From contig JAIOJX010000032.1 of NCBI GenBank assembly GCA_022376925.1, positions 172,695,979 to 172,759,978 on the forward strand: a stretch of 64,000 nucleotides of DNA. The letters are read 5' to 3'. This document shows positions 1 through 64,000 of this stretch, one piece after another. Source of the stretch: Tragulus kanchil (lineage: Eukaryota; Chordata; Mammalia; Artiodactyla; Tragulidae). Below the pieces are notes generated by a model. That model was not told the DNA's origin, made no database searches, and worked only from the letters and a program-made list of their open reading frames with translations. Within the stretch, counting starts at the first letter, position 1. Every line of letters starts with the position of its first letter. The translations under genes and the position numbers were made by a program.

Positions 1-1467
1 CAAAATTTCCCATTTTTGTGTATTCTCCTCAATGGGTTCATACCCTGTAACAGTATCAATAGAGTGTTTATGTCCCTTGGGGTCCAAAAATGAAGCTTTT
101 TTAATTTAAATTAAAATTACAATGCTTAAGTGGAACATTAAACTTTTCTGAAAATGAGTGAAATGCTTTTCATTTCTTTTCTCCTAATAAATCCAGTCAT
201 GCTGAAATGGATTAATCATAACTGAATTTCTACCAACTTTAAATGTTAGAAATGGATGAATCCTAACTGAATTTCTAATAATTTTAAATCATTAGTCAAT
301 GCATGGCCCTCTTTGCATTGTTCATACATGTGGCCATTTATTCCTCCAAAAGATCTCAGTGGATATCCACGACCAAGCCCCTAAGGACTATAAATTATAC
401 AACTATTTTTAAATAAGACACACAACCAGAAACTCACCTCTTCATACACTTTTAAAGGATGAGCAACCTCAGTCTAGCTTATTGAACTCAAATTGTCAGA
501 AGTGTATTAACAATACTGGGTTCGTAAGCTCCTTTCCTAGGTGAGTAAGGTGCAACCCTCCTCTTTGTTTATACTTCATTTATTCATGCATTGATTTACT
601 TATAATAATGCCATCCATATTCATGAACAAAAGGTCAAGAACCAAATCCTTGAGTATTTCCGACTTCCTCTGTAAGCACATTTCCCAAAGATGCAACAGA
701 CCTCAGAGTTACAGAGTGGGTTTAATCAAAATCGTCATCAGATGCCCCACGCACACTCATCACTGATCCATACTCGGTATTCTGTGCCTTGCTTGGAAAT
801 GTTGTTCTTGATTTATTCACTGATAATAATGCAGTGTTCACGAATTAGGAAAGTAACACCAAGATGCTTGAAGATGCAACTATGTCTGGGAAAGCTCACT
901 TTCCTACAGAGCTAGAGAAGTAGCTCTCTTTGCACAATGTATTCCAGCACCGAAAATATGAATTAATCCACTTTTTTGCATCATATCAGTTCTTATTAGC
1001 CACTGACCCATGGTTCAGGTTCTTTCATTTAACATCCATACAATGAAATTTCATTTTAATACCACGACTCATAAAAAGGCAAAATTTCCCATTTTTGTGT
1101 ATTCTCCTCAATGGGTTCATACCCTGTAACAGTATCAATAGAGTGTTTATGTCCCTTGGGGTCCAAAAATGAAGCTTTTTTAATTTAAATTAAAATTACA
1201 ATGCTTAAGTGGAACATTAAACTTTTCTGAAAATGAGTGAAATGCTTTTCATTTCTTTTCTCCTAATAAATCCAGTCATGCTGAAATGGATTAATCATAA
1301 CTGAATTTCTACCAACTTTAAATGTTAGAAATGGATGAATCCTAACTGAATTTCTAATAATTTTAAATCATTAGTCAATGCATGGCCCTCTTTGCATTGT
1401 TCATACATGTGGCCATTTATTCCTCCAAAAGATCTCAGTGGATATCCACGACCAAGCCCCTAAGGAG
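1..1467 (+). repeat. direct duplication 1, period 1081
   Basis: 1-386 reappears at 1082-1467; the left copy is cut by the window edge. Confidence 0.95.
698..770 (-). ncRNA. SNORD113: box C/D snoRNA, SNORD113-like, boxes intact
   Basis: On the minus strand the C box is GUGAUGA (complement of 757-763), D' is CUGA (738-741) and D is CUGA (703-706). UUGAUUA between D' and D serves as C'. The ends (UGGAUC and GGUCU) can pair as a short terminal stem. Length is about 73 nt, normal for the family, and the GGGGCAU before D' and the UGAUUAAACCC segment are family traits. SNORD113/114 members are orphan snoRNAs with no known rRNA target. Only one copy is present in the window, between duplicated blocks. 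Confidence 0.85.
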
Positions 1468-1489
1468 AACATGAACTTTTATTACTTAC

Positions 1490-1576
1490 ATTCATTTCTT
1501 CTCTCTTAATCCAAACAGTTAAAAGTCAAAATCTTCACCATCACCGAATAAGCCAGTCTGGTAGAATGCATTCATT
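1490..1576 (-). ncRNA. predicted MEG8 exon between snoRNA units
   Basis: Minus strand: acceptor TTTTTACTGCTCAG then AATGAATGC, and donor GAAT/GTAAGTAAT after 87 nt. The exon body GGTGAAGAT is shared with the other exons of the array. There is no conserved reading frame, consistent with a non-coding host transcript. Confidence 0.6.
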
Positions 1577-2815
1577 CTGAGCAGTAAAAAGCAAATTTTA
1601 AAAAGAATCAGCCTAAAATTACCCATTTTAAATAATCAATAATTAGGTAACCATAACCCTTGGCTTGCATTCTATTTTCAACATTTGGAAAGAACTCTAT
1701 CTATATTAACTTGTGCTATTTTTTATTTTATAAAATACAATGGACACCAGTGAATCTAGCAGTAAACAGAAGAAAAATAACTACAATTATTAAGAATATG
1801 GCCTCTACATATTGCCCATAAAGGGCTAAGATCTTTTTTTTTTACTGAAGTTTCATTGTGTGGCATTGGATCCATGGGAGAGTCAGCTCATGGCACAATC
1901 TTCCCAGAGGTCAAAGCTTGACCCTATTTAATATATTCATTAATTCACTCACTAATTCCTTTATTAATTACTCATGGAAGATTAAGACCATTCCTTTATT
2001 TTTCTAAAAGAATTTGAAAAAGTTTAAACAACCATCAAAACAGAACTGAAATCCTGTTAGTTACAAAAGCCTATGCTTACTCTTCCCACAGACAACAGGT
2101 GTGTAAAACACGATGACACAGGACCTTTCCATCCACCTGCGTGCCCTCCGCTGATGCACTGCTGGCGGACTTTTTCAAAAACTGACTTGAGATACACGTG
2201 TACACATTTGCTTACTTATAATTATACCTCAATATCTGTGACCCAACCACACTGGGTAAGTACCTTAAATGATATTTACATTTCTCTTTATGTCATTATC
2301 CAAAAGAATGGCAAACTGGTTCTTTGTCTGTATGCAACATAAAATTGCATAAAAAGACTGAATTAACCACAAATGCAGTTGAATAAAACAGTCTCAATGC
2401 TGGTCCATGTTCTCCCTCTGAATTACTCAGTTTACTCAATCAACTATTTATGTAAATGTATTTCTCATTCCTTAGTAAAGTGATCAATTGGCAACATGCC
2501 TCCACACAAAACAAAAACACTGTTTTGTGGGCAGATGACCATCTGCTCCTTACAGAAATGACAAGAGCCTTGACTATTAATTTATGGGGACTAAGAATCT
2601 AAAAAAATAGTTTTCATGATTATCAATGCTTCATTACATGCCTTAAAAGTAGTACACATATATCTCTTAATACTTGTTACTGATATATTTCTCTGTTCAC
2701 AGGCTAAATTAATGTTCATAATGCTATTCATACTCCAAACCAAAAAGCCTGAGAATAAGGTATGGTATGGCAGGTTCATTTCCCACAAAGAGAGCAAAGA
2801 GATGCCTCTTTGTTA
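1577..2815. repeat. diverged array units without usable snoRNA
   Basis: Contains at least three weak unit remnants (around 1600-1690, 1860-1930 and 2340-2410) recognised by GGTCCATG or TTGGCTTGC spacer words and TTTATT-type stretches. No intact C/D pair is present. Confidence 0.45.
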
Positions 2816-2886
2816 TGGACCTTAGTTGCAGATGGGCTTAATCAAAATTCTTATTTAAGAAACCCCATGAAATTTATCACTGATCC
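2816..2886 (-). pseudogene. degraded SNORD113-like snoRNA
   Basis: The full-length SNORD113-like pattern is recognisable (UUGAUUAAGCCC, UUUCAUGGGGUUU), but the C box is GUGAUAA and the D box CUAA. Both k-turn elements carry a change that should impair 15.5K protein binding. Confidence 0.7.
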
Positions 2887-3293
2887 CTGCAAGGAAATTT
2901 CTTTTCACTTGTAGATTAATTTTCTGAGGCACAAAAAATAACACATTCACAAAATGCTAAAAACAAGACTCTTGAATGTTAAGCTCTCACCCTATAGAGC
3001 TAATAAAACAACATTACTTCTGCAGTGGAACTCAAAGCTATACATGTGGATAAGTCAAAATCCCTGTTTTCTATCAAACCAATATTCAGCATTACTTCCT
3101 GTGCGGTCCTCTATGATTCAATTCATTCATATGTCAAAAATAGTTCCATGAAAACCTAATGAAACCACCATCTGTAATACCTCTCGACCGCCCAAACTGA
3201 GTGATCTGCTCTCTCCCCACATGCAGAGGGAGAAATCAACCATGGTAGAAAGTAGAAGATAATATTACATTAAATCACTGCTATCTTTTAAAG

Positions 3294-3362
3294 GGACCTC
3301 AGCTGTGCTGATTTCACTTAAACACAATTTGGGGCTTGTAACACATCCCCATCACTGGTCTA
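3294..3362 (-). pseudogene. SNORD114-like unit with altered C box
   Basis: The D box CUGA is intact (3299-3302), but the C box is GUGAUGG. The terminal stem AGACC/GGUCC is preserved. It belongs to the second subtype (AGCACAGCUGAGG at the 3' end). A duplicate with the same change is at 4428-4496. Borderline between functional and decayed. Confidence 0.6.
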
Positions 3363-3478
3363 CACTGCACATGTTTTATGTATTTCGTGTATGTAGTACA
3401 TAATTATTACTCTGGAAGTCTTCAGCTAACACTCATGAATAGACTATTCAAACAAAGAATGCGAACCAAGGGACTTAC

Positions 3479-3555
3479 TTATATTAGACTTTATGCTGTT
3501 TGCTCACAATAAAAATTCTTTATTAAGTGATTAAATCAGATGTCCTATGTTCACT
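3479..3555 (-). ncRNA. predicted MEG8 exon
   Basis: Minus strand acceptor TTTTTTTCCTCCCCAG with a long pyrimidine tract, and donor ATAA/GTAAGTCCC 77 nt later. It lies just downstream of the SNORD114-like unit at 3294 in plus coordinates. The duplicate is at 4614-4690 with the same sites. Confidence 0.65.
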
Positions 3556-3789
3556 CTGGGGAGGAAAAAAAGTGATTTAGGATAGATTTTGATTTTTTTT
3601 TTTTAATGACTGTTAGGCAGGCAGAGCTAGATAACTATAAACTTTGGCTCAAAATGCAATTTTTTACTAATCCAGTATTGAATTCTTAGTTATGAATAAT
3701 ATAATAAACATTACTAAGTCTACCACCAAGCCCCAGATTAAGATCTGTAATGATTACAAATGTCCATCTGTTAAGCATATAGTTAGTAA

Positions 3790-3976
3790 AGTCACTCAGT
3801 CATGTACGAATCTTTGAGACTGCATGGACTGTAGCCCACCAGGCTCCCCTGTCCATGGGATTCTCCAGGCTAGAATACTTGAGTGGATTGCCATGCCCTT
3901 CCCAACCCAAGGACTGAACATGGGTCTCCTGCATTTTAGGTGAATCCTTTACTGTGTGAGCCACCAGGGAAATCCC
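3790..3976 (-). mobile_element. Bov-tA SINE
   Basis: The ruminant SINE signature is present (GGACTGTAGCCCACCAGG, CCATGGGATTCTCCAGGC), ending in the reverse complement of the tRNA-derived head, CCACCAGGGAAATCCC. Duplicate at about 4919-5105. Confidence 0.9.
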
Positions 3977-5503
3977 TAAGTATGGGGTCACTTAATAGAT
4001 TATTGACTAAGATGAACACTTTTCCTTTTCTTAATTAAGAAAAAGATTAAAATTTTTCTGAGGGCACAAAAAATAACACATTCACAAAATGCTAAAAACA
4101 AGACTCTTGAATGTTAAGCTCTCACCCTATAGAGCTAATAAAACAACATTACTTCTGCAGTGGAACTCAAAGCTATACATGTGGATAAGTCAAAATCCCT
4201 GTTTTCTATCAAACCAATATTCAGCATTACTTCCTGTGCGGTCCTCTATGATTCAATTCATTCATATGTCAAAAATAGTTCCATGAAAACCTAATGAAAC
4301 CACCATCTGTAATACCTCTCGACCGCCCAAACTGAGTGATCTGCTCTCTCCCCACATGCAGAGGGAGAAATCAACCATGGTAGAAAGTAGAAGATAATAT
4401 TACATTAAATCACTGCTATCTTTTAAAGGGACCTCAGCTGTGCTGATTTCACTTAAACACAATTTGGGGCTTGTAACACATCCCCATCACTGGTCTACAC
4501 TGCACATGTTTTATGTATTTCGTGTATGTAGTACATAATTATTACTCTGGAAGTCTTCAGCTAACACTCATGAATAGACTATTCAAACAAAGAATGCGAA
4601 CCAAGGGACTTACTTATATTAGACTTTATGCTGTTTGCTCACAATAAAAATTCTTTATTAAGTGATTAAATCAGATGTCCTATGTTCACTCTGGGGAGGA
4701 AAAAGTGATTTAGGATAGATTTGATTTTTTTTTAATGAATGTTAGGCAGGAAGAGCTAGATAACTATAAACTTTGGATCAAAATGCAATTTTTTACTAAT
4801 CCAGTATTGAATTCTTAGTTATGAATAATATAATAAACATTACTAAGTCTACCACCAAGCCCCAGATTAAGATCTGTAATGATTACAAATGTCCATCTGT
4901 TAAGCATATAGTTAGTAAAGTCACTCAGTCATGTACGAATCTTTGAGACTGCATGGACTGTAGCCCACCAGGCTCCCCTGTCCATGGGATTCTCCAGGCT
5001 AGAATACTTGAGTGGATTGCCATGCCCTTCCCAACCCAAGGACTGAACATGGGTCTCCTGCATTTTAGGTGAATCCTTTACTGTGTGAGCCACCAGGGAA
5101 ATCCCTAAGTATGGGGTCACTTAATAGATTATTGACTAAGATGAACACTTTTCCTTTTCTTAATTAAAAAAAAAAGCATATTACTAAAATTCAAAACATT
5201 GTCTCCTGACTATAGATACTAATATGCTCCACGTGAAAGAGGATGACAGACTAAAACTGTTCGTCTCACTTTGGGATTGTATTAGTATTAATGCTTATTG
5301 TATTGCATGCTACTAATTACTCCAGAAGCAGGTGTCTTCATTATTCAGATGTACAGTTCTTTTGGTATTCATGCAGCGATTCACGTGCAGTAACACAGTC
5401 CATTCACATGGAGCACAGAAGCGCAAGAAAAACTTTATTGCCTTTTCCTAATTTCTACTACTACTTAATTTCTACAGACCATTGATTGATTCTCTGCGCA
5501 TAA

Positions 5504-5580
5504 TGTGGCTTAGAGTTACACAGAGAGCTTAATCAACATTATTGACTCAGGTACTTCCACCAATACCCATCGCTGATCCA
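5504..5580 (-). pseudogene. degraded SNORD113-like snoRNA
   Basis: The body matches the family closely (AACUCUAAG, UUGAUUAAGCU), but the D box is CUAA and the C box GCGAUGG. Confidence 0.65.
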
Positions 5581-6091
5581 GGCATGACTTTCTATTTCTC
5601 CATCCACTTACGCCTTCCTGAACTGATTAACTCATTCACGGATTCACAAGTAATAATTATCCAATCAATAACCTGCAGTAACACAAAACTAAGAACAAAA
5701 ACCTTAACCATCACCAAGATTACGTTGTTGCCCTGCTACTGAGGGAATTGACTCACTCACTTCTCACAACAAGGCTGTTTTACACATAGGAGTTAATCAG
5801 CACACGGGCTTTGTATCAACCCCTTCCTCAGATCAGTGCCTACCTGCTCCTTTCTCACTTGATTTGTCTTTACATTAAAGCTGGTGTAATCAACAGCCAC
5901 AGCCCTATCATCTTAATCCACAACTGACAAAAAAGACATCTGCAATCTTCCAAAGTACTCCAGTCTCAAAGAGTTAACAAGCGAATCTTAATCAATGAAG
6001 AAATGGATTCAGCAAATATGGCAAGAATACTAAGTAGGAAGTTAATATACTACTGCTCTGAAAATATGTGAAAATCCTTGTATCCCTTTAT

Positions 6092-6161
6092 AATGGTCCT
6101 TAGTGGGGCTGAGTCGATTTAATCATAAATGTTAATTTATGACACATCCCAATCATGGGCT
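6092..6161 (-). pseudogene. degraded SNORD114-like snoRNA
   Basis: UUAUGAUUAAAU and the CAUAAAUUAACA region identify the second subtype. The D box is CUAA and the C box is AUGAUUG. Confidence 0.6.
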
Positions 6162-6289
6162 CATAATTGACATTTCTTAATTTCATGTACTATTTGACTA
6201 TGTATTTTATTGAAATAATTCAATGGGACACCATTAAGAACCCTTCGGAGCTTAGAACACCAACACTGACGTTTCCTTATTTTGGTCTT

Positions 6290-6366
6290 TAAGCTCCTTA
6301 GTCCCAGAAGTAATAGCCAGGGTCTTCACCATTAACGCTAATTAAGTCAGCTACATGGTGTTCATT
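6290..6366 (-). pseudogene. MEG8 exon relic, donor lost
   Basis: The acceptor TTTTTTCTCCTTTATAG and the exon body (AATGAACACC, GGTGAAGACC) match the other exons, but the donor position reads GCTTAAAG. A similar relic ends at 17885: good acceptor ACTCTACACAG, donor changed from GTAAGT to CTAAGT. Confidence 0.45.
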
Positions 6367-6420
6367 CTATAAAGGAGAAAAAATCTATTATTAAAAACTA
6401 TAAAAATACAATTAGCTTTT

Positions 6421-6741
6421 TTTTTTTTTTTTAAAGATTTATTTATTTATTTATTTTGGGCGGGGGTTGGGGTGGGAGGGGGGCGGGAGGGCCACTTCTT
6501 CCATTTCTCTATTTTTCATCCGTCTTTGTTCTTTGGTTCCTACGGGCCTCCCATCGCGGTGGCGTCTGTTGTCGTAGAGAGCGAGCTCTGGGCGCATGCG
6601 CTCCAGAGCTCTGGCTCCGTGATTGGACACATCAGTCCAGCCGTTCCGCGACACATGGGATCTTCCCAGGCCAGGGATTGAACCGGCGCCCCTTGCACTG
6701 CAAGGCGGTGTCCCTATCCACTGGACCACCAGGGGAAGCCC
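6421..6741 (-). mobile_element. CHR-type tRNA-derived SINE
   Basis: The reverse-oriented head ends in CCACTGGACCACCAGGGGAAGCC, preceded by GGGATCTTCCCAGGCCAGG, and there is a T-rich left end for the A tail. It is flanked by the target-site duplication ACAATTAGCTTTTTT (starts at about 6408 and 6743). The C-rich stretch at 6460-6490 is an internal simple repeat. Confidence 0.85.
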
Positions 6742-6761
6742 TACAATTAGCTTTTTTAAAA

Positions 6762-7132
6762 TTGATATGCATTAGAAGGACTAGATGAATCATAAACTCT
6801 ACTTTATATCACATTCTCATTTTCCCTAAGAAGGGCTCTCTTTTGTTTCCTTACTTAAATCTGACTGTGAAATAATATGGAAATCCCTGCTCAACACAAA
6901 ATTAAAACTGCAATTAGAGATATCTGACTTTACTTGCTGCTTACACAGGGAGAGCCAAGATCATCGTTCGGACTTCTGTGGAACTGGATGTATTTTTTTC
7001 ATGGGACAATCTCACCAGTCCTCCACTATATGCATTTATGGATTCACTCACTTATCACTTACTGATTTATTTTGTGATTCAGGGAATAATATTATCATGT
7101 CATCATTTTTCTAAAGAGAACTCAAAATGGTT
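6762..7132. repeat. diverged array units
   Basis: Two weak SNORD114-like remnants: one at about 6770-6830 (AATCATAAACTC, ATCACATTCTCAT) and one at about 6969-7022. Neither has both boxes. Confidence 0.4.
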
Positions 7133-7198
7133 AAGACACCAATCCAGAATGAAGTTACTGGAACTTGGAAAGGCTCAAGTGTACCTTTCAAAAAATAA

Positions 7199-7263
7199 AT
7201 GAGCTCAGAATTTTTCCTAGAATACCTGACTCAGGTGACAACATGCACTCGGTATCCTGATAC
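7199..7263 (-). pseudogene. degraded SNORD113-like snoRNA
   Basis: D box and D' CUGA are still present, but the C-box end has diverged (plus strand CGGTATCCTGATACC). A duplicate lies at about 8283-8347. Confidence 0.45.
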
Positions 7264-7946
7264 CAAAACACGTGTTTTGAATTGATTTGTGGTTTGCTGA
7301 TTTTTTGAAAGTAGACTGAGATATAAACTTATAACCTCTTCTTCTTGTACAAATATGTCAGTATCTGTGAACCCATCCACTAGACAAGAGCACTGAACAA
7401 AATTTATGACTATCTATAGGCACTGTCATTGAGAAAAATAGACTTGCTTCTTTTTTACTGTTTTAATAAAAATCAATGAAAAAAGGATTGGGTTAATCAG
7501 AAGTGTCTTATAAAACATTCTCAGCACTGGTCTCTCACTTTCAATCATGTGGTTATTTAAACAAGAATTTATACAAGTTAATACATTTCCTTAATATAAC
7601 AACCAAACAGAACTGTTATATGGCAACACAGCACCAACACAGAACAAGAACTGTTATACACAGGTGTGTGTATATATATGTATATACACTTCTTCCCACA
7701 GCAGTAAGAGACTCTACTGTTAATATAAACAGTCTCAGTTAGGTTTTAATAATAATCCATGTTCCATTATATTCCTTAATAATAGGTACATGGCATCATA
7801 TTTTTAAATTTATTGATATATTTTATTTATTTATGGGTCCACATTATAATAAAAATACGATTCATTCCCAAGAACAGAAGTACAAACACAGGATACCACG
7901 GACTTCTGTCTCAAAGAGGGAATAATATAACCACGTGTCTTTGTAA

Positions 7947-8020
7947 CGGACCTCAGAATCACTTATGGGTTTAATCAAAACTCCTGTTTCAGATACCCCA
8001 TGGAACTCATCATTGATCCA
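7947..8020 (-). ncRNA. SNORD113: box C/D snoRNA, SNORD113-like, boxes intact (copy 1 of 3)
   Basis: Minus-strand C box AUGAUGA (8007-8013), D' CUGA (7989-7992), D CUGA (7953-7956), with UUGAUUA as C'. The terminal UGGAUC and GGUCCG can pair. The segment before D' reads UUCCAUGGGGUAU, which would be the D' guide. It is the best-preserved snoRNA in the window. Two further copies at 9029 and 10152 are identical across the snoRNA and arise from overlapping 1.1 kb duplications, so probably one gene is present. Confidence 0.9.
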
Positions 8021-8110
8021 GACACGTTTTTCTTCCTGCATTTACTTATTAATTGGTCCATGAACAACAAAACAATCATAAAATTCCAGGAATAAAATCT
8101 CCTTTTGTAA

Positions 8111-8181
8111 TGGACCTCAGGGAACATGTGTGAGCAATTAATATCCATACTTCATACCAAATCCACATTCACCATTGATCC
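8111..8181 (-). pseudogene. SNORD113/114-like unit with altered C box (three copies)
   Basis: The D box CUGA and a perfect 3' GGUCCA are present. The C box is AUGGUGA, with a change in the invariant core. It sits about 90 bases from the intact snoRNA at 7947. Duplicate copies are at 9193-9263 and 10316-10386. Confidence 0.6.
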
Positions 8182-9028
8182 GTCTGGGTGTTTCTTTAAT
8201 GGAACTGCCCATGTTTAAGACACCAATCCAGAATGAAGTTACTGGAACTTGGAAAGGCTCAAGTGTACCTTTCAAAAAATAAATGAGCTCAGAATTTTTC
8301 CTAGAATACCTGACTCAGGTGACAACATGCACTCGGTATCCTGATACCAAAACACGTGTTTTGAATTGATTTGTGGTTTGCTGATTTTTTGAAAGTAGAC
8401 TGAGATATAAACTTATAACCTCTTCTTCTTGTACAAATATGTCAGTATCTGTGAACCCATCCACTAGACAAGAGCACTGAACAAAATTTATGACTATCTA
8501 TAGGCACTGTCATTGAGAAAAATAGACTTGCTTCTTTTTTACTGTTTTAATAAAAATCAATGAAAAAAGGATTGGGTTAATCAGAAGTGTCTTATAAAAC
8601 ATTCTCAGCACTGGTCTCTCACTTTCAATCATGTGGTTATTTAAACAAGAATTTATACAAGTTAATACATTTCCTTAATATAACAACCAAACAGAACTGT
8701 TATATGGCAACACAGCACCAACACAGAACAAGAACTGTTATACACAGGTGTGTGTATATATATGTATATACACTTCTTCCCACAGCAGTAAGAGACTCTA
8801 CTGTTAATATAAACAGTCTCAGTTAGGTTTTAATAATAATCCATGTTCCATTATATTCCTTAATAATAGGTACATGGCATCATATTTTAAATTTATTGAT
8901 ATATTTTATTTATTTATGGGTCCACATTATAAAAAAAATACGATTCATTCCCAAGAACAGAAGTACAAACACAAGATACCACGGACTTCTGTCTCAAAGA
9001 GGAATAATATAACCACGTGTCTTTGTAA

Positions 9029-9102
9029 CGGACCTCAGAATCACTTATGGGTTTAATCAAAACTCCTGTTTCAGATACCCCATGGAACTCATCATTGATC
9101 CA
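9029..9102 (-). ncRNA. SNORD113: box C/D snoRNA, SNORD113-like (copy 2 of 3)
   Basis: Same sequence as the snoRNA at 7947-8020, shifted by 1082 bases inside a direct duplication. C, D' and D boxes are all intact. Likely an assembly duplicate, not a separate gene. Confidence 0.85.
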
Positions 9103-9361
9103 GACACGTTTTTCTTCCTGCATTTACTTATTAATTGGTCCATGAACAACAAAACAATCATAAAATTCCAGGAATAAAATCTCCTTTTGTAATGGACCTC
9201 AGGGAACATGTGTGAGCAATTAATATCCATACTTCATACCAAATCCACATTCACCATTGATCCGTCTGGGTGTTTCTTTAATGGAACTGCCCATGTTTTA
9301 AAGACTGAGGCTCAATGAAGAGTGATGAAACCACCATATTTAATCACTTCTCAAGCAGAGT

Positions 9362-9535
9362 CTTCGGTGGGCTCGTGGGCTGCCACGCAAACAGGTATCA
9401 GCCAGGGCTGTACAACTATGGTGGCCACTTCCTCCTCCAGGGGATCTTCTCAACCCAGGGACTGAACCCGCACCTCTTGCGTCTCCTGAACTGGCAAGCA
9501 GATTCTTTGCCACGGTTCCACCTGGGAAGCCCCAA
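9362..9535 (-). mobile_element. Bov-A type SINE
   Basis: GGGGATCTTCTCAACCCAGGG and the final CCACCTGGGAAGCCCC are the reverse complement of the Bov-A/Bov-tA head. The left part is diverged. Duplicate at about 10485-10658. Confidence 0.8.
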
Positions 9536-9590
9536 AATGTAATACTAAATAGTTCTAAAAATGAATAAAATGACTACTCTTCTTTTTAAT

Positions 9591-9650
9591 TGCCTCAGTC
9601 GTGCTGAATTAAACAATGTTTGATTCATACCATATTCCCATCACTGGCCC
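9591..9650 (-). pseudogene. shortened SNORD114-like snoRNA
   Basis: Only 60 nt, about 10 shorter than its relatives. D box CUGA is present and the C box is GUGAUGG. A Bov-A SINE lies directly left. The duplicate is at 10714-10773. Confidence 0.55.
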
Positions 9651-9760
9651 ATATTTGAGATTTGTAATTCCTGTGTAGACGCTGACTCTTTCAGAAATAC
9701 CACTAAATATTTGTGAACAAATCATCCTATCCAAAGACAGGAAATTCAAGTCTTACTTAC

Positions 9761-9849
9761 TTATTCTTCTCTATGTTCTTCACCCAAAGAGCTAACTGCC
9801 AAGATCTTGCTTCTTAGAAAATGAGTAAGTGTGCTGTCCTATGGTCATT
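9761..9849 (-). ncRNA. predicted MEG8 exon
   Basis: Acceptor TCTCTTGTTCCTCCACAG followed by AATGACC; donor AATAA/GTAAGTAAG, a near-perfect U1 match. Length 89 nt. Duplicate at 10884-10972. This is the strongest exon prediction of the array. Confidence 0.7.
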
Positions 9850-10151
9850 CTGTGGAGGAACAAGAGAATTAAACTAGAAGTTAAACGTGCTTTGGTTTTG
9901 TGGAACTACGTTGTTATAAACTTTGGTCCTTTTTAATTAATCCAATATTCAGACATGAGTAAGTGACTAAGCACAACACATACAAGAAAAGGGTAAAGAA
10001 GAATACTCACATGATCGTGTCAACAGATGCAGAAAAGAGATCTAATAAAACACAGTGAAAAAATAAAAGCACAACACATACTAAGAAAAGGGATACCAAA
10101 AAAATAAACGGATACCACGGACTTCTGTAAAGAAAAAACCTGTCTTTGTAA

Positions 10152-10225
10152 CGGACCTCAGAATCACTTATGGGTTTAATCAAAACTCCTGTTTCAGATA
10201 CCCCATGGAACTCATCATTGATCCA
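10152..10225 (-). ncRNA. SNORD113: box C/D snoRNA, SNORD113-like (copy 3 of 3)
   Basis: Third copy of the snoRNA at 7947, shifted by 1123 bases from the second. The sequence just left of it (about 10058-10140) is a scrambled mosaic of both flanks, which marks a duplication joint. Boxes are intact. Likely an assembly duplicate. Confidence 0.85.
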
Positions 10226-10993
10226 GACACGTTTTTCTTCCTGCATTTACTTATTAATTGGTCCATGAACAACAAAACAATCATAAAATTCCAGGAATAA
10301 AATCTCCTTTTGTAATGGACCTCAGGGAACATGTGTGAGCAATTAATATCCATACTTCATACCAAATCCACATTCACCATTGATCCGTCTGGGTGTTTCT
10401 TTAATGGAACTGCCCATGTTTTAAAGACTGAGGCTCAATGAAGAGTGATGAAACCACCATATTTAATCACTTCTCAAGCAGAGTCTTCGGTGGGCTCGTG
10501 GGCTGCCACGCAAACAGGTATCAGCCAGGGCTGTACAACTATGGTGGCCACTTCCTCCTCCAGGGGATCTTCTCAACCCAGGGACTGAACCCGCACCTCT
10601 TGCGTCTCCTGAACTGGCAAGCAGATTCTTTGCCACGGTTCCACCTGGGAAGCCCCAAAATGTAATACTAAATAGTTCTAAAAATGAATAAAATGACTAC
10701 TCTTCTTTTTAATTGCCTCAGTCGTGCTGAATTAAACAATGTTTGATTCATACCATATTCCCATCACTGGCCCATATTTGAGATTTGTAATTCCTGTGTA
10801 GACGCTGACTCTTTCAGAAATACCACTAAATATTTGTGAACAAATCATCCTATCCAAAGACAGGAAATTCAAGTCTTACTTACTTATTCTTCTCTATGTT
10901 CTTCACCCAAAGAGCTAACTGCCAAGATCTTGCTTCTTAGAAAATGAGTAAGTGTGCTGTCCTATGGTCATTCTGTGGAGGAACAAGAGAATT

Positions 10994-13181
10994 AAACTAG
11001 AAGTTAAACGTGCTTTGGTTTTGTGGAACTACGTTGTTATAAACTTTGGTCCTTTTTAATTAATCCAATATTCAGACATGAGTAAGTGACTAAGCACAAC
11101 ACATACAAGAAAAGGGTAAAGAAGAATACTCACATGATCGTGTCAACAGATGCAGAAAAGAGATCTAATAAAACACAGCACCCACTTAGGAGAAGAAAAG
11201 CTCTCAATCAACTAGAAATAAAAAGCAATTTGACAAAGAATAGCTAGAAAAAATAAGTACAGCAAATAAGCCTAATGATGAAAAATTTGAGGTTTTCCCA
11301 CTAATATCAGTATCAGAGCAAGGATGTTTTCTCTCAACACTTTTTTTCAACACTGTACTAGAAGCTTTATCTAACATACCAAGAGAAGAAGAGGAAACGA
11401 AATGTATACTGTTAGTGAAAGAAGAAATAAAGCTGTCTTTGTTAACAGATGACATGGTCTATGTAGAAAATATAAGAAAACTAAGGAGAACTCATAAACA
11501 AAGCTGCAGGATACAAAGTAAATAAAAGTCAGTCACTTTCCTATGTAATAGCAATTAACAAGTGGCATTTAAAACTGCAAACACAGTATCATTATACTAA
11601 CAGAATGAAATGAAATATTTAGGTATAAGCCTAACAAAATATGTACAAAATGAGAGGAAAACTGTTAACACACTCAAATGAAAATAATCAAAGAGGAACT
11701 AAATAAATGGAAAGGTACTCCATTTTCATGGATAGGAAGAGTCAGCACTGTGTAAATACTAGTTCTTTCCAAACTGGTCTATGGATGCAAGGCAGTTCCA
11801 ATTAAAGCACCATCAGGTGTCTTGTGATTGTAAACATGATGATCCTACAGTTTATATGGACAGGCAAAAAAAGAAGACCCAGAAGAGTCAACCTAATATT
11901 GAAGAATAAAGTTGGAAGACTGGCATTATCTGACTTCAAATTTTACTGTAAAGCTACAATAATCAAGACAGTGTGGTTTGGTGAAAGAATACACAGACTT
12001 ATGCATGGAACAGAACAGAGCCCAGGAATATGGACAAGGGAGCATTGACAAAAGATCAAATGACATGCAATGGAACAAAGATAATCTTAAACTAGAAGTT
12101 AAACGTGCTTTGGTTTTGTGGAACTACGTTGTTATAAACTTTGGTCCTTTTTAATTAATCCAATATTCAGACATGAGTAAGTGACTAAGCACAACACATA
12201 CAAGAAAAGGGTAAAGAAGAATACTCACATGATCGTGTCAACAGATGCAGAAAAGAGATCTAATAAAACACAGCACCCACTTAGGAGAAGAAAAGCTCTC
12301 AATCAACTAGAAATAAAAAGCAATTTGACAAAGAATAGCTAGAAAAAATAAGTACAGCAAATAAGCCTAATGATGAAAAATTTGAGGTTTTCCCACTAAT
12401 ATCAGTATCAGAGCAAGGATGTTTTCTCTCAACACTTTTTTTCAACACTGTACTAGAAGCTTTATCTAACATACCAAGAGAAGAAGAGGAAACGAAATGT
12501 ATACTGTTAGTGAAAGAAGAAATAAAGCTGTCTTTGTTAACAGATGACATGGTCTATGTAGAAAATATAAGAAAACTAAGGAGAACTCATAAACAAAGCT
12601 GCAGGATACAAAGTAAATAAAAGTCAGTCACTTTCCTATGTAATAGCAATTAACAAGTGGCATTTAAAACTGCAAACACAGTATCATTATACTAACAGAA
12701 TGAAATGAAATATTTAGGTATAAGCCTAACAAAATATGTACAAAATGAGAGGAAAACTGTTAACACACTCAAATGAAAATAATCAAAGAGGAACTAAATA
12801 AATGGAAAGGTACTCCATTTTCATGGATAGGAAGAGTCAGCACTGTGTAAATACTAGTTCTTTCCAAACTGGTCTATGGATGCAAGGCAGTTCCAATTAA
12901 AGCACCATCAGGTGTCTTGTGATTGTAAACATGATGATCCTACAGTTTATATGGACAGGCAAAAAAAGAAGACCCAGAAGAGTCAACCTAATATTGAAGA
13001 ATAAAGTTGGAAGACTGGCATTATCTGACTTCAAATTTTACTGTAAAGCTACAATAATCAAGACAGTGTGGTTTGGTGAAAGAATACACAGACTTATGCA
13101 TGGAACAGAACAGAGCCCAGGAATATGGACAAGGGAGCATTGACAAAAGATCAAATGACATGCAATGGAACAAAGATAATC
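10994..13181 (+). repeat. direct duplication 5, period 1095
   Basis: Copies 10994-12087 and 12089-13181, mostly L1. Confidence 0.95.
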
Positions 13182-14226
13182 TTTTAAATAAATAGTGCTG
13201 GAACAACTGGATGTCCACATCAAAAAGGAAGAAAGAAATCTAGACTAAGAGCCAACACCATTCCCAAAAATTAACTCATAATGGACTATAGACCTAAATG
13301 GAAAATGCAAAACAATAAAACTCTTAGAAAGTAACCTAGGAGAAAATCTAGCTGACCTTGTGTTTGGCAATGACATTTTAAATACAACACCAAAGACACG
13401 ATATGTAAAATAACTGATAAACTACACTTCATTAGAAGTTTCTGCTCTGCAAAGAAACTTAAAGAACCTAACACAAGTCATAGACTGGGAAACAATTTGC
13501 AAAAAGACATGTCTGATAAATGACTGTTATAAAAAAACATACAAAGAATGCTTAGAATCAACAGTAAGAAAATAAACAACATAATTAAAAAATGAATCAA
13601 AGACATTAACAGAGATTTCACCAAAGATGACAAACAGATGGCAAATAAGCATATGAAAAGATGCTCCACATCATACGTCATGAGGGAAATGCAAATTAAA
13701 ACAATGAAGTACCAGGACACACCTTTTGGAGCAGATACTTGGCATTTTCTTACAAAACTAAACACATTCTTCCCATACGATCTAGAAATCACACTCCTTG
13801 GTATTTACTCAACGGAGATGAAAACTTATGTCCACACAGAAATCTCCACATGGATATTTATACCAGCTTAACTCATAACTGGCAAAACTTGGATGGAGCC
13901 AAGACATCCTTCAGTGGATAAATGGATAAATAAACTGTGTTGTATCAAAATAATGGAAGAGTTTTCAGCACTAAAAAGAAATGAGCTATCAAAGTCATAA
14001 AAGGCATGAAGGAACCTCAAATTTAGGATTACTAAATTTAAAAAGACAATACAAAACGGCAATGTTCTATTTAATTCCAACACAATTGCACCATGAAAGA
14101 GGCAAAACTGGAAGGAGAGTAAAGGCGAAGTCTCCAGAGACTCAGGGGAGAGGAGGAGGAAGGGAACAGGAGTTTTAGGACAGTGACATATTCTGTATGA
14201 TACTATAATGGTGGATACATGGCATT
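11181..14226 (+). mobile_element. LINE L1, 3' part of ORF2 and 3' UTR
   Basis: The plus strand encodes broken pieces of the L1 reverse-transcriptase C-terminal region (for example the frame at 11824-12048 with the MILQFIWTGKK motif) and then typical 3' UTR. Many stops and frameshifts show it is dead. It interrupts the snoRNA array. Two 1.1 kb duplications (starting at 10994 and 13332) inflate its length, so the true insert is near 2.2 kb shorter including its tail. Confidence 0.85.
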
Positions 14227-15477
14227 ATACTGGGTTGGCTGAAAAATTCCTTTGCATTTTTCCACAAAAGGGTACAGAAAAACCTGAACAAACCTTTTGA
14301 CCAGACCCATACATTTGTCCAAAGCCACTGAATTTACAACCCATCATAACCCTAGTCAACTATAGACTTTGGGTGAAAATGAAGTGTCAGTGAAGGTTCA
14401 CAGTTCAACCTAGGAGAAAATCTAGCTGACCTTGTGTTTGGCAATGACATTTTAAATACAACACCAAAGACACGATATGTAAAATAACTGATAAACTACA
14501 CTTCATTAGAAGTTTCTGCTCTGCAAAGAAACTTAAAGAACCTAACACAAGTCATAGACTGGGAAACAATTTGCAAAAAGACATGTCTGATAAATGACTG
14601 TTATAAAAAAACATACAAAGAATGCTTAGAATCAACAGTAAGAAAATAAACAACATAATTAAAAAATGAATCAAAGACATTAACAGAGATTTCACCAAAG
14701 ATGACAAACAGATGGCAAATAAGCATATGAAAAGATGCTCCACATCATACGTCATGAGGGAAATGCAAATTAAAACAATGAAGTACCAGGACACACCTTT
14801 TGGAGCAGATACTTGGCATTTTCTTACAAAACTAAACACATTCTTCCCATACGATCTAGAAATCACACTCCTTGGTATTTACTCAACGGAGATGAAAACT
14901 TATGTCCACACAGAAATCTCCACATGGATATTTATACCAGCTTAACTCATAACTGGCAAAACTTGGATGGAGCCAAGACATCCTTCAGTGGATAAATGGA
15001 TAAATAAACTGTGTTGTATCAAAATAATGGAAGAGTTTTCAGCACTAAAAAGAAATGAGCTATCAAAGTCATAAAAAGGCATGAAGGAACCTCAAATTTA
15101 GGATTACTAAATTTAAAAAGACAATACAAAACGGCAATGTTCTATTTAATTCCAACACAATTGCACCATGAAAGAGGCAAAACTGGAAGGAGAGTAAAGG
15201 CAAAGTCTCCAGAGACTCAGGGGAGAGGAGGAGGAAGGGAACAGGAGTTTTAGGACAGTGACATATTCTGTATGATACTATAATGGTGGATACATGGCAT
15301 TATACTGGGTTGGCTGAAAAATTCCTTTGCATTTTTCCACAAAAGGGTACAGAAAAACCTGAACAAACCTTTTGACCAGACCCATACATTTGTCCAAAGC
15401 CACTGAATTTACAACCCATCATAACCCTGAGGTCAACTATAGACTTTGGGTGAAAATGAAGTGTCAGTGAAGGTTCA
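13332..15477 (+). repeat. direct duplication 6, period 1074
   Basis: Copies 13332-14403 and 14406-15477, L1 and MITE. Confidence 0.95.
14232..14306. mobile_element. mariner-type MITE inside the L1 tail
   Basis: TGGGTTGGCTGAAAAATTCC and the inverted GGTTTTTCTGTACCC-like right half form an approximately 75-base palindromic element typical of mariner-derived miniature elements. The L1 3' UTR resumes after it. Copies at about 15306 and 16447 come from the duplications. Confidence 0.7.
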
Positions 15478-15629
15478 TCAGTTATAACAAATGCATCCCT
15501 CTGGTGAGGGATGTTGATTATGCGAGAGGCTCTATATGTGCAGAACCAGGCGGACTGTGAGAAATCCCTGTACGTTTTGCTTTGATGCCATGAATCTAAA
15601 ATTGCTCTTAAAAAATAAAGTCTTTCAGA
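14307..15629 (+). mobile_element. L1 3' UTR tail with duplicated segment
   Basis: The L1 3' UTR continues after the MITE (TGAAGTGTCAGTGAAGG, CTGGTGAGGGATGTTG) to AAAAAATAAAGTCTTT at about 15625. It contains the second copy of the 13332 duplication. A third partial copy of this tail is at 16402-16770. Confidence 0.8.
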
Positions 15630-16014
15630 AATGGAAGCAACAAGTCAAAAAAAGAACAAAAACATAAAACCTGTTTTCCATCAATTGCAACATGGACTCT
15701 TACATGAAACTGTCTTTTGTTTCTTACTCAAAAATGTAAGAGCTTTGATCTATTTCATTTCATTGGAACTCAGCATAAGTCTGAGTTCCAACTGTGTTAG
15801 TCTTGTTCCTTATTTAATTACATACTCTCCTAATTTGGTCCATTCAGGGCCTTCCTTGTCTTCATTCATTTACGTGTTTTACTCATGGATGATTTACTTC
15901 AAATATAATCTGTATTCAAGAACCTCAACAGACCAAGAACAAGAACAGGCACTCCCTCACTTCTGCTATATGATCATTTCCCACAGAGATAATAGGTTAA
16001 TATTCTTTTTTTAA

Positions 16015-16085
16015 TAGATCTCAGAGCTATAAAGCTTAATCTGAATTCCAGATTCAGATATCCCAGGACACTCATCATTGGTCTA
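16015..16085 (-). ncRNA. SNORD113: box C/D snoRNA, SNORD113-like, boxes intact (copy 1 of 2)
   Basis: C box AUGAUGA (16072-16078), D' CUGA (16054-16057) and D CUGA (16021-16024) on the minus strand. The ends UAGACC and GAUCUA pair with one mismatch. C' is weaker (AGAUUA). The segment before D' is GUCCUGGGAUAU, different from the 7947 snoRNA, so any D' guide is not shared. It is the first intact unit to the right of the L1 insertion. The duplicate is at 17156. Confidence 0.87.
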
Positions 16086-17155
16086 GGCTTGGCCCTCTTT
16101 TTCCTCATTCATTGGTACCTTTATTCACTGACACATTCATTGATTAACTATAGGAAAGTCAACATACAAAAATCTCAAAACAAAGAATTCTGAACTCACT
16201 CAGATCAACATACGAATCTGCGTAACACGCGAGGACTAACTGGCTTCCTTGCTTCTTGGAAACTCTGTACTCTTGGCCAATCCACGCTTGCTCCTTTTCA
16301 CTTAATGTGTCCCTGGGCTGCACATGGTACCATAAATGATCCTGAATCCACAATCTTCACCCCACAGCTGGAATTCTGAAACTTGCTCCTTGAAAACCCC
16401 TTGACATATTCTGTATGATACTATAATGGTGGATACATGGCATTATACTGGGTTGGCTGAAAAATTCCTTTGCATTTTTCCACAAAAGGGTACAGAAAAA
16501 CCTGAACAAACCTTTTGACCAGACCCATACATTTGTCCAAAGCCACTGAATTTACAACCCATCATAACCCTAGTCAACTATAGACTTTGGGTGAAAATGA
16601 AGTGTCAGTGAAGGTTCATCAGTTATAACAAATGCATCCCTCTGGTGAGGGATGTTGATTATGCGAGAGGCTCTATATGTGCAGAACCAGGCGGACTGTG
16701 AGAAATCCCTGTACGTTTTGCTTTGATGCCATGAATCTAAAATTGCTCTTAAAAAATAAAGTCTTTCAGAAATGGAAGCAACAAGTCAAAAAAAGAACAA
16801 AAACATAAAACCTGTTTTCCATCAATTGCAACATGGACTCTTACATGAAACTGTCTTTTGTTTCTTACTCAAAAATGTAAGAGCTTTGATCTATTTCATT
16901 TCATTGGAACTCAGCATAAGTCTGAGTTCCAACTGTGTTAGTCTTGTTCCTTATTTAATTACATACTCTCCTAATTTGGTCCATTCAGGGCCTTCCTTGT
17001 CTTCATTCATTTACGTGTTTTACTCATGGATGATTTACTTCAAATATAATCTGTATTCAAGAACCTCAACAGACCAAGAACAAGAACAGGCACTCCCTCA
17101 CTTCTGCTATATGATCATTTCCCACAGAGATAATAGGGTAATATTCTTTTTCTAA

Positions 17156-17226
17156 TAGATCTCAGAGCTATAAAGCTTAATCTGAATTCCAGATTCAGAT
17201 ATCCCAGGACACTCATCATTGGTCTA
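17156..17226 (-). ncRNA. SNORD113: box C/D snoRNA, SNORD113-like (copy 2 of 2)
   Basis: Duplicate of 16015-16085, shifted by 1141 bases. The boxes are unchanged. Flanking differences are a few bases in the T-run just left of it. Confidence 0.83.
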
Positions 17227-18635
17227 GGCTTGGCCCTCTTTTTCCTCATTCATTGGTACCTTTATTCACTGACACATTCATTGATTAACTATAGGAAAGT
17301 CAACATACAAAAATCTCAAAACAAAGAATTCTGAACTCACTCAGATCAACATACGAATCTGCGTAACACGCGAGGACTAACTGGCTTCCTTGCTTCTTGG
17401 AAACTCTGTACTCTTGGCCAATCCACGCTTGCTCCTTTTCACTTAATGTGTCCCTGGGCTGCACATGGTACCATAAATGATCCTGAATCCACAATCTTCA
17501 CCCCACAGCTGGAATTCTGACAATCTCAACCATCGTCTTAAGTGCTCTCGTTGAAGAACAGAGCACCTAGGTCACTTGTGGAAATTTAAATTAGCTAAGG
17601 TACAAAAATAGAGTGAAATCAACTCTAAAATGGATGAAAATGTTCTCCAACTTATTTTCTTTCACAGTCTAACTTACGTTGAATTGGACTAATCTAATTT
17701 TGTTTTTATTCTTATTACATTCGTATCCCTGTCCAAGGCGTATTTTCTGAAATGAGCATTGAAACCCTCCCTCCAAATGTAGAACTTCTACTATTACTTA
17801 GATCTGTTTTAGAATTTTTGACCCACAGAAATGATGCCAAGATTTGCACTAATGTAGAATAATTAAGTCAAGTGTGGTGGATCCACTGTGTAGAGTAATA
17901 GTGGATTTTACAAAGAATCTGAGTCTACAATTTAAATTTTTCAAGGGATATTAGTAAGTCTACCCTAGATTTACAAATCATAAACTTTGATTCATGACAT
18001 ATTTTAATAAAAAGGCCAAGAACGCTCTAGCATGTTATTTACTGACTCATCTAGAGCTCAGTACAAGAATATGAAATGGTGACTACAAGAATCCCTCAGT
18101 GCACTCTCTCCCAACATGATAGGAATCTATCAATATATAAACTATAATGGAAAAGAATATATATATATTCTTTATATATACACATATATATATGCATAAC
18201 TAAATCACTGTGATGTATACTAGAAATTAACACAATATTGTTAATTAACACAATATTGTTAATTAATAAATAAAGTACAACAAAAGAATCTAGAACAGTT
18301 TTAATAATAGTAGATGTTACTGTGCAAGACTGATTCATTTAAACACTTCTTTCACAACACATCTAGACCCTCCATTGTGTATTTGTTTATCCATTTGTTG
18401 TTATATTTATTCATTTACTTTTATATTCATGAATAATTTAAACCTTAATTTATTGATCCAGAGAAAACACAATATGATCCACACATCAGCACCTCAAATT
18501 GCAATACAATTAAATGCAACTAATACACATGAACCTGAGATAAAGTGGGAAGAGGCTAATTTGTTTTTCTTCCTTGTCAGAATACCAGTAATACTGCGTT
18601 GTTTTTAAACACATGTTCCTCACTGGTCCTGTTTT
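17227..18635. repeat. diverged array units
   Basis: Remnants near 17670-17740, 17960-18010 and 18590-18625 (CCTCACTGGTCC), plus an exon relic. A TA-rich simple repeat lies at 18145-18196. No usable snoRNA. Confidence 0.4.
18145..18196. repeat. TA-rich simple repeat
   Basis: Alternating TA stretches with interruptions. A tandem 17-base AACACAATATTGTTAAT repeat follows at about 18230-18265. Confidence 0.8.
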
Positions 18636-18636
18636 A

Positions 18637-18850
18637 CCTTAGTGGTCCTCAACAGGAGCCATATTATCCGCAGAGGACGTTGGCCACTGCTGAACTATTT
18701 TTGCTTGTCCCACTGGGAGACGAGTGTCCGTCTAGTGGCACCTAGTTAGTAGAAGTCAGTGCAGTCTCCATGGTCTACAGTGTAGGGGACAGCCCCACAT
18801 CAGTGAATCATCCAGCCAAAAAGCCACTAAAGCAAAGCTGAGACATCCCA
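18637..18850. mobile_element. MER5A (hAT-Charlie DNA transposon)
   Basis: GTGGTCCTCAACAGGAGCC, CTAGTGGCACCTAGT and GGGGACAGCCCCACATC match MER5A, a non-autonomous element found throughout placental mammals. Duplicate at about 19714-19928. Confidence 0.8.
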
Positions 18851-19325
18851 CTTTACCTTCTTCAAAATAACTGGTTGAAAGATGAATGTATTCGTACATT
18901 CACTCCTAATATCATCAAATACCCTTGAACACAGAAACTGGATCAGAAATCTGAATGGTGTAAGAGTTGCTCATGTAGTCATTACTTCCAAACGTAGCCA
19001 ATTAGATCACATCTTCTTATTTTCAGTAAGTAGCCAGCACTTATCAAACCATGCAGAACAACACTGATTCCCAGGTGTTTATCTCTGTATGCTATTTAAT
19101 CCAAATAGATTTATGTTGGGACTGAGTACTTCAGAGATAATAAAAATATATTAAACGTTCTTATAATTGGGCCACATATGGCTTTCCTTTTCATTGATAT
19201 ATATTATATACATATAGTCACTCACTCATTAATTCACTTCTAATTATACAATCCAAATCTATGAATATAGTTGAAGAACAAAATCCTGATTCTTAACTTC
19301 TACCACATAGGCATTAACTAGGTCT

Positions 19326-19392
19326 CTGACCTCAGTGCTACAGAGCTTAGCCAAAACCATTGGTTCACAGCATTTCAGATATTCATTGGTTC
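19326..19392 (-). pseudogene. degraded snoRNA unit
   Basis: The 3' half (CUGUAGCACUGAGGUC) is well kept with D box CUGA. The C box has become AUGAAUA. Duplicate at about 20404-20470. Confidence 0.55.
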
Positions 19393-20779
19393 AAACTTTA
19401 TCAGTCATGCCTACCTTTGTTTACTGATCTCCTCATTAAGTCATTAATAATAATAAAGTCAAGGTGTATAAACCAAAATCCCCCAAAACATACCCTAGAA
19501 TATTATGAAGATCTATCTATAGTGTTATTTTCCATAAAACTAAGTGGCTTTGGTTTTTTCCAGCCTATCACAGCATTACGATACAGATTATCAGCTTATT
19601 TGCTTCCTTCCAATCCCATGTTTACACTTTATCTATGCTTGTCCTTCTTTCACTTACATTTCCCTTTTTAAAGATGGAACATATGGTAGCCAGCCTCTAT
19701 CAGCTTATCTGTTCCCTTAGTGGTCCTCAACAGGAGCCATATTATCCGCAGAGGACGTTGGCCACTGCTGAACTATTTTTGCTTGTCCCACTGGGAGACG
19801 AGTGTCCGTCTAGTGGCACCTAGTTAGTAGAAGTCAGTGCAGTCTCCATGGTCTACAGTGTAGGGGACAGCCCCACATCAGTGAATCATCCAGCCAAAAA
19901 GCCACTAAAGCAAAGCTGAGACATCCCACTTTACCTTCTTCAAAATAACTGGTTGAAAGATGAATGTATTCGTACATTCACTCCTAATATCATCAAATAC
20001 CCTTGAACACAGAAACTGGATCAGAAATCTGAATGGTGTAAGAGTTGCTCATGTAGTCATTACTTCCAAACGTAGCCAATTAGATCACATCTTCTTATTT
20101 TCAGTAAGTAGCCAGCACTTATCAAACCATGCAGAACAACACTGATTCCCAGGTGTTTATCTCTGTATGCTATTTAATCCAAATAGATTTATGTTGGGAC
20201 TGAGTACTTCAGAGATAATAAAAATATATTAAACGTTCTTATAATTGGGCCACATATGGCTTTCCTTTTCATTGATATATATTATATACATATAGTCACT
20301 CACTCATTAATTCACTTCTAATTATACAATCCAAATCTATGAATATAGTTGAAGAACAAAATCCTGATTCTTAACTTCTACCACATAGGCATTAACTAGG
20401 TCTCTGACCTCAGTGCTACAGAGCTTAGCCAAAACCATTGGTTCACAGCATTTCAGATATTCATTGGTTCAAACTTTATCAGTCATGCCTACCTTTGTTT
20501 ACTGATCTCCTCATTAAGTCATTAATAATAATAAAGTCAAGGTGTATAAACCAAAATCCCCCAAAACATACCCTAGAATATTATGAAGATCTATCTATAG
20601 TGTTATTTTCCATAAAACTAAGTGGCTTTGGTTTTTTCCAGCCTATCACAGCATTACGATACAGATTATCAGCTTATTTGCTTCCTTCCAATCCCATGTT
20701 TACACTTTATCTATGCTTGTCCTTCTTTCACTTACATTTCCCCTTTTCTAAAGATGGAACATATGGTAGCCAGCCTCTG

Positions 20780-21295
20780 AGATGGCACCCGAGGATCCAC
20801 GGCTCCTAGTATCCGTGGTCTTGCACAGTCTCCTCCCATAGTAAACCCTGCCTGGCCTCTAGACCCCGAAGAATACTCAGAAGAGTTGACACAGTGACGG
20901 TGTAAGGCTCTGAATCTCAACTAGAAATACACTGAGCTTCCCACTTCCCTTTCTCTTGCACTGACAGTTCTCTGGAACTCGGCTGTCATGTTTAAGACAC
21001 TCGAGCAGTCTCGAGAAGAGGTCCACGTAGGAAGAAACCGGTCTCCCGCCAGCCGCCAGCATGGAGTCTCGAGCCATGCAGGCAGATCCACCAGCACAAC
21101 CCTCACACAGCTGCAATTCTACCTGACACCTGGACAGCAACCTCCCAAAAGACCCTGAGCCAAAACTGCCCAAGAATCCTCTCCTCGATTCCTGCCCCAT
21201 AGAAACTGTGACAGATAACAAGTATTTACCATTGTTTTCATTTGCTAAGTTGTAGGATAGCTTGTTACACAGCAAACAACTGATATAAACAATGA
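20780..21295 (+). mobile_element. LTR remnant, probably MaLR (MLT1-like)
   Basis: The 3' portion (GAAACTGTGACAGATAAC, CATTTGCTAAGTTGTAGG, GTTACACAGCAAACAACTGAT) is the classical end of MaLR/ERVL-type LTRs. The body is diverged. It contains open frames on the minus strand that I regard as chance. Duplicate at about 21904-22419. Confidence 0.55.
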
Positions 21296-21469
21296 TCAGT
21301 CACCGAGTGTCGCATCTCACAAGGAGATAAATACCATCCTCTTTCACCCAAGCCATTTCCCTTTCAGGCATTATGGCCTACCTCTTTATCACTGACAAAA
21401 GGCTTCAATTAACCATGGCATAAAATATTAAAAACTCTGAAAATGGATAAAAGCTCTCTATCATTTTTA

Positions 21470-21525
21470 ATGAACCTCAGATTACCCATAAAATTTGGTT
21501 AATTATCATTTTTGGTCCCCTGCAT
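21470..21525 (-). pseudogene. snoRNA relic adjoining a Bov-tA SINE
   Basis: AATGAACCTCAG followed by TTAATTATCA and TTTGGTCCCC resembles a compressed unit with D box CUGA but no C box. A Bov-tA SINE starts directly after it. Duplicate 1124 bases to the right. Confidence 0.4.
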
Positions 21526-21529
21526 GGTA

Positions 21530-21745
21530 TCCTTTGGGCTATCCAAGTCACTCTGCAGTAAAGAATCCACCTGCAATGCAGGAGACACAGGCTGGATCCC
21601 TGGGGTGGGAAGAGCACCTGAAGGAGGAAATGGCACCTCACTCCAGTGTTCTTGCTGGGAAACCCCCATGGTGGGGGAGCTCCAGTCCACAGGGTCCAAA
21701 GAGTCAGCCACAGCTGAGACTGAGCATAGCACACGCCATTTGATG
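21530..21745 (+). mobile_element. Bov-tA SINE
   Basis: CTGCAATGCAGGAGACACAGG, ATCCCTGGGGTGGGAAGAGC and GGCACCTCACTCCAGTGTTC identify the element. A duplicate is at 22654-22869 and a partial third copy at about 23905-24030. Confidence 0.9.
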
Positions 21746-22996
21746 ACTTCATTTATGGGTAGAGGATTTTTCCTTTGGGATGCTCCAAAAACCCCAAGAG
21801 TGAATTCCCACTTATTTTTTTAACCAGACTTTATCTATGCTTGTCCTTCTTTCACTTACATTTCCCCTTTTCTAAAGATGGAACATATGGTAGCCAGCCT
21901 CTGAGATGGCACCCGAGGATCCACGGCTCCTAGTATCCGTGGTCTTGCACAGTCTCCTCCCATAGTAAACCCTGCCTGGCCTCTAGACCCCGAAGAATAC
22001 TCAGAAGAGTTGACACAGTGACGGTGTAAGGCTCTGAATCTCAACTAGAAATACACTGAGCTTCCCACTTCCCTTTCTCTTGCACTGACAGTTCTCTGGA
22101 ACTCGGCTGTCATGTTTAAGACACTCGAGCAGTCTCGAGAAGAGGTCCACGTAGGAAGAAACCGGTCTCCCGCCAGCCGCCAGCATGGAGTCTCGAGCCA
22201 TGCAGGCAGATCCACCAGCACAACCCTCACACAGCTGCAATTCTACCTGACACCTGGACAGCAACCTCCCAAAAGACCCTGAGCCAAAACTGCCCAAGAA
22301 TCCTCTCCTCGATTCCTGCCCCATAGAAACTGTGACAGATAACAAGTATTTACCATTGTTTTCATTTGCTAAGTTGTAGGATAGCTTGTTACACAGCAAA
22401 CAACTGATATAAACAATGATCAGTCACCGAGTGTCGCATCTCACAAGGAGATAAATACCATCCTCTTTCACCCAAGCCATTTCCCTTTCAGGCATTATGG
22501 CCTACCTCTTTATCACTGACAAAAGGCTTCAATTAACCATGGCATAAAATATTAAAAACTCTGAAAATGGATAAAAGCTCTCTATCATTTTTAATGAACC
22601 TCAGATTACCCATAAAATTTGGTTAATTATCATTTTTGGTCCCCTGCATGGTATCCTTTGGGCTATCCAAGTCACTCTGCAGTAAAGAATCCACCTGCAA
22701 TGCAGGAGACACAGGCTGGATCCCTGGGGTGGGAAGAGCACCTGAAGGAGGAAATGGCACCTCACTCCAGTGTTCTTGCTGGGAAACCCCCATGGTGGGG
22801 GAGCTCCAGTCCACAGGGTCCAAAGAGTCAGCCACAGCTGAGACTGAGCATAGCACACGCCATTTGATGACTTCATTTATGGGTAGAGGATTTTTTCCTT
22901 TGACATAATGTCAAGATGAACAAATCAACTTCACCAAGGACATGACTTTTGACTACTAGACTACTATCTACTGGAATCTCTCGACACCTTACTCAC

Positions 22997-23057
22997 AGGT
23001 AAAAACTAAGACCTTGTATGACTATTGAATAATTAAACCAGCCATAGTGCTTCCATT
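22997..23057 (-). ncRNA. predicted MEG8 exon
   Basis: Acceptor GTGTCTCACATCACAG then AATGGAAGC; donor CCT/GTGAGTAAGG, 61 nt. The duplicate is at 24167-24227. Confidence 0.55.
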
Positions 23058-23120
23058 CTGTGATGTGAGACACACATTTTTACAGAGAATGGAATAGGAT
23101 AAATCTAACCTTTTTAAAAA

Positions 23121-23187
23121 TGAACTGGAGTCTTGAGATGCTAGATTAATCATAAATCTTAGTTTTATCACATTCTCATTATTGACT
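23121..23187 (-). pseudogene. degraded SNORD114-like snoRNA
   Basis: UUAUGAUUAAUCUAG marks the subtype. The C box is AUAAUGA (23176-23182) and the D box is lost. A duplicate lies about 1170 bases to the right. Confidence 0.55.
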
Positions 23188-25072
23188 GACTTTTTATATA
23201 CCGACTTGTTTACTGTTTAGTTTTTAATAAACGTTGCAAATGCTGTTGAACCTACCACCCGCCACAAGAAAAACTAATGTAACTGGCATGATATTGCTCT
23301 ATATACTCCCTAACCACTCAGCTCACAGCCTTGTTCATCTCTTTTAAAGGACCACCTGCATGCACTGTTTAGAGTATGCTGTGAAATATGGTGAAAGATT
23401 TACCCTCATTTTTTCCCACTGACTCTTATTCTTTCTTATTTGAATACTCAAAGAATAATTTGATGAGTTTTTTTTTTCTCATCTAAAATGGTTTTATCAT
23501 TACCTTTGTTTCATCACACCTGCTCCTCACTGACCCACGTACTACTTTTGTTTAAATAATTGACCAAAATATGAGCTCATTCATTTATTCACTTTTAACG
23601 ACACATTCAAAAAGAATGCAAGTCAGGACCCTAAAAGAGAATATTGACTAATTCTAGATTCCATCCATACACTCACTATCCACAGATAAAATGTACCATC
23701 TATAACTTTGAAAATTTGAAGTGACACCCATAAACCAGCCTCCCAACCCAAGGACATAAATTCTGTCATGTACATCATTCTCTTCTGTCCTTATGCACCA
23801 AATTTATAAAAGCCAAGATCTTTAGCATTAGATGATGATTAAATCATCTGTAGTATGTTCACTTGGTGAAAATGCAGACTTCCCAAAACAAAACATAGTG
23901 GGTGGAAGAGCACCTGAAGGAAAATGGCACCTCACTCCAGTGTGCTTGCTGGGAAACCCCCATGGGGGGGGAGCTCCAGTCCACAGGGTCCAAAGAGTCA
24001 GCCACAGCTGAGACTGAGCATAGCACACGCCATTTGATGACTTCATTTATGGGTAGAGGATTTTTTCCTTTGACATAATGTCAAGATGAACAAATCAACT
24101 TCACCAAGGACATGACTTTTGACTACTAGACTACTATCTACTGGAATCTCTCGACACCTTACTCACAGGTAAAAACTAAGACCTTGTATGACTATTGAAT
24201 AATTAAACCAGCCATAGTGCTTCCATTCTGTGATGTGAGACACACATTTTACAGAGAATGGAATAGGATAAATCTAACCTTTTTAAAAATGAACTGGAGT
24301 CTTGAGATGCTAGATTAATCATAAATCTTAGTTTTATCACATTCTCATTATTGACTGACTTTTTATATACCGACTTGTTTACTGTTTAGTTTTTAATAAA
24401 CGTTGCAAATGCTGTTGAACCTACCACCCGCCACAAGAAAAACTAATGTAACTGGCATGATATTGCTCTATATACTCCCTAACCACTCAGCTCACAGCCT
24501 TGTTCATCTCTTTTAAAGGACCACCTGCATGCACTGTTTAGAGTATGCTGTGAAATATGGTGAAAGATTTACCCTCATTTTTTCCCACTGACTCTTATTC
24601 TTTCTTATTTGAATACTCAAAGAATAATTTGATGAGTTTTTTTTTTCTCATCTAAAATGGTTTTATCATTACCTTTGTTTCATCACACCTGCTCCTCACT
24701 GACCCACGTACTACTTTTGTTTAAATAATTGACCAAAATATGAGCTCATTCATTTATTCACTTTTAACGACACATTCAAAAAGAATGCAAGTCAGGACCC
24801 TAAAAGAGAATATTGACTAATTCTAGATTCCATCCATACACTCACTATCCACAGATAAAATGTACCATCTATAACTTTGAAAATTTGAAGTGACACCCAT
24901 AAACCAGCCTCCCAACCCAAGGACATAAATTCTGTCATGTACATCATTCTCTTCTGTCCTTATGCACCAAATTTATAAAAGCCAAGATCTTTAGCATTAG
25001 ATGATGATTAAATCATCTGTAGTATGTTCACTTGGTGAAAATGCAGACTTCCCAAAAAAAAGAGCCTATAAT

Positions 25073-25274
25073 CATAGTGGGTGGGAGGCATAAAGGAAGT
25101 AGCATAGCTATAGTCATTGCTCTGTGAGAAAAAGGGATCCTGCAGGGGTGCTGTGTGACGGTCTGGAGGGGTGGGATGGGGGGATATACATATGACTAAT
25201 CTGGGAACATACATATCTGTAAACAACAAAACTCTGTAAAAGTTAAAAGTAAAATAAAAGTTTTTTTAAAAAGA
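25073..25274 (+). mobile_element. L1 3' UTR fragment with target-site duplication
   Basis: The sequence GTGGGTGGGAGGCATAAAGG to AAAAGTAAAATAAAAG is the 3' end of an artiodactyl L1. It is flanked by AGAGCCTATAAT at 25061-25072 and 25275-25286, a 12-base target-site duplication, so it is a short 5'-truncated insertion. Confidence 0.75.
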
Positions 25275-25300
25275 AGAGCCTATAATTAGATTTTTATTTA

Positions 25301-25371
25301 ATGGAAGATAGTTTTTCAAAATTCAATTAATTATGAATATAAACTTGGGTCATTTAATAATCTCATCATTG
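25301..25371 (-). pseudogene. snoRNA relic whose C-box end was duplicated by a SINE insertion
   Basis: The C box AUGAUGA is perfect (25363-25369), but no D box remains. A CHR-type SINE inserted at the C-box end, and its target-site duplication (AATCTCATCATTG) repeats the C box after the SINE poly-A near 25620. Confidence 0.6.
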
Positions 25372-25610
25372 AGTTTCCCTGGTGGTCCAGTGGGTAAAGA
25401 GTCCGCCTTGCAGTGAAAGGGGCACCAGTTCAATCCCTGGCCCAGGAAGATCCCACATGCCATGGAGCAGCTGGGCCAGTGTGATCAATTGCAAGCCAGG
25501 GCTCTGGAGCACATGTGTCGAGTCAGTGGTCATGAGAGACACCACTGCAATGGGAGGCCCACACATGCCAAAGAGTAAAGATCGATGAAAAATAAATGAC
25601 GACTTAGGGG
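25372..25610 (+). mobile_element. CHR-type SINE
   Basis: It begins TTTCCCTGGTGGTCCAGTGG and contains GGAAGATCCCACATGCC. The A-rich tail is followed by the target-site duplication AATCTCATCATTG. Confidence 0.85.
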
Positions 25611-25684
25611 CAAAAAAAAAATCTCATCATTGCCCAAGAATGCCTTTCTTTATTTACCGACTCATTTGATGTTCGTGGGATTTT

Positions 25685-26455
25685 TTGGCCTTTTTTTTGT
25701 TTTTATTTTATTTTTACTTTTACTTTTTCTTTTTGCAGAGTTTTGTTGTTTACAGATATGTACAATCCCAGATTACTCATATGTATATCTCTGGCCCCTT
25801 CCTCCTCCACCCCACCCTTCCAAGCCATCTCACAGCACCCCTGCAGGCTCCCCTTTTCCACAGCACAATGACAATAGCTATCTTTTTCACATATGATAGT
25901 ATAGGTTTTCATGCTACTTCCTTTACACCTCCCACCCACTGTTCATTCCCCACAATGTCCGTATGTCTGTTCTCCATGTCTGTTTTACCATCGCTTCACT
26001 GTGTGTGTTATCATTACCATCTTACTAGATTCCATATATATGTGTTAGTATACTGTACTTGTCTCTCTCTTTTTTCACTTGCTTCTTTTTATGACAGGTT
26101 CTAGCCGAGAAATACTCCATTGTATATATGTACCAGAGCTTTTGTATCCATTCATTTGTCGATGGACAACTAGGTTGCTTCCATGTTCTAGCTATTGTAT
26201 AGAGAGCTGCAATGAACATTGGGGTACAGGTGCTTCTTTCAGTTTTGATTTCATCAGAGTATAAGCCTAAGAGTAGGATTGCTGGGTCCTAGGGAGCTTC
26301 TATTTTTAGTTTTTTAAGGAATCTCCATACTGTCTTCCATAACGGCTTTATCAATTTACACTCCCACCAGCAATGCAAGAGTGTTCCCTTTTCTCCGCAC
26401 CCTCTCCAGCATTTATTGTCTGTAGATTTTTTGATGATGGCCATTCTGACTGTAT
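25685..26455 (-). mobile_element. LINE L1, 5'-truncated, 3' end
   Basis: Antisense L1: a T-rich left end (poly-A tail), then 3' UTR homologous to the fragment at 25073 in opposite orientation, then ORF2 end (plus strand ACTCCCACCAGCAATGCAAG). The right-hand 360 bases are duplicated at 27257. Confidence 0.85.
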
Positions 26456-28418
26456 TTAAGTAATACAATGAACACCAATATGAGAATAAGAACCTTTATC
26501 TATCATGAATATGTATCTACACACTCCCTAAATACATTTAACAGCTTGGTGATTGCTTATAATGAATCTCACTTGTGTAACACTGGTTAAATGGAAATCT
26601 TTGTTTCATGGCATATCCTCACCAACTTGCACAACTGGTCCTGAGTTCTATGTCTAGTGATTCATTTATTGATTTTTGTTTATAATTAGGCATGAAATAA
26701 ATTATTTATACATTTTCTAAAGAATTTCTCCATGTAAATTTCTATCTGTATTTTAGCCAAAGTGGGATGAGTTCTCCTCCTTTATCTTGATACTATTTTT
26801 ATACATCAGGAATAAGCATTACCTCTGGTTCCTGACACATTTCCTCCCTGGTCCTTCTTTGGCCTTCATCTGAATGACTATTCTATAGATAAAATGCATT
26901 CCTTCATTCTTTTATAACAGCATATCATTAACAGTGAGAACCAAGGCACTGTGTAAGAGCTGTGAACATCCTCCTCATGATTATAATTATTAATATTATA
27001 TAATAATATGATAAAACGCCATGAATAGAGTTAATCTTAACTCTGATCATATGATATAGTCTCAATACAGGTTCAACTTTGGCTGGCTCAGCATAAAACA
27101 GCTATGTAAGCAACTCTTTATGTGAACTGTTTTGCTCTTTTCTAACTAAAACAGCAAAACCAGCAATGAAAGCAGCCACCTGGACTCTTAGGTAAGTGCC
27201 CTGTGGAAAGAGTTGGAACTTTAACCCTATGCAACCACAGAACTCTGTGCTTCAGACAGGTTCTAGCCGAGAAATACTCCATTGTATATATGTACCAGAG
27301 CTTTTGTATCCATTCATTTGTCGATGGACAACTAGGTTGCTTCCATGTTCTAGCTATTGTATAGAGAGCTGCAATGAACATTGGGGTACAGGTGCTTCTT
27401 TCAGTTTTGATTTCATCAGAGTATAAGCCTAAGAGTAGGATTGCTGGGTCCTAGGGAGCTTCTATTTTTAGTTTTTTAAGGAATCTCCATACTGTCTTCC
27501 ATAACGGCTTTATCAATTTACACTCCCACCAGCAATGCAAGAGTGTTCCCTTTTCTCCGCACCCTCTCCAGCATTTATTGTCTGTAGATTTTTTGATGAT
27601 GGCCATTCTGACTGTATTTAAGTAATACAATGAACACCAATATGAGAATAAGAACCTTTATCTATCATGAATATGTATCTACACACTCCCTAAATACATT
27701 TAACAGCTTGGTGATTGCTTATAATGAATCTCACTTGTGTAACACTGGTTAAATGGAAATCTTTGTTTCATGGCATATCCTCACCAACTTGCACAACTGG
27801 TCCTGAGTTCTATGTCTAGTGATTCATTTATTGATTTTTGTTTATAATTAGGCATGAAATAAATTATTTATACATTTTCTAAAGAATTTCTCCATGTAAA
27901 TTTCTATCTGTATTTTAGCCAAAGTGGGATGAGTTCTCCTCCTTTATCTTGATACTATTTTTATACATCAGGAATAAGCATTACCTCTGGTTCCTGACAC
28001 ATTTCCTCCCTGGTCCTTCTTTGGCCTTCATCTGAATGACTATTCTATAGATAAAATGCATTCCTTCATTCTTTTATAACAGCATATCATTAACAGTGAG
28101 AACCAAGGCACTGTGTAAGAGCTGTGAACATCCTCCTCATGATTATAATTATTAATATTATATAATAATATGATAAAACGCCATGAATAGAGTTAATCTT
28201 AACTCTGATCATATGATATAGTCTCAATACAGGTTCAACTTTGGCTGGCTCAGCATAAAACAGCTATGTAAGCAACTCTTTATGTGAACTGTTTTGCTCT
28301 TTTCTAACTAAAACAGCAAAACCAGCAATGAAAGCAGCCACCTGGACTCTTAGGTAAGTGCCCCTGTGGAAAGATTTGGAACTTTAACCCTATGCAACCA
28401 CAGAACTCTGTGCTTCAG
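26095..28418 (+). repeat. direct duplication 11, period 1162
   Basis: Copies 26095-27256 and 27257-28418. Clean joint in CTTCAGACAGG. Confidence 0.95.
26456..27256. repeat. diverged array units
   Basis: Two SNORD114-like remnants (26570-26642 and about 27020-27085) with the family spacer. Boxes are destroyed. All of it is duplicated to the right. Confidence 0.4.
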
Positions 28419-29157
28419 ACGCTCCCCTGGTGATAATCTTTGTTTTATTACATAATTCCATAATTGGTCTCTGTTTGGCTTTCCTTATCTTCATTCATTT
28501 ACATACTTATTTATCCATTCAAAAGTTCATTTCCCAAAGAGTTTACCTATGCCTTTTTCTCAACAGGCCACTAATTTTGAGATAGGAATTAATTACAGTT
28601 CGAGATTCAAACCTAACCCCACTCTAGGCATCAACGCTAATCCAAACTCAGCACATTTTTGCTTCAGTCCTTTACCCTTTCGCGTACTGATTCATCCACT
28701 AGCCCAATAGTAACACAATCCCTACTTTATAAAGTACAAAATCTTGAAAATACGATCCTTGAATGTTAAAAAGATCTACCTCAGTTGCTCATTTCCCACT
28801 GAACTAATAACACTACATCTCCTTTGGCAAAGACCCTCAATGTGGACATACGCACTCCCTCCCACTGAGATCTTTTGAAGGGAAAATGTTGATATCAACC
28901 ATCATATAAACACAAAAGAATAGCACGCATCTCTGAAAATGTGGGAAACACCTTCTGAATTTTGGGAGAAGTCACCAGTCATGCAGAATTGAATTAGACA
29001 TCATTGCCCATGGTTCATTCTGGTCACTGGTACTGTATAGTGTTCTTTTATACTTTTATGAAATTTTTTTTGAAATATTTCTGTTTTTGAAATATTTCAA
29101 TGAGCACAAATGCACAAATACCCCTAACCAAGAACATAAACTTTGAATGTTACCCAC
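28419..29157. repeat. diverged array units
   Basis: Unit remnants at about 28425-28490 (CATAATTGGTCT) and 28975-29040 (CAGTCATGCAGAATTGAATTA). The words CCACAGAG and AACCCAAGAAC of the spacer recur. Confidence 0.4.
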
Positions 29158-29227
29158 CTTAGGATATCATCCAAATGCTTCCTTATTAGATATAAAGATA
29201 AGCCAGCTGACTCATGGGATCTTAATT
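29158..29227 (-). ncRNA. predicted MEG8 exon
   Basis: Acceptor CTGCTTTTCACCTCAG then AATTAAG; donor CTAAG/GTGGGTAAC, 70 nt. Not duplicated. Confidence 0.55.
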
Positions 29228-29885
29228 CTGAGGTGAAAAGCAGGCTTTAAAAATAATGAAAAATCATGAACTTTGGTGTGTTTAGAGGATACTAATTGCA
29301 GAGTTCTAGATTTGCTCGATCATCTAATTTTCATGTTAAGCTATATAATGAACACCACAGAATCCACAGTCTAACCCACAAGTCAGGGCTTTAAAGTCAG
29401 ATTTCCGCTTTGATGAATCTTTCTTGTGCAATTCAGATAAATTCTAATCTTCGTTTTTCATGGCCCAAGCTTGACTCGTATTTATGTATTCATTCACTCA
29501 CTCATTCATTCATTCACTTAATTACTCGGGGAACAAGTTCACCAGCTGCTCATTATATAAAGAAAACAGAAAATGCTCATATGGGCAGCAACCCAGACAC
29601 AAAATACTGTTCTGCACATCTAGTTATGTGCACATTATGCAAAACAGGAAAAACCTAGATTTTTTTTTTTAAGTATGAAAATCAACCGTGTAGAACACGA
29701 TAATCACGATGCTTATTCCACAATAGAGCGCCTCATTGATGTGCCACTTCCGTCTTTTAAGTAAAATACGAATCTACTCATTTACTAACAGCAATATATA
29801 ATTATAACATGTCACTATTATAATTATAACTCACTGGACAAAAACTTTCCAATAATCTTAACATGTGATCATGTTCACAGTCAAC
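29228..29885. repeat. diverged array units
   Basis: One SNORD114-like remnant at about 29412-29475 with a TTCATTCATTCA spacer. The rest is AT-rich without recognisable elements. Confidence 0.35.
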
Positions 29886-29940
29886 CACCTTAAAATTAAT
29901 CATAACTCTTGTTATAGAACTTATTCTCATCACTGGTCCA
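29886..29940 (-). pseudogene. 5' half of a SNORD114-like snoRNA, D box lost
   Basis: The C box GUGAUGA (29927-29933) and UGGACC start are perfect, but the end carrying the D box has decayed. The second copy (about 30882-30936) is a chimera: its left part comes from another unit and the joint lies in the shared ATTAATCAT. Confidence 0.6.
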
Positions 29941-30356
29941 GGATTTTCATTCTAATGGATATTTAACTATTTGTACAAACATTTGGTCCTTTCCTTAACA
30001 AAATAAACCACTGGCAACCCACAATCAGTCCATCGAGCCATCATAACAGTAGTCTGTCTTGGGCACCCTTGTCTATTTCCTCCACGCTGAAAGAGGCAGA
30101 ACCTTGATAGACTGATTTTCCTAGACCTCGGTGCTTCAGAAATATTTGAAAACATAGTCTTATAATTGAACAATGTATGGCTTTCCTGTCTTCATGCCTT
30201 CCATCCTGTCTTTCTTTACTCAAACATTATTTCAGCTTATCATAAGTGAAGAAAATCCATACCCAAGCAACACATAGCTTAAGAATAGAGTCCTGAATAT
30301 CGCCTTCTTCTGCCACAAGCACCTTTACCTAGAGGGAATAACTAGATCTCTTATAA

Positions 30357-30426
30357 TGACCTCAGAGCTACAGAATTTAATCAGAATGTTTAAGTTAGAC
30401 AGTCCAAGATACTCATCATGGATCCA
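30357..30426 (-). ncRNA. SNORD113: box C/D snoRNA, SNORD113-like, boxes intact (copy 1 of 2)
   Basis: C box AUGAUGA (30413-30419) and D box CUGA (30362-30365) are perfect. The internal D' has drifted to CUAA, while the C'-like UGAUUA is retained. The terminal stem is imperfect. It could still assemble as a C/D RNP with a single guide position next to D. The duplicate is at 31353. Confidence 0.82.
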
Positions 30427-31352
30427 GACTCGGCATTTTTACCTTCTTTGTTCATATCATCCCTTCTGGATCCTTTTTACATGTACAAATTAGAATACAA
30501 CCAATAACCATGAGTAATAAATGTCAAGAACAAGATGAATGACCATTTCTAAGGTAAGTCCATTTTCACTTGTCCCACTGAATATATTTAAGGTCTTTGT
30601 TTGATGAACCTCTGTGTTGCACAAATAGATTAATCAACAGGTGTGCTGCACAGCAGCACTATATCGATAACAGGTTTTTGATTATCTCTTTACCTCATCT
30701 GTCCATGTTGTAAAGATGGTAGAATAAAAATCTATGAGGTGCCATTTTCACTCACAACTAAAACAAAGCAACTCTCCTCCTCCGTCCTCCGTCCTCAACA
30801 AGTAAATGATCTTGATCTTCATCAAGGACTGGATGGGTAACTATACTTGGGAGTCACACTAAAATGGAAAATGTTGTGGCCCTAGAAATTATTAATCATA
30901 ACTCTTGTTATAGAACTTATTCTCATCACTGGTCCAGGATTTTCATTCTAATGGATATTTAACTATTTGTACAAACATTTGGTCCTTTCCTTAACAAAAT
31001 AAACCACTGGCAACCCACAATCAGTCCATCGAGCCATCATAACAGTAGTCTGTCTTGGGCACCCTTGTCTATTTCCTCCACGCTGAAAGAGGCAGAACCT
31101 TGATAGACTGATTTTCCTAGACCTCGGTGCTTCAGAAATATTTGAAAACATAGTCTTATAATTGAACAATGTATGGCTTTCCTGTCTTCATGCCTTCCAT
31201 CCTGTCTTTCTTTACTCAAACATTATTTCAGCTTATCATAAGTGAAGAAAATCCATACCCAAGCAACACATAGCTTAAGAATAGAGTCCTGAATATCGCC
31301 TTCTTCTGCCACAAGCACCTTTACCTAGAGGGAATAACTAGATCTCTTATAA

Positions 31353-31422
31353 TGACCTCAGAGCTACAGAATTTAATCAGAATGTTTAAGTTAGACAGTC
31401 CAAGATACTCATCATGGATCCA
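31353..31422 (-). ncRNA. SNORD113: box C/D snoRNA, SNORD113-like (copy 2 of 2)
   Basis: Identical to 30357-30426, shifted by 996 bases within a direct duplication. Confidence 0.8.
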
Positions 31423-31892
31423 GACTCGGCATTTTTACCTTCTTTGTTCATATCATCCCTTCTGGATCCTTTTTACATGTACAAATTAGAATACAACCAA
31501 TAACCATGAGTAATAAATGTCAAGAACAAGATGAATGACCATTTCTAAGGTAAGTCCATTTTCACTTGTCCCACTGAATATATTTAAGGTCTTTGTTTGA
31601 TGAACCTCTGTGTTGCACAAATAGATTAATCAACAGGTGTGCTGCACAGCAGCACTATATCGATAACAGGTTTTTGATTATCTCTTTACCTCATCTGTCC
31701 ATGTTGTAAAGATGGTAGAATAAAAATCTATGAGGTGCCATTTTCACTCACAACTAAAACAAAGCAACTCTCCTCCTCCGTCCTCCGTCCTCAACAAGTA
31801 AATGATCTTGATCTTCATCAAGGACTGGATGGGTAACTATACTTGGGAGTCACACTAAAATGGAAAATGTTGTGGCCCTAGAAATTATTAAT

Positions 31893-34145
31893 CATGAACC
31901 TTGGCTGATAACATTCCCCTTTTGGTCAGTGTATGGTGTTCTTTAATTTTATTGATATATGTAAAACCAGTTTTTTAAAAAATAATTTGAAAACCTATGA
32001 AGACCTCCTCAAATCGAGAACATGAACTTCAACAGTTATTTCTATTGATCTTCGTGCTCTGTGCTGACAAAGACAACAGCTAAGAGAGTCGCCATTTGAG
32101 GTCATTGAGTTGGCGGCAGTACACTCACCCAGTGAAGGAAAAGCCAACTCCAGACAGTCCTCAGGAGCTGTTTTTAAATGAATGTGAGCGTTGCACTGCC
32201 AGATTAATTATACACTTGGATCATATCTCATTGTCATTATTGGTGCAAAAGATGCAATCCTTTTTATTCATTTTTTTATTTTAAGCTCTGTAGTAAAAAA
32301 GCATCATTGAATCCAGCATCCAACTCAAGAAGAAAGTTTTTAATAACACAGGTGCATAGCTACATATTCCCTGCTCTTAACTATTTTCATGAACTGTGTG
32401 CAGATTTGGACAGATTGCAAATCTAGTGTCATGGCACATTCTCACAAAGAATCCTAGCTTCATCTTACTTTATGACTTTACAAAGCCTTTGATTTATTTA
32501 TTTATTTTTCAAAGGAATAATAATCAGCAATATATTTTCCTAAAAACTATTTTATAGTAAATATGTAAAATACATTGTATAACTATTAGATATGTAATGA
32601 AACATATACTGTAAATATAAACTATAATAAAATTATAAAGTATTAAACTCATCAACTGAAACCATAACCGAAACACTATTTTCATATGCATATGTCTCTA
32701 TGTGACTTCGAAGGAAGAAACCAGGTCCCATTTCCTTCATATGAACATGAGTAGAATAGACCAGCATTACTTATTAACCTTACCTCAGATCATATGCTCC
32801 ATATTTGTTCAGCTTGCCTTTTTAAAAATATCATTTGAAATAAATCACACTCATTCAAAAACTTATCACTAGAAATAATTAACTGAGCATCTACACAATC
32901 TATACCTGAACACCAAAAATGCTAACAATTGCCCACAGACATATTACCCACAGAAATAAATGACTGTATCATTCTCCACCAACTTAGGATGCCACCATGG
33001 ACACCCACATGCGATTTTTCTTTTTTTACGACATGAACCTTGGCTGAACCCCTTTGGTCAATGTATGGTGTTCTTTAATTTTATTGATATATGTAAAACC
33101 AGTTTTTAAAAATAATTTGAAAACCTATGAAGACCTCCTCAAATCGAGAACATGAACTTCAACAGTTATTTCTATTGATCTTCGTGCTCTGTGCTGACAA
33201 AGACAACAGCTAAGAGAGTCGCCATTTGAGGTCATTGAGTTGGCGGCAGTACACTCACCCAGTGAAGGAAAAGCCAACTCCAGACAGTCCTCAGGAGCTG
33301 TTTTTAAATGAATGTGAGCGTTGCACTGCCAGATTAATTATACACTTGGATCATATCTCATTGTCATTATTGGTGCAAAAGATGCAATCCTTTTTATTCA
33401 TTTTTTTATTTTAAGCTCTGTAGTAAAAAAGCATCATTGAATCCAGCATCCAACTCAAGAAGAAAGTTTTTAATAACACAGGTGCATAGCTACATATTCC
33501 CTGCTCTTAACTATTTTCATGAACTGTGTGCAGATTTGGACAGATTGCAAATCTAGTGTCATGGCACATTCTCACAAAGAATCCTAGCTTCATCTTACTT
33601 TATGACTTTACAAAGCCTTTGATTTATTTATTTATTTTTCAAAGGAATAATAATCAGCAATATATTTTCCTAAAAACTATTTTATAGTAAATATGTAAAA
33701 TACATTGTATAACTATTAGATATGTAATGAAACATATACTGTAAATATAAACTATAATAAAATTATAAAGTATTAAACTCATCAACTGAAACCATAACCG
33801 AAACACTATTTTCATATGCATATGTCTCTATGTGACTTCGAAGGAAGAAACCAGGTCCCATTTCCTTCATATGAACATGAGTAGAATAGACCAGCATTAC
33901 TTATTAACCTTACCTCAGATCATATGCTCCATATTTGTTCAGCTTGCCTTTTTAAAAATATCATTTGAAATAAATCACACTCATTCAAAAACTTATCACT
34001 AGAAATAATTAACTGAGCATCTACACAATCTATACCTGAACACCAAAAATGCTAACAATTGCCCACAGACATATTACCCACAGAAATAAATGACTGTATC
34101 ATTCTCCACCAACTTAGGATGCCACCATGGACACCCACATGCGAT
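31893..34145 (+). repeat. direct duplication 13, period 1130
   Basis: Copies 31893-33018 and 33032-34145. The joint carries a T-rich insert, and the first 40 bases of copy 2 are error-rich. Confidence 0.95.
32178..32247 (-). pseudogene. degraded SNORD114-like snoRNA
   Basis: AUAAUUAAUCU and the GCAGUGCAAC segment are recognisable. The C box is AUAAUGA and the D box is absent. Duplicate at about 33308-33377. Confidence 0.5.
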
Positions 34146-34306
34146 CCCTTTGGTCTTCATTCACTTCCACCTTTATTTATTCATGCTTGCATTCAGTGAT
34201 TCATTTACATCAATGCACACCATAATGAAGAATCATTAAGACCCAAGAACAGATCCCCAGTTGGCTCTGAATCTCTTCTCTAAAAGGGGAAAACCCCTTT
34301 TTCTAA

Positions 34307-34375
34307 TGGACCTCAGAGTTAGGGTGTAATCAAAATTTATGATTCATATACCCCAGAACTCTCATCACTGATCCA
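34307..34375 (-). ncRNA. SNORD113: box C/D snoRNA, SNORD113-like, boxes intact (copy 1 of 2)
   Basis: C box GUGAUGA (34362-34368) and D box CUGA (34313-34316). The terminal UGGAUC and GGUCCA pair well. D' is degenerate (AUGAA), while UUGAUUA is present as C'. Length is 69 nt, slightly short because of a small deletion in the segment before D. The duplicate is at 35293. Confidence 0.86.
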
Positions 34376-34616
34376 AGCTCAACATTCTTTTTTTTTTTTT
34401 TCTTGCTCAACACTTTTTGTCTTCACTTATTTATTCATATAATGTTTGTGATTGTTTATGCATTTATTATTTATCACTTCATTCATGATTTCATTGATTT
34501 GAAAAAATTACTCTCTGTGAACCACAAAAACCCAAGCGCAAGATCTCTGAAGATTGCCGAGAGCTGTTTATAGCTATTTATTTCCCACAGAGCTAGCAAA
34601 TGAGATCTATTTTTAA

Positions 34617-34684
34617 TTGGATCTCAGTGTTTCAATATAGATTAATCAATAATCATGCTTCATGCCCATCCCATGTGCTTTACT
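34617..34684 (-). pseudogene. SNORD114-like unit, D box intact, C box lost
   Basis: D box CUGA and UUGAUUAAUCUAUAUUG are present. The C-box end reads AUGGGAUGGG. Duplicate at about 35603-35670. Confidence 0.5.
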
Positions 34685-34921
34685 ACTCTCTACTTGCTCA
34701 GCTTTCATTTTATTTCTTCATATTTTAAAAGTAGTCCAATGAACTCACTACTGTACCCCACGACGGGGAACTGACAATACTTTGTATTTTCCTAAGTACT
34801 CCTTTCTCAAGCATTTAACAACCTAGACTGTTATCCATTGAGAAATAGTCTTACAATGTGGTACAAAATAAAATGGAATATTAAACAGAAATGATGCAAA
34901 ACCTCCCATATTTGTTTCCAA

Positions 34922-34991
34922 TGGACCTCTTCTGCACTAATATGGATCACTCTTAATCCATGGTTCATGATACATTCTCAGCAGTGGTCCA
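34922..34991 (-). pseudogene. SNORD114-like unit, stem perfect, boxes altered
   Basis: The terminal UGGACC and GGUCCA are both perfect, showing the full unit length of 70. The C box is CUGCUGA and the D box AAGA. Duplicate at about 35908-35977. Confidence 0.6.
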
Positions 34992-35292
34992 TATATAGCT
35001 TCCTCTGATTTTATGTCTGCAATAGCCACTCACTCCTTTGAAACAATCCCAGGGACATATTACCCACAGAAATAAATGACTGTATCATTCTCCACCAACT
35101 TAGGATGCCACCATGGACACCCACATGCGATCCCTTTGGTCTTCATTCACTTCCACCTTTATTTATTCATGCTTGCATTCAGTGATTCATTTACATCAAT
35201 GCACACCATAATGAAGAATCATTAAGACCCAAGAACAGATCCCCAGTTGGCTCTGAATCTCTTCTCTAAAAGGGGAAAACCCCTTTTTCTAA

Positions 35293-35361
35293 TGGACCTC
35301 AGAGTTAGGGTGTAATCAAAATTTATGATTCATATACCCCAGAACTCTCATCACTGATCCA
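35293..35361 (-). ncRNA. SNORD113: box C/D snoRNA, SNORD113-like (copy 2 of 2)
   Basis: Duplicate of 34307-34375, shifted by 986 bases, with identical boxes. Confidence 0.84.
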
Positions 35362-36089
35362 AGCTCAACATTCTTTTTTTTTTTTTCTTGCTCAACACTT
35401 TTTGTCTTCACTTATTTATTCATATAATGTTTGTGATTGTTTATGCATTTATTATTTATCACTTCATTCATGATTTCATTGATTTGAAAAAAAAAATTAC
35501 TCTCTGTGAACCACAAAAACCCAAGCGCAAGATCTCTGAAGATTGCCGAGAGCTGTTTATAGCTATTTATTTCCCACAGAGCTAGCAAATGAGATCTATT
35601 TTTAATTGGATCTCAGTGTTTCAATATAGATTAATCAATAATCATGCTTCATGCCCATCCCATGTGCTTTACTACTCTCTACTTGCTCAGCTTTCATTTT
35701 ATTTCTTCATATTTTAAAAGTAGTCCAATGAACTCACTACTGTACCCCACGACGGGGAACTGACAATACTTTGTATTTTCCTAAGTACTCCTTTCTCAAG
35801 CATTTAACAACCTAGACTGTTATCCATTGAGAAATAGTCTTACAATGTGGTACAAAATAAAATGGAATATTAAACAGAAATGATGCAAAACCTCCCATAT
35901 TTGTTTCCAATGGACCTCTTCTGCACTAATATGGATCACTCTTAATCCATGGTTCATGATACATTCTCAGCAGTGGTCCATATATAGCTTCCTCTGATTT
36001 TATGTCTGCAATAGCCACTCACTCCTTTGAAACAATCCCAGGGACCCATGAATTACCTTCAAACCAAGAACACAAACATTGTTACTTAC

Positions 36090-36160
36090 ATATGTCCCTT
36101 TGCTTTTTATCCAAGATCGTCTTCACTGGTGATGAATAAACCAGATGAGGTCTATGGAAT
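36090..36160 (-). ncRNA. predicted MEG8 exon
   Basis: Acceptor GTATTTTACTCCACAG then ATTCC; donor ATAT/GTAAGTAAC, 71 nt. It directly precedes, in the direction of transcription, the spacer of the next unit. Not duplicated. Confidence 0.6.
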
Positions 36161-36216
36161 CTGTGGAGTAAAATACAGAATTTACAAAGTTGAAGAGGCA
36201 GTGTGGATATTTTTAA

Positions 36217-36276
36217 GAGACCTTAGTCTTGCTATAACAGATTTATCATAATATCTTCTTCTCATCACATTTAAGT
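36217..36276 (-). pseudogene. SNORD114-like unit, C box intact, terminal stem lost
   Basis: The C box GUGAUGA (36262-36268) is perfect. The D box is CUAA and the 5' stem half is replaced by AAAU. Confidence 0.5.
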
Positions 36277-36946
36277 AGCCCAAGAATGACTCTCTTTTTA
36301 TCTTTTAAATTATTAATGCATGTAATAAGATGGCAACTGCTATCTCTACATCCTAGTAGAATAATTAAGAACTATGTCTGTTCCAAATTCTTTCTATCAA
36401 ACCTTAACCACAGAGTTAAGAGATCACGTGTCCTTCTTCATAGGTCCTCCTGTGATTTGAATCAGGTAAATTTACATCATTGTCTCTTCATATACTGTCA
36501 CCATAGTTGACCTTAACTTATGACTTCATTCATTATTTTTTAATTTACTCAAGGAATTATTTGTCCATTTTTGAAACAAATACAAAGTCATCTAAAACAC
36601 TAATAGTGTTTTAGATAGACTGATAGATAAATAGATGGATACACATATAGATTTAGATTATACAGCTATCTCTATGACTCTACCTAAAGTGAGCATAGCC
36701 AAATCCCTTTTATTTGTATGGACATCACAAGAGTACATCGAGATTAGTAAATAATTTTTAGTGACACAATATGCACACAGGTCCACGTCTAGCCTCTTTT
36801 AAATAACCTCTTCCTTCATTATCTAACCATACTATCACCTACATATCCCAGGCAAGAGTCTGCAATAACGCTAACATCTGTCCTTAAACGCAATACCCAC
36901 AAAATAACAACTAAATGTATTTTTCAAAAATGATACTGGTTGAAGG
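36277..36946. repeat. diverged array spacer, no recognisable gene
   Basis: AT-rich. A weak unit lies near 36440-36520, and there is a GATA-rich stretch at 36615-36660. Nothing else was recognised. Confidence 0.3.
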
Positions 36947-37190
36947 CTTCCCTGGTGGTCCAGTGGGTAAGGATACCGCCTTGCAGTGCAACGGGTGACG
37001 GTTTGATCCCTGGCCTGGGAAGATCCCACGTGCCGTGCAGTGGCTGGACCAATGTGCCCAACTACCCAGCCGGAGCTCTGGAGTGAGAGAGGTCACTATG
37101 ATGGGAGGCCCACACAGGCCAAAGAACAAAGATGGATGAAAATGAATAAACAAAAGACCAATAGCAGTGGCCAAAAAAAAAAAATTCTTA
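36947..37190 (+). mobile_element. CHR-type SINE
   Basis: GGCTTCCCTGGTGGTCCAGTG head and GGGAAGATCCCACGTGCC. The target-site duplication AAAAATGATACTG is found at both ends (about 36927 and 37201). Confidence 0.9.
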
Positions 37191-37385
37191 AATAAAAAAT
37201 AAAAATGATACTGATTGAGGCAAATGGATTAAAAATCATAACTGTTCTCATATTGGCACATGCTTGATTTTCTTTAATTAGTTCTGTAATCGATTATTAC
37301 ATTTCCATTTTTTCCCCTTTGTCAATAAAACCAACAGCCACCAACCCAGAAACAATATTGACTCTTACACAGAGCTGTCCATAGG

Positions 37386-37639
37386 TTTTTTTTTTTTGGC
37401 CACTTCTATTGGTCTTTCATTTATTTCCATCTTTGTTCTTTGGCCTGTGTGGGCCTCCTATTGCAGTGGCCTCTCGTTACAGAGCACCGGCTCTGGGTGC
37501 ACACGTTCCTGGGCACTAGCTCGGTAGTTGGACACATCGGTCCACCCGCTCCACAGCACGTGGGATCTTCCCAGGCCAGGGATCAAACCGGCAGCCCTTG
37601 TAGGGCAAGGCTTTACCCACTGGACCACCAGGGAAGCCC
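37386..37639 (-). mobile_element. CHR-type SINE
   Basis: Poly-T left end and TGGACCACCAGGGAAGCC right end. The target-site duplication CTGTCCATAGGTT occurs on both sides. It sits opposite and 200 bases from the CHR SINE at 36947, so the pair could form an inverted-repeat stem in RNA. Confidence 0.9.
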
Positions 37640-37916
37640 TGTCCATAGGTTCTTGATCAACAACTTAAACATCCTGGACCCTTTTCTTATTGGAATTCAA
37701 CTCCACTGAAATGTTTTGAGAATAATCGGTATCTCATTATGCACTCTCATTGCCAATAGATGTCTCATTCTCTTTGTCTTCATTAAATAATATGTTTATT
37801 TACTCATTACTGATTCAATAATAAAAGTATCTGTATCTAAGATCTATTGAAGCCTGAATTCCTAACTTCACCACAATCTCGTACCCCACGAAAACAGGAA
37901 ATCAGATTTATTCCTA

Positions 37917-37987
37917 CAATCCTCAGAGTTATAGGAGTTAATCAAAATCCTTGGCTTGAACACCTCAGAGTACTCATCAATGACCTA
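37917..37987 (-). ncRNA. SNORD113: box C/D snoRNA, SNORD113-like, C box slightly off consensus
   Basis: Minus-strand D box CUGA (37923-37926) and an internal CUGA (37965-37968). The C box is UUGAUGA (37974-37980), off consensus only at its first base. UUGAUUA serves as C'. The terminal stem is weak. Single copy, just left of a duplicated block. It may be functional or recently decaying. Confidence 0.7.
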
Positions 37988-38390
37988 GGCATAAGATTTT
38001 TAATTTATTGATACATTTATTCATTCATTCATTCACTGATTAATAATCAATAGCTATAAAGCAAGAATAAAAATACTACTACTAACTCCTGGCTTTTGTT
38101 CATTTTGCTCATTTTCTCGTTCTACAATGGACCTCACCGTGGGACTTCATGCAGACCCACACTCTTCATGGCAATTCTTGCTTCTTTAATGTTTTTTGAA
38201 TTTGAACAAATTCAAAACAAAACAACCCAGGAACATCTCATTTTAGTTCATTAACGATTTTCCAACTCAATAATCTCAACAGATTAAAAGCCTAATTCTT
38301 TATCCCTGGCAGAATGTGTAAATCGACCATGGTCAAATAAGTTGGAACAGTAAACAGCTGTAAAATGAGTGAAACACCTTCTTTTATCTT

Positions 38391-38640
38391 GTTTTAAATT
38401 GATCCCAATTGTTCAAAATGGGTTCGCCGGGGACATCCCTGGTGGCCTGATGATGCAGACTGAGCTTCCCCCGCAGGAGCCATGGGCTTAATCACTGGTC
38501 AGAGAACTAAGATCCCACATGCCTGAAGGCACAACCAGTAAACACATAAGCAAAACTGAAGGAAACTCAAAGTTGGGTTTATGCAATAGTGAGTTTCATG
38601 ACACATGTCACCAGTGCTCATTCTTGATCCTTTATATGTA
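38391..38640 (-). pseudogene. SNORD114-like relic split by a tRNA-derived SINE
   Basis: The D-box half (ATTGATCCCAATTGTTC on the plus strand) and the C-box half (TTTCATGACACATGTCACCAGTG) are separated by about 150 bases of CHR-type SINE. The duplicate at about 39510-39756 shows the same split. Confidence 0.5.
38430..38580 (+). mobile_element. tRNA-derived (CHR-type) SINE inside a snoRNA relic
   Basis: GACATCCCTGGTGGCCTGATG head and AGAGAACTAAGATCCCACATGC body. Duplicate at about 39548-39696, two bases shorter. Confidence 0.75.
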
Positions 38641-38749
38641 TTTATCTATTTGACTATCTACTGTTTAATTGGATTAGTCCTGAATTAATATGTCTACTGT
38701 TTAGCGGATAAGTAACAAGAGTAAATCAAAGCTCACACAATTCACTATC

Positions 38750-39160
38750 ATAAAAAAAAACAACCCTCCAAAAATAGACAAAAGATCTGAATATAGATGT
38801 TTCCAAAGGAAACATACATATGACTAAAAAGCATATGAAAAGGTGTTCATATTGCTATTAGAGAAAAGCAAATCAGAACAACGAGGTATCACTTATCAGA
38901 ATGGCTATTATCAAAAAGTCTACAAAAAAACAAATGTTAGAGGACAGAATGGGAATGCAAGCTCGTATAGGCAATATGGAAAACAGTAAAAAACTAAAAA
39001 TAAAACTACCATATTATCCAACAATTCCAGTCCTAGGATATATCTGGAAAAAATGAAAATACTAATTCAAAAAGATACATGCACCCCAATGTTCATACCA
39101 GTCCTACTTATAATAGCCAAACAGAAGTAAGCCAAGTGCCCATTAACAGTCAAATGGATA
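38750..39160 (+). mobile_element. LINE L1 3' portion
   Basis: ORF2 end and 3' UTR (plus strand GAACAACGAGGTATCACTTA, AACTACCATATTATCCAAC). It is repeated at 39868-40278 and continues to about 40560, with a third partial copy at 41118. All copies are duplication products of a single insert. Confidence 0.8.
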
Positions 39161-40311
39161 ATAATCAATAGCTATAAAGCAAGAATAAAAATACTACTAC
39201 TAACTCCTGGCTTTTGTTCATTTTGCTCATTTTCTCGTTCTACAATGGACCTCACCGTGGGACTTCATGCAGACCCACACTCTTCATGGCAATTCTTGCT
39301 TCTTTAATGTTTTTTGAATTTGAACAAATTCAAAACAAAACAACCCAGGAACATCTCATTTTAGTTCATTAACGATTTTCCAACTCAATAATCTCAACAG
39401 ATTAAAAGCCTAATTCTTTATCCCTGGCAGAATGTGTAAATCGACCATGGTCAAATAAGTTGGAACAGTAAACAGCTGTAAAATGAGTGAAACACCTTCT
39501 TTTATCTTGTTTTAAATTGATCCCAATTGTTCAAAATGGGTTCGCCGGGGACATCCCTGGTGGCCTGATGATGCAGACTGAGCTTCCCGCAGGAGCCATG
39601 GGCTTAATCACTGGTCAGAGAACTAAGATCCCACATGCCTGAAGGCACAACCAGTAAACACATAAGCAAAACTGAAGGAAACTCAAAGTTGGGTTTATGC
39701 AATAGTGAGTTTCATGACACATGTCACCAGTGCTCATTCTTGATCCTTTATATGTATTTATCTATTTGACTATCTACTGTTTAATTGGATTAGTCCTGAA
39801 TTAATATGTCTACTGTTTAGCGGATAAGTAACAAGAGTAAATCAAAGCTCACACAATTCACTATCATAAAAAAAAACAACCCTCCAAAAATAGACAAAAG
39901 ATCTGAATATAGATGTTTCCAAAGGAAACATACATATGACTAAAAAGCATATGAAAAGGTGTTCATATTGCTATTAGAGAAAAGCAAATCAGAACAACGA
40001 GGTATCACTTATCAGAATGGCTATTATCAAAAAGTCTACAAAAAAACAAATGTTAGAGGACAGAATGGGAATGCAAGCTCGTATAGGCAATATGGAAAAC
40101 AGTAAAAAACTAAAAATAAAACTACCATATTATCCAACAATTCCAGTCCTAGGATATATCTGGAAAAAATGAAAATACTAATTCAAAAAGATACATGCAC
40201 CCCAATGTTCATACCAGTCCTACTTATAATAGCCAAAAACAGAAGTAAGCCAAGTGCCCATTAACAGTCAAATGGATAAAGAAAATCATATATATATGTA
40301 CATAAACACGC

Positions 40312-40317
<6 letters not shown>

Positions 40318-40354
<37 letters not shown>
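40318..40354. repeat. (TA)n microsatellite
   Basis: An uninterrupted TA run of 37 bases. The corresponding run in the duplicate at 41512-41536 is only 25 bases. Confidence 0.95.
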
Positions 40355-40357
<3 letters not shown>

Positions 40358-40570
40358 GAATATTACTCAACCATAAAGAGAATGGATTTCTGCCACTTGC
40401 AGCCATGCAGATGAACCCAGAGAATACTAGGCTTAGCGAAATATGTCAGGCAGAGAAAGACGAAAACTATATGACAAAATTGTGTGTGGAAATAAAAAAG
40501 AAAATAAGTAAATGTATATGCAAAACAAACACAGATAATAGAAAACAAACATACAGATATATTGTGCAGC

Positions 40571-40765
40571 ATTGGGTTTCCAGGTGTCAAAAGTAGTCAA
40601 GAATCTGCCTATCACTGCAGGAGACACAAGAGACGTGTGTCTGATTCTTGGGTTGGGAAGACGCCCCTGGAAAAGGAAATGGCAACCCACTCCATTGTTC
40701 TTGCCTGGAAAATTCCATGGACAGAGGGGCCTGGCAGCTACAGTTGACTGGGGTTCCAAAGAATC
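40571..40765 (+). mobile_element. Bov-tA SINE
   Basis: TGCAGGAGACACAAGAGACG and GGAAATGGCAACCCACTCC identify it. It is inserted in the L1 tail. Duplicate at 41753-41947. Confidence 0.9.
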
Positions 40766-40829
40766 AGACATGCTGAGCCCACACACAAACAATGTCCAAG
40801 CAGAGGCTTTAAATGTATAGAGGCGGTTT

Positions 40830-41075
40830 TGCCTGGCCTCTGGAGTTTTAAGTTTTCACTATGTATGAGCATGACCCAGACGCTACAACTCCATTATCTA
40901 AGGGCTTTGAATAAGCAGACATGAATTCAGCCCACAACTTAGACCACAGCTGCTGCAAGACTCCTAAAGATCCTCATGTGAGAAATAAATACTGTGACTG
41001 TTGCGATAATTGTTATTGTGTAAGCCCATGAAATTGGGTATTCCTTGTTATGCAGCATGACAAGGACTAATTAAC
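40830..41075 (+). mobile_element. LTR remnant, MaLR-like
   Basis: GTGAGAAATAAATACTGTGAC, GTGTAAGCCCATGAAATTG and GTTATGCAGCATGACAA correspond to the polyadenylation end of a MaLR-type LTR. Copies at about 42012-42255 and 43097-43315 result from duplications. Confidence 0.6.
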
Positions 41076-41505
41076 CCTTTTTTGAACTTTTTAAAGTAAT
41101 GAACACGAGGTATCATCAATATAGATGTTTCCAAAGGAAACATACTATGCAAAGCATATTTCATATTGCTATTAGAGAAAAGCAAATCAGAACAACGAGG
41201 TATCACTTATCAGAATGGCTATTATCAAAAGTCTACAAAACAAATGTTAGAGGACAGAATGGGAATGCAAGCTCGTATAGGCAATATGGAAAACAGTAAA
41301 AAACTAAAAATAAAACTACCATATTATCCAACAATTCCAGTCCTAGGATATATCTGGAAAAAATGAAAATACTAATTCAAAAAGATACATGCACCCCAAT
41401 GTTCATACCAGTCCTACTTATAATAGCCAAAAACAGAAGTAAGCCAAGTGCCCATTAACAGTCAAATGGATAAAGAAAATCATATATATATGTACATAAA
41501 CACGC

Positions 41506-41536
<31 letters not shown>

Positions 41537-42382
41537 GTGGAATATTACTCAACCATAAAGAGAATGGATTTCTGCCACTTGCAGCCATGCAGATGAACCC
41601 AGAGAATACTAGGCTTAGCGAAATATGTCAGGCAGAGAAAGACGAAAACTATATGACAAAATTGTGTGTGGAAATAAAAAAGAAAATAAGTAAATGTATA
41701 TGCAAAACAAACACAGATAATAGAAAACAAACATACAGATATATTGTGCAGCATTGGGTTTCCAGGTGTCAAAAGTAGTCAAGAATCTGCCTATCACTGC
41801 AGGAGACACAAGAGACGTGTGTCTGATTCTTGGGTTGGGAAGACGCCCCTGGAAAAGGAAATGGCAACCCACTCCATTGTTCTTGCCTGGAAAATTCCAT
41901 GGACAGAGGGGCCTGGCAGCTACAGTTGACTGGGGTTCCAAAGAATCAGACATGCTGAGCCCACACACAAACAATGTCCAAGCAGAGGCTTTAAATGTAT
42001 AGAGGCGGTTTTGCCTGGCCTCTGGAGTTTTAAGTTTTCACTATGTATGAGCATGACCCAGACGCTACAACTCCATTATCTAAGGGCTTTGAATAAGCAG
42101 ACATGAATTCAGCCCACAACTTAGACCACAGCTGCTGCAAGACTCCTAAAGATCCTCATGTGAGAAATAAATACTGTGACTGTTGCGATAATTGTTATTG
42201 TGTAAGCCCATGAAATTGTGTATTCCTTGTTATGCAGCATGACAATGACTAATTCACACATTTTCTTCCTCTTATTTTTAAGAAATGACTCATTTATTGC
42301 TTTTTTATAATACAGTCAATGAAATCACCATGAAGGTATCATCAAACCTAATAAAAACTATAATTTCTATCCATCTCAATAC

Positions 42383-42472
42383 TTTGTTGTTGTTTAGTCA
42401 CTCAGTTGTGTTGGACTCTTGTGTGACCCCGTGGACTGTTGTCTGTCAAGCTCCTTTGTCCATGGGAATTCT
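42383..42472 (-). mobile_element. Bov-tA SINE fragment
   Basis: TTTAGTCACTCAGTTGTGTTGG and CCATGGGAATTCTC are the tail half of the SINE in reverse. Duplicate at 43449-43538. Confidence 0.8.
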
Positions 42473-43006
42473 CAGTAATATATGTATCTATAATAGGCAT
42501 GGATATTTAAGGTACTTAAATCTTTGCAATTCTTGCCCATAAATTCTTACTTCAAATTGAAATTACTTTCAATTGTACAGAAATGTATTAATATAAATAT
42601 CTGGTTCATGATATACTTTCTTCTTCGGCCTGGTTTAATTCTGTATATACATTGACAATCAGTTACATGTGGTGTATGTTCCTCACCAACAAATGTAAGA
42701 GACTTGTTACTTATGGACGAGAGTTACTATTAATATGTTAATTACAAATGTCGGTACATGTCCTGTTCTCTTCTTTGCATCATGTATTCCTTATGTTTTA
42801 AATACTTTCATAATACATTGGATATCTGCAAAACCACTATTCAACTACAACCTTAACAATAACTTTTTGATACTCTCTCACCAAAATAGGTCTTCAACAT
42901 TAGAGAAATAGTCACATAAACTTTGGGTCATGCAAGCAAAATAATACTTAATAGTGGATAAATGAGTAAGTCTTGTGAATCACAGTTTTTGCCAGTGAAT
43001 CTCATT

Positions 43007-43074
43007 CGTGCAGAACTGAATCAATTATAATCTTTTCTGCATGGTACATTTTCATCTCTGGCCCATAATTAACC
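43007..43074 (-). pseudogene. SNORD114-like relic (three copies)
   Basis: The body (CAGUUCUGCACGA) resembles SNORD114. The C box is GAGAUGA and the D box AUGA. Further copies lie near 44074 and 45168 because of overlapping duplications. Confidence 0.5.
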
Positions 43075-43799
43075 CTCTTTTATTAATTTATGTATTTAAG
43101 TTTTCACTATGTATGAGCATGACCCAGACGCTACAACTCCATTATCTAAGGGCTTTGAATAAGCAGACATGAATTCAGCCCACAACTTAGACCACAGCTG
43201 CTGCAAGACTCCTAAAGATCCTCATGTGAGAAATAAATACTGTGACTGTTGCGATAATTGTTATTGTGTAAGCCCATGAAATTGTGTATTCCTTGTTATG
43301 CAGCATGACAATGACTAATTCACACATTTTCTTCCTCTTATTTTTAAGAAATGACTCATTTATTGCTTTTTTATAATACAGTCAATGAAATCACCATGAA
43401 GGTATCATCAAACCTAATAAAAACTATAATTTCTATCCATCTCAATACTTTGTTGTTGTTTAGTCACTCAGTTGTGTTGGACTCTTGTGTGACCCCGTGG
43501 ACTGTTGTCTGTCAAGCTCCTTTGTCCATGGGAATTCTCAGTAATATATGTATCTATAATAGGCATGGATATTTAAGGTACTTAAATCTTTGCAATTCTT
43601 GCCCATAAATTCTTACTTCAAATTGAAATTACTTTCAATTGTACAGAAATGTATTAATATAAATATCTGGTTCATGATATACTTTCTTCTTCGGCCTGGT
43701 TTAATTCTGTATATACATTGACAATCAGTTACATGTGGTGTATGTTCCTCACCAACAAATGTAAGAGACTTGTTACTTATGGACGGGGTTACTATTAAT

Positions 43800-45945
43800 A
43801 TGTTAATTACAAATGTCGGTACATGTCCTGTTCTCTTCTTTGCATCATGTATTCCTTATGTTTTAAATACTTTCATAATACATTGGATATCTGCAAAACC
43901 ACTATTCAACTACAACCTTAACAATAACTTTTTGATACTCTCTCACCAAAATAGGTCTTCAACATTAGAGAAATAGTCACATAAACTTTGGGTCATGCAA
44001 GCAAAATAATACTTAATAGTGGATAAATGAGTAAGTCTTGTGAATCACAGTTTTTGCCAGTGAATCTCATTCGTGCAGAACTGAATCAATTATAATCTTT
44101 TCTGCATGGTACATTTTCATCTCTGGCCCATAATTAACCCTCTTTTATTAATTTATGTATTTAATTATTCATACCTAATATTCAAGAAACTCTCATTAAC
44201 CAACCACCCAATGTAATTAAGAGTAGCCATTATCCACATGTGACTGTTTAAATTTATAAAAGTAAAGTAAAATAAAAAATTCAGTTCCCCACACAGACCA
44301 GCCACATTTGAAGTGCTCAGAAGTCATATGGAGCTAGTGGCTACCATACGGAACAGATGAAATTACAGATCGTGTTCATCCCGCAGAAATTTCTATTGGC
44401 CATAACAAACACTCTTTACCCTTAGGTAATAGGCTAGAACTGTTTCTAATGAAGGTAAATGGGGCCGATCATAATTCTTTATCATTAGTCTACACTGATT
44501 CTCCTTGGTTTGATTTGATCATTTCTAAAGAAGTTTTAATTAGCAGTCATAAATCCAGTTTCTTACTCCACAAGCAGAACGCTGACACTGCCGTTCGCTC
44601 CCTTTGTGCTCCTTCCTCAATGAGTGAATAGTCTAGATTTTTATCCATGGAGGATTGTTTAAATACACCAAGTCCACATACACTATGAAATATAAGACAG
44701 TTGGTAAAAGGAATGAAGCCTGCTAGACGATCTTTATGGCAGACAAGAGCCCAACATTCAACACACCATCATGTCAAACAAGAATACTGAATAACTACCC
44801 TGCTCCTTAACCAACACATACTTTTAATGGACCTTGGATGTACAGAATTTTTTCTGTTGCTGTTTTATGCCTAAATGTCGACGGAGAGTTACTTTTGTTA
44901 ATTACAAATGTCGGTACATGTCCTGTTCTCTTCTTTGCATCATGTATTCCTTATGTTTTAAATACTTTCATAATACATTGGATATCTGCAAAACCACTAT
45001 TCAACTACAACCTTAACAATAACTTTTTGATACTCTCTCACCAAAATAGGTCTTCAACATTAGAGAAATAGTCACATAAACTTTGGGTCATGCAAGCAAA
45101 ATAATACTTAATAGTGGATAAATGAGTAAGTCTTGTGAATCACAGTTTTTGCCAGTGAATCTCATTCGTGCAGAACTGAATCAATTATAATCTTTTCTGC
45201 ATGGTACATTTTCATCTCTGGCCCATAATTAACCCTCTTTTATTAATTTATGTATTTAATTATTCATACCTAATATTCAAGAAACTCTCATTAACCAACC
45301 ACCCAATGTAATTAAGAGTAGCCATTATCCACATGTGACTGTTTAAATTTATAAAAGTAAAGTAAAATAAAAAATTCAGTTCCCCACACAGACCAGCCAC
45401 ATTTGAAGTGCTCAGAAGTCATATGGAGCTAGTGGCTACCATACGGAACAGATCAAATTACAGATCGTGTTCATCCGCGCAGAAATTTCTATTGGCCATA
45501 ACAAACACTCTTTACCCTTAGGTAATAGGCTAGAACTGTTTCTAATGAAGGTAAATGGGGCCGATCATAATTCTTTATCATTAGTCTACACTGATTCTCC
45601 TTGGTTTGATTTGATCATTTCTAAAGAAGTTTTAATTAGCAGTCATAAATCCAGTTTCTTACTCCACAAGCAGAACGCTGACACTGCCGTTCGCTCCCTT
45701 TGTGCTCCTTCCTCAATGAGTGAATAGTCTAGATTTTTATCCATGGAGGATTGTTTAAATACACCAAGTCCACATACACTATGAAATATAAGACAGTTGG
45801 TAAAAGGAATGAAGCCTGCTAGACGATCTTTATGGCAGACAAGAGCCCAACATTCAACACACCATCATGTCAAACAAGAATACTGAATAACTACCCTGCT
45901 CCTTAACCAACACATACTTTTAATGGACCTTGGATGTACAGAATT
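43800..45945 (+). repeat. direct duplication 18, period about 1096
   Basis: The joint at 44840-44895 mixes words from 45944 and 43785 in error-rich form. Confidence 0.95.
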
Positions 45946-46215
45946 ACTGTTGCTGTTTTAGTGCCTAAGTTTTGTTTGACTGTTTGGCAACCCATGGACT
46001 GTAGCCTGCTAGGTTCCTCTGTCCTCGAGACTTCCCCGGTAAAATACCGGAGTGGGTTGCCATGCCCTTCTTCAGAGGATCTTCCCAACCCAGGGATCGA
46101 ACTCACATATCCTGCATGGGCAGGCAGATTCTTTACCACTCCACCAGGGAAGCGCTGTGTACAGAATTAAAATACTTTTAATTCTAGAATATTGAAACAT
46201 TATTGGCTCACGATT
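45923..46215 (-). pseudogene. SNORD114-like relic split by a Bov-tA SINE
   Basis: The plus strand reads TGGACCTTGGATGTACAGAATTA, then a minus-strand Bov-tA, then the target-site duplication GTACAGAATTA (45936-45946 and 46159-46169) and the rest of the unit. The D box was already CCAA. Duplicate 1111 bases to the right. Confidence 0.6.
45947..46158 (-). mobile_element. Bov-tA SINE with target-site duplication
   Basis: Near-complete reverse-oriented SINE ending CCACCAGGGAAGCGC. The target-site duplication GTACAGAATTA flanks it. It splits a snoRNA relic. Duplicate at about 47058-47269. Confidence 0.9.
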
Positions 46216-46422
46216 CATTTACTTACTTACGAACATTCTTGAGCCACTGTCTAGCTCAAGATTTAAGAACATCGACTACTACATTTTATTTGCCTTGTCC
46301 TTATCCACCTGAGAGTCAAAATTCTCACAAATACTGCACAATTAAAACCACTGTGGTGTGTCCATTTTATGCAAAAGAAAGCAACTGTTAAAAAAGAATG
46401 AACAGCCTGAATCATTTTTAAT

Positions 46423-46490
46423 GAGTCTCACTTGTGTAGAATTGAATTTATCAGCCTTAGTTTACGAAACAGTATCCTCATTGGTCTGCG
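46423..46490 (-). pseudogene. SNORD114-like relic
   Basis: The AAUUCUACACAAGUGAGACUC end matches the subtype, but the D box is GUGA and the C box has a deletion. A duplicate lies 1111 bases to the right. Confidence 0.45.
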
Positions 46491-47685
46491 CTTTGTCCTT
46501 TTTAATTTTATTTATCCCTTTAAAAAGCCATAAGGATACCCATGAATCTGACCCAAAACATAATAAGCTATCAATTCTTTACATTTCTATGTGCATCTCT
46601 CACTGAGTCAATGGTCTAAACCTCATCAATAGGAAAATGTTTCTATAAACCACAGTGCATAAATTAATAGCAGAATATTATTAAAATAAGTGAAATACCC
46701 TAATATCTTTCTTTTACTATCCTTCCAGTTTGCAGAACTGTATAATCACACTTCGTGGGTCATGATACATCTTTAATCCATGTTTAACTCTCTTTGATTT
46801 TACTAATACAAGCATCCATTTCTTTAATAAATCTATAAACATTAAAATACATCAAAGACTAAAATAGTTATATAGCGTAAGTACATGACCTTTGAAATAT
46901 AAGACAGTTGGTAAAAGGAATGAAGCCTGCTAGACGATCTTTATGGCAGACAAGAGCCCAACATTCAACACACCATCATGTCAAACAAGAATACTGAATA
47001 ACTACCCTGCTCCTTAACCAACACATACTTTTAATGGACCTTGGATGTACAGAATTACTGTTGCTGTTTTAGTGCCTAAGTTTTGTTTGACTGTTTGGCA
47101 ACCCATGGACTGTAGCCTGCTAGGTTCCTCTGTCCTCGAGACTTCCCCGGTAAAATACCGGAGTGGGTTGCCATGCCCTTCTTCAGAGGATCTTCCCAAC
47201 CCAGGGATCGAACTCACATATCCTGCATGGGCAGGCAGATTCTTTACCACTCCACCAGGGAAGCGCTGTGTACAGAATTAAAATACTTTTAATTCTAGAA
47301 TATTGAAACATTATTGGCTCACGATTCATTTACTTACTTACGAACATTCTTGAGCCACTGTCTAGCTCAAGATTTAAGAACATCGACTACTACATTTTAT
47401 TTGCCTTGTCCTTATCCACCTGAGAGTCAAAATTCTCACAAATACTGCACAATTAAAACCACTGTGGTGTGTCCATTTTATGCAAAAGAAAGCAACTGTT
47501 AAAAAAGAATGAACAGCCTGAATCATTTTTAATGAGTCTCACTTGTGTAGAATTGAATTTATCAGCCTTAGTTTACGAAACAGTATCCTCATTGGTCTGC
47601 GCTTTGTCCTTTTTAATTTTATTTATCCCTTTAAAAAGCCATAAGGATACCCATGAATCTGACCCAAAACATAATAAGCTATCAA

Positions 47686-49805
47686 TTCTTTACATTTCTA
47701 TGTGCATCTCTCACTGAGTCAATGGTCTAAACCTCATCAATAGGAAAATGTTTCTATAAACCACAGTGCATAAATTAATAGCAGAATATTATTAAAATAA
47801 GTGAAATACCCTAATATCTTTCTTTTACTATCCTTCCAGTTTGCAGAACTGTATAATCACACTTCGTGGGTCATGATACATCTTTAATCCATGTTTAACT
47901 CTCTTTGATTTTACTAATACAAGCATCCATTTCTTTTTAATAAATCTATAAACATATAAGAACATACTATTCATCACAAGACTAAGAAAGAATAACTATT
48001 ATATTTAGTTTATATATGAATTATTAATGTATAATAGAATGATACATAGACATACATAAAATTAACATAATGATCCATACATAAGTATTTGTTTTTATTT
48101 GCTCAACTCCCACATGGAGGATAGCCCCGTTACATTATTTTTTAATTTGGTGACAGGCCAAATGAGACATGTCATCCTGGGTTCATGAGAGCATCTCATC
48201 ACTGGTCTGAGTTTGGCCATCTTGGATTTTGTTTATGCCCATCCATGTTCCACAGCGCACCTGCACCCATCCACCAGCGCCCAACCATAAAACAGCAGCA
48301 CTCACCGTCGCTCGCGGAGCTTGGTCTCTGGCTCAGTCCCCACAGAGGCCACAGCCCAGACCTCCATCGACAGCGCCAGCTGGCCTGCCCTGGGCCTCCA
48401 CGCTGTGGAACACAAGGCAGATATTACAGAGGACGAAAGCACCTAGCTACTCTAACAGCCACGAGCTGAGCAGCCCAGAATTCATCCCAATCTTTGGTCC
48501 CTGACAGAATCTCTGCATTGGCCCAAGAACAGCTCTCCTTGTACATATTTTTCCATTTAATAATTGTATGTATTACAATAAACATGCATGAACTCACCAC
48601 CCTAATTGAAAGCAAGAATGACTGTTACAAGCATGTGTCTCTAGGCTTCTCCTCACAGAAGAACCAGCCCAGATCTTCTTCCTAATGGACTCAGCTACGC
48701 AGAACTGCGATAATCATCATCTTTGATTCCAGATATAGTATCATTTTCTTTACATTTCTATGTGCATCTCTCACTGAGTCAATGGTCTAAACCTCATCAA
48801 TAGGAAAATGTTTCTATAAACCACAGTGCATAAATTAATAGCAGAATATTATTAAAATAAGTGAAATACCCTAATATCTTTCTTTTACTATCCTTCCAGT
48901 TTGCAGAACTGTATAATCACACTTCGTGGGTCATGATACATCTTTAATCCATGTTTAACTCTCTTTGATTTTACTAATACAAGCATCCATTTCTTTTTAA
49001 TAAATCTATAAACATATAAGAACATACTATTCATCACAAGACTAAGAAAGAATAACTATTATATTTAGTTTATATATGAATTATTAATGTATAATAGAAT
49101 GATACATAGACATACATAAAATTAACATAATGATCCATACATAAGTATTTGTTTTTATTTGCTCAACTCCCACATGGAGGATAGCCCCGTTACATTATTT
49201 TTTAATTTGGTGACAGGCCAAATGAGACATGTCATCCTGGGTTCATGAGAGCATCTCATCACTGGTCTGAGTTTGGCCATCTTGGATTTTGTTTATGCCC
49301 ATCCATGTTCCACAGCGCACCTGCACCCATCCACCAGCGCCCAACCATAAAACAGCAGCACTCACCGTCGCTCGCGGAGCTTGGTCTCTGGCTCAGTCCC
49401 CACAGAGGCCACAGCCCAGACCTCCATCGACAGCGCCAGCTGGCCTGCCCTGGGCCTCCACGCTGTGGAACACAAGGCAGATATTACAGAGGACGAAAGC
49501 ACCTAGCTACTCTAACAGCCACGAGCTGAGCAGCCCAGAATTCATCCCAATCTTTGGTCCCTGACAGAATCTCTGCATTGGCCCAAGAACAGCTCTCCTT
49601 GTACATATTTTTCCATTTAATAATTGTATGTATTACAATAAACATGCATGAACTCACCACCCTAATTGAAAGCAAGAATGACTGTTACAAGCATGTGTCT
49701 CTAGGCTTCTCCTCACAGAAGAACCAGCCCAGATCTTCTTCCTAATGGACTCAGCTACGCAGAACTGCGATAATCATCATCTTTGATTCCAGATATAGTA
49801 TCATC
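47686..49805 (+). repeat. direct duplication 20, period 1060
   Basis: Copies 47686-48744 and 48746-49805. Confidence 0.95.
48145..48208 (-). pseudogene. SNORD114-like relic with perfect C box
   Basis: C box GUGAUGA (48196-48202) lies behind a CAGACC start. No D box is recognisable at the other end. Duplicate 1060 bases to the right, with its C box at 49256-49262. Confidence 0.5.
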
Positions 49806-49811
49806 CTTGGT
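49743..49811 (-). pseudogene. SNORD114-like relic with intact D box
   Basis: The 3' end (CAGUUCUGCGUAGCUGAGUCC) is close to the family, with D box CUGA. The C box is shifted by an indel (GGAUGAU). A left copy begins at 48683 and is cut off at about 48743 by the duplication joint. Confidence 0.55.
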
Positions 49812-50217
49812 TCCTAGTTGTCCTTTTTATTTTTACTTATTTTTTGAAATACAATGAAACACACATGAGCTCAGCACTAATCCAAACAAAAATATCGCTT
49901 AGTCCTTACAGACCAATGCTTCTTATCCACAGAGGTAAGAGCTCTGGCTTTGCGGTTTTACATAGTCCACGATTGTATATAGATGGATTCATCTTAAGCC
50001 AAAATCCATAAAACATGCCCTTCGGTGGCCCACTTTGGCTCTCTTTCATCTTGTCCTGTCTTTTATTTACTCATCTAATTCACTTCTAATAATACATGAG
50101 AAACACCTGAAGCCACATTCAGCCCCAGGCCAGAGACGGTTCAGCTACCTGGTAAGGTGCCTCCCACTCACAGTCCCAACAGCCTAGAACTCGCTGGGTG
50201 TTTGTTTTGTTATTTTT

Positions 50218-50285
50218 AATAACTACTGTTGGGCTGAACTGAATTACACATAACGCTTGTTTGAAAACACATTGTCATCCGTCCT
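50218..50285 (-). pseudogene. first unit of the array downstream of miR-370, degraded
   Basis: The subtype signature CAGUUCAGCCC is visible, followed on the plus strand by the standard spacer (CTTGGCTCTCTTTAATT). The C box is GGAUGAC and the D box is gone. It marks the array boundary, since no unit is recognisable to its right. Confidence 0.5.
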
Positions 50286-51027
50286 GCACGCTTGGCTCTC
50301 TTTAATTCGATTTGTGCATTCATTCATTTGTACCCTAACTATGCAGTGAACACCCACGAATTCCCACTTTGATCTGTCTACAATGCCCCTCCCACAGCCA
50401 AGCCCTCTTCTGGTGGAGAACTCTCAGGGTGCCCTTGCCAAGAAGAAAGCAGCCCAGCCCCTTTCGCATGCTGACGTCCGGGGAGCGGACCTGGATTCCT
50501 CATCACCTTTTCTGCAGAAGCATTTTCACAGTTGTGCCATTCCAGGCCGTATTTCTTTATTTACTCTTTCATTATTTTTAATGAGTAAGTGAAAGACCAC
50601 AAACCACTGTGCTCTTTTCTCGCATCCCTCGGCTGTGGAGAGTCAACTGCAGTCCTTGGTTCGAGACCCACTCTCCTCCCTGATCCTGGCAGATGCCTCT
50701 CCACCTTCACTGATGGTAAGACAAGACGCCAAGCAGTAGCCCGGCAGGGCCCCCACCTCCAGAGCGCCGGGCTGAGGCCCCTGCTGCCCTCTACCTTCAA
50801 GAAGCACTCCCAAACATCCCGCATACCCGCTCCTTCCCCTTATGTATATAAAATTTTAACACATAGGTATGCTTAAAAAATATTTTCCACGTTTCAGTGG
50901 CTGCCAGGGCTTCTGCAAAGCCTGTGTCCAGGGGAAGAAGTAAACACACGTGATTGACTTAGTGCCACACCCGCCGGGGCGTGTGGCCAGGGCGCTGGAA
51001 CCTCTCCATCTGTGCTCCCCGGCATGA
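50286..51027. other. array-to-GC-rich transition, no gene recognised
   Basis: Base composition changes from AT-rich array to GC-rich DNA. I recognise no snoRNA, splice pair or repeat here beyond the array spacer at the left edge. Confidence 0.4.
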
Positions 51028-51240
51028 GGCACTGTGGCCCAGTGGTTAAAGCACATACGCTGGCACCACACTGCCTGCCTCCACGTCCAGTCTCAAACCT
51101 TGACGAGCCGGGCCGCTCCAGGAAAGTGAACTAACCTCTCTGAGCTGTTCGCCCGGCCCGCAGTCCCTAAGCAGAGTCAGCTATTATTCTCAGGCCACAG
51201 TTGGCCAGGTGACCACTCCCTTCCCTCCGCAGCGGAGCCC
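51028..51240 (+). mobile_element. MIR SINE
   Basis: GCACTGTGGCCCAGTGGTTAAAG and CTAACCTCTCTGAGC are MIR core words. It lies immediately downstream of miR-370 in transcription direction. Confidence 0.75.
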
Positions 51241-51290
51241 CGCTACGTCTTCCTGCCTTTGGCAGCCAGCGGCTGGGGTGCCAGACAGAC

Positions 51291-51363
51291 AGACAGACCA
51301 GGTTCCACCCCAGCAGGCACTCGTGAGCGGTGTAACTGCAGAGACGTGACCTGGCTTCTCCGC
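51291..51363 (-). ncRNA. MIR370: microRNA precursor miR-370
   Basis: Read on the minus strand, this segment folds into a hairpin whose arms match miR-370. The 3p mature sequence (begins GCCUGCUGGGGUGG) is complementary to 51297-51318, and the 5p strand (begins CAGGUCACGUCUC) to 51332-51353. The loop differs by one base from the human precursor as I remember it (ACCGCTC here, ACAGCTC in human). miR-370 lies in the maternally expressed RNA cluster of DLK1-DIO3, between the RTL1-antisense microRNAs and the SNORD113/114 array. The same order is seen here, with the array beginning about 1 kb downstream. An AGAC repeat extends the base of the stem. This feature fixes both the locus and the orientation. 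Confidence 0.97.
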
Positions 51364-52519
51364 CTTGTGCCCCGACGTGAGCGACGGGTCGCCTGCCGAC
51401 GGCGACCCCCTCGAGGGTCCGGCGTGGGTGCTGCTGCAAGCGGCTCGCCCCGCCCCACCCGCCCGCCCCGCGGTCCCACCCCCCAGCCGATCAGAGAAAC
51501 AACTGATCTGATGCTCAGGTCACGCCGAGGGTTTCCAAAAGGAGGGGCCTCGGGGTGGGAATGGTTGGGATCTGTGCTTTTTGGGGCCCGGCATCCCAAG
51601 TGCCCTGGAAAATAGAAATCCAACGCAGGGATGCGCTTTGCAAGACTGAAATTCACTTCATGAAATAGGGCTGCCTGCGGGGAGTCCACGCCCTGAGAGT
51701 CTTCATGTTCCCATTGTTCCCAAAACCAAAACCCCATGAGCCTTAGCGACTAGACCCAGCCAGTTTCCTTCCTGCACTCCCAGACGGGCCTGGTGGGGGC
51801 CCAGCATGCTGGCCCCGGAGCAACTCTGAGGCATGAAAATTGAAAAGCAAATTACAAGGTAAATCATATTCTACGATGTAGCTATGTATATGAGCTCATA
51901 CATACACATAACAGACCGCGTGGGGACTGACACAAGCAAGTCATGGGAAAACCCCCAGGCTGGGCACCCCGACCTGGCTCCTGCCTCTCCCCGTGCGGAG
52001 CCTCCGGGGCCAGTGATCTCCCGGCTGCCCTCCAGCCCAGAAGGTGTGAGAATGAAAAGCATGAAGTTCAAGTGCAATTCCCTCGAAGTACCAGAGGATC
52101 ATTCATGCTGTACCTCCTGCCCTGGGCACGTCGCAGTCACAGCATGCCTTGGCGCACACTGTCCCCTCTGCGGCTCACCACAGGCCTGCGAATAAGACCG
52201 GATAATCACAATCAGCCAGTACTGACGGAAGGAATTCTCTCCACCCGGCACCATGCTGCCTACTTCACAAGCACGGACAAGACTCTGGGATGGGAACAAT
52301 CCTTCCCCCCCTCAAAAAAGTTCTGAGCGTGCACTCTGAGCCAGGCACAGGCCGGGGGAGACAACAAGCAATGACAGACAAAATTTGAGAGCTAACATCC
52401 TTGCGGGCGGAGATAGGAACAGATACTGTTCAGGAGAAAAACACACAACCTGGACTATATAAGATGAGAAATACCCGGATGGGAGGGGAAGGCAGGGAAA
52501 GGAGTGACAGAAGACAAGA
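51364..52519. other. GC-rich unique sequence upstream of miR-370
   Basis: A CpG-rich patch at 51365-51500 adjoins the miR-370 hairpin on its 5' side. The remainder shows no recognisable gene. Frames up to 164 codons overlap miR-370 and are attributed to base composition. Confidence 0.4.
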
Positions 52520-52640
52520 GGGAATTTCCAGGAGGTTCAGGAGTTAGGACTCTGTGTCTCCACTGCTGGGGGTCTAGGTTCAATCCCTGACAAGGGAACT
52601 AAAATCCCAAAAGTCACATCGCGTAGCCAAAAGAAAAAGA
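52520..52640 (+). mobile_element. tRNA-derived (CHR-type) SINE
   Basis: TCAATCCCTGACAAGGGAACT and ATCCCAAAAGTCACATCGCG with a purine-rich tail. Its right part is copied at 53630. Confidence 0.75.
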
Positions 52641-52699
52641 GGAAAAAGAAAACAACAAGGAGGAGAAAGCCTCACTGAGAAGGAGATAAATACGCAAAG

Positions 52700-52860
52700 A
52701 CATGATTAGCCCCATTTTACACGAGAGGAAACTGAGTCTCAGAGACGTTAAGTGACTTACAAGGGGTCACACAGCTAGGAAGACACTGGGCGAGGCAGCC
52801 GACCTGGGGCCTCACTTTAGGGGCAGCGCTTGCTCTGACACCCAACTACCAGCCTACACC
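52700..52860 (+). mobile_element. MIR SINE
   Basis: CATTTTACACGAGAGGAAACTG, GTTAAGTGACTTACAAGGGG and TCACACAGCTAGGAAG form a MIR core. Duplicate at about 53779-53939. Confidence 0.85.
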
Positions 52861-53284
52861 GTGAGCGTGTGGACGCGCGTGTGGACAAGCAAGAGGGCTC
52901 GTCTCCCCTCCCACCAGGCATCCCCAGGATGTGCCCACGGCCTAAACCTTCTTGGAGGAGGTGCAGTGGGGAGGGCTCCCACAGAACTTGTACACGTCCC
53001 AGGATGAGGACCTGCTGGGATCATCTGTCCGGCATGGCCCAGCGAGTCAGGAGTGGTGCTAAACACATCTCCTACCCCATGGCCCCTAGGCATCCCTCGC
53101 GTTCACCCCCAGGGCCACCCCAGTGCCGCCACGTGCCACCGGGGCTTCCGCTGCAAGCGCTCTGCCAGGAAAGCGGGGAGGTCGCCCCGTTCCCACGTCC
53201 TGCATGGCGCGAGACTCAGCTGCAACCATCTGTGGTGCCCACCGGCCAATCTCAGAAGACCAAACAAGACACAGTCTAGTGCAG

Positions 53285-53402
53285 CGTCTTCTAGGCAATG
53301 GCCGCCCTCTCCAGTGTTCCCGTCTGAAGAATCCCATGGACTGAGGAGCCTGGCAGGCTACCACCCATGGGGCCACAAGAGTCAGATGCAACTCAGTGAC
53401 TC
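53285..53402 (+). mobile_element. Bov-tA/Bov-A SINE fragment
   Basis: CCAGTGTTCCCGTCTGAAG, CCCATGGACTGAGGAGCC and TCAGATGCAACTCAGTGAC match the Bov-tA body. Duplicate 1079 bases right. Confidence 0.8.
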
Positions 53403-54924
53403 AATGGCCCCCCGAAAAAGACATGGTGAAAGAAGTCTGGTGAAAGTATACACAGGAAACATGCCCGTTGCTTCTAGAAGCCAAGAAGTTGAACCAGGAG
53501 AATTTTACTTCCTCACTGTGCCCTTCCCCTACTCAGGTTCTTCTCAGCTCCCACCCAGTCTCTCGCTAAAACTCTCAAGGCCCTCAAGAAAAGGCCTTCA
53601 TGGAAGTCTCACCTACACCAGGGTTTAAGCTCTGTGTCTCCACTGCTGGGGTCTAGGTTCAATCCCTGACAAGGGAACTAAAATCCCAAAAGTCACATCG
53701 CGTAGCCAAAAGAAAAAGAGGAAAAAGAAAACAACAAGGAGGAGAAAGCCTCACTGAGAAGGAGATAAATACGCAAAGACATGATTAGCCCCATTTTACA
53801 CGAGAGGAAACTGAGTCTCAGAGACGTTAAGTGACTTACAAGGGGTCACACAGCTAGGAAGACACTGGGCGAGGCAGCCGACCTGGGGCCTCACTTTAGG
53901 GGCAGCGCTTGCTCTGACACCCAACTACCAGCCTACACCGTGAGCGTGTGGACGCGCGTGTGGACAAGCAAGAGGGCTCGTCTCCCCTCCCACCAGGCAT
54001 CCCCAGGATGTGCCCACGGCCTAAACCTTCTTGGAGGAGGTGCAGTGGGGAGGGCTCCCACAGAACTTGTACACGTCCCAGGATGAGGACCTGCTGGGAT
54101 CATCTGTCCGGCATGGCCCAGCGAGTCAGGAGTGGTGCTAAACACATCTCCTACCCCATGGCCCCTAGGCATCCCTCGCGTTCACCCCCAGGGCCACCCC
54201 AGTGCCGCCACGTGCCCCCGGGGGCTTCCGCTGCAAGCGCTCTGCCAGGAAAGCGGGGAGGTCGCCCCGTTCCCACGTCCTGCATGGCGCGAGACTCAGC
54301 TGCAACCATCTGTGGTGCCCACCGGCCAATCTCAGAAGACCAAACAAGACACAGTCTAGTGCAGCGTCTTCTAGGCAATGGCCGCCCTCTCCAGTGTTCC
54401 CGTCTGAAGAATCCCATGGACTGAGGAGCCTGGCAGGCTACCACCCATGGGGCCACAAGAGTCAGATGCAACTCAGTGACTCAATGGCCCCCCGAAAAAG
54501 ACATGGTGAAAGAAGTCTGGTGAAAGTATACACAGGAAACATGCCCGTTGCTTCTAGAAGCCAAGAAGTTGAACCAGGAGAATTTTACTTCCTCACTGTG
54601 CCCTTCCCCTACTCAGGTTCTTCTCAGCTCCCACCCAGTCTCTCGCTAAAACTCTCAAGGCCCTCAAGAAAAGGCCTTCATGGGAGTCTCACCTACACCA
54701 GGGTTTAAGCTCTCATAAGATGGATCATGTCCATTTGGGGCATACAGCACATAACTAGAAATTAAAGTATCGAGTGTTGCATTCGTATTTGTTTTTTTAT
54801 TTCACTGATCTCTCTCTAAAGGCCAAGGTGCACGCACCTCTATGGGCACCTAGTTAGCTGTCTGTAAGGTGCGCGTAAAGATTCTCACCCATCAGAAATG
54901 TTACGGGCCATCTCAAGGAAAGCA

Positions 54925-55200
54925 GTGATAACAATTATAATTTTAATTATAATGAAACTTTGATTGCATCCTAACCATATAGGAAACATTGTTCAAAGCA
55001 CTTTAAATGTTTGACTCATTTAATATTCAAGTACCCATTAATAAAGTATTGCTATTTCCATATAACAAATGGAGAAACTGAAACACAGAGGTTAAACACT
55101 TGTCCAAACTCACAAAACTAGCAAATGGCAGAGCTGGGATTGAAAGCTGAGCGTCTGGGATGTGTACCACAGAGCCTGGCCCATAAGCAGATGATCAAAA
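54925..55200 (+). mobile_element. MIR SINE
   Basis: GGAGAAACTGAAACACAGAGG, TTAAACACTTGTCC and GCAGAGCTGGGATTGAAAG are MIR words. Confidence 0.8.
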
Positions 55201-55570
55201 CGCAACCGCTGACTTTCATCCAGGTCTTGAGGAACCCCAGCTGACTCGCCCTTCAGCACTCTCCCTCGATTTGCCCTGACTCCCTGTCCCCTTGCCTTGC
55301 ATCCCTTCAGCCCCTAGAGTCTACCTCTGCTCCCCTGAACATTCAGTCATAATCTAAGCTACCAGAAACTTAACTTGTAACTTGGATAACTGCACTGCGG
55401 GAGGTCAACGGTTATGTGCGACCCCTCTGTGTGGTAAATGAAAGTAAGACGAACCAGAGAAGGGGTTACCTGAGCCACACGTTTAAGGTCTGGGGGACAG
55501 ACGGCTAGCTCCTGACAGGCCAGGAAGTCGTGAGTCCGCCACGAGGAACCCCGAGGGATGTGGATTTCCT
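55201..55570. other. no recognised element
   Basis: Unique sequence with moderate GC content. I see no gene, splice pair or repeat. Confidence 0.3.
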
Positions 55571-55574
55571 GGGC

Positions 55575-55720
55575 GCAGTCTGAAAATGCAGGAGGGTATG
55601 GATGTGGTGGGAGAACAGACAAGGGTTCAAATCCTAGCTCTGCATTTGCTCCCGACGTGACGCGGCACAAGACATGTACCGCCTTCTAAACCTCAGTTTC
55701 CTCTCATCGTGACGGAGGAG
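55575..55720 (+). mobile_element. MIR SINE, diverged
   Basis: GGGTTCAAATCCTAGCTCTGC followed by AACCTCAGTTTCCTCTCATCG fits a MIR. Confidence 0.65.
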
Positions 55721-56820
55721 GGCAGCCGCTGCCATGAGTCAGAGGCCGGAAGACTCCCCCAGGAACTGGAAGAAGACTGGGCACGGGCCACCACGGGGCT
55801 CGTCCTCCAGGGGACTGTCCCGCTGCTGTCCACGCAGCGCCAGAGCCGCGGGGGCTGAGGGCGGCCCCAGGGCCGTCCGCGCATCACAGCTGGACCGAGG
55901 CCCCATCAGCCAGCAGCCCACCTGCTGCCCCGCAGCCCCGACACAGGGACGGTGCTCAGAGGCAGCACAGAAGGCCGGAGCTTCGCAAACCAAGGGAGCC
56001 CTCGGTGTGGGTGAGCAGCTCCTCCCCCTCTGCACTCTACCCAGTCGGCCGGCCGCGGCTGCGTAGGGATGCAGGCAACCAGCTGTCCTTTCCAAAGGAC
56101 AGGAAACACAGACCTGGGTCAGGGCCCCGGGTCCTGCTTCCCAGCCAATCTTAGACAAGCCAACAGCCCCTCCAAGTCCTTTCATCCGTGACATACAGGG
56201 AAATCAGACGTCGCTTGGGCAACGTGTTAAACAGAGTGTGGAAAAAAGATGGATGAAAATAAATAAAAATAAAAGGAATGATGGCGAAAAGAAAAAATAA
56301 TAAATTAAGAGAGAGAGAGGATATGGACATACCAGCACCTGGCCTGAGCAAAGGATCCTAAAACGTTCACTCCCCCTGAGAGGGCAACCGCGCGGAGATT
56401 TACACGGGGAGAAAACCACTGCGTCGTGCACCCAGAGATGCTTCTTAGAAAGTATCTGCAATGTTTAGGTGGCTTGAGACCACCCACAGTACCCAGGGCT
56501 GGGCGGAGGCCAGGACAGGTTAGAGGGCACGTCCCTCCTGGACACGCACCAGGGAGTGCCGCCTAGCAGACGGGCAGGGGGCGGGGTCCCTAGGGGGCCC
56601 CAGGCAGCAGAAGCTGCAGCCTGGGAGGAGAGCTGAGCTGGAAGGTCCCAGCCTCCTGGGCTGTGGGCTGCTCAGTGGGGAGTTCGCCTGTGTGCTTTCC
56701 TAATCACTCATGGGGTCCTGACTGCCAGGAGCCTTTTGTTTTGTGGATGATTGCCAAGGCTGACTTGCCTACCCCGCCTCTCTTTAAAGGTTTCCGGGGA
56801 TGGGGGGTGGGGAGAGAACC
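55721..56820. other. GC-rich unique sequence
   Basis: Holds an A-rich stretch at 56225-56305 followed by a GA run at 56310-56320. No gene recognised. Confidence 0.35.
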
Positions 56821-56824
56821 ACTC

Positions 56825-57010
56825 TAGCAGTCACTGAGTGTCTGTTATGTATTAGATATGGGGCTGGGGGCTTTATGCGCATTCTCTCTAATCCTCTAAG
56901 TGACCCTAGAAGAGAGCCAGAATTTGCCCCATTTTCAGTGAGGAAACTGACGTTTCCTGAGGTTGGGTTACTCACTTCAGGGGAAAGTAACAATGCCAAC
57001 CCCTGGATCT
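56825..57010 (+). mobile_element. MIR SINE
   Basis: TCACTGAGTGTCTGTTATG, CATTCTCTCTAATCCTC and CCCATTTTCAGTGAGGAAACTG. Confidence 0.75.
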
Positions 57011-57079
57011 GTAGATGCACTGACTCCCTATAATCCCACTGCCCCCCTGAAAGTGCAGGAAAGAAGGTAGACACTGATT

Positions 57080-57470
57080 TTGACAGAGTGTAAAAGATGT
57101 TTACGAACCAGCTGGGGCTGTCTGAACGCGGAGTAGCTATTGGATGACATTAAGAAAATGCTGTTAATTTTTTTAACTGGGGTAATGGCATCGTGGTTAT
57201 GTCTTCACAACAGAAAAGAGTCCTTCTTTTTCAGAGATGCACATGAAAAATACTGGAGGAAAAGGTACGCGGTTTGAATTTGGTTCAGGGAAGTCTGAGG
57301 GCCAGCGGGGGCCGTGGAAGGTGTGCGGTCTGGATGGAGTGAGAGGGGCTGACCGCCGATGCCGGCAGCAGCATGAACACTGTGTAAATGGCGATGAAAA
57401 TACCATTTTTTTCTACTTTTGTGTTGTTGGAAATTTCTCATAATTAAAGATTTTTAAGATCAACATGTAA
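57080..57470 (+). mobile_element. old interspersed repeat tail, family uncertain
   Basis: GGCATCGTGGTTATGTCTTC, AAAGAGTCCTTCTTTTTCAG and GGAAATTTCTCATAATTAAAG resemble the 3' end of an ancient L1 or similar element. Confidence 0.45.
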
Positions 57471-57739
57471 AAATAAAGCACAGTCGTCATGAACTGAGAA
57501 TAATAACAGTAAACAATATCTTACAGTGCAGGAACTGAGGAGTCAGGAGAGCAGAAGCATTTAAAAGAGCAAAGACCCTGGGTCTGAGCAGAATCCTGGA
57601 GGTGGCAGGGATGCGTTTCACAGACAAAACCAAAAGAAGCCTCAAAGTGGAAAGAGGGGTCTGGGTCAGGGGCAGTAAACCGTCTAAGTTGGGGAGAATA
57701 AGCAGAAAGTCCAAGGGTCCAGAGCACTGCAAGACACGC

Positions 57740-58560
57740 ACCTGCTCCCCCGCCCCCGCCCTCCCAATCACCGCGGGATTCTCCGGCCCCCTCCCAGGCT
57801 CCCCTGCAATCCTCAGACCTCCCAGTTCTCCCCCAGGCTCTACTGCCCCGCCCCGCCCGCTGCCCCCCGCCCAGGACCTCCTGCTCTCCCGACTCCGCAA
57901 GGGCAGGAGCCCCCTTCTCCACAGCGGAACGGACCCCCTGACGACGCCTTCCTTGGGACCCGCTCAGATAGGATCCGGCTATCTAGTTTGTCAAGTGCCT
58001 TTCTTTTTCGGGGTTCTTTTATGGAGGACAAGAGGTGGCGGTTAGGGTCCTAGACCTGGGTGCCAGGCTGTGCCCACCCTCCTGAGTGCCTGTCCTCCCA
58101 CCCCAGCCCCCTCTTTCCTGTCAGTGACACCACTGGAAAGTCCCTGGCACCCGGAGTCCAGGTCCACACCGATCTTCCCAGACCTCTGGCCCCGCACCCC
58201 TGCCCCGGGTCAGCGCTCTGCGCCCCCACCCCGGCTGCCAGCCTCTCAGCAGAGTCTGCCTCCTGGGCGCCTCTCCGCCCTCTGCGCCCCGGGGAAACGC
58301 TCCCTCCCTCAGCCTTCCTTTCCCACTTTGGAAAGCCGGCCAGGTCAAGACCGCTCCCAGGACCCTCCCGCAGCCTGCGGCACCGCAGCGCGGTCCTCGG
58401 TGAGGGAGGGGCGCAGCCCGCAGTCACCCCAAGGTACGGCGGGCCGCCCTCTCCGGCTGCCCCCAGCCCCCGGCCCCGCCGGGGCCCCGCGCGCGCGCGC
58501 ACAGACGCACGCATCGGGGCGCGGGGAAGATCAAAGTCCCGCCTCCGCAGAAGCAAAAAA
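57740..58560. promoter_or_regulatory. CpG-rich block 1
   Basis: High GC with frequent CpG, including a run of alternating GC at 58487-58501. A plus-strand splice-donor-like site (ACC/GTGAGT) follows at 58703/58704. By position, about 6-7 kb upstream of miR-370, it is a candidate for the MEG8-associated differentially methylated region and RTL1 promoter area. Methylation cannot be seen in the sequence. Confidence 0.5.
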
Positions 58561-58649
58561 GTGCCGATCCCCACGGTGGGACTCCCCCTCCTCACTTTCC
58601 GGGCTAAGAAATGCAGCCCAGGCAGCCCCCTTGTGGCACTTGGGGGCGC

Positions 58650-60868
58650 CACAGACGCTTGGCTGCGGTCTGAAGAATCCAGACTCTCCGCTTTCACCGC
58701 ACCGTGAGTTGGCACAAATCTGCAGCGGCCCAACTCCTACCCAACGCAGAGCCGCCTCTCCGAGTGGAGGGCGCAGCTGCCCTCTTCCTTCTCCCTCCAC
58801 ATCTCTCCCCGCGGCTCCCTCCCTCCCTCCCCCCCTCCCCAGCGTGCAACTCTCCTGTTGAACACTGCTCAAAGGAGCCCACAGGTGTCCAGGGACTGAG
58901 ACTGTGCCGGGGTGGGTAGGCACGGGACAGGCGCTCTCCTACAGTGAGGATGGATGGGGAAACTGAGGTGCAGAGGGGCCCATCGCCCAGTGTGTGAGAG
59001 AGAAGGGGCTGGGTCCCTGCGCCTAAGAGTGGGCTCTAACTTGGTTATTTTCCAGAGGGAGAGGACTACCCCCTCCCAGCTCCCAGCCCTCAAGCCCCAG
59101 TTAGTCCTGCCCAGGAAGCAGCCCCTAGTGGGCCCCCAGGATGTGCTCCCTCCCCTCCCTCCAGCTCCCTGTCCACGCAAACAAGGCCCAGCCCCCTCTC
59201 CCTGCAGTCAGCCTGGACGTGGGCAGGGCCCCTCTACGTCAGGTTAATAATGCCATTTTCATAAGCCTCTACCCATAGGTACTGCCACCCAACTTGGAGT
59301 CTGCCCTTCAAACCGATCAGGCCACAGAGGAGCCGGGATCTCAAGCACCCACTGCTGGGAGGTGCTTGTAACTCCTCACTTCATCTGCTGCCCGCTTGCT
59401 GAGCTCTCTCCAGCAGCAGGGTCTGGTGGGGAGCCTCAGACAGTCTGGGGCTCCAGCCTCGCGGGAGCTATCTCGCACCAGCTGAGATACGGTGAGTATG
59501 GGGCTTCATCGCTGCCTGCCTCAGTTTCTCCATCAGACAAATGGGGATTTTTTGAGGCTGGTGCTTAGACTTCCTGCTGGCTTGAGTTCTAGGTAGACAG
59601 CCCGGCTCAGGGCTTGCCCCTTAGAACATAGGGCTGCCTGATCTCAGGGGCATCACCCCGAGTTCTTCATCACAGTGCCTGACTCCCTCTCTCTTTCCTC
59701 TACCAGACTGAGCTTCCAGGACAAGAACCCAGCTGACTGGCACTGCTCTGTGACTTCCCGAGTCTGGGCGCCACAGACGCTGCTGCGGTCTGAAGAATCC
59801 AGACTCTCCGCTTTCACCGCACCGTGAGTTGGCACAAATCTGCAGCGGCCCAACTCCTACCCAACGCAGAGCCGCCTCTCCGAGTGGAGGGCGCAGCTGC
59901 CCTCTTCCTTCTCCCTCCACATCTCTCCCCGCGGCTCCCTCCCTCCCTCCCCCCCTCCCCAGCGTGCAACTCTCCTGTTGAACACTGCTCAAAGGAGCCC
60001 ACAGGTGTCCAGGGACTGAGACTGTGCCGGGGTGGGTAGGCACGGGACAGGCGCTCTCCTACAGTGAGGATGGATGGGGAAACTGAGGTGCAGAGGGGCC
60101 CATCGCCCAGTGTGTGAGAGAGAAGGGGCTGGGTCCCTGCGCCTAAGAGTGGGCTCTAACTTGGTTATTTTCCAGAGGGAGAGGACTACCCCCTCCCAGC
60201 TCCCAGCCCTCAAGCCCCAGTTAGTCCTGCCCAGGAAGCAGCCCCTAGTGGGCCCCCAGGATGTGCTCCCTCCCCTCCCTCCAGCTCCCTGTCCACGCAA
60301 ACAAGGCCCAGCCCCCTCTCCCTGCAGTCAGCCTGGACGTGGGCAGGGCCCCTCTACGTCAGGTTAATAATGCCATTTTCATAAGCCTCTACCCATAGGT
60401 ACTGCCACCCAACTTGGAGTCTGCCCTTCAAACCGATCAGGCCACAGAGGAGCCGGGATCTCAAGCACCCACTGCTGGGAGGTGCTTGTAACTCCTCACT
60501 TCATCTGCTGCCCGCTTGCTGAGCTCTCTCCAGCAGCAGGGTCTGGTGGGGAGCCTCAGACAGTCTGGGGCTCCAGCCTCGCGGGAGCTATCTCGCACCA
60601 GCTGAGATACGGTGAGTATGGGGCTTCATCGCTGCCTGCCTCAGTTTCTCCATCAGACAAATGGGGATTTTTTGAGGCTGGTGCTTAGACTTCCTGCTGG
60701 CTTGAGTTCTAGGTAGACAGCCCGGCTCAGGGCTTGCCCCTTAGAACATAGGGCTGCCTGATCTCAGGGGCATCACCCCGAGTTCTTCATCACAGTGCCT
60801 GACTCCCTCTCTCTTTCCTCTACCAGACTGAGCTTCCAGGACAAGAAGCCAGCTGACTGGCACTGCTC
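58650..60868 (+). repeat. direct duplication 22, period 1120
   Basis: Copies 58650-59747 and 59770-60868. The joint is a shortened mosaic of both flanks. Confidence 0.95.
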
Positions 60869-61004
60869 TGTGACCAGCCTTCCACCCGAGTCTGGGCCCA
60901 GGAAGGTAGGTGCCCTGCGCCTGCTTGGAGAATGGGTGCCCAGAAGGATGGCTGCACCCCACAGGCTGTGGGGTGCCTGGACTCCACTGGGCTTCCCTTC
61001 CCAG

Positions 61005-61124
61005 ATTCCCTCCCCTTGTCTAAGCTGATCCTTCTCGGGAGAAGCCAGAAAAACGTTCCTTTTGCCTTACCCCGGGGTCCCTTGGTACAATTTGTATACA
61101 ATACAGATTCTTGGTTTATTAAAG
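61005..61124 (+). other. candidate plus-strand exon, antisense to MEG8
   Basis: Acceptor GGGCTTCCCTTCCCAG (ending 61004) and donor AAAG/GTAAGTAGG (61124/61125) enclose 120 bases. Further plus-strand donors lie at 58703 (ACC/GTGAGT) and 59491 (TACG/GTGAGT), and an acceptor TTGTTCTCACTGCAG ends at 62929. These would fit 5' exons of the antisense RTL1 unit, which is known to start upstream of its reading frame within MEG8. Prediction only. Confidence 0.35.
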
Positions 61125-61299
61125 GTAAGTAGGGGCTTGCGCCCCCTTTTTGCGGCCTTTCGCATCAACGGTGAGCTCACAGGCCACAGGCCTCCTCTGG
61201 CTGAGTTAATTTGCGCAGGGGGAGCCCCCAGAGGGGTCTCTGCCCGGTGAGGTTCCTGCCTGTAATCCTTGAAGGGTCTCCTAAGGCCCGGCTGCATTC

Positions 61300-62330
61300 A
61301 CTGCTGCGACACTTCTTCCACAGCGCGCGCAGCGCTCCCGCGTCCCCTGGTCTGCCCACCAGCACTGACTGGGCTGTCTGGAGTGCACTGAGGTCCACTT
61401 GTCCCATTCAGGCTCCCCCTGAGCCGGGGCGGAAGCCCCTCTCATCTCCCTTCCACAGAGGAAAACCCGAGACTCTGAAAAGTAAGAGGAATTGCCTAGT
61501 CTCCCAGCTGGAGAGCGAAAAGTGCAGCCAGGAAGCCCCCAGCCCCGCTGTGCCGGCTGCCACTGTCGCCACCGCCGCCGCTGCCGCTGCAGGCTGACCA
61601 GGGCCAGCCCACCAGGGCCAGCCCAGCCGCCGGCGGCGGCTCCTGCGGAAAAGGCAGGGGGTTTGCATAGAGAGCATTCTCCCTAGCAACTAGCAAAAGG
61701 GCCATAAAACACCGGGAGGGCTCGGGAGCCGCTTAACAGACAGCTACACAGCGGCCGGACCCGGGAGGGGAGACCCGCGCCCTCCCCTGGGCTCTCTGCG
61801 GAACAGCAGGGCAAAGGGCTCCGTCCCGGATCCGGGCGGGCAGGGGCAGAGCCGCCCCGGGACGCCCCGGGACAGGTGTCGACCGGCCGGAGACCCCTCG
61901 CCTGATCCCACGGTGGATGGGGGGCTTGCTCTTGAGCGCGGGAAAGAGAGGACTGCGAAGGAGCTTGCCGCCTGCAAAGCGCCGAGGGCAGAGGGGGCGA
62001 GGGGGCTGCGTCGGAGCCGCGGAGGCAGATGCAGAAAGCAGGGAGGGCTCGGCAAAGCAGCGCGGTGTGCGAGCCCCGAGCCGGCTGCTGGGGAGAGAGG
62101 GAGCGCTCGGTGACCGGGGGCATCCGAGCTGAGAGGGGGCAGGCCGGCTCTCGGCCCGGAGGCTGCCGCACAGCTCCCTGCCCGGGCGCGCAGCCCGCCC
62201 GTCTAGGCCTTCGAGAAGCTCCCGCAGCACTAAGTCCCGAGCGGGGCTGGCCGCGGAGGAGGCAGGCTGGGGTCAGATCGAGGATGCTCACACTTTCCCA
62301 AGTCCCTTGCCCTGAGCTCAATGGCAAAGG
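61300..62330. promoter_or_regulatory. CpG-rich block 2
   Basis: The densest CpG stretch of the window. On the plus strand it has a TATA-like CCATAAAAC at about 61701 and a CCCTAGCAAC half-site (RFX X-box-like) at 61681. It may be a CpG-island promoter. Frames of 330 codons (minus) cross it but show no recognisable domain. Whether it serves the antisense RTL1 unit or MEG8 cannot be decided from sequence. Confidence 0.5.
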
Positions 62331-62423
62331 CGCGGAGATGGCCGGTGGAGCGCATCTGTCTGTCTGGATGAGGCAGTGAGGGAGAGAAGCGGAGAGTGGG
62401 GGTGAGTGCGGGGCCGGCAGCGG

Positions 62424-64000
62424 GAGGTGGGGGCTGTCCTGCAGGCGAATCCCCAGAATCCCCATCTCAAGGCCGGGCCACCTGAAGTGGCCGAGGGCCC
62501 GCCCCGCTCCCAGGCCCATAAGTGCTGGCCTGGGGCCTCGCTGGGGCAACAGGCTGGTGCAGAGGGGTGGGGGAGCCTTTCCGTGGGGAGAGGGCACCGA
62601 CGGAGGGGGTCTGCTGAGTTCAGGGGCTTGCCTGGTCACGGGAAAGGAAGAGCCCTTTTCTGGAGGCTGGGCCACAGCCCCACATTTGGCCGGCTGTTGG
62701 CCCTTCGCTTGGATGCACTGGGGACCTGTGAAAGCCCCTCGCCTGGTGACGGGGTGGGGTCTGCATGCCGGTGAATGCGGCCCGTGCTGTCGGCGCTGGC
62801 CCTCCAGGCCACCCGTGGGGCTCAGCTCCCAGGAGCTCTGGTGGACGGGGCCTTAATGAGGGGACCCCGCTAGACACGGCTTGTCCTGCAGTTTCTAAAG
62901 GAGTTTTCTTGTCTTTGTTCTCACTGCAGGCACTGAAAGAGTGTGAGTGTGTGTGTGAGAGAGAGAGAGAGAGAGTGTGTGTGTGTCAGGCTGGGTGAGG
63001 GGCCAGGCCGGGGTCCTTGTCTGAAATGACCAGGCTGCCCTCACTCTGTCTCACGGGCAGGGGTGCGCCTCCACGGGGCAGAAAGATTCGGGGAGGCAAA
63101 GGCACCGGGGACAAGCCCCTTGGCCGTACGGTCTCGGTCTCATCGTCCCTTCCTGACAGCCCCGTCTGCCCGGGTGGGGCTATCTGACATGTCAGCCCTG
63201 GGGTCCCGACAGCTGCTCGGACCCACCGTGGGGGGGCAGCAGCGTGTTGCAGGTGGGGAGCGCGGACTGGCTCCGCAGACAGACTGACAGCCGGCACAGC
63301 GCTGCTCAGGAGCTGGGAGCTGCCCCGGGAGAAGCTGTTTGCTTTCTGAGTCTTGGGGAGGGGGGCAGGGGGTCTTGGTGGTGGTTTTCTGTCGCAGTTG
63401 TTGTAATCAATTAAAAGATGGCTCTGCACCTGTCGATGTGAAAATGTTCGGGGAAGTATTTACAAGTGCGTCACAGCCTCTGCGGCACCGCGGAAGCGGA
63501 GGGAGGAGGTGCGGCAGGGGGAGGTGGGCTGTCCTGCAGGCGAATCCCCAGAATCCCCATCTCAAGGCCGGGCCACCTGAAGTGGCCGAGGGCCCGCCCC
63601 GCTCCCAGGCCCATAAGTGCTGGCCTGGGGCCTCGCTGGGGCAACAGGCTGGTGCAGAGGGGTGGGGGAGCCTTTCCGTGGGGAGAGGGCACCGACGGAG
63701 GGGGTCTGCTGAGTTCAGGGGCTTGCCTGGTCACGGGAAAGGAAGAGCCCTTTTCTGGAGGCTGGGCCACAGCCCCACATTTGGCCGGCTGTTGGCCCTT
63801 CGCTTGGATGCACTGGGGACCTGTGAAAGCCCCTCGCCTGGTGACGGGGTGGGGTCTGCATGCCGGTGAATGCGGCCCGTGCTGTCGGCGCTGGCCCTCC
63901 AGGCCACCCGTGGGGCTCAGCTCCCAGGAGCTCTGGTGGACGGGGCCTTAATGAGGGGACCCCGCTAGACACGGCTTGTCCTGCAGTTTCTAAAGGAGTT
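62424..64000 (+). repeat. direct duplication 23, period 1095
   Basis: 62424-62905 reappears from 63519 to the window end, where the second copy is cut. Confidence 0.95.
62942..62987. repeat. compound (TG)n(AG)n(TG)n microsatellite
   Basis: TG repeats flank a GA run of about 20 bases, just right of a plus-strand acceptor-like site. Confidence 0.9.

Follow-up and report, generated by a model that had tools for sequence, protein, structure and literature searches.

The window analysed here, a stretch of 64,000 nucleotides, returned 11 rows at the Rfam gathering cut-off, all on the minus strand: mir-370, MEG8 exon 3 (MEG8_3) and nine SNORD113 rows, which reduced to five distinct units after collapse of duplicates and bore out the SNORD113/SNORD114 covariance-model check proposed in a first-pass annotation. 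The two features framing the locus are:

51291..51365, minus strand: mir-370 precursor (RF00740, 101.3 bits)
57024..57087, minus strand: MEG8 exon 3 (RF02147, 43 bits, cut-off 40)

Rfam also located MEG8 exon 1, SNORD112 and exon 2 just past the window, on the same strand as the in-window exon 3. The minus strand thus reads exon 1, SNORD112 and exon 2 (outside), followed by exon 3, mir-370 and the SNORD array (window), with the SNORD113/114-type units sitting in MEG8 downstream of mir-370 and Rfam matches continuing beyond the window start over about 70 kb of raw sequence. Because of this one-strand synteny, together with the minus-strand SNORD113/114, mir-370 and exon 3 matches, the placement in MEG8 and DLK1-DIO3 that the first-pass annotation had drawn from miR-370 and the array is supported. 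The window very probably covers the 5′ portion of the minus-strand snoRNA host region of MEG8 (Rian) in the imprinted DLK1-DIO3 domain, with at least 27 distinct C/D units of at least two kinds, mostly decayed, and with repeats that stem from an assembly artefact. The locus is already known, cattle included, the published description of cattle chromosome 21 reporting C/D snoRNAs hosted by MEG8 (PMC2756960). A mir-370 pattern gave 0 matches in viral contigs and 0 in genome contigs. SINE- and BovB-like words in the sequence may point to a ruminant.

The recurring spacers and exons noted in the first-pass annotation turned out to be 23 near-exact adjacent duplications of about 1.1 kb (21 complete and 2 truncated at the window ends), and no repeated exon was seen. 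The complete duplications carry 0 to 12 differences over about 1 kb. Collapsing shortens the array from 50.3 kb raw to 28.9 kb, and the similarity left lies among snoRNA units and among what look like dispersed repeats, no host exon repeated per unit being found there. Duplications inside and outside the array include:

47686..49804, unstranded: false tandem duplication inside the array; 47686-48744 equals 48746-49804 (1059/1059 identical)
52569..54683, unstranded: false tandem duplication outside the array; 1034 matches, 2 differences; 44-nt spacer like the sequence past copy 2 and before copy 1
58662..60847, unstranded: false tandem duplication outside the array; 1066/1066 identical

Tandem growth is the usual origin of such arrays, and the near identity of the copies (10 of the 21 complete duplications lack any difference and six abut without a spacer) would suit a recent tandem duplication or gene conversion expanding the snoRNA array. 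We consider this extremely improbable, as such duplications are also present beyond the array (52569, 58662), yield second copies of MEG8 exons 1 and 2, and recur in all 11 stretches inspected elsewhere in the genome, which lie on nine sequences and contain 28 events over 110 kb. Moreover, 14 of 15 junction spacers match flanking sequence (p ≤ 0.05 against 200 random places), 12 past copy 2 and nine before copy 1, seven of them both, with only that at 20704 matching neither, as expected from two overlapping sequence ends joined unmerged. Judged from sequence, the ~1.1-kb repeats are a genome-wide assembly artefact and not biology.

A covariance model (R2) was built from 12 units of the window, four of them of the decayed kind termed type II below, and a second model (R3) drew on 15 type II or weak units for training. 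Run on the window with its false copies at E ≤ 10, R2 returned 103 rows, 88 minus and 15 plus; every one of the 71 rows scoring at least 11.6 bits lay on the minus strand, and the top plus-strand row reached 10.7 bits. On the collapsed array, an HMM built from the 12 R2 units gave 27 minus-strand matches at 8 bits or more (12 being the training units) and none on the plus strand; at that threshold the reversed sequence yielded 0 matches, and 20 dinucleotide shuffles averaged 0.1 (maximum 1). At E ≤ 1, R2 matched nothing in the nine control stretches searched (90 kb), drawn from the 11 taken elsewhere in the genome. These strand-exclusive matches confirm the diverged, one-orientation array of ~70-base C/D units that the first-pass annotation had recognized on the minus strand, as well as its count of over 25 distinct units after collapsing.

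Distinct box C/D units of ~70 nt thus number at least 27 in the array, whereas the 51 distinct candidates from R2 and R3 together (one unplaceable row was left out) are an upper list, the weakest members of which are doubtful. Likeness between flanks, which played no part in unit selection, exceeded the 95% point for 17 of 26 held-out candidates against a genome-region null and for 13 of 26 against a stricter null drawn next to units, and for 18 of 23 training units against either null in a leave-one-out (LOO) test. Since flanks are unremarkable in 13 of 26 held-out candidates (stricter null) and 5 of 23 training units, including the box-intact unit at 696, the 51-member list is over-inclusive; unit and flank support together give 31 to 35 distinct units. 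The array end, placed at 50285 in the first-pass annotation, is that of a weak unit (50218-50285, 14.4 bits). Of 40 distinct candidates examined, 34 lack at least one of the two box words, and a C box, a D box and 4-5 terminal stem pairs occur in six window units (696, 7946, 16014, 30355, 34306 and 37916). The RF00181 gathering cut-off was passed by five distinct window units, the other window candidates falling below it.

Eight units of the window are SNORD113-like (type I), most with boxes kept:

696..770, minus: type I, exact C and D boxes, stem 5/5; RF00181 43.4 bits; own flank not above the null
2815..2887, minus: type I by tree, degenerate boxes GTGATAA and CTAA, TGGGGTT upstream of D′; R2 70.3 bits (training unit); best Rfam family SNORD112, 26.2 bits
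5505..5580, minus: type I, degenerate boxes GCGATGG and CTAA; Rfam 38.0 bits
7946..8020, minus: type I, exact C and D boxes, stem 5/5; Rfam 45.9 bits; false copies 9028, 10151
16014..16085, minus: type I, exact C and D boxes, stem 4/5; Rfam 33.8 bits, under cut-off 36; false copy 17155
30355..30426, minus: type I, exact C and D boxes, stem 4/5; Rfam 39.0 bits; false copy 31351
34306..34375, minus: type I, exact C and D boxes, stem 5/5; the window's top SNORD113 match, Rfam 55.3 bits; false copy 35292
37916..37987, minus: type I, C box TTGATGA (base 1 off the RTGATGA consensus), D box CTGA, stem 4/5; Rfam 32.8 bits, under cut-off 36

Folded singly, eight type I units showed no consistent stability above shuffles (z −2.2 to 1.7). 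TGGGG precedes D′ in 5 of 10 type I units and TGGGGT in 4 of 10; against AACCCCA, reported as the SNORD113-6 site in tRNA-Leu(TAA) (PMC9547152), TGGGGT would pair with six of seven bases. All seven pair in one unit only, at 2815. Because the boxes of that unit are broken and the methylation decrease reported upon SNORD113-6 knock-down was a trend only (p 0.07 and 0.10; PMC9547152), a role of type I TGGGGT as a tRNA-Leu(TAA) guide may be taken as a lead only. Pairing of the D′ guide with the segment following C′ (TGGGG/CCCA) into an internal stem, suggested by eye in some type I units, was rejected, as cognate arms paired no better than shuffled ones (10 units, p = 0.47).

The type II units are as follows:

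3292..3362, minus: type II, C box GTGATGG, D box CTGA; R2 33.5 bits; flank supported (LOO); in tree; false copy 4427
6093..6163, minus: type II relic; R2 39.0 bits; flank supported (LOO); in tree
7468..7534, minus: type II relic; R2 28.8 bits; flank unsupported; false copy 8552
9588..9651, minus: type II, C box GTGATGG, D box CTGA; R2 35.6 bits; flank supported (LOO); in tree; false copy 10711
23120..23189, minus: type II relic; R2 16.7 bits; flank unsupported (LOO); in tree; false copy 24289
26562..26642, minus: type II relic; R2 19.3 bits; flank supported (LOO); in tree; false copy 27724
29871..29940, minus: type II unit; Rfam below cut-off, R2 and tree
32178..32247, minus: type II relic; R2 17.1 bits; flank supported (LOO); in tree; false copy 33308
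34920..34991, minus: type II; RF01169 45.1 bits, under cut-off 58; in tree; false copy 35909
42994..43065, minus: type II; RF01169 38.4 bits, under cut-off 58; in tree; false copies 44059, 45154
46421..46488, minus: type II relic; R2 16.8 bits; flank supported (LOO); in tree; false copy 47532
48461..48525, minus: type II relic; R2 19.3 bits; flank supported (LOO); in tree; false copy 49521
49744..49814, minus: type II; RF01169 32.5 bits, under cut-off 58; in tree; false copy 48684 crosses a junction
49962..50032, minus: type II relic; R2 23.3 bits; flank unsupported (LOO); in tree
50218..50285, minus: type II relic, furthest upstream of the listed units; R2 14.4 bits, R3 35.3 bits over 50218-50299; flank p = 0.0003; in tree

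A further Rfam match, at 30875-30936, is a chimera of the unit 29871..29940 across a duplication junction. No type II unit reaches the RF01169 cut-off of 58, and because the best in the window scores 45.1 bits we filed them as SNORD112-like relics and not as SNORD112. Other relics and diverged units carry no type:

3025..3099, minus: diverged unit; R2 25.5 bits; flank supported; false copy 4160
6765..6828, minus: relic, outside tree; R3 27.3 bits; flank supported
8110..8182, minus: diverged unit; R2 26.6 bits; flank supported; false copies 9192, 10315
19325..19393, minus: diverged unit, outside tree; R2 26.0 bits; flank unsupported; false copy 20403
23462..23537, minus: relic, SNORD112-like by Rfam, outside tree; RF01169 29.1 bits, under cut-off 58; flank borderline; false copy 24631
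28400..28471, minus: relic, outside tree; R3 23.6 bits; flank p = 0.0003
28970..29034, minus: relic, outside tree; R3 31.4 bits; flank supported
36216..36282, minus: relic, outside tree; R3 20.2 bits; flank p = 0.0007

Rfam also gave weak non-snoRNA rows far under cut-off, some falling on (AT)n stretches (mir-297, mir-1277, mir-3149) and others off them (MIR166 at 44703, 45799 and 46910; mir-6827; SCARNA7).

The weaker type II units might be chance matches of an over-fitted model in AT-rich DNA, given that those listed by Rfam are all under cut-off and most are unlisted, that 15 type II or weak units went into the training of R3, and that half of the held-out candidates failed the stricter flank test. 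This is very unlikely, since R2, built with only four type II units, already matched the rest on one strand only, the controls were empty, and many type II units share flanks, which were unused in selection.

Relationships were examined in a tree of 43 units, including 15 decayed window units, with 28 other candidates left out. Built on 70-nt sequences, with long type II branches and supports taken from the midpoint-rooted tree, it gave supports of 0.85 for type I, 0.99 for a SNORD114-like block and 0.87 for type II with SNORD112; the last of these sets all 15 type II units sampled, SNORD112 and four outside-window units apart from every type I and SNORD114-like unit. The 13 SNORD114-like units included in the tree all map beyond the low end of the window. 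The decayed type II units would thus side with SNORD112 rather than with SNORD113/114, and appear SNORD112-like. The first-pass label of a SNORD113/114 array suits the eight SNORD113-like units but probably not the 15 decayed units in the tree, which appear to group with SNORD112.

That type II units are instead decayed SNORD113/114 copies is, in our estimate, unlikely but deserves weight. The SNORD112, SNORD113 and SNORD114 families are all related to one another, the mean identity of type II to type I (0.66) equals that within type II, and similarity to SNORD112 is about the same for type I (0.70) and type II (0.71), so that the kinds cannot be told apart by mean identity; the type I unit at 2815 likewise has SNORD112 as its best Rfam family. 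Against this stand the split in the tree (0.87) and the fact that each of the four type II units listed by Rfam, as well as the single junction chimera listed, has SNORD112 as its best family. With type II units read as SNORD112-like, a layered array can be proposed tentatively, though we would sooner expect it to prove wrong: an ancient SNORD112-like tandem array, with SNORD112 as its best-kept copy and at least 15 fossils here, would have been overlaid by SNORD113-like and then SNORD114-like expansions. Were this true, imprinted snoRNA loci would generally evolve by repeated turnover of their arrays rather than by keeping individual guides conserved.

Going by the known locus, the array would be transcribed within MEG8 RNA, which is expressed from the maternal allele. 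Processing of MEG8 introns would release the few intact units, which would associate with fibrillarin and other C/D proteins and direct 2′-O-methylation, or otherwise bind targets, via the stretches preceding D and D′; decayed units would serve as inert spacer.

Two features of this stretch deserve notice: the relics resembling SNORD112 and the duplication that runs through the assembly. Covariance-model annotation at cut-off catches a small part of this imprinted snoRNA array, and a decayed, possibly older layer may sit among intact units. Any copy count from this assembly, of snoRNAs or otherwise, is inflated: over 140 kb, 51 RF00181 rows at cut-off collapse to 32 distinct units.

The human 14q32 MEG8 arrays, given as 9 copies of SNORD113 and 31 of SNORD114 in PMC12724518, resemble the present one in locus, orientation, neighbours (SNORD112, mir-370, MEG8 exons), C/D architecture and terminal stem, whereas the part in the window is mostly decayed and its copy counts are inflated by assembly. 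The bovine DLK1-DIO3 C/D snoRNA cluster occupies the same locus and is likened here by its published description, which, in the part consulted, does not describe unit-by-unit anatomy or relics (PMC2756960). As to the duplications, PMC2864568 describes duplicated overlapping contigs as false segmental duplications; the likeness lies in overlapping neighbouring ends left unmerged, with a unique region appearing twice. That account, in the part consulted, treats haplotype differences between separate contigs, whereas here near-identical copies of ~1.1 kb recur every few kilobases with no Ns between them in the window. Finally, type II falls on the SNORD112 side of the tree and SNORD112 is Rfam's best family for the listed type II units, but SNORD112 itself is one unit above cut-off in the stretches searched, between MEG8 exons 1 and 2, whereas type II appears as a decayed multi-copy layer.

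The first-pass annotation had proposed a hidden array of more than 25 distinct, diverged box C/D units of the SNORD113/114 families on the minus strand over positions 1-50285. The array is present, with Rfam rows all on that strand and near-empty controls for a covariance model (R2), built on an alignment (A2) of 12 distinct units, and for an HMM of the same units. At Rfam's own cut-offs the window held nine SNORD113 rows, corresponding to five distinct units, all minus; additional SNORD113 and SNORD112 rows below the cut-off were also minus only. R2 at E<=10 returned 103 rows over the window (88 minus and 15 plus), with all 71 rows of at least 11.6 bits on the minus strand and a top plus-strand row of 10.7, and at E<=1 it had no matches in nine control stretches of the same genome (90 kb; 9 of 11 searched). 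On the array collapsed by merging near-identical adjacent duplications, the HMM detected 27 minus-strand units at >=8 bits, 12 of them training units, and none on the plus strand; the reversed collapsed array gave none and 20 shuffles a mean of 0.1 (maximum 1). A second model (R3), trained on 15 type II (decayed SNORD112-like) or weak units and with a top plus-strand row of 14.0 bits, raised the distinct candidates to 51, one unplaceable row being left out. The gaps in the array probably contain L1 and SINE insertions, judging by characteristic sequence words.

The placement in MEG8 of the DLK1-DIO3 domain is supported by mir-370, MEG8 exons 1-3, SNORD112 and the array lying in order on the minus strand. 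The window occupies 172.70-172.76 Mb within a sequence of 297 Mb (genome of 3.17 Gb in 32 sequences). Besides the SNORD113 rows, two features within the window scored above the Rfam cut-off:

51291-51365, minus strand, mir-370
57024-57087, minus strand, MEG8 exon 3

Just past the high end of the window were SNORD112, scoring 93.1 bits, and MEG8 exons 1 and 2, each present twice, giving the minus-strand order exon 1, SNORD112, exon 2, exon 3, mir-370 and array. Past the window start, Rfam matches continued over roughly 70 kb of uncollapsed sequence, many outscoring every window match, in a genome-wide match list that is a lower bound. The resulting 140 kb contained 51 Rfam rows, or 32 distinct units after collapse, 22 of which carried both a C-box and a D-box word in a lax test. 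At the far end of this region, on the array's strand, a SNORA79 H/ACA snoRNA match (76.8 bits) was found at 6936-7081 of stretch L009. On the minus strand at 59405-59490, with a copy at 60525-60610, mir-1188 matched weakly (25.1 bits against a cut-off of 106); mouse mir-1188 maps to the same region, and the match may therefore be a diverged orthologue. CpG-richer stretches in the 5' part of MEG8 (58001-58750 and 61501-62500; observed/expected up to 0.79) are possibly the counterpart of the MEG8-DMR.

Exact matching identified 23 side-by-side repeated blocks of about 1 kb in the window, two of which are truncated at its edges. Complete duplications numbered 21 and had offsets of 986-1194, with 982-1117 matches and 0-12 differences (none in 10), and in six the copies abutted without a real spacer. 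Among the other 15 spacers, 12 matched sequence past copy 2 and nine sequence before copy 1, at p<=0.05 relative to 200 randomly chosen places; both sides were matched by seven and neither by one (20704). Such matches are the mark of overlapping ends joined unmerged. The decisive control consisted of 11 stretches of 10 kb taken at round-number positions in nine other or distant sequences of the genome (L018-L028): all 11 contained such duplications, 28 events in 110 kb, with some events cut at stretch ends and some N in two stretches. False tandem duplications of about 1.1 kb thus occur every few kilobases assembly-wide, and from the control counts we infer that the assembly is inflated, very roughly, by a quarter. 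Collapse reduced the window from 64,000 to 39,936 bases and the array from 50,285 to 28,937; in the 140-kb region, merging 46 events brought 139,978 bases down to 88,866. The Rfam row at 30875 is a chimera across a duplication junction. Copy counts, tandem repeats and gene-family sizes from this genome are all suspect.

A tree of 43 units, from which 28 window candidates were left out, separated 13 SNORD114-like units, all sampled outside the window (support 0.99), from a group of 10 SNORD113-like (type I) units, eight from the window (0.85). With midpoint rooting, 15 type II units, SNORD112 and four outside-window units fell together (0.87). Mean identities to SNORD112 (type II 0.71, type I 0.70, SNORD114-like 0.68) were less clear than the tree. 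Within the window, C and D boxes with 4-5 stem pairs occurred in six type I units, one of which (37916) has a C box differing from RTGATGA at the first base.

Units were selected without their flanks, which therefore served as an independent check on the weak units. In 40 units, information content exceeded that of random positions across the upstream 20 to 30 bases and over the 8 bases immediately downstream. When a flank matrix was built on 23 training units, 17 of 26 held-out candidates exceeded the 95% point of a whole-collapsed-sequence null, and 13 did so for a null sampled beside the units (two of the 51 candidates were outside the test); in leave-one-out, 18 of the 23 training units passed under either null, the five failures including box-intact 696. 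Unit and flank evidence together thus back 31 to 35 units. Many units share an A-rich stretch directly upstream on the minus strand (e.g. 50286-50320), ended by the word GCCAA in 7 of 41 rows (one misplaced) versus 1.1% of random 17-mers, and by this common flank the ancestral repeat probably extended beyond the snoRNA itself. Far from the locus, a plus-strand SNORD113/114-family unit (52.6 bits) was found in stretch L017 (C7:155001-165000), three times (3076, 4247, 5377) through false duplication; with its 3' flank (162 nt) it is 92% identical to an array piece, and it directly adjoins what we take to be the 3' end of an L1.

An internal guide-sequestering stem in the units was tested and rejected, and single-unit folding gave nothing remarkable. 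TGGGGT, which would pair with the tRNA-Leu(TAA) site, is kept in several type I units, which is a lead. Nearly all snoRNAs of the locus are orphans. SNORD113-6 reportedly guides 2'-O-methylation of this tRNA, the drop on knock-down being a trend (PMC9547152), and a 2025 preprint (PMC12724518) lists apparent mRNA targets of SNORD113/114, with rRNA unchanged. The known locus, as described in PMC2756960 and PMC10754522, has a maternally expressed transcript with snoRNAs in its introns. The locus, the snoRNA families and the cattle array are already known. A weak search of the open-access literature, including PMC3349704, turned up no description of SNORD112-like relics as a layer.
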